A stretch of DNA of 34,153 nucleotides. It comes from a virus. Numbering within the stretch: the stretch's first letter is position 1; each line of letters begins with the position of its first letter. The stretch covers positions 1 to 34,153 of the IMG/VR virus record IMGVR_UViG_3300035660_000048; one strand, given 5' to 3'. The notes beneath the pieces were generated by a model. The model saw nothing but the letters and a program-made list of their open reading frames with translations. It had not been told where the DNA came from and did not search any database. Of this stretch, positions 1 to 34,153 are shown in pieces. The position numbers were made by a program, and so were the translations under genes.

Positions 1-466
1 CACCTGCGTCAATCTCCCGCACCGTCCGCGGACAGCCGGCAGCCGCCGCGTCCGGCACGATCGGCACAGCCGCGAACTGGCTGAATCGCGACTCGATCTC
101 CCCCGCCTCTTTCCCGCTCACGATTTGTAGTGTAACTTCCGGAGCCGCCGAACGCTGCCCGTACTCCGCAATCGCCTCACGCACGATCCGAGCGACCACC
201 TGATCCTGGCTGCCGGAACGCTGAAGCTCCGGGAGCTCGCCGACCTCTTTCCCGGTCGAGAGCCAGATGAAAGTCCGGCCGGTCACCTGCGACGCTTTCA
301 GGAGGACTTTCACGGGCGGGCCATTCACGCCCTTTTCATAATTGTAATACGTGCTCGACAAAAGCCCGAGCGCTTTTGCAAATGCATTCGCAGTCATCGA
401 CGGCAGCATGCCCTCTCTCGCTTGTCTCAGTCTCAGACCTATCTCAACGGCGAGCGGCGATCCCAT
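1..466 (-). CDS. CI/LexA-like phage repressor, N-terminal 155 codons (runs off left edge)
   Basis: Reading the minus strand from the ATG at 466-464 gives an open frame to base 1, so the C-terminus lies outside the window. Residues about 7-70 look like an XRE-type helix-turn-helix (ANAFAKALGLLSSTYYNYEKG). A linker follows, then VPIVPDAAAAGCPR at 134-147, which resembles the start of the S24 (LexA/CI) autoprotease domain. Ala143-Gly144 would be the self-cleavage bond. The catalytic Ser and Lys would lie in the missing part. It is divergent from the Cro/Ner-like gene at 583, the usual immunity arrangement, and probably represses the promoter at 503-531. A weak AGGG lies 9 nt before the start. 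The repressor call is firm; SOS-type cleavage is inferred from the family. Confidence 0.85.
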   Translation of the reverse strand, partial: MGSPLAVEIGLRLRQAREGMLPSMTANAFAKALGLLSSTYYNYEKGVNGPPVKVLLKASQVTGRTFIWLSTGKEVGELPELQRSGSQDQVVARIVREAIAEYGQRSAAPEVTLQIVSGKEAGEIESRFSQFAAVPIVPDAAAAGCPRTVREIDAG

Positions 467-502
467 GGAAACAGACCCTAAAAGAAATCTGCGAAGTAGC
501 GC

Positions 503-531
503 TTGACACGCTCAAACCAGTGTGGTATTAT
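503..531 (+). promoter_or_regulatory. Sigma70-type early promoter
   Basis: TTGACA at 503-508 and TATTAT at 526-531 are separated by 17 nt, nearly perfect consensus. It faces the Cro/Ner-like gene and the early operon and lies in the intergenic region next to the divergent repressor, so it is the likely target of repression. The 11-mer CGCTTGACACG and the 8-mer TGTGGTAT recur in the promoter at 10006-10033. Confidence 0.85.
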
Positions 532-543
532 TCCAACGGCTGT

Positions 544-559
544 GGGCAAGTCCTTGCCC
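544..559. promoter_or_regulatory. Perfect inverted repeat at transcript start (operator or 5' stem-loop)
   Basis: GGGCAAG and CTTGCCC flank TC, equivalent to a 6-bp stem with a GTCC tetraloop. It begins about 6 nt after the predicted transcription start and ends 8 nt before the GGAGGT ribosome site of the GTG-started regulator. It could be a repressor/Cro operator or an mRNA 5'-end hairpin. Confidence 0.5.
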
Positions 560-582
560 CGCAGACCGGAGGTAGCATAGCA

Positions 583-804
583 GTGAACCCGAACGTTGTC
601 AACAGGAAAATCATCGAGGCGGGAATGAATCCGTCGCAGGTCGCTCGCCGGATCAGGTGCACCGACTATGCGCTCTCTCGCGTCGCCAATGGTCATCGCC
701 GGACTCGTCGCATTGTTGCGAAGCTCGTCCGGCTCTTCCCTGAACTCAGCGAGCATTTTGCGAAGGGCGAGCGGCCAGCCGTGGCCGCCCGGAAAGCGGG
801 ATGA
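583..804 (+). CDS. Cro/Ner-like small HTH regulator
   Basis: 73 residues from a GTG start. GGAGGT at 568-573 lies 9 nt upstream and fixes this start; an ATG much further upstream would overlap the promoter and repressor gene. The core NPSQVARRIRCTDYALSRVA is a helix-turn-helix with the second helix followed by basic residues (NGHRRTRR). First gene after the early promoter and divergent from the repressor, the position of Mu ner or lambdoid cro. It probably binds the same operator region to shut off repressor and early transcription; that role is inferred from position and fold. Confidence 0.7.
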   Translation: MNPNVVNRKIIEAGMNPSQVARRIRCTDYALSRVANGHRRTRRIVAKLVRLFPELSEHFAKGERPAVAARKAG

Positions 805-871
805 TCCCCAGTACATGAATGATACGCGCGGATCGCGAACCTGTCAACTATGTTGGCGGGACGAACTGAAA

Positions 872-890
872 CTCGGCAATGCCGAGGAGG
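872..890 (+). promoter_or_regulatory. Hairpin joined to a Shine-Dalgarno sequence
   Basis: CTCGGC / GCCGAG forms a 6-bp stem with a 3-nt loop, running directly into AGGAGG (885-890). The 3' arm plus SD (TCGGC..GCCGAGGAG) is the same as at 10068-10085. A GTG at 899 lies 8 nt after the SD. Confidence 0.4.
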
Positions 891-898
891 CGCGGGAC

Positions 899-1114
899 GT
901 GAAGCACGCCAGACCGAATCCACAGATTTCACAGATTCACAGAGATGAAACACCGGAGCGAGCATCCTCTCTGCATCTGTGTTCATCTGTGACATCTGTG
1001 GATAATCCCCCATCGAAAATCGCGTTCCCGCGCGAGGGCTCCGGCGGGCGTGTCATTCGCCAGTCGGCGAACAGAACCCGCCGGAGTCCGTTTTCGCCGA
1101 CGGAGAAAACATAA
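899..1114 (+). CDS. Possible small ORF over a repeat array, unknown
   Basis: 71 residues from GTG with a good AGGAGG at 885-890. Much of the N-terminal half (QISQIHRDE, LHLCSSVTSV) is translated from the two arms of a type C repeat, so the protein has no recognisable domain. The ribosome site is the main support. It may be a leader peptide or no gene at all. The stop codon TAA at 1112-1114 touches the next repeat. Confidence 0.25.
   Translation: MKHARPNPQISQIHRDETPERASSLHLCSSVTSVDNPPSKIAFPREGSGGRVIRQSANRTRRSPFSPTEKT
914..1005. repeat. Type C repeat, inverted pair
   Basis: Left arm 918-947 carries CCACAG, TTCACAG, ATTCACAGAG units; right arm 966-1002 carries the complementary CTCTG.ATCTGTG units. 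Together they can fold into a long imperfect hairpin. With type A1 it fills most of 805-1209, apart from the doubtful ORF at 899. Confidence 0.75.
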
Positions 1115-1170
1115 CCACTGATAACACGGATTCGATCCGTGGTATCCGAGATATCCGTGCTATCAGTGGT
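1114..1170. repeat. Type A palindromic repeat, copy 1
   Basis: Begins ACCACTGATAACACGGAT and ends ATCCGTGCTATCAGTGGT: two arms complementary over about 18 nt with a short centre. It is the most complete stem of the A family. Confidence 0.85.
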
Positions 1171-1209
1171 AAATCGCCCATCAATTAGGCCGAGATTGCC
1201 GAGGTCGAA

Positions 1210-1533
1210 ATGACGCAATATCAGGACCTCGTCTGGCGCGTATTCACCGAGAGTGACTCGCTCCAGGCCCTCACGCAACACGAGATCGCCGAGCGCACCG
1301 GCCTCCCGCTCACGACAGCTCATCGCGCGGTGCGGCGCCTCATTGCGCTCCGCTGGCTCTGCCTCTGCCAGGGCCGCGTGATCCTCGGGCCCCGGCTCGG
1401 CGAGACATGCATGTCGGTCGGCATGCAATGGGCCGGCAGCGCCATCGTCCTCAGCGGCCCGAAACCGCCAGCCGCTTCCAAGGGTCCCATAGGTCCTATT
1501 CGTCCTATCCGTCCTATCGGCAGGAGAACATGA
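1210..1533 (+). CDS. Winged-helix DNA-binding protein with repeat-encoded tail
   Basis: 107 residues; ATG with GAGG at 1201-1204. Residues about 18-60 (LTQHEIAERTGLPLTTAHRA, then VRRLIALRWL) match an IclR/MarR-like winged helix with recognition helix TTAHRAVRRL. The C-terminal GPIGPIRPIRPIGRR is translated from type B array 1484-1519, so the tail is a by-product of the repeat. The stop TGA overlaps the next ATG (ATGA at 1530), implying coupled translation. Probably an early transcriptional regulator; the target is unknown. Confidence 0.6.
   Translation: MTQYQDLVWRVFTESDSLQALTQHEIAERTGLPLTTAHRAVRRLIALRWLCLCQGRVILGPRLGETCMSVGMQWAGSAIVLSGPKPPAASKGPIGPIRPIRPIGRRT
1484..1519. repeat. Type B repeat array 1 (in frame)
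   Basis: Four units of about 9 bp (GGTCCCATA, GGTCCTATT, CGTCCTATC, CGTCCTATC), read through in the GPI frame at the C-terminus of the winged-helix gene. Confidence 0.85.
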
Positions 1534-1796
1534 CCATCGGCGCTCAGCTCCCGCTCTTCTGCGAGTTCTGCATCGTTGGCCAGCCCCAGCTCGTCGCCGA
1601 CGACAACAACAAACCCATCCTGGAATGTGCCAAGTGCGGCAGCGTGTTCGTGATCGTCGGCAGGCGCTGGCGCCGCCGGCTCACAGTCATTGACGGCGTA
1701 GATGTCCTGGACAGTCCGCCGGAGAGCGAGAACACCACTGATAGCACGGATAACGCGGATAGCCCCGATCGGGAACAGCAAGGGGATCAGGAATGA
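1530..1796 (+). CDS. Small zinc-ribbon protein
   Basis: 88 residues; ATG preceded by AGGAG and overlapping the previous stop. CEFC near residue 11 and CAKCG near 34 form a two-CxxC zinc ribbon. A basic stretch (GRRWRRRLTV) follows. The tail NTTDSTDNADSPDR is translated from a type A-like repeat (about 1733-1770). The gene ends in ATGA, overlapping the next. Probably a nucleic-acid-binding early protein; function unknown. Confidence 0.55.
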   Translation: MTIGAQLPLFCEFCIVGQPQLVADDNNKPILECAKCGSVFVIVGRRWRRRLTVIDGVDVLDSPPESENTTDSTDNADSPDREQQGDQE

Positions 1797-2095
1797 GGCG
1801 CGAGCAGAAAATCGCCGAACTCAAACAGATCATCGGGCATTGCCGGATCGCCGAAGAACATTTCGAAGCGAATATGATCGATTGCCAACGGCATCTTCGA
1901 AACGATCTCTTATTCCTCCGTCGAGCCAAGCAATTGGTCAAAGCCGGAGAGGACAAGAAATTGGTCACGGCAGCCGACGCTAATATCCGCGCGTTCAAGC
2001 GCGCCTTCGCCGACTTTGCTGAGTTGATCGAGTCTTCGCGGATCCAACGGATGATTGCCGAGAAAATGTTGAAGGAGACCAGGAATGAAGCGTGA
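1793..2095 (+). CDS. Small helical early protein, unknown
   Basis: 100 residues, start overlapping the previous stop. Almost entirely charged helix with regular hydrophobic spacing (HLRNDLLFLRRAKQL), suggesting a coiled coil. No enzyme motif. Its last codons overlap the next start by 11 nt, so the five genes 1210-2960 form one tightly coupled block. Confidence 0.55.
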   Translation: MRREQKIAELKQIIGHCRIAEEHFEANMIDCQRHLRNDLLFLRRAKQLVKAGEDKKLVTAADANIRAFKRAFADFAELIESSRIQRMIAEKMLKETRNEA

Positions 2096-2960
2096 GGAAA
2101 AGAACACCGGAGCCACGCCCGCGCAGCACGCAGCCGTCACAGCGATCACACAGGCCGAGAAGGACAAGACGATCGCCGACCGCCAGTTCGAGGTCATGCT
2201 CCGGCCCTTCGCACAGCCGGGAGAATTCAACCGTGCGGAGAACATGGCGTTCATCCAATCCATGTTCCGCGATGCCGCCGACCGCATTCTCAATGCTGGC
2301 TGTGCGCTAATTTGCCATAAGGCGAATCTCAAGCACGGCGAATTCCTTGAGGATCTTGAGCGTTACGGCATCCCGATTCGAATGGCCGCACGGGCCATGA
2401 ACGCGGCTCGAAAACTGCGGAATGTAAGGGAATTAGTAAACGGCGCTAATTTGACCGCCTCAAAAGTTCTCATTCTTGCGGAAGAAATGACACAGGACGA
2501 GGCCAAAGAGCTTCTGGAAGGCGAGACGGTTGGCACGTTGACACTCGACCAGTTCCAACGCATGACGACCGACGAGGCGCGCGAGGCAGCCCGCGCCGCG
2601 AGCAAGCGCGAACATCGGAATCGCCAGGAGAGGGACAGCCTGCGCAGCCAACTCAACACCGCCCTTGATGAGAATGCGTCGCTTCGCGAGCAACAACTCC
2701 CGGCCGACGAACTCGCCTGCATGAAAGCCCTCAGCGAGTGGGAGGCGGGATTCTACGGCCAGATGCATCGCATCAAGGGCATCGAGCCCGAGCGGTGGCA
2801 GATCACCTGCATCGAAGCGGCGCAAATACTGAGCCGTGTCGCCGAGCTACTCGAAGCCAGGATACCACACTTCACGCGGATTCAGAGCGAGATGTTCGCC
2901 GCCGAGGAGGAGGCCGAGCAGAACGGCCCGGCGCGGGATAGCCGGAGACAGAAGAAGTGA
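2085..2960 (+). CDS. DUF3102-like phage protein
   Basis: 291 residues; AAGGAG at 2072-2077 lies 7 nt before the ATG. Residues about 75-105 (GCALICHKANLKHGEFLEDL, then ERYGIPIRMAARAMNAARKL) resemble the DUF3102 motif, in which a host-like region with HGEF.. is followed by an HTH-like helix. The middle (170-210) is a strongly charged coiled coil, and the C-terminus is acidic then basic. DUF3102 proteins occur in phages and plasmids and may bind DNA; the exact role is unknown. The stop TGA is shared with the first base of type A copy 2. Confidence 0.5.
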   Translation: MKREEKNTGATPAQHAAVTAITQAEKDKTIADRQFEVMLRPFAQPGEFNRAENMAFIQSMFRDAADRILNAGCALICHKANLKHGEFLEDLERYGIPIRMAARAMNAARKLRNVRELVNGANLTASKVLILAEEMTQDEAKELLEGETVGTLTLDQFQRMTTDEAREAARAASKREHRNRQERDSLRSQLNTALDENASLREQQLPADELACMKALSEWEAGFYGQMHRIKGIEPERWQITCIEAAQILSRVAELLEARIPHFTRIQSEMFAAEEEAEQNGPARDSRRQKK

Positions 2961-3030
2961 CCACTGATAACACGGATAGCACGGATTCAATCCTATCCTC
3001 GTTATCCCAATCATCCGTGCTATCTGTGGT
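2960..3030. repeat. Type A palindromic repeat, copy 2
   Basis: Starts at the last base of the upstream stop codon (TGACCACTGATAAC) and ends with ATCCGTGCTATCTGTGGT. The arms are complementary with a few mismatches. Confidence 0.85.
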
Positions 3031-3060
3031 CAAAACGACACTCGAATACCAGGAGATTCG

Positions 3061-3312
3061 ATGGAAGCGCAAACGGCACAGGCCGATCCGACGAAGGTCG
3101 TCATTCAGATCAGCCCAGCCGCGAACGGGATGCTCCTCTCGGCCACCCGCGATACCGGCATGCAGCTCGTCGTGATCGAGCACTCAGCCGATCTCGCGCG
3201 GCGAGTCGGCCTGATCGTCGAGAACATCCTGTCCGGCCGCCCGGCCCTCCATCGCGCCGACGAAATGTCCGATTCACCACAGAGGCACCGAGACGCAGAG
3301 AAGGAGACATGA
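3061..3312 (+). CDS. Small early protein, unknown
   Basis: 83 residues; ATG preceded by CAGGAG. Residues 1-65 look like a compact alpha/beta fold (KVVIQISPAANGMLLSA). The last 13 residues (DSPQRHRDAEKET) are read from a type C repeat, which also supplies the purine-rich ribosome site of the next gene. The stop is part of ATGA, just before the next start. No family recognised. Confidence 0.5.
   Translation: MEAQTAQADPTKVVIQISPAANGMLLSATRDTGMQLVVIEHSADLARRVGLIVENILSGRPALHRADEMSDSPQRHRDAEKET
3273..3308. repeat. Type C repeat array
   Basis: CACCACAGAG-GCACCGAGA-CGCAGAG units of about 9 bp ending in AAGGAG, which serves as the ribosome site for the gene at 3314. Confidence 0.8.
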
Positions 3313-3313
3313 A

Positions 3314-3508
3314 ATGGTGAAGCTCATCGAGATCGAGCAGCTCGACTTGACGGGGTTGGCCGAGCTCCAGCACCGCATTCTCACGAGGAAAATGCTCCTG
3401 CTGGAGGACCGCAAGCGCGATCTCCACGCGCAGATCGCCGAGATCGACGACGAGCTCCGCGGCATCGGCTACGCCCTGAGACCGATTGGCTCATCATCGG
3501 TCCGATAG
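3314..3508 (+). CDS. Small coiled-coil early protein
   Basis: 64 residues; AAGGAG about 8 nt upstream comes from the preceding type C repeat. A leucine/arginine-rich helix spans residues 15-55 (LQHRILTRKMLLLEDRKRDL). The TAG stop lies inside type B array 2. The C-terminal IGSSSVR is partly repeat-encoded. Function unknown. Confidence 0.5.
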   Translation: MVKLIEIEQLDLTGLAELQHRILTRKMLLLEDRKRDLHAQIAEIDDELRGIGYALRPIGSSSVR

Positions 3509-3524
3509 GTCCTATACGTCCTAT
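3498..3524. repeat. Type B repeat array 2
   Basis: Three 9-bp units (GGTCCGATA, GGTCCTATA, CGTCCTAT). The first provides the TAG stop of the upstream gene. Confidence 0.85.
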
Positions 3525-3550
3525 TTTCTCGCAGGCCAGCGGGGAATGCG

Positions 3551-5260
3551 ATGCGATTGGAAGCAGCACAAATCGACCAGCTCGCCGAAAATCTGAGCGA
3601 AGCATGCGGGGCATCCGCCAGGGCCGATATCATCCGCCGAGCCGCCGACCATTACGGCCTCGCAGCCGCGACGATCTACCGATACCTCGATGAATCCGGC
3701 CGGGGCAGTGGCCGAGCTCCGAGGTCCGACGTGGCGACGTGGCGTTCACTCGCCACGCCATCCGCGCTCGCGAAACTCGCCGCTCTCGTCCTCAAAGGAC
3801 GCGGCAAACTCCCCGCCGCCGAGGCGATCAAAATCGCCGAGGACTCCGGCTGGATCGCAGCCGACTCGCTCTCGCCGGCGTATCTCAATCGCTATATCCG
3901 CTCGTCCGACATCGCCCGCACTGAGGAACAGGCGAAGCTCCAGTCCGCGCACGTCTCACTCCGCTCGCTCCATCCGAACCACGTGCATCAGTACGACACG
4001 ACGCTGTTCTCTCAGTGGTATCTCGAACAGGACGGATCGGTTCATTTCCCCGGGCTCGCGCACGAGGTCTGGCGGAACAAGCCGCCGAAGGACGGCCGAG
4101 TCCGGGTCATCCGCTCGATGCTCACCGATCATTTCTCCGGGGCGTTCTACGTCAACTACTCGACGACCGACCGGCGAACCGACATGGCCGCGTTCCTCTA
4201 CCAGGCATGGCAGAGGAAAGAGGATCATGAATCCTATCCGTTCTGCGGCCTGCCTCAGATTCTCTATCTCGACAAAGGCGCGGCGGCACACGCCGCCGAA
4301 TCGCGCAATTTGTTCTCCCGGCTCCGCGTCCAGCCGATCCCTCACGAGCCGGGCAATCCACGCGCGAAAGGCCAAGTGGAAAACATGATGCGCGTCTGGG
4401 AGAATCGGTTCGAGCTCCGGCTCACGTTCCAGCGACCCCGCTCCATCGCCGAACTCAATCATCTCGCCTATCAGGAGGCCATCCGGCTCAACGCCGAGCT
4501 CGTCCACCGCCGCACGGGTCTCTCGCGCTCGGCCTGCTGGAGCTCGGCGATGGCAGCCGCGGTCGAGGCCTCCGATGTGCAGGGTTCGAGTTTCGATATT
4601 CGAGTTTCGAGTTTCCCCTTCCGCCTGCCGCCGCCCTGGCCCCGCTATCAGCAGCTCTTCACCGCCGCCCGCTCGGCGAAGGCAAATCGCGCCGGACTCA
4701 TCCACATCGACGGCAACGTCTATCGCCTCCCCGGCGAGCTCCGCGAGATTCTCGATCACACTATCCACTACATCCTCTCCCCGTTCTCCGAGGACTCGGC
4801 CATCGACCTCATCCTCGGTCAGGAAGGCATGCCCGGCTGCGAGTATCTCACGCTCGCGCCGATCCCGAAACTCGCCGGCGGATTCCTCGCCACCGCCGCC
4901 GTCATCGGCCAGGAGTTCAAGGGCGTCCGCGACTCCGCCGGCGAACAGAATCGGAAACAGGTCGCGGCGATCTCGCTCGATGGCGCTCGCCCGTTCGTCG
5001 AGCACCGGCCCGCCGCCCAGTTCGCCGTCCCCGTCCCCCAGCTCCGCGTCGCCGATGAACCGATCGAGCGCCGGATCGGCAAGCTCGATGCGATCCTGCG
5101 ACTGCGCAAATCGCTCGGCCGGCGCTTCACGCCGGACGAGAAGGACATCATTCACGCGGCCTGGGGCGACACAGTGGCCGAGCACGAGATCGCTGCGATG
5201 CTCGATTCGCTCTCTCAAGAACAGTCATCGGCCGCCCGGAGTGCGGCCGTTGCTGGCTGA
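3551..5260 (+). CDS. MuA-like DDE transposase
   Basis: 569 residues. The N-terminus has an HTH-like segment (ADIIRRAADHYGLAAATIYR, about 25-44). The catalytic core has the three acidic residues of an RNase H-fold transposase: D149 in HQYDTT, D241 in LYLDKG and E277 in KGQVENM, with 35 residues between the second and third (D-35-E). A Mu-type beta-barrel region probably follows (about 375-420). It would cut and join phage ends to target DNA, giving integration and replicative transposition. GGGG at 3541 is the ribosome site. Residues 345-357 (GSSFDIRVSSFPF) come from an in-frame type E repeat between core and barrel. Shorter than Mu A (663). The MuB-like gene follows. Confidence 0.92.
   Translation: MRLEAAQIDQLAENLSEACGASARADIIRRAADHYGLAAATIYRYLDESGRGSGRAPRSDVATWRSLATPSALAKLAALVLKGRGKLPAAEAIKIAEDSGWIAADSLSPAYLNRYIRSSDIARTEEQAKLQSAHVSLRSLHPNHVHQYDTTLFSQWYLEQDGSVHFPGLAHEVWRNKPPKDGRVRVIRSMLTDHFSGAFYVNYSTTDRRTDMAAFLYQAWQRKEDHESYPFCGLPQILYLDKGAAAHAAESRNLFSRLRVQPIPHEPGNPRAKGQVENMMRVWENRFELRLTFQRPRSIAELNHLAYQEAIRLNAELVHRRTGLSRSACWSSAMAAAVEASDVQGSSFDIRVSSFPFRLPPPWPRYQQLFTAARSAKANRAGLIHIDGNVYRLPGELREILDHTIHYILSPFSEDSAIDLILGQEGMPGCEYLTLAPIPKLAGGFLATAAVIGQEFKGVRDSAGEQNRKQVAAISLDGARPFVEHRPAAQFAVPVPQLRVADEPIERRIGKLDAILRLRKSLGRRFTPDEKDIIHAAWGDTVAEHEIAAMLDSLSQEQSSAARSAAVAG
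4585..4616. repeat. Type E repeat inside the transposase gene
   Basis: TTCGAGTTTCGATATTCGAG and following GAGTTTC units with a 7-bp period, in frame at transposase residues about 345-357. A second array is at 13939-13963. Confidence 0.75.
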
Positions 5261-5287
5261 TAGCTGAAAGCTGATAGCTGATAGCTT
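5255..5287. repeat. Type D repeat
   Basis: Tandem AGCTGAT/AGCTGAA units (7-bp period), overlapping the transposase stop codon region. Confidence 0.8.
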
Positions 5288-5328
5288 GGATATGAGATGC
5301 GCACGGATGCGTTTGAGGTTTCTCAGTC

Positions 5329-6696
5329 ATGGGCTGGCAGTTCAATCTCGCATTCCTGCGCCGGATCATCGGCTCTCGGAAATCCGATCAGGGCGAGGTC
5401 GCTCAGCTCGTGCGGAAAACCCGATACGCCGTCCACGAATGGTATCGCGGCCGTCGGGTCCCGCGCTGGCAGGCGCTCTGCGCGTTAGCCGATCTTCGGG
5501 GCGTGGCTGACATGGCGATGTTTTTCACTCAAGGAAGGGTGATCGACGTGCCGCTGAAACTCAAGGACGTGCTGGACCGCGAGGAGATCACGCAGGGCCG
5601 GCTCTCGCGCGAGACGGACATCCCGCGTTCGACGCTCTGGGGAATCGTCCACGGCTCCCGTCCAGCCACGAGCCAGCAGCGGTCGGCTATCGAGCGATTC
5701 CTGTCCGTGCACAACGTCCGTGTCAGTCCGTCTCTCTGGCAGCCGGACTCTGATTCGCTCAAGGCGCTGAAATCGCGCGGCCGGACTGACTACCGATCCG
5801 GCTGGGGCATCGAAATCATGGAAAGGAGATCACAACCCATGTTGTCCAACGAGGCCAGGGAACATTGGGGTCTGCTCGCCGACCCGTGGGTCAACGAACT
5901 CGACGGCGTCGATTCGTTGTTCCAGTGGCGCGGACTGACGAGGGCCGAGAACGCGCTCCGACTCGCAGCGCTCCATCAGGGATTCGTCGCACTCATCGGC
6001 GAGTGCGGCTGCGGCAAAACCACCGCACTCCGCAAAGTGATGCACCGGCTCGACGACGATCCGGCCTATGTCATCTCGCGAGTCCGCCAGATCGAGGCCG
6101 AGAAACTCACAGCCGGCAGCATCTGCGACGCACTCGTCCTCGACCTCACGAACGGCGGCGAGCAGCCGCGACTGCGGCTCGAACAGAAAGCTCGTCAGGT
6201 CGGCCACATCCTCGAGGGGATCGCCAAGGCGAATCGCCGGGCGGTGCTCGTCATCGACGAGGCCCACGTCCTGAGCTGGCAGACGCTCCGCTCGCTCAAG
6301 CGATTCTGGGAGTTTGAGCTCGGCTTCCGCCGGCTGCTCGGCATCATTCTCGTCGGTCAGCCACCCCTGAAGGGGAAGCTCGGCTCGTGGGATTTGGAGG
6401 AGATCGGACGACGCTGCCAGATCATCGAGATGGAACCGCTCTCCTCGAGCGATCTGCCGAACTATATCCGGTTCAAACTCGCGCGCGCCGGCTGCAAACG
6501 GGACATCATCGAGGACGACGGACTCCGCGCCATTCGCCGGGCGAAGGCGACGACGCCACTCGCCGTCTGCAACGTCATGCACGCGGGGATGGAGCTCGCA
6601 GCGGAAACGGGAACACGCTCGATCAACGCTGAGATCGTCGAGCACGCACTGCGCGGATTCGCAGCGAGGCAGCAGGAGGCGGAGAAACCGGAGTAG
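5329..6696 (+). CDS. MuB/TniB-like AAA+ ATPase with two N-terminal HTH domains
   Basis: 455 residues. Walker A GECGCGKTT at 224-232 and Walker B AVLVIDEA at 305-312, then IILVGQPPL, a sensor-like strand typical of ExeA/TniB/MuB ATPases. Residues about 20-60 and 77-130 each look like an HTH (GEVAQLVRKTRYAVHEWYRG; ITQGRLSRETDIPRSTLWG). In Mu, MuB binds DNA non-specifically, selects targets and activates MuA; it also has an N-terminal HTH. GAGG at 5315-5318 is the ribosome site. An internal in-frame ATG at 5839 (MLSNEAREHWGLL) has a strong AAGGAG 11 nt before it, so a second, shorter ATPase-only product is possible. Confidence 0.85.
   Translation: MGWQFNLAFLRRIIGSRKSDQGEVAQLVRKTRYAVHEWYRGRRVPRWQALCALADLRGVADMAMFFTQGRVIDVPLKLKDVLDREEITQGRLSRETDIPRSTLWGIVHGSRPATSQQRSAIERFLSVHNVRVSPSLWQPDSDSLKALKSRGRTDYRSGWGIEIMERRSQPMLSNEAREHWGLLADPWVNELDGVDSLFQWRGLTRAENALRLAALHQGFVALIGECGCGKTTALRKVMHRLDDDPAYVISRVRQIEAEKLTAGSICDALVLDLTNGGEQPRLRLEQKARQVGHILEGIAKANRRAVLVIDEAHVLSWQTLRSLKRFWEFELGFRRLLGIILVGQPPLKGKLGSWDLEEIGRRCQIIEMEPLSSSDLPNYIRFKLARAGCKRDIIEDDGLRAIRRAKATTPLAVCNVMHAGMELAAETGTRSINAEIVEHALRGFAARQQEAEKPE
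5839..6696 (+). CDS. Possible internal-start ATPase-only product of the MuB-like gene
   Basis: AAAGGAG (5822-5828) precedes ATG 5839 in the same frame as the long product. The 285-residue product begins MLSNEAREHWGLLADPW, a plausible natural N-terminus for an ExeA/TniB-type ATPase. This may be a relic of a gene fusion or a second initiation site. It shares its C-terminus with the 455-residue protein. Confidence 0.4.
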   Translation: MLSNEAREHWGLLADPWVNELDGVDSLFQWRGLTRAENALRLAALHQGFVALIGECGCGKTTALRKVMHRLDDDPAYVISRVRQIEAEKLTAGSICDALVLDLTNGGEQPRLRLEQKARQVGHILEGIAKANRRAVLVIDEAHVLSWQTLRSLKRFWEFELGFRRLLGIILVGQPPLKGKLGSWDLEEIGRRCQIIEMEPLSSSDLPNYIRFKLARAGCKRDIIEDDGLRAIRRAKATTPLAVCNVMHAGMELAAETGTRSINAEIVEHALRGFAARQQEAEKPE

Positions 6697-6699
6697 GAT

Positions 6700-6736
6700 T
6701 TTCACCACAGAGGCCATAGAGAGGACAAGGAAAAAA
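6700..6736. repeat. Type C repeat array
   Basis: TTTTCACCACAGAGGCCATA followed by AGAGAGGACAAGGAAAA. The purine-rich end provides the ribosome site of the gene at 6738. Confidence 0.7.
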
Positions 6737-6737
6737 G

Positions 6738-6953
6738 GTGAATCCGAAGACTGGTGAGGTGAGGCAGTTTGCACAGGGAGAGGGAATCCCGAAGAGCTGG
6801 GTCGAGTTGGAAAATATTCCGGACCCGAATTGCATGACCTGCTACGGCAAGGGCTCCGTCAAGAACGTGGAGCTGGACCGATGGGTTCCGTGCCGATGCA
6901 CGATTTCGAGACGTGGGCTAGGATTGTCGAGCATGCCGCGGCCGACATCTTGA
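6738..6953 (+). CDS. Small protein with DnaJ-like zinc ribbon
   Basis: 71 residues from GTG. CMTCYGKGS at about 32-40 and CRC at about 52-54 give a CxxCxGxG..CxC pattern, similar to half of a DnaJ cysteine-rich repeat. AAGGAAAAAAG lies upstream. The last 15 residues lack pattern and overlap another small frame (6881-6979). Function unknown. Confidence 0.45.
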   Translation: MNPKTGEVRQFAQGEGIPKSWVELENIPDPNCMTCYGKGSVKNVELDRWVPCRCTISRRGLGLSSMPRPTS

Positions 6954-6979
6954 CCCTCGCCGAGCAGTTGGCGAACTAG
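6881..6979 (+). CDS. Possible 32-residue overlapping small protein
   Basis: ATG at 6881 has GGAG 8 nt upstream (6869-6872). The product has a helical segment TWARIVEHAAADILTLAEQL and ends 12 nt before the next small gene. It overlaps the zinc-ribbon gene in a different frame. Supported only by its ribosome site, spacing and amphipathic look. Confidence 0.3.
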   Translation: MGSVPMHDFETWARIVEHAAADILTLAEQLAN

Positions 6980-6990
6980 GGGAAACCCAC

Positions 6991-7086
6991 ATGGCCTGGA
7001 TCGTTTTCGGAATCCTGATGGTATTCATGGCCGCGTTGCTCCTCGGCTGCGATTCGTGGGATCGGCACGGCCGGCTGCCGTTTTGA
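6991..7086 (+). CDS. 31-residue lipoprotein-like micropeptide
   Basis: ATG with AGGGG 8 nt upstream. The sequence is a single hydrophobic segment (WIVFGILMVFMAALLLGC) with a perfect lipobox LLGC, followed by 11 polar residues (DSWDRHGRLPF). If lipidated and cleaved, only a 12-residue lipopeptide would remain; otherwise it is a one-pass membrane peptide. The stop TGA shares a base with type A copy 3. Function unknown; superinfection or membrane roles are only guesses. Confidence 0.5.
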   Translation: MAWIVFGILMVFMAALLLGCDSWDRHGRLPF

Positions 7087-7156
7087 CCACTGATGACACG
7101 GATAGCACGGATTCGATCCTATCCGTGCTATCGCTGCCATCCGTGCTATCTGTGGT
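7086..7156. repeat. Type A palindromic repeat, copy 3
   Basis: TGACCACTGATGACACGGAT starting at the upstream stop, and TATCCGTGCTATCGCTG..TGTGGT as the opposite arm. Confidence 0.85.
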
Positions 7157-7241
7157 GAAAAAACGATGCTCAAACAGAGAGCCCGGGCGTCGTGCCCGTG
7201 GCGAATGATCTACGAGACGGAACTCAGAAAGGCGGTGAAAC

Positions 7242-7715
7242 ATGGCTCGGTCAAAGGCCACAAATGTCGGAGGCAAAACAGTCGCAGTCGTCGCGGGCGA
7301 GAGCGAGATCATCAAGCTGGTGAAACTCGCCCACGAGGCGAAATCGGAACTCGAGAGCGCTCAGATCGGCTATGACGCGCTCAAAGTTCAGTTGATCGCG
7401 GTCGCCCGCGATCGCAAGGGCGCGTGCGACACGATCCGGCTCCAGGCCGTCGATCTGGAAGCGGTCGTGGCATTCGGTCTCGATGTCGAGATCGACCAAT
7501 CGCTCGTGCCTCAGGCGGTGCAGGAGCTCGGTCGCGATGCGCGGCTGTATTTTGAGAAGCGCATCTCGTATCGAGCTCGGCCCGCGCTCAAGGACCTGCT
7601 CATGGGGATGGGCGATGCGGACATCCGCAAGGCGCTCAAGGGCATCGCCACGCTCGAGGAGCGTGCGCCCCGCGTGACGTATGAGGCGATCCCGCAGGTC
7701 ACGCAGCCAGCGTGA
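7242..7715 (+). CDS. Early protein, unknown
   Basis: 157 residues; AAAGGCGG precedes the ATG. The N-terminal 20 residues are basic/small, and residues 22-80 form a helix-rich segment (IIKLVKLAHEAKSELESAQI). The C-terminal half has a charged helical region (ALKDLLMGMGDADIRKALKG). No family recognised. It sits between the ATPase region and the GemA-like gene, where Mu-like phages carry semi-essential early genes. Confidence 0.6.
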   Translation: MARSKATNVGGKTVAVVAGESEIIKLVKLAHEAKSELESAQIGYDALKVQLIAVARDRKGACDTIRLQAVDLEAVVAFGLDVEIDQSLVPQAVQELGRDARLYFEKRISYRARPALKDLLMGMGDADIRKALKGIATLEERAPRVTYEAIPQVTQPA

Positions 7716-7719
7716 GGAA

Positions 7720-7755
7720 GGTCCTATAGGTCTTATAGGTCCTATACGTCCTATG
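7720..7755. repeat. Type B repeat array 3 (supplies a start codon)
   Basis: Four 9-bp units; the last (CGTCCTATGG) contains the ATG of the gene at 7753. Confidence 0.85.
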
Positions 7756-8094
7756 GAGCTCACCGCCGACATCCTGTGGAAGTTCCTGAGCGAGCGCCAT
7801 CGCGGGCGCGCGCACGCGATCACGCAAGGCATGATCGCCACCGTTTTCGACTGCGACGATCGGCTCATCTGCCGGCTCACGATGGAACTCCTCGAGCGAG
7901 GCCAACTCATCGCGTCGAGTTGCCGGCCGCCGATGGGAGTCTATGTCGTCGAGACGCGCGAGGAGAAACTCGACTACGTGCGCCAGCTCGACAACCGGCT
8001 GCGCGAAACCTATCGCCGGCGGCGGATGTTCGACGGCACGCCGATCGAGGAGCTTGTGCGGCAGGGGATTTTCGGCTTCGGCGCGGAGAAGTGA
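7753..8094 (+). CDS. Winged-helix-like early protein
   Basis: 113 residues. The start ATG is inside the type B array with no good ribosome site; a frame extending upstream to 7681 would have to translate the repeat. Residues 15-70 (MIATVFDCDDRLICRLTMEL, then LERGQLIASSCRPPMGVYVV) resemble a winged helix with a beta wing. A basic segment RLRETYRRRRMF follows. Probably DNA binding. The stop TGA shares a base with type A copy 4. Confidence 0.6.
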   Translation: MELTADILWKFLSERHRGRAHAITQGMIATVFDCDDRLICRLTMELLERGQLIASSCRPPMGVYVVETREEKLDYVRQLDNRLRETYRRRRMFDGTPIEELVRQGIFGFGAEK

Positions 8095-8120
8095 CCACTG
8101 ATAGCACGGATAGCATGGAT
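8094..8120. repeat. Type A half-copy 4
   Basis: TGACCACTGATAGCACGGAT plus AGCATGGAT: one arm only, starting at the stop codon of the upstream gene. It supplies a possible ATG at 8115. Confidence 0.75.
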
Positions 8121-8243
8121 AACCAGATGAGAATCCTGCGCCGGATCGCTCTCTGGCTCGTGATACACGTGCCCCTCGGCCCGCTCGCGCCGCACATGTT
8201 CGCATTCGCCATCGGCTGCCGATCCTATCGGAGAATCCGATGA
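8115..8243 (+). CDS. Small membrane protein
   Basis: 42 residues from ATG 8115 (inside the type A half-copy) or 38 from ATG 8127. One hydrophobic segment (IALWLVIHVPLGPLAPHMFA) flanked by arginines (RILRR, RSYRRIR). No strong ribosome site. The last codons lie in the 13-bp direct repeat GAGAATCCGATGA. Function unknown. Confidence 0.35.
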   Translation: MDNQMRILRRIALWLVIHVPLGPLAPHMFAFAIGCRSYRRIR

Positions 8244-8274
8244 TTTCCTCTGTGCTCTCTGTGTCCTCTGTGAT
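8243..8274. repeat. Type C repeat array (reverse) flanked by 13-bp direct repeats
   Basis: CCTCTGTGCTCTCTGTGTCC and TCTGTG units. Perfect direct repeats GAGAATCCGATGA lie on either side at 8231-8243 and 8275-8287. Confidence 0.8.
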
Positions 8275-8283
8275 GAGAATCCG

Positions 8284-8430
8284 ATGAGATCGCTCGCGCT
8301 CTGGTCCTCCAGCTCCGTCGTCCTCTGCTACGCGCTCGCGGCGATCGGCTGGGCCGGCTGTGGCGACTGGAAGGCGGCGGCGATCGCTGGGCTTTTCGCG
8401 CTCGCCGCTGCTGTGATTTTCTTCTTCTGA
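8284..8430 (+). CDS. 48-residue two-helix membrane protein
   Basis: ATG 8284 lies in the second copy of the 13-bp direct repeat. Two hydrophobic stretches (SSSVVLCYALAAIGWAG and AAAIAGLFALAAAVIFFF) are separated by CGDWK, the form of a small hairpin membrane protein. No ribosome site beyond GAGA. It could be a holin-like or accessory membrane protein; function unknown. Confidence 0.45.
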   Translation: MRSLALWSSSSVVLCYALAAIGWAGCGDWKAAAIAGLFALAAAVIFFF

Positions 8431-8432
8431 GG

Positions 8433-8463
8433 CATAGGTCGTATGAGTCCTATAGGTCCTATT
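8433..8463. repeat. Type B repeat array 4 (supplies a start codon)
   Basis: ATAGGTCGTATGAGTCCTAT and a further unit. The unit GTCGTATGA contains the ATG of the GemA-like gene, so the array is translated as MSPIGPI. Confidence 0.8.
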
Positions 8464-8988
8464 CAAGCGCGCACGCCCGCTCAGCTCCGCATGCTCTGGT
8501 CGATCGCCCGCGGCCTCGGCCTCGACTCCGCGCTCCTGCACGAGGTCGTCCGCGACGAGACCGGCTCCGAGCACATCAGCACGCTCAGCCGTGCGCAGAT
8601 TCATCGCGTCATCGATCGGCTCCAGGGGAAATCGCTGACGGGCGTCCGGGGCCACGTCGCCAATCCCGGCGGAATCTCGAAAGAGCAACTTGGTAAAATC
8701 CTGAAACTCAGCTATCTCGTTTTCTCCGGCGACGCGACGGACGAGCAGCGCGCCGAATCCGGCCGCCGACTCCGCGGCTGGATTCTCCACATGTCGAAAG
8801 GGCTCTGGCGCCGCCCGGACGATCTCTCAGCGGTCTGGGCCGGGAAGATCATCGAATCACTGCGAGCTCTCGCGCATCGCAAGCACATCCCGCTCTCTGA
8901 GTCCGATAGGTCCGACAGGTCCGATTCGTCCTATTCGTCCGATCGGCCCGACGTTCCGCAGGGAGATCGCCATGCAATGCCAGCGTGA
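8443..8988 (+). CDS. GemA-like (Mu gp16 / DUF1018) protein
   Basis: 181 residues. Residues 11-60 (QLRMLWSIARGLGLDSALLH, EVVRDETG, LSRAQIHRVIDRLQ) fit the DUF1018 N-terminus, and VWAGKIIESLRALAHRKH near 140-157 fits its C-terminal helix. Mu GemA modulates host gene expression and DNA topology. Both ends are repeat-derived: MSPIGPI comes from type B array 4 and SDRSDRSDSSYSSDRPD from array 5. The end overlaps the next gene by 17 nt. Assignment rests on motif shape and position. Confidence 0.65.
   Translation: MSPIGPIQARTPAQLRMLWSIARGLGLDSALLHEVVRDETGSEHISTLSRAQIHRVIDRLQGKSLTGVRGHVANPGGISKEQLGKILKLSYLVFSGDATDEQRAESGRRLRGWILHMSKGLWRRPDDLSAVWAGKIIESLRALAHRKHIPLSESDRSDRSDSSYSSDRPDVPQGDRHAMPA
8901..8948. 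repeat. Type B repeat array 5 (in frame)
   Basis: Five units of about 9 bp (TCCGATAGG, TCCGACAGG, TCCGATTCG, TCCTATTCG, TCCGATCGG) translated in the S-D/Y-R/S frame near the C-terminus of the GemA-like protein. Confidence 0.85.
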
Positions 8989-9334
8989 CGGCTGCCACAA
9001 TCCCGTGACGGGCCAGCGCCGGAGATTCTGCTGCGGCGAATGCCAGATCGCGTTCAACCGCGCCGGCATTGCCAGGCGATCGCGAAAATATTACGAGCAG
9101 ACGTTCGGCGAAATCCGCGAACGCCGCCGCGCGCAGCGCCGCGCCCGCACCTGCCTCCGCTGCCAGCGGACATTCCAATCGGATGGCCCTTGGAATCGAA
9201 TCTGCTCACGCTGCTCCGATACCCTCGATAGCTACTCTCGCACTGCCGAGCACGCGCACAGCCCGACCGTATCCCGGATCGCCGACGATCGCCAGGCGTA
9301 TCCATCACTCGCCAGATCCGGAGACGACGAATGA
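8972..9334 (+). CDS. Double zinc-finger protein
   Basis: 120 residues; GGGAG 7 nt before the ATG. First cluster CQRDGC and CCGEC (about 3-25), second cluster CLRC and CSRC (about 62-82). The first resembles the short CGNPVT..RRFC.. modules of phage zinc proteins. The segment between (RSRKYYEQTFGEIRERRRAQ) is a basic helix. Probably binds nucleic acid. The stop overlaps the next start (ATGA). Confidence 0.6.
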   Translation: MQCQRDGCHNPVTGQRRRFCCGECQIAFNRAGIARRSRKYYEQTFGEIRERRRAQRRARTCLRCQRTFQSDGPWNRICSRCSDTLDSYSRTAEHAHSPTVSRIADDRQAYPSLARSGDDE

Positions 9335-9540
9335 ACCGTGGACCAAAACTCAGCGAGCCGCTCTGGTCGGCCCACGCAGCCGACGGCAGCCGGATCACCG
9401 TCACGGGCACCGCGAGTGTGGGCTACACGATCTGCCTCTACGCAGCGAGCCGCCGACAGATTCACGGATTCCACGATCTCGACCGCGCGAGGCGCGAGGC
9501 CCAGAGGATCCTCGATGAATACAACAATGCCCTCATCTGA
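9331..9540 (+). CDS. Small early protein, unknown
   Basis: 69 residues, start overlapping the previous stop. Beta-rich N-terminal half (SRITVTGTASVGYTICLYAA) followed by a helix (DLDRARREAQRILDEYNNAL). No family recognised. Overlaps the next start region by 26 nt. Confidence 0.5.
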   Translation: MNRGPKLSEPLWSAHAADGSRITVTGTASVGYTICLYAASRRQIHGFHDLDRARREAQRILDEYNNALI

Positions 9541-9874
9541 TCCCCCGCAAAGTCCCGGCGCACCCCCACGCGCCGGGCGTTCTCCTGACCCCGGGCGGGC
9601 GGCTGACCTCTTCGCCGTGGCGAACCGCCCGCCCACTTCATCGGCGCGGGGCTCACATAAGTCCGAGAGGGCCTATAGGTCCGATCCCGCCTGGCTCACC
9701 GCCAAGCAGGCCGCGCCCCGGCTGGGCGTGAGCCAGCGAACCGTCTATCGCTGGGCGACGGACGGCATGCTCGAGTCCCGCCGGATCGGCGGCCGCCTTT
9801 ACATCGCCGACGCCTCGGTCCGGCGGTGGGAATTGACCACTGATAACACGGATAGCACGGATGACACGGATTGA
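9515..9874 (+). CDS. Excisionase/MerR-type HTH protein
   Basis: 119 residues from ATG 9515 (AGAGGA upstream; ATG 9527 is an alternative). The N-terminal 60 residues are proline-rich and disordered, partly encoded by type B array 6. The C-terminal domain AWLTAKQAAPRLGVSQRTVY..WATDG..RRIGGRLYI is the HTH_17 fold of Xis/AlpA-like proteins. The last residues ELTTDNTDSTDDTD are translated from type A copy 5: a TGA sits one frame over at the usual repeat boundary, so the gene may have lost its original stop. Probably a transcription or recombination regulator. Confidence 0.65.
   Translation: MNTTMPSSDPPQSPGAPPRAGRSPDPGRAADLFAVANRPPTSSARGSHKSERAYRSDPAWLTAKQAAPRLGVSQRTVYRWATDGMLESRRIGGRLYIADASVRRWELTTDNTDSTDDTD
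9661..9686. repeat. Type B repeat array 6 (in frame)
   Basis: TCCGAGAGG, GCCTATAGG, TCCGATCCC, translated as SERAYRSD between the proline-rich part and HTH of the excisionase-like protein. Confidence 0.75.
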
Positions 9875-9924
9875 TTCTGATCCGTGCTATCCGTTCGCCG
9901 AGGCGAATCCGTGCTATCCGTGGT
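9836..9924. repeat. Type A palindromic repeat, copy 5
   Basis: ACCACTGATAACACGGATAG on the left and TCCGTGCTATCCGTGGT on the right. The right arm has an extra 14-nt palindrome TTCGCCGAGGCGAA (9894-9907) between two copies of TCCGTGCTATCCG. It may act as a 3' stem for the early operon. 9925-10002 holds no gene that I can see. Confidence 0.8.
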
Positions 9925-10005
9925 TATTCCCCACGCCGCCCGTAAGCCCCGACGGCTACATAGGATAGCGAGTTGTAAAATCTGGAATAAATCGCATTTT
10001 TCCGC

Positions 10006-10033
10006 TTGACACGCCGGCAGGATGTGGTATAAT
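10006..10033 (+). promoter_or_regulatory. Sigma70-type promoter of the 10-11.5 kb cassette
   Basis: TTGACA at 10006-10011 and TATAAT at 10028-10033 are separated by 16 nt. CGCTTGACACG (10003-10013), TGTGGTAT (10023-10030) and ATTCC after the -10 are shared with the early promoter at 503-531. Transcription should start near 10040. Confidence 0.88.
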
Positions 10034-10039
10034 TCCTGT

Positions 10040-10142
10040 AGATGGGGCGGCTGCCCCTGACACCGAATCGGCGACTGCCGAGGAGATCGAGATGAGAACG
10101 ATGAGACCCAGCAACGACTCGTGTGAGCCGGCTGGGTTTTTT
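10040..10142 (+). ncRNA. Structured leader / possible ~100-nt small RNA
   Basis: From the predicted start to the T-tract are three consecutive hairpins: GGGGC-GGCT-GCCCC (10044-10057), TCGGC-GACT-GCCGA (10068-10081) and an intrinsic terminator (10107-10142). A promoter, stems and a terminator within about 100 nt look like a small RNA or an attenuated leader. A short frame starts at ATG 10092 behind GGAG and runs in frame into the gene at 10206, so translation could control the terminator. Confidence 0.5.
10107..10142 (+). terminator. Intrinsic terminator / attenuator
   Basis: CCCAGC (10107-10112) pairs with GCTGGG (10131-10136). Inside, CG/CG and CTC/GAG pairs with a GTGT loop extend the stem. 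Six T follow (10137-10142). It lies about 100 nt after the promoter and before the SWIM gene. Confidence 0.75.
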
Positions 10143-10178
10143 CATGGCCACGCGGCCCCGGCTGGGATCGCGCAGATG

Positions 10179-10192
10179 CTGGCGACTGCCAG
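10179..10192 (+). promoter_or_regulatory. GRCT-loop hairpin before Shine-Dalgarno
   Basis: CTGGC-GACT-GCCAG, followed at once by TAGGAGG and ATG 10206. Third of four copies of the 10-mer GGCGRCTGCC (10046, 10070, 10181, 10456). Confidence 0.6.
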
Positions 10193-10205
10193 TAGGAGGT
10201 CTGAG

Positions 10206-10418
10206 ATGACCGTCGAGTTGATTCGGAGTGGACAGCGGCATGGTGGGCTGTGGCAGGAGTTTCGGGTGCAGCGCGATGGCGGCGAGTCGCACACTGTCAC
10301 GTGGGCGCGGGATGAGTATCCCGATCCGCGCTGCGACTGCGCAGGGTATCGGTTCCACCGGCACTGTGCGCACTGCGACGAGGTCGTCGCCTCGGTCGCG
10401 GAGCATGAGGACTGGTGA
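10206..10418 (+). CDS. SWIM-type zinc-finger small protein
   Basis: 70 residues from ATG 10206, preceded by AGGAGG; an in-frame longer form could start at 10092 before the attenuator. CDCAGYRFHRHCAH fits the SWIM pattern CxC..CxH, with a further C after it. The N-terminal part is beta-rich (LIRSGQRHGGLWQEFRVQRD). SWIM fingers bind DNA or proteins and occur in transposon- and phage-linked proteins. First gene of a cassette with its own promoter and terminator. Function unknown. Confidence 0.6.
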   Translation: MTVELIRSGQRHGGLWQEFRVQRDGGESHTVTWARDEYPDPRCDCAGYRFHRHCAHCDEVVASVAEHEDW

Positions 10419-10425
10419 ATCTCAC

Positions 10426-10496
10426 GCTGGCCGCGTGTGCGGCCGGCCCCAGCTCGGCGGCTGCCGGGCGATTCGTGTTTGCCGGGGAATCCCGGC
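10426..10496 (+). promoter_or_regulatory. Three-hairpin intergenic array before the 335-residue gene
   Basis: Stem 1: GCTGGCCGC / GCGGCCGGC with GTGT loop (10426-10447, one G-T pair). Stem 2: CGGC-GGCT-GCCG (10455-10466). Stem 3: GCCGGG-GAAT-CCCGGC (10481-10496), followed at once by AGGAGG (10497-10502). The whole gap between the two genes is hairpin. Confidence 0.65.
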
Positions 10497-10505
10497 AGGA
10501 GGACG

Positions 10506-11513
10506 ATGATGAGAAGCATGGGATTGATCACGGTGCGGATGTCGAATTTCGAGTCCGGCCATAGCTACCTCTCAGATGAGAGCATGGCCACGATGCTCCA
10601 CAAACACGTCGCGGCCGAGTTGCCGGGCTGGCGCGTATCACTGTTCGACAGCCAGGACGACGGCTGCCATATCGAGGTCGAGCCGGATGACCGCTCGGCC
10701 GAGATCGACATCGATGAAATTGCAACTACCGTCGACGAGATTCTGGAGACGATGTGGGCCGAGGCCTGCGAACTGAAACCCGGCTACGTCTGGTTGCACC
10801 GTTGCGCGACGTGTGATCGGGAATCCGATGTGAGCAATGAGCCGGATGCGGCGGATCGCGACGACTGGCGTTGCCCGAAATGCCATCGAGCCAAACCCGC
10901 CGACGGGCTCATCCGGGTCGCAATCTACGCCGAGCACTGCGTGCGCGCCGGCGAGCGCGCCTGGGAGATCGAGGAGGAAAATCGGCAGACCCATGATGCG
11001 GATTGGCACGAGGGAACGGAGACCGAGTTGCGGGAAACCGCGATCCGGCTCTACCGGGCCGCCGTCGAGTCCCGCCACGCCGGCCGCGATCTTTACGAGC
11101 GTCGAGCGGCCCGCACGCTGGCCGATGCCGTCGGCCTCTCCGCCGCCGATCTCGAGATGCATGCCTGGGCCGCCGCTCACGGCTCCGAGCATCTGAAAAC
11201 GTCGCTCGCGCGGGGCTACGATTCCAAGCGCATCTACAAACTGGAGCGGGGGGCGCTGGAATGGCCTGGGTGGTTCCTCGACATGGATGATGAGGTAGAT
11301 GAGCGCGAGCGCTCGAATCCCTCACCGGCCGCTCTGGCCGTCGAGACCGAGGTTGAGATATCTCTGCGTGGCCGCGGAGTGGAAAACGAGGTGCGAGTCG
11401 TCTGGCTACCGTTCGGGACGCGGGACATGTTCCCCGGCGAGACCGTCGTCATCCGGGACTACCTCGGACACGATCTCTATGTCCAGCACGACTCGTTCGA
11501 GCGCGCCAGATAG
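10506..11513 (+). CDS. Cassette protein with internal zinc ribbon, unknown
   Basis: 335 residues; the start is fixed by AGGAGG at 10497-10502. Residues 1-95 look like an alpha/beta domain with acidic helix (EIDIDEIATTVDEILETMW). C100, C103, C123 and C126 form a zinc ribbon (HRCATC..WRCPKC). Residues 140-235 are helical with an ArgGlu-rich segment; the C-terminal 100 residues look beta-rich (EVEISLRGRGVENEVRVVWL). No family recognised. It ends in a TAG within a short type B remnant and is followed by a terminator, so with the SWIM gene it forms a moron-like unit between early and structural genes. Confidence 0.7.
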   Translation: MMRSMGLITVRMSNFESGHSYLSDESMATMLHKHVAAELPGWRVSLFDSQDDGCHIEVEPDDRSAEIDIDEIATTVDEILETMWAEACELKPGYVWLHRCATCDRESDVSNEPDAADRDDWRCPKCHRAKPADGLIRVAIYAEHCVRAGERAWEIEEENRQTHDADWHEGTETELRETAIRLYRAAVESRHAGRDLYERRAARTLADAVGLSAADLEMHAWAAAHGSEHLKTSLARGYDSKRIYKLERGALEWPGWFLDMDDEVDERERSNPSPAALAVETEVEISLRGRGVENEVRVVWLPFGTRDMFPGETVVIRDYLGHDLYVQHDSFERAR

Positions 11514-11538
11514 GACATATCGGGCCGATCGGACCTGC

Positions 11539-11573
11539 GCCGCCGGAGCCCGCCGCTCCGGCGGCTTCGTTTC
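11539..11573 (+). terminator. Strong intrinsic terminator closing the cassette
   Basis: GCCGCCGGAGC (11539-11549) and GCTCCGGCGGC (11555-11565) form an 11-bp perfect stem with a 5-nt loop, followed by TTCGTTTCT. Confidence 0.8.
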
Positions 11574-11642
11574 TGGCTGACCGCTGACGGCTGATAGCTG
11601 ACAGCTTATTTTGTTTCTTCGCCATTCTCGCCATCTTCGCCA
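11574..11642. repeat. Type D array followed by type F array
   Basis: GGCTGACCGCTGACGGCTGA and AGCTGACAGCT units (7-bp period, 11574-11607), then TTCGCCATTCTCGCCATCTT and CGCCA (9-bp period, 11618-11642). The rest of the gap to 11715 has no gene or clear promoter. Confidence 0.7.
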
Positions 11643-11714
11643 AATCCTATTGCTATCCCACCGATCTCGCGTATCCTCGGATGAGCGGCCAATCTCCGAT
11701 ACGAGGAGGATTCG

Positions 11715-12104
11715 ATGTCAGGTGATGTGCAACCCGCCGATTCGCAACTGCTCGCCGCCGTCCGGCAGGTCATCCGCCAGGAGATCCCACTTGAGCCGGC
11801 CATGCGTCAGTTCGGGAATATCCTGTCTCGATCTGAGCAGGCGACGGCCCGAGTGGAAAAAGCCGTAGCCGAATTGGTCCCCCGGATTGCCGTTCTCGAG
11901 GAACGCACCGCGGCTCACGCCGCCGCCATTAGCGATATCCGTGAAACGTCCGTGACCGTCGATCTCTGCGCATCGAGGCACGCGCGCATCAACAGCGATC
12001 GCACCGGCGATCTCGCAGACCGCCGCGCCCGTTGGCCGCTTGTCCTCGGCGGGATCATCCTCGTCGCCAACCTCGTGCTCGGAATCATCGGACTCGTCCG
12101 ATAG
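11715..12104 (+). CDS. Coiled-coil protein with C-terminal membrane anchor
   Basis: 129 residues; AGGAGGATTCG precedes the ATG. Residues 40-80 form a coiled coil (ATARVEKAVAELVPRIAVLE) and 107-127 a single transmembrane helix (WPLVLGGIILVANLVLGIIG). The tail-anchored layout resembles small phage membrane proteins near lysis or head genes, but no family is certain. The stop TAG overlaps the AGGAGG of the next gene. Confidence 0.6.
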   Translation: MSGDVQPADSQLLAAVRQVIRQEIPLEPAMRQFGNILSRSEQATARVEKAVAELVPRIAVLEERTAAHAAAISDIRETSVTVDLCASRHARINSDRTGDLADRRARWPLVLGGIILVANLVLGIIGLVR

Positions 12105-12115
12105 GAGGAACCCGC

Positions 12116-12355
12116 ATGGCTGGCCTAGTGAAGTACGAGATCGGCGATACGGTTTACGCCGTGCTCTCGAATCATCCGATCGTCATCTACGGCCCGGGCG
12201 TCGTGGTCTCCGTCGCCGAGACCACCGAGGGGCGGGTCTACGGAATCAGGTTCGGGACCTGCGTACTCCATCTCACGATTGCGGCGCTCTGCGACAGCAT
12301 CAGCGCCGCCGCCGCGAAGGTCAAAATCGCGCTTGTCGCCGGTTGTGGAATCTAA
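12116..12355 (+). CDS. Small beta-rich protein, unknown
   Basis: 79 residues; AGGAGG overlaps the upstream TAG. The pattern YEIGDTVYAVLSNHPIVIYG..VVSVAE resembles a short SH3-like barrel seen in many phage small proteins. No family identified. Confidence 0.55.
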   Translation: MAGLVKYEIGDTVYAVLSNHPIVIYGPGVVVSVAETTEGRVYGIRFGTCVLHLTIAALCDSISAAAAKVKIALVAGCGI

Positions 12356-12388
12356 ACTCTGTGGCCTCTGTGACCTCTGTGGTGAAAT
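12355..12388. repeat. Type C repeat array (reverse)
   Basis: CTCTGTGGCCTCTGTGACCT and CTGTGGTGAAA units, between two small genes. Confidence 0.8.
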
Positions 12389-12403
12389 CCGAAGGAGACT
12401 CGA

Positions 12404-12607
12404 ATGAAACTCGTGATCGAGTTGGATGTGCCGGACGACGTGATCAAGACGTTTGAGAAAGACAGGGAATTCGCCGGAGACAACCTGAAAATCGCCTGCG
12501 CGAAAATCGTCATCGCAGCGATCTCAGGCCGGGCCGCCGCCATCGAGACGACCGCATTCCAGCAGCGACGTGCGGCCGAGATGCGCGATTCGATCAAGTC
12601 GGCCTGA
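12404..12607 (+). CDS. Small protein, unknown
   Basis: 67 residues; GAAGGAG upstream. Begins with a strand-like segment KLVIELDVPDDVIKTF, then helix. No family recognised. Ends 17 nt before the fibre gene. Confidence 0.5.
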   Translation: MKLVIELDVPDDVIKTFEKDREFAGDNLKIACAKIVIAAISGRAAAIETTAFQQRRAAEMRDSIKSA

Positions 12608-12624
12608 TCTGATCTGGAGATCGC

Positions 12625-13863
12625 ATGGAGTTTCCCGCTCCGCCGTCATCCTGGGACACCTATGCAGTCAGCGACGTTGGGCCGCTGCTCGCATATCTCT
12701 GGAACGCGGCCGTGGCGATTCACACCAACGTGCTCGCGGCCGTTGCTGACGTCCAGGCCGGGATCACGATTTTGCTGGAGCGAATCACGGACGCAGTCGC
12801 AACGGCGGCTGCTCTCGCCGCGCACGAGAGCAATCTCGCCACGGCCCAGGCCGACCTCTCAACGCTCCTCACTCGAATCACGGATATCGTTGCGAGCGCT
12901 ACCACGCTCGCAAGTCATGATGCGAAACTGGGTACCGCCCAGGGGGATCTGACCACGCTCGTCTCCCGTGTTACGGGAATCGTGGCGCTAGGCACCGATC
13001 TCGCGACGCTCGACGCCAAAGCCGCGCTCGAAAGCACGCTCGCCGCGATCAAGGGCGGCGACTGGGGCGAGAACGACACGATGCACAACGCCGTCGCCTA
13101 TGCGAATCTCAGCAATCAGCGCATCGGCGATCCGGGGAGTTACGGCGGAGGCTCAGTGCTGTCGCGCCTCGGCGACGATACGGCGATCGCCAAAGCAGCC
13201 GCACTCACGACCGCTCAGGGCGACCTCACGACCCTTCTCGCGCGCGTGACGGCGGCCGTCGCGACCGCCTCCGCGCTCTCGACGCATGACGGCAAACTCG
13301 ATACGGCGCAGGGGAATCTCACGACGATCCTCTCCCGCGTGACTGAGGCCGTCGCGACCGCCTCGGCACTCTCGACCCACGACGGGAAACTCGATACGGC
13401 GCAGGGAAATCTCACGACGCTCCTCGCCCGCGTGACTGAGGCCGTCGCGACCGCCTCGGCGCTCTCGACGCATGACGGCAAACTTGATACAGCCCAGGGG
13501 AATCTCACAACGCTCCTCACGCGCGTGACAGAGGCCGTCGCAACTGCCGCGAATCTCGCGACGCTCGACGGCAAGGCCGCGCTGGAAACAACGCTCGGAA
13601 ACCGCCCGACCCTTACACAGATCGAGGCGAGCACTGTCCTGGCGAAACAGACGGAACTCCTCCGCGCACTCGGACTCGTCCACGAGAACATGTACCTCGA
13701 TACGATCGTCACCGACTCCAACGGCAATCTCACGAGCGGTCGGCTCCGATCCTACTCGGCAGCCGGCTCCGTCGGCACGGATGCCGACGTTCTCGCCACA
13801 TACACGATCACGGCGGTCTACACCGGCACGGCGCTCACGAGCTACAAGGTCGTGAAAACATGA
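12625..13863 (+). CDS. Repetitive fibre / neck-appendage-like protein
   Basis: 412 residues; GGAG precedes ATG. Seven 31-residue units start near residues 47, 78, 109, 201, 232, 263 and 294, with consensus LTTLLARVTEAVATASALST, then HDGKLDTAQGN. They look like a shaft of coiled-coil type. Residues 131-200 are a non-repeat insert. The C-terminus (LDTIVTDSNGNLTSGRLRSY ... TYTITAVYTGTALTSYKVVK) resembles a small beta domain found at the end of phage fibre or neck proteins. It lies before the terminase genes, unlike the other tail genes. Structural role likely; exact place in the virion unknown. Confidence 0.6.
   Translation: MEFPAPPSSWDTYAVSDVGPLLAYLWNAAVAIHTNVLAAVADVQAGITILLERITDAVATAAALAAHESNLATAQADLSTLLTRITDIVASATTLASHDAKLGTAQGDLTTLVSRVTGIVALGTDLATLDAKAALESTLAAIKGGDWGENDTMHNAVAYANLSNQRIGDPGSYGGGSVLSRLGDDTAIAKAAALTTAQGDLTTLLARVTAAVATASALSTHDGKLDTAQGNLTTILSRVTEAVATASALSTHDGKLDTAQGNLTTLLARVTEAVATASALSTHDGKLDTAQGNLTTLLTRVTEAVATAANLATLDGKAALETTLGNRPTLTQIEASTVLAKQTELLRALGLVHENMYLDTIVTDSNGNLTSGRLRSYSAAGSVGTDADVLATYTITAVYTGTALTSYKVVKT
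13225..13596 (+). repeat. 93-bp tandem repeat, four units
   Basis: Units at 13225, 13318, 13411 and 13504 are nearly identical at DNA level (for example CTCTCGAC.CA.GACGG.AA), showing recent duplication and possible copy-number change without frame loss. Confidence 0.85.
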
Positions 13864-13871
13864 ACCGGAAA

Positions 13872-13986
13872 CGACTGATAACACGGATAGCACGGATACG
13901 ATTTTTACCACAGAGTTCACAGAGATCACAGAGATCGGATTCGAGTTTCGAGTTTCGAGTTTTGCTTTCCCTCTGTGGTGAATCTC
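13872..13986. repeat. Compound repeat island (A half, C, E, reverse C)
   Basis: Type A half-copy 6 (13872-13900), type C (ACCACAGAGTTCACAGAGAT, 13909-13937), type E (TTCGAGTTTCGAGTTTCGAG, 13939-13963) and reverse type C (CCCTCTGTGGTGAATC, about 13968-13986) stand end to end. No gene lies here. Confidence 0.85.
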
Positions 13987-14002
13987 TGAATCGAGAGGTG
14001 AC

Positions 14003-14278
14003 ATGATTCTGCGAGCTCAGGATATCGCCACGATGGGACGGATAGGACGGACAGGACAGATACTCGCTACGCTCGGGCGTCTCGCCAGTGGAGTGCTCGT
14101 AGTTCTGCGGACGGGCGTTCGGATTCTCTGCTCGGCCGCGGCCCACGTCGGCCGCTCGGGCGTCGCCGCCCGTGGCGTCGCATCCGCGATCGCATCCGGC
14201 CGCGCGAGAACCGGGATCTCCGTTCGCCAGGGCAGCGGATCGGCGACCGGCCACGTCGCCCGGGGGGACGTGAGATGA
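14003..14278 (+). CDS. Small basic protein, unknown
   Basis: 91 residues; GAGAGGTGAC precedes ATG. An N-terminal hydrophobic part (ATLGRLASGVLVVLRTGVRI) and a Gly/Ser/Arg-rich end. Codons 11-20 (MGRIGRTGQI) are read from a type B-like array in reverse orientation. Overlaps the next gene by ATGA. Low similarity expected to anything known. Confidence 0.4.
   Translation: MILRAQDIATMGRIGRTGQILATLGRLASGVLVVLRTGVRILCSAAAHVGRSGVAARGVASAIASGRARTGISVRQGSGSATGHVARGDVR
14033..14061. repeat. Type B array 7 (reverse orientation, in frame)
   Basis: GGGACGGATAGGACGGACAG and GACAG: the complement-sense form of the type B unit inside the gene at 14003. Confidence 0.6.
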
Positions 14279-14604
14279 CCGATCACATCATCGTGACCCA
14301 GAACGATACGCCGACGCTGACGTTCACCTGCGTCTATGAGGATACGGGATTGCCGATCGACCTGAGCACGGCCACGCTCCTGCTCGTCTGCAAAACGGCA
14401 GACCTCGTAACGACATTGTTCACGAAACTCGACGCGACGTTCGGAAAATCGCAGGCGGCTTCGGGGATCGTGACAGTCGTGCTCTCGGCGACAGATACGG
14501 CCGTCGCAGCCGACCGCGCCGTCGGCGAGCTTCAGGCGACGATCGGCTCGACGGTGCTCACGCTCTCACGATTCATTCTCACGATCAGGGATGATCTGGC
14601 ATAG
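14275..14604 (+). CDS. BppU-N-like small structural protein
   Basis: 109 residues; start overlaps the previous stop. All-beta pattern DTPTLTFTCVYEDTGLPIDL, then STATLLLVCKTAD .. GIVTVVLSATDT .. GELQATIGSTVLTL resembles the N-terminal domain of phage baseplate upper/fibre adaptor proteins. The TAG stop lies in type B array 8. Probably a virion component paired with the fibre gene just upstream. Confidence 0.5.
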   Translation: MTDHIIVTQNDTPTLTFTCVYEDTGLPIDLSTATLLLVCKTADLVTTLFTKLDATFGKSQAASGIVTVVLSATDTAVAADRAVGELQATIGSTVLTLSRFILTIRDDLA

Positions 14605-14630
14605 GTCCTCTAGGTCCTATTCGTCCTATG
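14601..14630. repeat. Type B array 8 (stop plus start)
   Basis: ATAGGTCCTCTAGGTCCTAT and TCGTCCTATG: the first unit gives the TAG stop of the upstream gene and the last the ATG at 14628. Confidence 0.9.
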
Positions 14631-15218
14631 AGCAGAACGCGGATCAGCCACGAGAAACTCCAGGCGGTGCGAGCCGCCTACAAACGCGCCGGCTCGATCG
14701 GCGGCACCTGGGCGATCCTCCATGAGAAAGAGCCGGAGATGCGGGTCAGCATGGCCTCGATCGCGACGGAGCTGAAGCATCACAAAAAACAGTGGCTGCG
14801 CGAGTTCGAGCGGGACACCGCCATCGAACAGGCGAAAGAAGAGGCCCACCTCAAGGGCTTGAAACGGTGGGAGGTCGAGATCGTCGGCGGACTGGAAAAG
14901 GTGTTCCGAAAACTCAGGGACAAAATCCTCGACTCGCGGAAGTTCAACTCTCAGGACGTGTTCTCGCTCGCGCGAGCGGCGGATACGATCCACCGAATCG
15001 TCACCGGCGGCGACATCCGGCCCGACTTCGGCCGCGCCCGCGATTTCGAGATCTTCTGGGAGCTGCTCCTCGACGATCGCAACGTCGGCGAGTATCTCAA
15101 AAACGCCGGCATCAAACGGAAACTGCTGATGGAATATCAGCGACGCCGCACCATCGCCGAGTTCGCTGGTGATTCATCCGATAGGTCGAATAGGTCGCAT
15201 AGGTCCGATAATGACTGA
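14628..15218 (+). CDS. Small terminase subunit candidate
   Basis: 196 residues. Start ATG is the end of type B array 8 and has no proper ribosome site. N-terminal HTH (ISHEKLQAVRAAYKRAGSIG, ... ASIATELKHHKKQW) fits a DNA-binding TerS head domain. A helical middle (KGLKRWEVEIVGGLEKVFRK) would form the oligomer. The end DSSDRSNRSHRSD is encoded by type B array 9. It lies immediately before, and overlaps by 8 nt, the large terminase gene. Assignment depends on position plus HTH. Confidence 0.65.
   Translation: MSRTRISHEKLQAVRAAYKRAGSIGGTWAILHEKEPEMRVSMASIATELKHHKKQWLREFERDTAIEQAKEEAHLKGLKRWEVEIVGGLEKVFRKLRDKILDSRKFNSQDVFSLARAADTIHRIVTGGDIRPDFGRARDFEIFWELLLDDRNVGEYLKNAGIKRKLLMEYQRRRTIAEFAGDSSDRSNRSHRSDND
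15178..15210. repeat. Type B array 9 (in frame, before terminase start)
   Basis: CCGATAGGTCGAATAGGTCG and CATAGGTCC units, coding for the C-terminus of the small terminase candidate and ending at the ATG of the large terminase. Confidence 0.85.
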
Positions 15219-16656
15219 CCGCGTCGTCAAACTCGTGCGTGGCGGCCCCCGCTGGCGGCCGGCGAATCCGAAGCGTGTCGAACGCTGCCGGGCCAGCACC
15301 GAGGAGTTCGGCCGCGCTTATCTCGCGCACCACTTTTTCGCGCCGAGTGCGCCGTTCCATCTGGAGCTCGACAGGCACTTTGAGAATCCGGCTTCGATCA
15401 CCAAAGTCGCACGCGAGCACGGGAAAACGACGCGGCTCTTCGCCCGGCTCCTCCGGGCGATCTGCTACCGGGAGGTCCATTATCCGCTGGTGATCCGAGC
15501 GACCGACGACGAGGCGATGCGATTCGTCAGCGACGTGCGGCTCGAACTTGAAACGAATGAACTCCTCCGCATGGATTTCGGCGATCTCGTCGGCCGCCGC
15601 AAATGGACGGAGCACCTGTTCATCACTCGCGGCAGCGATATCTGCGTCCACGGCGAGGGAGCGTTGGCCAAAGTGCGCGGGATCAAACACCGCCAGTATC
15701 GACCCGACTGGTTGATCATTGATGATCTGGAGAACGACGAGCATGTCGAGAGCGAATCGACTCGCATCCGCTGTGAGCGTTGGTTCAGGCGAGCGCTCCT
15801 CAACACGCTCGCGCCCGGCGCGCGGATCACGATGATGGGGACACCGCTCCCGCATTCGCTCCTCCAGAAACTCTGCAAGAGCGGGGAGTACTCAGTCGCC
15901 GAGTTTCCGGCGGAGTGCGTCGCAGATGAACGAGATGGACAGGGGAAACAGCGGATTCCGTTGTGGCCGGAGATGTGGCCGATCGAACGGCTCGATGCGC
16001 GAAAAGCGAAAATCGGTTCCGTCGCCTACGCCCAGGAATTCATGCTCCGCGAGGCGAGCGATGAGACGGTCCTCGTGAAAGATTCATGGCTCCAGTTCTA
16101 TGAGCCGGGCGAGATTGTGCGGCTCTCGCTCGAGCAATTCCTCGGCGTCGATCTCGCCATCCGTGAGAAGAAAACGAATGACAAGTTCGCGGCCGTCACG
16201 ATTGGGATCACCACCGACGGCCACGTATATGTGCTCTCGTATCTCAATGAACGGATTCCGTTCCCGGCGCAGCGCGAGAGGACTCTCCATCTCTATCGCG
16301 TCTTCCGTCATCGGCGGATGGGGATCGAGACGAACGCATACCAGCTCGCGTTCAAGCAGGCGCTCGACGAGCGCGGCGCCGAGGAACGGCTCTGGCCGCC
16401 GACCGTCGAGTTCACGCGCACGAAGTCGAAGGATTTTTACTGGCAGAAAATCGCGGTCGCCGCCGAGGCCGGGCGGCTACACGTCCGTCACGACATGACG
16501 GAACTCATCGACCAGCTCACCACGAAATCCGATCACGATGATCTCGTGGACGCGCTTGAGATGGCGATGGCCGTCGCGGAGAAACGGTCCGGCCCGCTCG
16601 AATGCTACACAAGCGGCGAGGAGCTGGCCGCGGTCCGTGAAACGAAAACATGGTGA
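15211..16656 (+). CDS. Large terminase subunit
   Basis: 481 residues. ATPase domain: variant Walker A AREHGKTT at 67-74 and Walker B WLIIDDLE at 167-174. Nuclease domain: LGVDLAI (about 312-318) supplies the first metal-binding Asp, and DHDDLVDALEMA near 444-455 the last acidic residues. It would drive DNA into proheads and cut it. The ATG lies in ATGACTGA, overlapping the small terminase stop, with no ribosome site: translation is probably coupled. Mu gp28-like by place (next to the DUF935 portal). Confidence 0.9.
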   Translation: MTDRVVKLVRGGPRWRPANPKRVERCRASTEEFGRAYLAHHFFAPSAPFHLELDRHFENPASITKVAREHGKTTRLFARLLRAICYREVHYPLVIRATDDEAMRFVSDVRLELETNELLRMDFGDLVGRRKWTEHLFITRGSDICVHGEGALAKVRGIKHRQYRPDWLIIDDLENDEHVESESTRIRCERWFRRALLNTLAPGARITMMGTPLPHSLLQKLCKSGEYSVAEFPAECVADERDGQGKQRIPLWPEMWPIERLDARKAKIGSVAYAQEFMLREASDETVLVKDSWLQFYEPGEIVRLSLEQFLGVDLAIREKKTNDKFAAVTIGITTDGHVYVLSYLNERIPFPAQRERTLHLYRVFRHRRMGIETNAYQLAFKQALDERGAEERLWPPTVEFTRTKSKDFYWQKIAVAAEAGRLHVRHDMTELIDQLTTKSDHDDLVDALEMAMAVAEKRSGPLECYTSGEELAAVRETKTW

Positions 16657-16676
16657 GCGAATGCGAGAGGTCGAAT

Positions 16677-16752
16677 CACCACGGATAACACGGATTACAC
16701 AGATAGCACGGATCGAATCAGTGCTATCCGATTCATCCGTGTTATCAGTGGT
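16677..16752. repeat. Type A palindromic repeat, copy 7
   Basis: CACCACGGATAACACGGATT on the left and ATCCGTGTTATCAGTGGT on the right, 20 nt after the terminase stop. 16753-16860 holds no convincing gene; a 36-codon frame at 16758 lacks a ribosome site. Confidence 0.8.
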
Positions 16753-16857
16753 CGCTTATGTCAATGGCCGGGACCGAGAGAGTAGCGTTTTCCTGGCCTC
16801 CGCGAAATCGCGGTTCCGGCCAGTTTCTCGAGGTAACCGGTGCACCGGACGGGGTAG

Positions 16858-16893
16858 GCCGTTCATGAACGTTCATGAACATTCATGAACGGC
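16858..16893. promoter_or_regulatory. Triple palindrome (operator-like)
   Basis: GTTCATGAAC, GTTCATGAAC and ATTCATGAAC in tandem at 16861-16890. Each of the first two is a perfect 10-bp palindrome, and with flanking GCC/GGC the 36 bp read the same on both strands except for one position pair. It lies 29 nt upstream of the portal gene. It is a candidate binding site for a dimeric regulator, or a cruciform/hairpin. Confidence 0.55.
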
Positions 16894-16921
16894 TTCCTGG
16901 GCATTCCGGGAGATAGGTCGG

Positions 16922-19213
16922 ATGGCCCGAAAAGCTCAAAATCAGGTGGCGCTGGCTGAGCCGCCGAAATCCGAGGCGCGGAAGCGCGTTGAAAAGCGCG
17001 AACTGGGCGAGCTCGGGGCCGCCGAATCGACCTGGCTCGGCACGCTGAAACTCAGCACCTACAATCCCGATGACCTCGTCACCGCGAAAGGCGGTCTCAC
17101 CGTCTACCAGAAAATGACGGCCGATCCCGTCGTGAAAAAATCGCTCCGCGAGGTCATCCTCCGCGTGATCGCGCTCCCGTGGCAGATCACCGCCGCGACG
17201 GAGGACGAACGCGATCAGGACGTGGCCGATTTCGTGCAGTGGAACTTCGACAACATCGAGGGCGTGTTCTCGAAGGATTTGTGGGACCTCTGCGATGCGC
17301 TCACCGCCGGATTCTCGATCACGGAACCGGTCTATCAGTATCTCGATCGCCGGCCGTGGGCCGGGCGGATCGGACTGAAGGCGCTGAAATCCAAGGATCC
17401 GCAGTATTGGGGATTCAAGCTCGACCGATTCCGCAATCTCCAGAAATTGATCTGCTCCATCGACGGCAAGCAGGAGGAATTCGAGCCAGCGGATTTCATC
17501 GTCTATTCCCATCTTGCCCGTTACGAGGACCCGCACGGCCAGAGCGAATTGCGCGCGGCCTATCGCGCTTGGTGGCTGAAAGATACCGCCATGAAACTCA
17601 GGGCCGTCTTCGTCGAACGCTACGCGAATCCGCTCCCGGTTGGCAAATTCCCACGCGGCACAAAAAAAGAGGAAGTCGATAAATGGCTCACATGCCTCAA
17701 GCGGATTCAGGCTGAGACGGCCTTCGTCATCCCGGATGATCTCGCCCTCGAACTCAAGCAGATCACGACGGCCACCGACCAGGTTTTCCATTCGGCGATT
17801 GTCGATTGTAACGACGAGATCACGAGCGGCATCCTGATGGCGACGATCACGGGCAGCGTGCCGGAGGTCGGTGCTCGATCGCTCGGCGAAGTCCACGAGC
17901 GCACGCGCGATCTTGTGGTGCCCTTCCTCGCTGCTCTCATCGCCGACACGCTCAACGAGCAGCTCGTGAAGCGCCTCGTCGAGATGAACTTCGCGGTCGA
18001 GGAGCCGCCGACGTTCGGGTTCGTGATTCAGGAATCGGTCGATCTCGAACGCGAATCGCGGATCGACGATACGCTCGTGAATCGCGTGCGCCTGCCCCTC
18101 TCGAAAACCTACTTCTACGAAAAGTACGGCCGGCCCGAGCCTGAGGATGAGGAGGAACTCGTCGAGGGCGCAACCGTGCCGACGGCCGCGCTCTTCGCCG
18201 AAGATAGGTCGAATAGGGCCTATCGGTCCTATGCCGAGGAGGACCTCCTCGAGCAGCAGCAGGCCGGTCAGCTCCAGCGCGAGAATGCCGATCTCGATGC
18301 GGTCTATTCAGCCGCCCGCGCTCAGGCCATGCCGACGTTCGAGACCATCTTCGATGCCATCGAGCAGCGGGCCGAGCGGTCCGGCCAGTTCGCACTCGAT
18401 CGCACCGCGCGCGACTACGGCCAGATCGGCAAGATCACGGGCGCGATCAACGTCGGCGAGCTCCAGGAGATCGTCGAACGGCTCATCGTCACGGCCGATC
18501 TCGCCGGCCGACTCCACTCGACTCAGGTGATGAAACGGCTCCATCAGCGATATGCGCCGCCTGAGGAGAAACGGAACTGGCCGGAGTTCGAGAAATTTGC
18601 GGAGAGCATCCGCACATTACTGACGGATACGGAGGCCCGTGATATCCTCGCTGGGAAAATCCCGATGACGCGGACTCAGTTCAATCTCCTCCGCGGCGTG
18701 GCGAGGGACAAGGCGTTCACGGTCGCGGGCCTTGCGAAAAACGGGATCGCGAATGACGTGCAGCCGCTCGTGCTCCAGGCATTCGACGCTGGCTGGGACT
18801 TCGACCGATTCCGGTCGGAGCTCCAGCGAAAGCGGCTGACCTACATCGACGAGGTGTTCGGCGGCGGCGCCGAGGGCGAACCGATCTCCGATCGACATGC
18901 GGAGACGATTTTCCGAACGAACATGATGTCCGCGTATAACGGCGGCCGCCGTGCCGCGATGGAGGACCCGCAGCTCGCCGACATGTTCCCAGCGTGGCAG
19001 TACTCGGCGGTGATGGACGGCCGGACTCGGCCCGCTCATGCCGAAATGGACCGGAAGGTTTTCCTGAAGACCGATCCGATCTGGAAAATCTGGTATCCGC
19101 CGAACGGATACAACTGCCGATGCAGCGTCTATCCGGTCGTGAAATGGCAGTTGACGCCGGACATGATCAGCGACTATCCGACGGGGAAACCCGATGTCGG
19201 ATTTGGAGGCTGA
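16922..19213 (+). CDS. Portal protein (DUF935, Mu gp29-like) fused to gpF-like head morphogenesis domain
   Basis: 763 residues. Residues 1-425 fit the DUF935 portal family (for example RAAYRAWWLKDTAMKLRAVF, then ERYANPLPVGKFPRGTKKEE). Residues 620-763 fit the Mu gpF minor head protein: ETIFRTNMMSAYNGGRR .. MDGRTRPAHAEMDRKVF .. YNCRC at 730-734. In Mu these are separate neighbouring genes (29 and 30). Residues about 428-438 (DRSNRAYRSY) come from type B array 10, exactly where the portal domain ends, so the fusion may have passed through the repeat. GGGAG lies 12 nt before ATG. Confidence 0.88.
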   Translation: MARKAQNQVALAEPPKSEARKRVEKRELGELGAAESTWLGTLKLSTYNPDDLVTAKGGLTVYQKMTADPVVKKSLREVILRVIALPWQITAATEDERDQDVADFVQWNFDNIEGVFSKDLWDLCDALTAGFSITEPVYQYLDRRPWAGRIGLKALKSKDPQYWGFKLDRFRNLQKLICSIDGKQEEFEPADFIVYSHLARYEDPHGQSELRAAYRAWWLKDTAMKLRAVFVERYANPLPVGKFPRGTKKEEVDKWLTCLKRIQAETAFVIPDDLALELKQITTATDQVFHSAIVDCNDEITSGILMATITGSVPEVGARSLGEVHERTRDLVVPFLAALIADTLNEQLVKRLVEMNFAVEEPPTFGFVIQESVDLERESRIDDTLVNRVRLPLSKTYFYEKYGRPEPEDEEELVEGATVPTAALFAEDRSNRAYRSYAEEDLLEQQQAGQLQRENADLDAVYSAARAQAMPTFETIFDAIEQRAERSGQFALDRTARDYGQIGKITGAINVGELQEIVERLIVTADLAGRLHSTQVMKRLHQRYAPPEEKRNWPEFEKFAESIRTLLTDTEARDILAGKIPMTRTQFNLLRGVARDKAFTVAGLAKNGIANDVQPLVLQAFDAGWDFDRFRSELQRKRLTYIDEVFGGGAEGEPISDRHAETIFRTNMMSAYNGGRRAAMEDPQLADMFPAWQYSAVMDGRTRPAHAEMDRKVFLKTDPIWKIWYPPNGYNCRCSVYPVVKWQLTPDMISDYPTGKPDVGFGG
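18203..18232. repeat. Type B array 10 (in-frame linker in the portal-gpF fusion)
   Basis: GATAGGTCGAATAGGGCCTA and TCGGTCCTATG: three 9-bp units in open frame, ending in an ATG as at real gene starts. Confidence 0.88.
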
Positions 19214-19214
19214 G

Positions 19215-19252
19215 TTTCACCACAGAGGACACAGAGGTCACAGAGGACGGAG
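19215..19252. repeat. Type C array
   Basis: TTTCACCACAGAGGACACAG, AGGTCACAGAGGACGGAGG: three 9-bp units ending in GGAGGAG, the ribosome site for the gene at 19261. Confidence 0.85.
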
Positions 19253-19260
19253 GAGAGACG

Positions 19261-20586
19261 ATGCCTTACAAACATGAGCACAGCGCGAGAGTGGAGGAGC
19301 CGAGAAAATTCGTCGCGGAGTCATTTAGACGAATCAACATCACGGAGGGCGTGGATGCGATTATCGGAAAGTACAAAAGCGATCCCGATGGTTCGACCCA
19401 CGTCCAGGCGTATCGGTTCTCGATCTCGCAGTTCAGCGTGGGCGGCGCGAAAGAATGGTGCAAGGATCACGACGTGAAGTGGATTCTCTTCGAGCCGGCT
19501 GAGAAAGACGATTTTGCCGAACTCGCCGACATGGAGATATTCGATACGGCCGCACCGGAGGCGGCTGGATTCGATGCAGCTCAGATCGTGTCGAACTTCA
19601 CCGCGATCCCGCAGAAGGGAATCAACCTTGAGCCGCCGCTCGTTATCGGTCACGATGAGAATCAGCCACTCCTGACGGCGACGGGTTTGCCCGCCGCCGG
19701 TTGGATCGCTGGACTCAAACAGCAGGGCTCGAAGATTCTCGCGAGCGTTCGCGACGTGCCTCGCGTCGTCGCCGATCTGATCGGCAAGCGGGCCTACAAG
19801 AAAATTTCATGCGAGCTTTACCGCGACTTCCAGGGGATGGGCAATGCCCTCCGCCGAGTCGCGTTGTTGGGCGGGGAAATCCCCGCGATCAAGTCCCTCG
19901 ATGACGTGGCCGCATTATATGCGGACGCGCAGCAAACCGTCTGGATCACGTTCGCCCATGGCGTCGTGAAACCGGACACAGCAGATCAGGAGGATCGTCA
20001 GATGGCAGATCAAGCCAAGCAGTTCACAGAGGATCAGGTCAAGGACCTGATCACGAAGCAGGTCGAAACCGCGACCGCGAAACTCAGCGAGCAGATCGCC
20101 GCGAAGGACGCTGAGGTGAAAAAGCTCAGCGACGATCTCGTGAAGGCGCAGGTCGCGACGGTCGAGTTGCGCAAGGGCGCGGCCCGCACGGAGATCGTGC
20201 GGTTCGTCGAGGACCGCAAACGCGAGGGGAAGCTCCTCCCGAAGTTCGAGGAACTCGGCCTCGTGCGGTTCATGGAGGAACTCGACTCCACGAAGCCGGT
20301 GAAGTTCGCTGAGAAGATCGAGATCAGTCCTCTGGACTGGTTCAAGCGCTTCATCGGTGAGCTCCCGCAACTCGTGAAGCTCGGCGAGAAGGCGGGCGGC
20401 GGCGCTCCCGACGGTTCGCCGGAGATCCCGGCCGAGTTCGCGCACGTGAAGTTCACGGAGAAGCAGATCGCGGACATCCGCTTCTACCATGAGCACCGCG
20501 ACGAGTTCAAGAACATGCCGCTCCTGGACTATGTCCGGTTCAACGTCCTCGAAGGCAAGGTCACTCCGAAGGCGGAGAATAGATGA
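19261..20586 (+). CDS. Mu I-like prohead protease with scaffold domain
   Basis: 441 residues; GGAGGAGAG before ATG. Residues about 124-190 (PPLVIGHDENQPLLTATGLP, AAGWIAGL, RAYKKISCELYRDF) match the core of Mu-like gpI proteases, with GHD as the likely His of the active site and KKISCELY as the segment that holds the Ser in relatives. Residues 250-441 are a charged coiled coil typical of scaffold. In Mu, gene I encodes the protease and Z the scaffold from an internal start; the same layout is present here (see 20002). Confidence 0.8.
   Translation: MPYKHEHSARVEEPRKFVAESFRRINITEGVDAIIGKYKSDPDGSTHVQAYRFSISQFSVGGAKEWCKDHDVKWILFEPAEKDDFAELADMEIFDTAAPEAAGFDAAQIVSNFTAIPQKGINLEPPLVIGHDENQPLLTATGLPAAGWIAGLKQQGSKILASVRDVPRVVADLIGKRAYKKISCELYRDFQGMGNALRRVALLGGEIPAIKSLDDVAALYADAQQTVWITFAHGVVKPDTADQEDRQMADQAKQFTEDQVKDLITKQVETATAKLSEQIAAKDAEVKKLSDDLVKAQVATVELRKGAARTEIVRFVEDRKREGKLLPKFEELGLVRFMEELDSTKPVKFAEKIEISPLDWFKRFIGELPQLVKLGEKAGGGAPDGSPEIPAEFAHVKFTEKQIADIRFYHEHRDEFKNMPLLDYVRFNVLEGKVTPKAENR
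20002..20586 (+). CDS. Internal-start scaffold protein (Mu Z-like)
   Basis: ATG 20002 is in frame with the protease and has AGGAGG at 19988-19993 with an 8-nt gap, the best ribosome site in the region. The 194-residue product starts MADQAKQFTEDQ and is a coiled coil (TAKLSEQIAAKDAEVKKLSD) followed by a C-terminal segment that may bind the capsid protein. It would be the free scaffold, as with Mu Z within I. Confidence 0.75.
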   Translation: MADQAKQFTEDQVKDLITKQVETATAKLSEQIAAKDAEVKKLSDDLVKAQVATVELRKGAARTEIVRFVEDRKREGKLLPKFEELGLVRFMEELDSTKPVKFAEKIEISPLDWFKRFIGELPQLVKLGEKAGGGAPDGSPEIPAEFAHVKFTEKQIADIRFYHEHRDEFKNMPLLDYVRFNVLEGKVTPKAENR

Positions 20587-20649
20587 CGTTGCATACAATC
20601 TCTCCGCAGAGGCCAGAAAACGAGAACCCTCTAATGAGGAGAAAAACTG

Positions 20650-21213
20650 ATGTGTGCACTCAGTAGTGCGAGAGAGACGGATCGGAAGCCGGGCGACCTG
20701 ATCGCCTACGGCGTTGCCGCGAACGGCAAGCCGTACAAGGGCGGCCTCGTCATGCTCAACGCCAGCGGCTATGCAATCGCCGGCGCGAACACGACCGCCT
20801 GCCTATCCCTCGGCGTCGCCTATGAGTCGATCGACAACACGGGCGGCGCGAACGGCGCCAAGTCAGTGCGCGTCTGGCGGACGGGCATTCATCCGTTCGC
20901 CATCGCCGCTGCGGCTGTGACGGACATCGGAAAGTTGGTCTATATTTCCGATGATCTCACGGTCACGCTCACGGCCGGCCACGTGCTCGCCGGCAGAATC
21001 GCGGAGGTCTATAGCTCGACGAGCGTCGGCGTCGAGATCGACATGACCTCACTCCAGCAGGCCCACATCGCCGACGCCGCCGGCGGCGATGCCGGGTCGG
21101 GGACCGACCACGTGACGTTGACGACGCTCAACGCCGCGCTCGCGAGTCATCTCGCGGTGATCAACGCGATCCTCGTCCGGCTGGAGGTCGCCAGCATCGT
21201 CAAGAGCGCGTGA
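20650..21213 (+). CDS. Capsid decoration-like protein (DUF2190-like)
   Basis: 187 residues; GAGGAG 8 nt upstream. Small beta-rich domain with KPGDLIAYGVAANGKPYKGG, LVMLNASGYAIAG and LGVAYESIDNTGGANGAKSV, as in DUF2190/decoration proteins next to capsid genes. The C-terminal helix (TTLNAALASHLAVINAILVR) is unusual and may mediate oligomers. Placed between scaffold and capsid, so head function is likely. Confidence 0.65.
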   Translation: MCALSSARETDRKPGDLIAYGVAANGKPYKGGLVMLNASGYAIAGANTTACLSLGVAYESIDNTGGANGAKSVRVWRTGIHPFAIAAAAVTDIGKLVYISDDLTVTLTAGHVLAGRIAEVYSSTSVGVEIDMTSLQQAHIADAAGGDAGSGTDHVTLTTLNAALASHLAVINAILVRLEVASIVKSA

Positions 21214-21259
21214 TTCTGAGGAGAGGCCAGCAATCATGTGAACGAAAGGAAAACTGACA

Positions 21260-22177
21260 ATGGGTCAGGTCGTGAATCCAGTTATCCTTGAGAAGCTCCT
21301 GAAAACGGAGTTCTTCCGCTCTCTGGCCGCCATCCCGGAGAACTGGAAGAAGATTGCGACGGTCATCCCGTCCACGAGTGACCAGGAGAAGTACGGATTC
21401 GTCGGTGAGAATCCGGCTCCGAGAGAGTGGACCGACGAGCGCATCCCGAAGGGGCTCGCCGACTTCAACTACACGATCGTCAACAAGCACTTCGAGTCCT
21501 CCATCCGCATCGACCGCGATGCGCTCGAGGACGACAAGACGAGTCAGTTGACGATCCGCGCGAACGGGCTCGCCCGGAAACTGGCGGCACACCCGGAGGA
21601 GTTGGTCGTTTCGCTCCTCAACGTCGGCCTCTCGACGCTTTGTTACGACGGGCAACTGTTTTTCGACACGGATCACGCCGATCCGGGCGCCGAATATCAG
21701 ACTGCCCAGGACAACGACCTCACGAAGACGGTCGTGGCTCATGGCGCGCCGACCGTTGCCGAGGTCAAAGCCATCATCGCCAAGCTGATCGAGGCGATGA
21801 TGCAGTTCAAGGACGACCGTGGCAAGCCCTTCTATCCGAATTGGTCGATGGGCGGCTTGATCGTCCTCACGCATCCGGCCCACGCGATCGTGCTCGCTGA
21901 GACGTTGAACTCGACGATCATCAGCGATACGACGAACGTCCTGAAAGGGGTTGCCGAGGCGATGGTCAGCCCGTTCATCACCGATGACGGTACGTGGATT
22001 CTCCTGCGTGTCGATGACACGCTGAAGCCGATTATTTTCCAGAACCGGCAGGAGCCGCGAACCGTCCAGATCGACGATGAGATGAAGCGCTTCATCGTCT
22101 TCGGCGCCGACGCCCGCTACAACGTGGGCTTCGGCAACTGGCGGAACGCCTGCCTGTGCACGGTGAGCAACGCCTGA
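21260..22177 (+). CDS. Major capsid protein (Mu gpT-like)
   Basis: 305 residues; AAAGGA upstream. Typical gpT features: an N-terminal helix LLKTEFFRSLA, then YGFVGENPAPREWTDERIPK, DFNYTIVNKHFESSIRIDRD and later LFFDTDHAD and MVSPFITDDGTWILL. The length equals Mu gpT (about 305). Forms the icosahedral head. It is followed at once by a strong terminator. Confidence 0.93.
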   Translation: MGQVVNPVILEKLLKTEFFRSLAAIPENWKKIATVIPSTSDQEKYGFVGENPAPREWTDERIPKGLADFNYTIVNKHFESSIRIDRDALEDDKTSQLTIRANGLARKLAAHPEELVVSLLNVGLSTLCYDGQLFFDTDHADPGAEYQTAQDNDLTKTVVAHGAPTVAEVKAIIAKLIEAMMQFKDDRGKPFYPNWSMGGLIVLTHPAHAIVLAETLNSTIISDTTNVLKGVAEAMVSPFITDDGTWILLRVDDTLKPIIFQNRQEPRTVQIDDEMKRFIVFGADARYNVGFGNWRNACLCTVSNA

Positions 22178-22189
22178 TTCATGTTCTCT

Positions 22190-22227
22190 CGCAGGGGCGG
22201 TTACGCGCCGCCCCTGCGGGCTTCTTT
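22190..22227 (+). terminator. Strong intrinsic terminator after the capsid gene
   Basis: CGCAGGGGCGG (22190-22200) and CCGCCCCTGCG (22208-22218) form an 11-bp stem with a 7-nt loop, followed by GGCTTCTTT. Confidence 0.8.
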
Positions 22228-22234
22228 GGAATCG

Positions 22235-22269
22235 GACGTATAGGTCCTATACGTCCCATAGGTCCTATG
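22235..22269. repeat. Type B array 11
   Basis: GGACGTATAGGTCCTATACG, TCCCATAGGTCCTATGG: four units between capsid terminator and the next gene. Confidence 0.88.
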
Positions 22270-22288
22270 GAAAGGCCAGGTGAAGAAA

Positions 22289-22567
22289 ATGGAAACTGTG
22301 AAAGGCCGCTACTCAGTCGCGCTGAAACGCATCATCGACGGCATGCCCCATCCGACGGGCGTCTATCGCCGGGCGGGATCGATCCTGACGTTCGAGCCGA
22401 CCATCGTGCTCGATCCGCCGAAAGTGCTTCTCGACGATCGCTGCCTCATCGCCAAGCGCCTGCCGGATGAGGAGAAGATCCGAAAGCCCCCGACGGCCGT
22501 CGAAGCCGAGGTCGCCGCGAAGCCGCACTTCGCGCGGAAGCGCGGCCGGCCGCGGAAAGTCCTATAG
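22289..22567 (+). CDS. Small protein with AT-hook-like end, unknown
   Basis: 92 residues from ATG 22289 with AGGTGA upstream; a GTG at 22280 would add three residues. The first half (VALKRIIDGMPHPTGVYRRA) resembles small head-tail joining proteins. The C-terminus ARKRGRPRKVL contains RGRP, an AT-hook-like basic motif. The TAG stop is in type B array 12. Confidence 0.5.
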   Translation: METVKGRYSVALKRIIDGMPHPTGVYRRAGSILTFEPTIVLDPPKVLLDDRCLIAKRLPDEEKIRKPPTAVEAEVAAKPHFARKRGRPRKVL

Positions 22568-22599
22568 GCCCTATAGGTCCTATCCGTCCTATAGGTCCG
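22559..22599. repeat. Type B array 12
   Basis: GTCCTATAGGCCCTATAGGT and CCTATCCGTCCTATAGG: five units, the first giving the upstream TAG stop. A GAGGAG ribosome site follows for 22610. Confidence 0.9.
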
Positions 22600-22609
22600 A
22601 GGAGATCGC

Positions 22610-23071
22610 ATGGCCTACTGTGTTCTCGCCGACATCACCGCTCGGCTCACACTCGAGCGGCTCGTCGAGTTGATCGACGATGACAACGACGGCACACCGA
22701 CCGAGGCCGAGCTCGGCTACGTCGCCGATGCGATCGAGGAGGCCGACCGGCTGATCGACTCGTATCTCGGCCAGAAATACACGGTGCCGTTCACGGCGGT
22801 GCCCGCCCGGATCGCTCAGCTCTCGTCCATTCTCGCTATCGGATTCCTGTGGCGGCGGCGCGTGCAGCGCGATCCGATGTGGAACCAGCAGTTCGACGCA
22901 GCCATCGCTGAGTTGAAGGACTACGCATCCGGCGAGCGGCTGCTCCCCGGCGCGACGCCGAGCGATTCCGGCCCGCGATCGACGACTGAAAACGCCGAGC
23001 CGATTTTCAAGACCGGCCACGTCGACGCCGACGGCGAGACGCTCGACGATGGCACGATGGATATTTGGTGA
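22610..23071 (+). CDS. Mu gp36-like (DUF1320) head-completion protein
   Basis: 153 residues; GAGGAG upstream. MAYCVLADITARL at the start, DAIEEADRLIDSYLGQKYTV and AIAELKDYASGE are characteristic of DUF1320, which in Mu-like phages lies just after the capsid gene and joins head to tail. The end (DADGETLDDGTMDIW) fits the family. Confidence 0.85.
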   Translation: MAYCVLADITARLTLERLVELIDDDNDGTPTEAELGYVADAIEEADRLIDSYLGQKYTVPFTAVPARIAQLSSILAIGFLWRRRVQRDPMWNQQFDAAIAELKDYASGERLLPGATPSDSGPRSTTENAEPIFKTGHVDADGETLDDGTMDIW

Positions 23072-23107
23072 TTCGTCCTATAGCTCCGATAGGTCCTATA
23101 CGTCCAT
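23072..23107. repeat. Type B array 13 (start codon)
   Basis: ATTCGTCCTATAGCTCCGAT, AGGTCCTATACGTCCATG: the ATG of the next gene is in the last unit. Confidence 0.85.
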
Positions 23108-23804
23108 GATCTCCGCCCGATTCAAGAGCGACGAAGCGAAACGCGATCTCAAGCGCATCCGCGAGGCCGCGACCCCCGGCAGCGCGCAGCAGCAGGCGAT
23201 CTATCGCGGCTGGGGAATGTTAGCACTCACGAAGATCAAAGCGTGGTGGGATCAGAACGTCAAGGGCGGCGGCGCGTGGAAGCCGCTCTCGCCGCTGACC
23301 ATGCTTCTCCGCCGGCAGGGCGGCTCGCGGAAAATGCGCGATTGGAACGACGCGATGGCCGCGAGCCAGCAGGCCGAGATTCTACGCGACACGCGCATCC
23401 TCGAAACGTCGATCACGACAGGGCGCGGGAAGGGCGGCGTATTCGAGCTGCTCCGAAACGGAGTCGCCGTCGGCACGAATCTCAACTACGCACGGATTCA
23501 TCACGAGGGCGGCACGAGCTATTTTCAGTTCAATGACGAAGCGAAAGCGCGGTTCCAGAGGAACGTCCTCAAGGTCCTCCCGGGCCGGAAGCCGGTTCGG
23601 ACTCCGACTGGCCGGAAGTCCCGCGCGCATGCGAACTGGAATCCGTTCTACTTCATTCTGTGGAATGCTCTTCAGAAGAGGGCGAGCGATGCCATGACGA
23701 TTCCCCGACGGCCGCTCCTGCCCGAGCTGACCGAGAGCGATACAGAAGATTTTGCGCGCCTCACCCGCGAAATGTGGGATCAGATCGTGAGCCGATCAGG
23801 ATAG
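23106..23804 (+). CDS. Virion morphogenesis protein (Mu gpG / Phage_tail_S-like)
   Basis: 232 residues. ATG lies at the end of the type B array without a ribosome site. Motifs WKPLSPLTM, LRDTRILETSITT and VGTNLNYARIHHEGG fit the Phage_tail_S family (Mu gpG, phage P2 S), involved in finishing head or tail. Somewhat longer than Mu gpG. The TAG stop is in array 14. Confidence 0.8.
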   Translation: MISARFKSDEAKRDLKRIREAATPGSAQQQAIYRGWGMLALTKIKAWWDQNVKGGGAWKPLSPLTMLLRRQGGSRKMRDWNDAMAASQQAEILRDTRILETSITTGRGKGGVFELLRNGVAVGTNLNYARIHHEGGTSYFQFNDEAKARFQRNVLKVLPGRKPVRTPTGRKSRAHANWNPFYFILWNALQKRASDAMTIPRRPLLPELTESDTEDFARLTREMWDQIVSRSG

Positions 23805-23820
23805 GTCCTATAGGTCGTAT
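23801..23820. repeat. Type B array 14 (stop plus near-start)
   Basis: ATAGGTCCTATAGGTCGTAT: gives the upstream TAG stop and abuts the ATG at 23821; AGGT inside the unit may serve as a weak ribosome site. Confidence 0.88.
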
Positions 23821-24303
23821 ATGTCTGATTCAACGATGAAAATGCTTCTCCTTCGCATCGTCGCCGAGCTCAGGGATCGTGAGCACGGGATTTTCCCCGT
23901 CGTCGGCCCCATAGCGATAGTGGACGCTGAGGGGATTCTACCGAACCGCGCGCAGCTCCCATTCATCACGATCACTGAGGGCGGTATCGAGCACGTGCCG
24001 GAGACGAACGTCGAGATGGCGCTGACCCTGCGATTCACTGTCTGGGTCTATCAGGTCCTCGTCACCTCGCCGGATGCAACGGTCATGGGCGCGGGAGCTG
24101 CACTCGGACTCCTCGATCTCACACAGCGCGTCTACGATGCGCTCAACGCGAATCTCCTGAGCAACAACTACCTCTCCCTGTTCTGCACGGCTGAGTTGCC
24201 GTGCGAGAAGGTCGAGATCGGCGGACCGGACGGCGAAATCGTTCGGCTCCTATTCCGGCGTGGACTGACGTTCGAGGCGACTCTAGAACTATCGGAGGAA
24301 TGA
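23821..24303 (+). CDS. Tail-completion (tail terminator) candidate
   Basis: 160 residues, between the gpG-like gene and the tail tube genes, where tail terminator proteins lie. Helix LRIVAELRDR, then strands RAQLPFITITEGGIE .. EMALTLRFTVWVYQVLV and LDLTQRVYDALNA fit the alpha/beta fold of such proteins (gpU/Gp37-like). The ribosome site for the next gene (GGAGG) lies in its last codons. Confidence 0.6.
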   Translation: MSDSTMKMLLLRIVAELRDREHGIFPVVGPIAIVDAEGILPNRAQLPFITITEGGIEHVPETNVEMALTLRFTVWVYQVLVTSPDATVMGAGAALGLLDLTQRVYDALNANLLSNNYLSLFCTAELPCEKVEIGGPDGEIVRLLFRRGLTFEATLELSEE

Positions 24304-24305
24304 CG

Positions 24306-25325
24306 ATGGCAGACCTCAAGGGCTTTCTCCTGCGTGCAGCTCTCATCCAGGGCGCGGCCTGGGGCACAGCGCTGGCGGCGACGAAACGGCTGGAGATTGT
24401 CCGCGAATCGGTCGTGAACGATCCCGATCTCCAGGACGATCCGACGCTCGAGGGCGACGCCGGCCACAACGACTCGTTCCTCGGCGCCGAGAAAAACGGA
24501 GGCGAACTCGAAATCGAAATGCAGTACGGCGGGAACGCCGACATGCTCCTCGCCGCCGCCATGGGCGCGTGCGCCGCGGGCACGCCCTCGCCGCCGGATT
24601 ACTACCAGTGGAACATGGCCCTCGCCGAGATCAGCGACTTCATCACGCTCGCACTCGACAAGCAGATCGCGATCCACGAGTTCGCATCGCTCGCGCCCGT
24701 GAAGTTCATCCTCTCAGCCGAGGCCGGCGGCCGTCTGATCTTCAAGCCGACGCTGCGCGGTCGGGGATTCGACAAGGCCAGCACAATCAACACGACGACG
24801 ACGATGGGCAATGCGGGAAAATCGGCGGCGCCGCGGATTCTCTTCAGCCACTTCCGATTCTTCCTCGGGGACAACGCCGACGCATTGGACGTGGCTCCGC
24901 CGTCGTCCGATGAGATCACGCTCCGCGGATTCGAGCTCTCCGTCGATCCGCAGATGGACAATCAGATCGTGAACACCGGTCCCGCTCAGCCGACTCAGGA
25001 GAATCGCCGAGTCATCACGCTCACCCTGAAACTCCCCAAGCTCAGTTCGATCAACTGGAAATCCTGGCAGGTCGGCATGACGCATCTGCAATTCGCGGCC
25101 CGCGCCGATGCGACGATCGCGACGAAGGTCTACAAATTCTACATCCATCTCGGCAAGCTCGAAGTCCGGAACGATCCGACGGCGATCGGCGGGCCTGAGC
25201 TCGTGAAGCCGGACCTCGTGCTCGTGGCTCGCCGAGCCGCCACGCTCTCGCTCACGTGGACCGGCATGACCGAGGAACTCGAAATCCAGACGCAGAACCA
25301 ACTGGACGCGAATCCGCTGGCATAG
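24306..25325 (+). CDS. Tail tube protein 1
   Basis: 339 residues from ATG 24306 (GGAGG at 24295-24299; ATG 24300 is too close to it). N-terminal RAALIQGAAWGTALAATKRL, then beta-rich repeats (GELEIEMQYGGNADMLLAAA, APVKFILSAEAGGRLIFKPT, RVITLTLKL) typical of siphovirus major tail proteins. TAG stop in array 15. It is followed by a second tube-like gene. Confidence 0.7.
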   Translation: MADLKGFLLRAALIQGAAWGTALAATKRLEIVRESVVNDPDLQDDPTLEGDAGHNDSFLGAEKNGGELEIEMQYGGNADMLLAAAMGACAAGTPSPPDYYQWNMALAEISDFITLALDKQIAIHEFASLAPVKFILSAEAGGRLIFKPTLRGRGFDKASTINTTTTMGNAGKSAAPRILFSHFRFFLGDNADALDVAPPSSDEITLRGFELSVDPQMDNQIVNTGPAQPTQENRRVITLTLKLPKLSSINWKSWQVGMTHLQFAARADATIATKVYKFYIHLGKLEVRNDPTAIGGPELVKPDLVLVARRAATLSLTWTGMTEELEIQTQNQLDANPLA

Positions 25326-25357
25326 GTCCCATAGGTCCGATAGGTCCTATAGGTGTC
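25322..25357. repeat. Type B array 15 (stop plus SD-like)
   Basis: ATAGGTCCCATAGGTCCGAT, AGGTCCTATAGGTG: four units; the first is the upstream TAG stop, the last AGGTG stands 3-7 nt before the ATG at 25358. Confidence 0.88.
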
Positions 25358-26407
25358 ATGAATAAGCTCGCTCTCGAAATCGAGGAGACCTACCGCGCCC
25401 CCCGCGATGTGCGGCACGGGCTGATCCCGTTCCTCTCGGAATCGCTGACCGGTCCGGATCGCACGATCGCACGCTCGGCCGCGAAACGAGGCGCCGTATC
25501 CGCTCTCGATCTCGCTGGGGAGGAGTATCCCGGCGAGCTCCGGCTGTCCGCGAGGTACGGCGGACTCGATAAATTGTGGACGTTCCTCCTCAGTTCTGTC
25601 TATGGCGGGCGGGCCGTCTATCATGCGAGCGGCGTCTATCGGAGCGAGCATCGGCTCCTCGATGATGAAACGCCGTCGGCGATCGTCGGCATCGAGAAGG
25701 GCGTTTCGATCTGGCAGCTCGCCGGCTGCCAGATTGCGGCGGGCCGGATTCACGGTGAGCCGGGCAAGCCCGTCGAGATCGCGCTGACCGCGCGGGCGGC
25801 CAGCCGCCAGCGTGATCATTCGCCGAATACTGTCTCGACCGGCTGGGCAATCCCCGGCCGATCCGACCTCTGCGGGACCGGCATCATGTGTGGCGACGGC
25901 ACTACCTGCGGCGAGCAGACCGCGCCGCCGAGCCGATATCCGCTCATCTTCTTCCAGCAACTGGCGTTTCAGATCGGGGCTGCGAGCGGCTCGATGAGCG
26001 GGATGGCTATCCGTCAGTTCGATGTCGACATCCGATTCGAGATGGAGCGGGAGATCGCAGCGGGCGGCCGAGCGCTCCAGCAGGGACGGCGGCGTGAGCC
26101 GACGATCACGTTCGACCTCATGCCACGCGGCTACGTGGCCGATACGTGGCTGGACTGGATGGACGATGAGACGGAGCTCAAGGCGAAGTTCCTGTTCAGC
26201 GGATCGGCACTCGACGGCGAGCACAACAACGAGCTCACGATCTGGCTGCCACGGCTCCGTGTCGCGGCGGCCGTGGCTTCGGCGAACCGAGCCGGCTCGC
26301 TCGATCATCCGATCACGATGCGGGCACTCTGCCCGGCGAGCGTGCCCTCGGGATTCCCGGCGGGAGCGGCGCGGGAGATTTTCATCGAGACGCAACACTG
26401 GGGATAG
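25358..26407 (+). CDS. Tail tube protein 2 with cysteine-rich loop
   Basis: 349 residues. Same general layout as the preceding protein: LALEIEETYRAPRD at the start, LRLSARYGGLDKLWTFLLSS, and later QFDVDIRFEMEREI and PTITFDLMPRGYVA. Residues about 170-190 hold an added loop with CGTGIMCGDGTTCGE (three Cys at 6-residue spacing). It could be a diverged duplicate of the tube gene or a tube-end protein. A perfect 10-bp inverted repeat lies in its coding DNA (25709-25734). TAG stop in array 16. Confidence 0.65.
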   Translation: MNKLALEIEETYRAPRDVRHGLIPFLSESLTGPDRTIARSAAKRGAVSALDLAGEEYPGELRLSARYGGLDKLWTFLLSSVYGGRAVYHASGVYRSEHRLLDDETPSAIVGIEKGVSIWQLAGCQIAAGRIHGEPGKPVEIALTARAASRQRDHSPNTVSTGWAIPGRSDLCGTGIMCGDGTTCGEQTAPPSRYPLIFFQQLAFQIGAASGSMSGMAIRQFDVDIRFEMEREIAAGGRALQQGRRREPTITFDLMPRGYVADTWLDWMDDETELKAKFLFSGSALDGEHNNELTIWLPRLRVAAAVASANRAGSLDHPITMRALCPASVPSGFPAGAAREIFIETQHWG

Positions 26408-26441
26408 GTCGTATAGGTCGAATAGGTCCTATAGGTCAGAT
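26402..26441. repeat. Type B array 16
   Basis: ATAGGTCGTATAGGTCGAAT, AGGTCCTATAGGTCAG: four to five units giving the upstream TAG stop; a separate GAGGAG serves the next gene. Confidence 0.9.
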
Positions 26442-26463
26442 AGCGTCGAGAGGAGACCAGGCA

Positions 26464-26769
26464 ATGTCGATCAGGATTGTGAAGCGGGATGAGCGGCTGA
26501 CGTTCGAGAGCGACGAGTCGAAGATTTTCTACCGCCGGATCACGGAGCGGGAGAGGAATGAAATCCGAGAGCGGAACTCCGACGGCCCTGAGTTCGATTC
26601 GGAGGGGTTCACGCGCGACGTTCTGAAACTCTGCGTCGTCGGCTGGGAGGGCATTCTCGACGGCGATCAGCCAGCAGCGTTCACCATTGAAAACGTCGAG
26701 GCCCTCCCGACGACAGTGCTCGGGCCGCTCGTCGCGGCGATCTATGGGGAGGCCCCCCGAAAAAACTGA
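26464..26769 (+). CDS. Tail assembly chaperone gpG-like (zero-frame product)
   Basis: 101 residues; GAGGAG upstream. Charged N-terminus, then EGFTRDVLKLCVVGWEGILD and a helix-rich end, as in short tail chaperones before tape-measure genes. It ends at TGA 26767-26769 immediately after the slippery site A AAA AAC, which would let a fraction of ribosomes continue in the -1 frame. Confidence 0.8.
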   Translation: MSIRIVKRDERLTFESDESKIFYRRITERERNEIRERNSDGPEFDSEGFTRDVLKLCVVGWEGILDGDQPAAFTIENVEALPTTVLGPLVAAIYGEAPRKN

Positions 26770-27086
26770 CTGAGTTCGTCCGGTGGCGGCTCGCATATCC
26801 GAACACGGATTGCAGCGAATGCCGGCGGGCGCACAGGGAGAACGGCGAGACGGCGCCGTGTCCGCGCTGTCCAGCTCGTCCACCTGTTCTCTCGGAATGG
26901 AATCGGCTCTGCTGGCGGCTCTATGATCTGACACACGAGTTCGGATGGGAGTTTGCACGGGAGATGATCGACCTCACACTGACGCAGATCGACGCGGATA
27001 ATCTCGTGGCCGCGTGCGAGATCATCGCCGGCTACTACGCCGAGCGGCGAGCTGACGAACTCAGGAAAGCGCAACAGAGAATGTGA
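26464..27086 (+). CDS. gpGT-like tail chaperone made by -1 frameshift
   Basis: Zero frame to 26766, then -1 frame from CTG 26766 to TGA 27084-27086: 101 plus 106 codons, 207 residues. The extension reads KLTEFVRWRLAYPNTDCSEC, then C-x2-C pair CPRC and LCWRLYDLTHEFGWEFAREM: zinc-ribbon and helices as in the T half of siphovirus GT chaperones. It has no own ATG or ribosome site near its beginning, so frameshifting is the only evident way to express it. Position just before the fibre/tape-measure genes agrees. It would coat the tape measure during tail assembly. Confidence 0.85.
26746..26766 (+). promoter_or_regulatory. Programmed -1 frameshift signal
   Basis: Slippery heptamer A AAA AAC at 26760-26766 in the correct phase (CGA AAA AAC TGA). 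GGGGAGG at 26746-26752, 7 nt upstream, could act as an internal SD stimulator as in dnaX. I could not define a downstream pseudoknot or stem with certainty. Confidence 0.8.
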
Positions 27087-27151
27087 TCACTGATAACACG
27101 GATAGCACGGATTCGATCTGTGTTATCCGAGATATCCGTGTTATCCGTGGT
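27086..27151. repeat. Type A palindromic repeat, copy 8
   Basis: TGATCACTGATAACACGGAT from the gpGT stop, and ATCCGTGTTATCCGTGGT before the next gene's ribosome site. Confidence 0.85.
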
Positions 27152-27162
27152 GGAGAGCATTG

Positions 27163-28335
27163 ATGCCACTATTCCACGACGACGGTGAGGCCCGCGAGAC
27201 GGCGCTCTCGGCTGCCATCCTGAATGCGATGTTCGCCGCACTCGGCGGATACGTCGATCAGAGTAACGTCGGCGGCCTGAAGGTCGATGTCTCGGCGCTC
27301 AAACTCAACTGGCACGGCTCGCACATCTCATTCTCCGCGGTGAGCGAGCAATCGCTGACTGATGATGCGACGAACTACCTCTACCTCAACTCGGCGGGCA
27401 CTCTCCAGATCAGCACGTCGGCGTATCCCGACGAGTCGATCCGGCTCGCGACCGTCGTCTGCGCGGCCGGGGCAATCTCCTCGATCACGGACACGCGCGA
27501 GATCGTGAATCTGCCGTTCCTCGCGGGCGGCCTCGCAGAACTCCGGCTCACGAATCTGCTGAGGAACGGAAACTTCGGGTCCTGGGGCGCGGGCACGGCC
27601 GTCGCCCCGAATTGCTGGACTCTCTCCGGCACCGCCGCCGCAGCCGCCCGATCATCCGATCCGAAGTTCGGCAGCTACGCGGCCTCGCTCACCTACGGGT
27701 CGGCTGCCGCACTCCTCTATCAGGACGTGGCCGAGTATCTCGATTACGCGAGCAAGGTCGTCACGTTCGCCTGCTGGATCAAAACGTCCACTGCATCCAT
27801 CGCGCGAATCCAGATCGACGACGGAGTCGGCACGAGCGAGTCGAGCTATCACACGGGGGGCGGGGGCTACGAGCTGCTGCGGGTGATGCGGACGCTCAAC
27901 GGCTCGCCGACTCGGCTGCGTCTGGCGATCCGCTGCGAGAATACCGGTTCGCTCCTCGCCGACGGAGCGCTCCTCGTGATCGGCCGGATCACGCCGACGT
28001 TTCTCGATCACGTCCACGATCAGTCCATCAGGTCGATGGACTACCAGACAGTCACGCCGACGAACGAAACCTACGGGAACAAGCGCGAACTCCACGGCGA
28101 GGCGAACGTCGTATTCGCCGGAGTGGCGACGGCCTCGACGGCGATCACATTCCCGATCACGTTCTCCAAACTCCTCAACATCCAGATCACTCAGAAGGGC
28201 GTCGCGACGAAACTCTGCGTGCCTGTCGCGATCTCCCCGACGACGGCCGGATTCACACTCCGAGCCGATAGCCGCGACGGTGCCACGTTCTCCGCGACTG
28301 AGGTGTTCTACTGGGAGGCGACCGGAGTCGAATGA
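27163..28335 (+). CDS. Tail fibre / receptor-binding candidate
   Basis: 390 residues from ATG 27163 (GGAGAG upstream). N-terminus resembles a virion-attachment domain (LSAAILNAMFAALGGYVDQS). Residues about 115-270 start with LLRNGNFGSWG and include WTLSG, YQDVAEYLDYASKVVTFACW and RLAIRCEN, the pattern of a CBM4/9-type jelly-roll. The C-terminal 90 residues are Thr/Ser-rich strands. It may bind surface glycans. Placement between tail chaperone and tape measure is unusual. ATGA overlap with the next gene. Confidence 0.6.
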   Translation: MPLFHDDGEARETALSAAILNAMFAALGGYVDQSNVGGLKVDVSALKLNWHGSHISFSAVSEQSLTDDATNYLYLNSAGTLQISTSAYPDESIRLATVVCAAGAISSITDTREIVNLPFLAGGLAELRLTNLLRNGNFGSWGAGTAVAPNCWTLSGTAAAAARSSDPKFGSYAASLTYGSAAALLYQDVAEYLDYASKVVTFACWIKTSTASIARIQIDDGVGTSESSYHTGGGGYELLRVMRTLNGSPTRLRLAIRCENTGSLLADGALLVIGRITPTFLDHVHDQSIRSMDYQTVTPTNETYGNKRELHGEANVVFAGVATASTAITFPITFSKLLNIQITQKGVATKLCVPVAISPTTAGFTLRADSRDGATFSATEVFYWEATGVE

Positions 28336-29612
28336 GCAGGATCGTTCTCGAAATCACAGGCGATTCCAGCGGTGCGATTCAGGCCGTCACGCTCGTCGAG
28401 CAGAAACTGAACTCGGCGGCGAACTCCGTCACGGCAGCCGGCAAGCGCATGCAGGATTCGATTCGCATGCCTGGCGCCGCGGAGCCCGGAGCGGGCCTCA
28501 ACGCTGTGAACATCCAAATGGCTCGGCTCACGCAGACCGCGACAAGCGCGTCCGAACGGATGCTCGGCATGACCTACTCCCTCAAATCTATGGACCCGAC
28601 GAATCTCGCCTACGTCGCGACGAGCATGGCTAGGATTGCGATCAACGCATCGGCTGCCGGTTCATCGGCGAGCGCGATGGGGACGGTGCTGGCTAAGCTC
28701 GCGCCCATGCTCGCAGTTGCCGGGCAAGCGGCGGTCGGATTCGGCGTAGCGATCGCCGGATGGAATCTCGGCAAATGGCTCGGCGAGGTCACAGGGATCG
28801 GTCCGGCGATCGGCGAAGCAATCGCGGGACTCAAGCAGATTCGCGAGGAGGCGGCCCTCACCGAGGCAGCCGCGATCGCCGCCCGCAAGGGACTGACGGA
28901 TTCACAGCGAGCGGCGGCCGCCGCCGTCGGTTATACGCTTGAACAGATGATCGTTTTCTCGAACGAGGCGCGGAAGTTCCAGGAGACGGCTGGTCTGGGA
29001 TTCTCTGATCTCGCCAAACGGCTCGCCAAAGATGCGATCAAAAGCGTTGGCGACATGGGCACCGTCTATACGGTCACGGCTGTTGAACTCCGCCGTCGCG
29101 CGGAGGAGGATGCTCTCAAGCTGGCGAAATCCCATGACGTGACGATAAAGAAAATCGCCGAAACGCAGATCGAAACCGTCGCCGCTCTCCAGGATTGGCA
29201 GACGGAGAACTTCCGCATGGCCGAGGAGCAGCGCTTGGCCATCTCGAAGTCGACGGCGGACGAGATGATCGGCGATGTGAATCGGGTCGTCGCCGCGCAA
29301 GTGGTGGCGACGATGTGGTTCGCTCGGACCGCCGGTGTGACGGGCTACGGGCTCGGCCCCGGGCCGGCTGTCGTGATCCCGAATCTGGAGGCGCCGCCGG
29401 TGAGCCAGCCGGGCAGCCCGATCGGCTACGCGAACTATGCTCAGCCCGGCGGCGGCACGCCGAGCTCGGGCGTCGTCTCCATTGTGAATGCGAACGTGGC
29501 GATCAATGCGGGCGCAATCGTCGATCCGGCGAACGTCCGAGCAGCAGCCGCACTCCTCGGCTCCGAGATCGCAAAACAGACGGCCCGGAATCAGATCACC
29601 GTCATCGGTTGA
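28332..29612 (+). CDS. Tape measure protein candidate (short)
   Basis: 426 residues; start overlaps the previous stop. Helical throughout, with Ala/Ser/Gln-rich N-terminal coiled coil (LVEQKLNSAANSVTAAGKRM), a hydrophobic Ala/Gly region at about 118-155 (LAPMLAVAGQAAVGFGVAIA) typical of tape measures, further coiled coil and a Gly/Pro-rich end. Follows the GT chaperone as expected. A tape measure of this length predicts a tail of roughly 60 nm by the usual 0.15 nm per residue, shorter than most siphoviruses. Confidence 0.65.
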   Translation: MSRIVLEITGDSSGAIQAVTLVEQKLNSAANSVTAAGKRMQDSIRMPGAAEPGAGLNAVNIQMARLTQTATSASERMLGMTYSLKSMDPTNLAYVATSMARIAINASAAGSSASAMGTVLAKLAPMLAVAGQAAVGFGVAIAGWNLGKWLGEVTGIGPAIGEAIAGLKQIREEAALTEAAAIAARKGLTDSQRAAAAAVGYTLEQMIVFSNEARKFQETAGLGFSDLAKRLAKDAIKSVGDMGTVYTVTAVELRRRAEEDALKLAKSHDVTIKKIAETQIETVAALQDWQTENFRMAEEQRLAISKSTADEMIGDVNRVVAAQVVATMWFARTAGVTGYGLGPGPAVVIPNLEAPPVSQPGSPIGYANYAQPGGGTPSSGVVSIVNANVAINAGAIVDPANVRAAAALLGSEIAKQTARNQITVIG

Positions 29613-29640
29613 TAGGACGAATGAGACCGATAGGACCTAT
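29611..29640. repeat. Type B array 17 (reverse orientation)
   Basis: GATAGGACGAATGAGACCGA, TAGGACCTAT, between tape measure and the next tail gene. Confidence 0.8.
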
Positions 29641-29645
29641 CTGAG

Positions 29646-30008
29646 ATGGCCATCACATTCCAGAGTGGCGGCACGACGGTCACGCCCCGGAGCTACGGCT
29701 ATCCGGTCGAGATCACGCGCCGCCGTGTGCAGGCCCAGCAGGAGCTCGCAGCCGGAGCGCTCCGCGTGCAAGATGCGGGCACGGAGATCGCCCAGTGGAC
29801 GCTGACCTGGTCGGCGATCGCCCAGAGCGATCACGACGCGCTCCTCGCGTTCTGGCGGCTCGTCGCCGGAGCGAAAACTCCGTTCAGTTTCACCGATCAC
29901 TCGGGCGTCGCCCATACCGTCCGCTGGACGAACGGTTGGGCGTGCTCCGAGATTGGGTATCAGATTTACAAACTGACCATCATGTTGCGCGAGGAGATCG
30001 CGGGATAG
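29646..30008 (+). CDS. Minor tail protein
   Basis: 120 residues. ITFQSGGTTVTPRSYGYPVE, TEIAQWTLTWSAIAQSDHDA, LLAFWRLVAGAKTPFSFTDH and YKLTIMLREE resemble small minor tail/distal tail proteins that link tape measure and hub. TAG stop overlaps the AGGAGG ribosome site of the next gene. Confidence 0.55.
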   Translation: MAITFQSGGTTVTPRSYGYPVEITRRRVQAQQELAAGALRVQDAGTEIAQWTLTWSAIAQSDHDALLAFWRLVAGAKTPFSFTDHSGVAHTVRWTNGWACSEIGYQIYKLTIMLREEIAG

Positions 30009-30018
30009 GAGGTCTGTC

Positions 30019-30243
30019 ATGGAAAACGCCCGTCGTCCTTGCATCACGATCACGTTGACGAATGGAATCAATCTCGACGCGAACCATCTGGCCATTGTGA
30101 AAGCTCCAGGTAGCGGATATCTCCTGGTCTTCGAGAGTTCCGGCCACATGGAGCGAGCGAAACTTGAGGAAATCGCGGACCTCGGTTTGGCCTTCAATGT
30201 GGGGACCTGGTGTCCGTGGTGTGACCAACGCATCTCCGACTGA
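30019..30243 (+). CDS. Small protein with CPWC motif, unknown
   Basis: 74 residues; AGGAGG upstream. Beta-rich (CITITLTNGINLDANHLAIV) with WCPWC near the end, similar to a thioredoxin-type or zinc-binding CxxC but too short for a thioredoxin. Lies between minor tail and hub genes. A hairpin follows its stop at once. Confidence 0.5.
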   Translation: MENARRPCITITLTNGINLDANHLAIVKAPGSGYLLVFESSGHMERAKLEEIADLGLAFNVGTWCPWCDQRISD

Positions 30244-30280
30244 CCGACGAAGTAATCTCGTCGGCTGAAAGCTGATAGCT
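30244..30280 (+). other. Stem-loop plus type D repeat before the hub gene
   Basis: CCGACGA / TCGTCGG (30244-30264) is a perfect 7-bp stem with a 7-nt loop directly after the stop codon. GGCTGAAAGCTGATAGCT (type D) follows and abuts the ATG at 30281. No SD is visible, so the hub start depends on coupling or on the repeat. Confidence 0.6.
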
Positions 30281-33004
30281 ATGCGCACCTTCACCGATCC
30301 CTATATCGCCGCGAAGAACACCGCCGGCTCGGCGCCGATCGTCCTCGTCGAGCTCGTGTTCCCCGATCAGACCTACTATCTCTCCGAACGCGATTTCTCA
30401 TTCAACGGCCGCCTCTACGCCGGCCGGATCATCTCCACCGGCGGCCTGGAACAGTATCCCGACGTGGCCGCACTCGGGCAGACGACGCTCGTCCTCGACA
30501 ATTCGGACAACTGGCTCTCCCGCCAGTTCGCCGCGTATCCACCGGAGAATCGCCTCGTCCGCATCTATTTCACATTCGCGGGACTGACGGCGGACGATCT
30601 CCCCGATCCGTGGGTCGGCGTGATCGCCGCTCCGATCATCTGCGAGCAGGGGCGAATCCAGTTCGATGCCGTCGAGAGATCCTACGCCTTCCCGAAACAG
30701 ATCGGCGAGGTCATCAACACGACCGATTACGCCGACGCCGATCCGGCGGAGATGGGCCGCTGCATCCCGATCGTCTACGGCTCCCTCTCGAATCTCCGAG
30801 GCCGGCTCATCAAAACCGCCTGGCATTCCCCGCTCTACGGCTCGATCACCGATGACGATACGACGCTGACCGTGAACGATGCGAGCCGATTTCCGTCATC
30901 CGGCACCGTCCAGATCGACGATGAGGAGATCACGTACTCCGGGAAATCCACGAACACGCTGACCGGTCTGGGCCGGGGAACGAACGGGACCGCCGCCGCC
31001 GATCACACCCACGGCACCGATGTCGTCGTGAAGACAACGGAAATCTATGCATTCGCGGCTCACGAGTGCAATGCGATTGGCAATCTCAAGGGCGACGGCC
31101 AGCCACTCTCCGGCGAGAGCGTGAATCTCAACGACACGACCTCGTTCCCTGGGAAAACGCTGGCGACAGTCACGTTCCCCACGAAGCCGCGCGTCGATGT
31201 CGTCGAGAGCGCGCCCGTCCGCATGCAGATCGAGATGGAGGCCGACAACGGATCGAGCGCGCTGAATCCGACCTATGCCTGCGGCCTTCACGGCGACTAT
31301 ACGAACACAAACCACGCGACGGTGAAACAGGCCGCAGCCGAACTCAAGGTCAAGCGCAACAGCGCCGCCGGGGGCATCGGTGAGATTCTCCGAGCATGGA
31401 TCGCCTGCGAATACGCCGAGTCGAAACTCCGTCCAGCCGACACGATCGCCCTCCATTATTCGACCGGCAGCCCGACGAAGAACCTCGACAAACCGGCGAC
31501 CGATGATATTGTCGCGGGCCAGACCCATCTGCATGATCAAAATGTCATGAGTGCGAGTTTGTTCGCGCAGTTCGTTCAAAAACTCGCCGAGGGTGGTTCT
31601 GCGTGCCAACTCACGAATGAGGCCAATGCCGGCGATCAACACCTGAGCACCTATGCCAGATTCACCTATACAGGCACGTATCAGTATCTCCGAATCACCT
31701 GGCCCGATCCCGTCGCCATCGGCTCTGGTGGCCTATCCGTCAAGCGGGTCAGGATGAAAATCTACCACGTAGAATCGGTCGATGTCTTCGCCCTCAGAAT
31801 GAAACTCACGATCGGAGGAAGCTCCCGAACATACAACGTTCCGTATGCCTCCAGTCTAGCGACTTCAGTCGATGGCTGGTGGGACATTACGTCACTGAGC
31901 CAGATTATCGACAACATTGCCGCCTGGACGCTCGACGTGTATCCCACGAACGGCGAAGGGGCATATAGCTGTGACGTTTACGAGGCATGGATCGAGGTTG
32001 AATACCAGCCAAACACCGTTCAGAACACTGATCCGGGCGCGACGAGCTACACCCGCCACGTTACCGACTACCTCGACATCTCCTCCCTCGTCGCCGGCGA
32101 CTGGGCATGGTTCACAGGGAAAACCGCGCACGTCCTCTACTCCGGCAGCGCCAACGGCGTCGAGTGCTATGTGTTCCGAGTCTGGTTCGAGGTCGAATAT
32201 AGGGCGAGGAGAAAACAGGTCGCGGAGGCGGTGACCGCCGATATCCAGGGCGCCAAGTACGCCGGCGCACTCGTCAACTACGCATGGGATGTCGTTCGAC
32301 ATTTCTGCGTCACGTATCTGGCGATTCCGGTTGATGACTGGCTCGAGTATTCCGACTGGCAGGCGGATTTCTGGGCCACCACATACTACTGGTTCATTCA
32401 GGGCATCGTCGATGAGCGGGTCGATCCGGTCGCCGTTCTCCAGGGGATGCTCGAGGAATCGTTCAGCCGACTCTACTGGGAGGGCGGCAAACCGCGTGCT
32501 CGGATGATTCCGAGCTCGGTCAGTTCCACCGTGAAAACGATCTCGCACAGCCAGATCGACGGCGCGATTCGCGTCACTCGCACGGCGATCACCGACCTGG
32601 TAAACGAGATCATCCTCCCCTACGATCGGGACTGGTCGCAGGACACCGCCGTTTATAAGAAAACCTATCGGCTCGCCGATGCCGCGAGCCAGACGCGATA
32701 CGGTGTGGTGCAGAGCCGGTTGCTCCAATGTCGCTGGCGGCGGTATTCCACGTATGCCATCTACCGTTCGGTCGAGAAACTCGCCGCCCTGATGATCGCT
32801 CGGCAGAAGGACGTGAAACGGCAGTTCGAGTTCACGACGTTGCTCGACTGCATCGAGCTCCAGCGTGGCGATGCGATCACGCTCGACTCGCCGAGGGACG
32901 GGATCAACGCCGTCACAGCCATCGTCGAGCAGATCACATTCGAGCTCGGCCGGCTCGCCGACGGCCAGCCACACAGGTATCGGATCGTCGCGAGAGAATT
33001 GTAA
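30281..33004 (+). CDS. Large tail tip / hub-like protein
   Basis: 907 residues, the largest tail gene. N-terminus (APIVLVELVFPDQTYYLSER, DFSFNGRLYAGRII, LVLDNSDNWLSRQF) resembles tail proteins that form the tip. EEITYSGKSTNTLTGLGRGT near 210-230 is a motif common in phage hub/fibre proteins. The middle (about 330-610) is beta-rich with repeats of WFEVEYRARR/WIEVEYQP type, and the end (ALMIARQKDVKRQFEFTTLL, IELQRGDAITLDSPRDGIN) is like late domains of tail hub proteins. No lysozyme motif was seen. Ends before the lysis-type genes. Confidence 0.65.
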   Translation: MRTFTDPYIAAKNTAGSAPIVLVELVFPDQTYYLSERDFSFNGRLYAGRIISTGGLEQYPDVAALGQTTLVLDNSDNWLSRQFAAYPPENRLVRIYFTFAGLTADDLPDPWVGVIAAPIICEQGRIQFDAVERSYAFPKQIGEVINTTDYADADPAEMGRCIPIVYGSLSNLRGRLIKTAWHSPLYGSITDDDTTLTVNDASRFPSSGTVQIDDEEITYSGKSTNTLTGLGRGTNGTAAADHTHGTDVVVKTTEIYAFAAHECNAIGNLKGDGQPLSGESVNLNDTTSFPGKTLATVTFPTKPRVDVVESAPVRMQIEMEADNGSSALNPTYACGLHGDYTNTNHATVKQAAAELKVKRNSAAGGIGEILRAWIACEYAESKLRPADTIALHYSTGSPTKNLDKPATDDIVAGQTHLHDQNVMSASLFAQFVQKLAEGGSACQLTNEANAGDQHLSTYARFTYTGTYQYLRITWPDPVAIGSGGLSVKRVRMKIYHVESVDVFALRMKLTIGGSSRTYNVPYASSLATSVDGWWDITSLSQIIDNIAAWTLDVYPTNGEGAYSCDVYEAWIEVEYQPNTVQNTDPGATSYTRHVTDYLDISSLVAGDWAWFTGKTAHVLYSGSANGVECYVFRVWFEVEYRARRKQVAEAVTADIQGAKYAGALVNYAWDVVRHFCVTYLAIPVDDWLEYSDWQADFWATTYYWFIQGIVDERVDPVAVLQGMLEESFSRLYWEGGKPRARMIPSSVSSTVKTISHSQIDGAIRVTRTAITDLVNEIILPYDRDWSQDTAVYKKTYRLADAASQTRYGVVQSRLLQCRWRRYSTYAIYRSVEKLAALMIARQKDVKRQFEFTTLLDCIELQRGDAITLDSPRDGINAVTAIVEQITFELGRLADGQPHRYRIVAREL

Positions 33005-33060
33005 GCCCGATCTGTGATCGGGCGTTCGGACTTCGGCGGGAGCCGCTCGCAGCGGGAACG
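33005..33060 (+). other. Two stem-loops between hub and holin-like genes
   Basis: GCCCGATC-TGT-GATCGGGC (33005-33023) is a perfect 8-bp stem starting 1 nt after the hub stop. The second is CCGCT-CGC-AGCGG (33043-33055), enclosed by CGTTC (33023-33027) and GAACG (33056-33060). No T-tract follows, so they look more like mRNA processing or stability elements than terminators. AGGAGG for the next gene follows. Confidence 0.65.
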
Positions 33061-33078
33061 CGTGAGAGGAGGTCCGCT

Positions 33079-33324
33079 ATGTTTGAGTGGATTCTGCGAA
33101 AGGTGCTCGGCAGCGCGATGTTTGAGAAGTTCGTCGGCACGAAGGTCGCCATGGCCATCGCCGCGCTCGTCGTCGTCCTGATCAACCACGGGCTGATCAG
33201 CCCCGAGGATCAGACCTCGGCGGCGACGGTGCTCACCGACGCGATCGCCGGGCTCGTCGCCGTCGCCTTCATGATCGCCCGCGCATGGACCGACACCACG
33301 GCGATCCGGGGCGGTCGGAAATAG
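33079..33324 (+). CDS. Holin-like small membrane protein
   Basis: 81 residues; AGGAGG at about 33067-33072. Two hydrophobic segments (VAMAIAALVVVLINHGLI and IAGLVAVAFMIARAW) separated by a short acidic loop, and a basic C-terminus: the class II holin pattern. Similar small proteins with these helices occur next to tail genes. TAG stop in array 18. Holin role is inferred; no endolysin is seen nearby. Confidence 0.6.
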   Translation: MFEWILRKVLGSAMFEKFVGTKVAMAIAALVVVLINHGLISPEDQTSAATVLTDAIAGLVAVAFMIARAWTDTTAIRGGRK

Positions 33325-33358
33325 GCCCTATCGGTCCTATCCGTCCTATTCGTCCTGT
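33321..33358. repeat. Type B array 18
   Basis: ATAGGCCCTATCGGTCCTAT, CCGTCCTATTCGTCCTG: four units, first giving the upstream TAG stop. Confidence 0.9.
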
Positions 33359-33384
33359 GAGGCCAGGCCAGAGGAGGTGCGATT

Positions 33385-33942
33385 ATGCGAGCGTTGCTTG
33401 TTGTTTGTGTGGCTCTCGCCCTGATTCTGCCGGGCTGCCTGGCCAGGAAAACCAGCGAGAGCGTCAGCGAGTTGGGCGTAGTGTCGAAATTCGAGAGACG
33501 GACGGCTCAGGAGGGATCGTATTTCGAGATGGGATTCCCAGTCGTCCAGCGGAATCGGAAGCCCGCCGTCAGCACGTGGGCAGGAGCGGCCGGCGAGATG
33601 TTCCGCATGGTCCCGGACACAGTGAAATCCGTTACCGATCCCACGCTCGAGGTTCTCTCGGCCGCGACTGCGCCCGTGTTCTGGCTCATCAGCTTCGGGA
33701 CAGCTGGCGATGTCATGCAGAAGCTCATTCCAGACTACAGCGCGACGCAGAACGGCCTCGTCCGAGGCGATGGCCAACTCTATCTCTGGAGAGCCGATGA
33801 GGTTACGCAGGAGGAACGAGCCGACGGCACTATCGTCGTGCATCTGAGAGGAGTGGAGTTGCGGGCTCAGGCAGAGCCAACGCCGATTCCTGTGCCGATC
33901 CTACTGATGTCCGGGGTGAGTCCGACGCCGACCACGCCATAA
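33385..33942 (+). CDS. Lipoprotein, possible outer-spanin-like or lysogenic protein
   Basis: 185 residues; GAGGAGG upstream. Signal peptide MRALLVVCVALALILPGC with lipobox LPGC at 15-18, so a predicted lipidated envelope protein. The rest has no known fold; a helical segment (WAGAAGEMFRMVPDTVKSVT) and a Pro-rich end (PTPIPVPILL) are visible. Last gene of the window, followed by terminators. It could be a spanin-like lysis component or a superinfection-exclusion lipoprotein. Confidence 0.55.
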   Translation: MRALLVVCVALALILPGCLARKTSESVSELGVVSKFERRTAQEGSYFEMGFPVVQRNRKPAVSTWAGAAGEMFRMVPDTVKSVTDPTLEVLSAATAPVFWLISFGTAGDVMQKLIPDYSATQNGLVRGDGQLYLWRADEVTQEERADGTIVVHLRGVELRAQAEPTPIPVPILLMSGVSPTPTTP

Positions 33943-33945
33943 TCC

Positions 33946-33968
33946 ACCGGCATATCAGCCGGTTTCCG
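33946..33968 (+). terminator. Terminator-like hairpin after the last gene
   Basis: ACCGGC / GCCGGT stem (33946-33963) with a 6-nt loop and a short TTCC end, 3 nt after the TAA stop. Confidence 0.6.
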
Positions 33969-34011
33969 TCGGCGTATCGGTGTTCGTCTCACCCGTCCGA
34001 ATCGCCACGAT

Positions 34012-34050
34012 CCGGCCCGGCAATCGTCACTAGCCGGGCCGGCGTATTTT
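34012..34050 (+). terminator. Strong terminator-like hairpin
   Basis: CCGGCCCGGC (34012-34021) and GCCGGGCCGG (34033-34042) form a 10-bp stem with an 11-nt loop, followed by CGTATTTT. Confidence 0.75.
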
Positions 34051-34058
34051 CGGCCCCG

Positions 34059-34082
34059 CATTCCGTCCAGAGGAATGTTTTT
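34059..34082 (+). terminator. Intrinsic terminator
   Basis: CATTCC / GGAATG stem with 7-nt loop and TTTTT at 34078-34082. The remaining 71 bases hold a TATAAT at 34094-34099 without a -35 match and no gene. Confidence 0.7.
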
Positions 34083-34153
34083 GGGGTTCGAGTTATAATC
34101 GATCGGGGACGAAGTTATCTCCGCCCGCTACAGAATGCTTCGACCGCCGACGA

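Follow-up and report, generated by a model that had tools for sequence, protein, structure and literature searches.

The window analysed here, a stretch of 34,153 nucleotides from a virus (IMG/VR record IMGVR_UViG_3300035660_000048, positions 1 to 34,153), raises the question of why short tandem arrays with a 9-bp period stand between its genes. The first-pass annotation had proposed that these arrays (type B) are ready-made stop/start spacers, by which genes could be inserted or removed cleanly. The window was recognised as a Mu-like phage: it encodes a portal protein with a Phage_Mu_F domain, a Mu gpT head protein, gp36, a GemA-like protein, a MuB-type AAA ATPase and a terminase. The gene set comprised 45 plus-strand genes with hand-curated boundaries and predicted starts.

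The type B unit consists of a fixed heptamer, GTCCTAT, followed by two variable bases, giving the period of 9. An automatic scan for GTCCTAT at 9-bp spacing returned 17 arrays in the window and TRF added a weaker one (15181-15205), in agreement with the earlier count of at least 18 arrays between genes; nearly all of them lie at gene junctions (Table 1). The unit had been described as a palindromic core containing TAG, which holds when the two variable bases are AG but not as a general rule: the sense-strand TAG and the CCTATAGG palindrome exist only with AG, many units therefore have no sense TAG, and the conserved part is GTCCTAT. Read antisense (ATAGGAC), every unit contains TAG. The density of type B repeats in the window (8 exact double cores in 34 kb) exceeds that of every cellular genome sampled.

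Table 1. Repeat features of the window, with strand and position relative to the genes.
Feature	Position	Strand	Context
Type B array	1484-1517	+	Read through in the GPI frame; forms the C-terminal tail of gene 1210-1533
Type B array	3500-3524	+	First, degenerate unit holds the TAG stop of gene 3314-3508
Type B array	7721-7754	+	5 nt 3' of TGA 7715; last unit overlaps ATG 7753
Type B array	8438-8462	+	First unit overlaps ATG 8443 (GemA-like gene)
Type B array	8901-8943	+	Coding; supplies the C-terminal tail of the GemA-like protein (gene 8443-8988), past the Pfam GemA match
Type B array, antisense	11510-11534	-	Starts at TAG stop 11513
Type B array, degenerate	14033-14057	-	Within an uncertain ORF (14003-14278)
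Type B array	14602-14629	+	Starts at TAG stop 14604; last unit overlaps ATG 14628
Type B array, weaker	15181-15205	+	Encodes the C-terminal tail of gene 14628-15218; just 5' of the likely terminase start
Type B array, two units	18217-18232	+	Inside the portal gene, translated, between the Portal_Mu and Phage_Mu_F domains
Type B array	22241-22268	+	63 nt 3' of the major head protein stop 22177; 5' of start 22280
Type B array	22559-22592	+	TAG stop 22567 within the first unit
Type B array	23075-23099	+	3 nt past TGA 23071; ATG 23106 lies 6 nt further
Type B array	23802-23820	+	Starts at TAG stop 23804; abuts ATG 23821
Type B array	25323-25350	+	Starts at TAG stop 25325, in-frame TAG repeated; ATG 25358 lies 7 nt later
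Type B array	26405-26432	+	Starts at TAG stop 26407
Type B array, antisense	29612-29636	-	Overlaps TGA stop 29612 (TGA/TAGGAC)
Type B array	33322-33358	+	Starts at TAG stop 33324
Type A hairpins	2962-3028, 9838-9922, 16680-16750, 27088-27149		Strong (z -4.8 to -8.1)

The two-unit array inside the portal gene may be an old gene junction that was converted to a linker. The window also contains further families of short repeats: type A (CACGGAT plus two bases, mostly as inverted pairs), type C (CACAGAG plus two bases) and the heptamer repeats GCTGATA and TTCGAGT. Two of the type A hairpins lie directly 3' of TGA stops (2960 and 27086), and a single-arm copy is placed likewise at 8094. The gene at 12625-13863 contains an internal 93-bp coding tandem repeat (3.8 copies, 13225-13574).

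The 45 genes end with 31 TGA, 11 TAG and 3 TAA codons. Eight of 12 TAG stops had been assigned to type B arrays; all eight positions were recovered, but the total is 11 TAG rather than 12, the array-free ones being at 6696, 12104 and 30008. Six of the eight stand exactly at the edge of an array and two within its first unit (Table 1). Stops are overlapped by 9 of the 18 arrays, against 0.7 expected under uniform placement across the window, which is far above chance, and 5.1 expected under random placement in junction zones (P = 0.04); over this junction-only null, the excess is modest. Eleven genes read into a type B array; the TAG frame is the one used by 8 of them (binomial P = 0.009; expectation 1/3), and three genes (ends 1533, 8988 and 15218) read through the array and gain array-coded tails. 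That the arrays supply stops was borne out beyond the window: arrays also start exactly at a TAG stop in a second phage contig (L048) and in a soil acidobacterium (G003).

Starts had been placed in or against the last unit, usually without a proper ribosome site. Shine-Dalgarno (SD) pairing was calculated for the six starts named (7753, 8443, 14628, 23106, 23821 and 25358) and for 15211. Pairing with the anti-SD was -2.0 to -2.4 kcal/mol in six of these seven and -4.9 kcal/mol at 8443, weaker than at the other window starts (median -7.4 kcal/mol, p = 1.7e-4). Adjacency and weak SD pairing were thus confirmed, but 8443 lies in the first unit, and the overlap of arrays with starts was not above chance (3 against 5.2 expected for random placement in junction zones, P = 0.93). 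Normal SD sequences precede the starts downstream of other arrays (22610, 26464 and 33385), and arrays formed no start peak across five cellular genomes. Starts are not drawn to arrays.

Type B arrays are not phage-specific, since they are present in cellular genomes of many phyla. At least 114 cellular genome stretches contain the triple core GTCCTATNNGTCCTATNNGTCCTAT; they come from many phyla, the carriers among the matches listed being Acidobacteriota, Planctomycetota, Kiritimatiellota, Lentisphaeria, Hydrogenedentota, deltaproteobacterial MAGs and others. The tandem arrays exist in many dispersed copies, 18 in the window and as many as 207 double cores in one cellular genome: 207 in an Acidobacteria gp7 MAG (G003), 185 in a Kiritimatiellota genome (G011), 165 in a deltaproteobacterial MAG (G001), 119 in G013, 105 in a Planctomycetaceae genome (G026) and 84 in G042. 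A reversed-pattern control for double cores was near zero in most genomes, the exception being G024, where the control equalled the pattern. Head-to-head inverted array pairs were frequent in G003, G026 and G013, and were seen neither in G011 nor among the type B arrays of the window.

Most viral contigs that match the triple core were discarded as carriers of arrays: there the 9-mer stems from collagen-like Gly-X-Y genes (GGT CCT ATT) and has an unrelated origin. Such phage genes (L014, L019, L023, L046 and others) mimic the 9-bp core and contaminate pattern searches. The few viral contigs that carry type B arrays include L037, which has a portal relative, and L048, where the protease relative terminates at the TAG of a seven-unit array. 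In Prevotella-type genomes (L081, L096, L120 and L153), type B arrays lie within long open frames of putative coding status.

The link to codon position was assessed in cellular loci that had been selected for carrying arrays, using gene calls from a home-made caller. In a first pass over 114 loci, 17 of 60 antisense arrays were at offset -3 from a stop, several of them on short low-score ORFs; because of these ORFs, and because 7 of the 17 came from G003, the first-pass offsets were set aside for a five-genome sample. In 20 loci of G003, 23 arrays face the 3' end of a gene and 14 of these are at or directly after the stop: eight at offset -3, where the first unit contributes the TAG that ends the gene, and six at offset 0, directly after the stop or overlapping its last base. 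Six more are at +5 to +12. For G003 elements in tandem gene context, 10 of 12 were no more than 12 bp from a stop and 1 of 12 that close to a start, and 8 of 12 were exactly at the stop against 0.7 expected; the placement null for G003 gave P = 0.0001. None of the 19 classified G003 elements fell in a divergent gap, a class that makes up 34 of 165 background gaps. Tandem in-frame stops were considered as the cause of this anchoring and rejected: arrays off the stop are in frame at about the chance rate (2 of 8 offsets).

Elements were closer to the stop in 17 of 20 cases in G013 (loosely placed) and in 8 of 12 cases in G026, and no element lay within 12 bp of a gene end in G011 or G001. Arrays are mostly intergenic, at junctions in the window, near stops in G003, G013 and G026, and away from genes in G011 and G001. 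The possibility raised against the spacer proposal, that arrays occur in non-coding DNA with no link to codon position, therefore describes G011 and G001 but is contradicted by G003 and, loosely, by G013. Sequence alone does not dictate stop-anchoring, given that the arrays of G011 and G001 show no gene link, and the exact anchoring is carried mainly by one genome, G003.

Gene ends with and without an array were compared in cellular genes only, because the relatives of the window phage are too distant (roughly 20-42% identity). The glyA gene of G003 ends ...RYPIY TAG, and the array begins from that TAG. Eighteen homologous loci (same order) were compared with it, of which one was cut by a contig end; all 17 readable homologues end in PIY or PLY, 15 at the same residue as G003 and two one residue later, with TGA, TAA or TAG as the stop and a type B array in none. 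The GAPDH-like gene ends in FREI both in G003, which uses the TAG of the array, and in 13 of 13 homologous loci, where the stop is TGA in 12 and TAG in one. For a third gene (formiminotransferase-like, named by eye), the relatives extend 0-13 residues past the G003 end, mostly 1-6, and because of this variation the array may have shifted the stop slightly. In two of the three genes the position of the end does not depend on the array, and an array can therefore supply a stop without creating the end. Common ends in array-free relatives (the GAPDH-like gene, and glyA in 15 of 17) lend no support to the proposal that arrays are ready-made ends for inserting or removing genes, with the third gene as the variable case. 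Other short tandem repeats lie just 3' of the glyA stop in L326 and L327 (period test), and similar ones were seen by eye in L328 and L334, which suggests that the spot after the glyA stop in relatives of G003 attracts repeats of differing sequence.

In the loci of phage relatives (L001-L013 and L305-L313, some of them short fragments), type B arrays of at least 2 units numbered only two (L307 and L311), and the window's other repeat families were absent. L307, from a Sumerlaeota MAG, is a prophage that encodes portal and protease relatives, and its array lies about 15 nt or less from the portal stop. As the relatives are almost array-free, junctions of this phage type need no arrays, which also speaks against gene insertion or removal by means of them.

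Taken as a whole, the observations are best explained by a dispersed repeat family that colonised a prophage, settles at gene 3' ends and is a tolerated passenger there (probability roughly 0.65). The type B arrays would be copies of the dispersed GTCCTAT-plus-two family that is common to cellular genomes of many phyla, and would have entered the Mu-like prophage presumably from its host; we infer this source, since the host was found neither through a prophage protein (one phylum) nor through the type A pattern (392 Planctomycetota genomes and viral contigs). The arrays take up positions at the 3' ends of genes, several of them precisely on the stop codon, which is then the array's own TAG. 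The protein end need not move, as seen in two of the three cellular genes compared, and in the packed phage operon the array would occupy the space before the next start. Re-initiation following termination of the upstream gene is the probable route of translation for some downstream genes with weak ribosome sites. The arrays would then be tolerated, partly co-opted passengers rather than a gene-swapping device of the phage. Simple tolerance alone does not explain the codon anchoring in G003; our preferred guess is that arrays are copied close to the ends of genes while purifying selection removes those that land within them. That repeats are copied specifically to stops, with their own TAG replacing the stop and the protein end unchanged, by a process active in both bacteria and phages, appears distinctly unlikely; if true, this would imply that the copying or targeting process can sense where a reading frame ends.

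The weak SD pairing at the seven array-adjacent starts and the TAG-frame bias would also suit arrays that are functional translation-junction elements, each giving a stop and a fixed-phase spacer for SD-less re-initiation, possibly with a repeat-binding protein. The tandem in-frame TAGs (TAG GTC CTA TAG) at 25325 and 26407 are consistent with such a function, and there is a precedent in the TAACTGA repeats of a Beggiatoaceae genome, which overlap upstream stops and apparently replace the SD (PMC4679880). Overlap with starts below expectation, the missing start peak in the five cellular genomes, the normal SD after other arrays and the phage relatives that manage without arrays all argue against it, and this explanation was considered unlikely. 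It seems very unlikely that the arrays are DNA or RNA 3'-end structures (terminator-like or exonuclease-blocking hairpins, or protein-binding sites) that work best right after a stop. Inverted pairs in G003, G026 and G013, the avoidance of divergent gaps in G003 and the strong type A hairpins of the window would fit, but the type B arrays of the window have a single orientation, fold weakly (z +0.3 to -3.1) and lie within co-directional phage gene runs, where terminators would harm. Moreover, the free bases of G003 show no covariation between arms (31 of 50 against 54% in shuffled arms; 21 of 200 shuffles were as good); G026 and G013 had too few scored pairs for this test.

Mobilisation by a Y1 (RAYT) transposase was considered because the arrays, like REP elements, are dispersed, often palindromic and intergenic. 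Next to no credence is given to this mover, which was largely refuted by array-rich genomes that have no detectable Y1_Tnp gene (G011, G013 and G042, with 185, 119 and 84 double cores) and by Y1_Tnp loci that are free of arrays (a type B array at 0 of 30). The results bear on short repeat arrays at gene ends, which are already known and poorly understood. One family with a 7-base core, common to many phyla and phages, makes the copying of arrays between genomes a testable question; whether arrays aid the end and restart of translation at packed gene junctions is a second. For annotation, the arrays are a source of spurious ORFs and protein tails (GPIGPI, SYRSYR, TDNTDN).

Comparison with known systems was based on open-access text, in which no paper with the exact GTCCTAT array strings was found; owing to this coverage, the blank is weak evidence of novelty. 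No Rfam family matched the window, L186, L206 or L262 at the gathering score. The arrays resemble REP/RAYT elements in being dispersed, palindromic and extragenic, and differ in their 9-bp tandem units and in that no link to a Y1 transposase was found. In Geobacter metallireducens, paired opposite-strand arrays of 7-9 bp repeats were proposed as sites of the global regulators IHF/HU (PMC2700814); these share the dispersed tandem 7-9 bp units and, with the arrays of G003, G026 and G013 though not those of G011 or the window, the opposite-strand pairs, but their unit sequences differ and the parts of that report consulted contain no stop-codon analysis. The TAACTGA heptamer repeats (MacGregor, 2015; PMC4679880) occur in Beggiatoaceae, Cyanobacteria and Bacteroidetes: in Beggiatoaceae there are 169 sets, 13 of which overlap the upstream stop, SD sequences are rare, and the distribution over phyla is patchy. 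Like these, the type B arrays are direct repeats with a heptamer, intergenic, patchy over distant phyla, in some cases placed on upstream stops and followed by starts without SD, and the mover is not known (PMC4679880). Unlike them, they have a GTCCTAT core with two free bases and a period of 9 rather than 7, are biased to stops rather than starts, form inverted pairs in several genomes and reach high density in a phage. The GGGAATC and GGGGA(C/T)T heptamer repeats of Xanthomonas and Nostoc (PMC4692102) are likewise intergenic arrays close to the 5' neighbouring ORF (at a mean of 28 nt in their case), some of which overlap the stop codon, with inverted pairs in Xanthomonas (PMC4692102); they are G-rich and form G-quadruplexes, whereas GTCCTAT has no G runs, and sequence and period differ. 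The type B arrays share neither the core sequence nor the exact 7-bp period of the TAACTGA and GGGAATC families, and may tentatively be regarded as a variant, so far undescribed in the open-access text searched, of the intergenic tandem repeats with a heptamer core.
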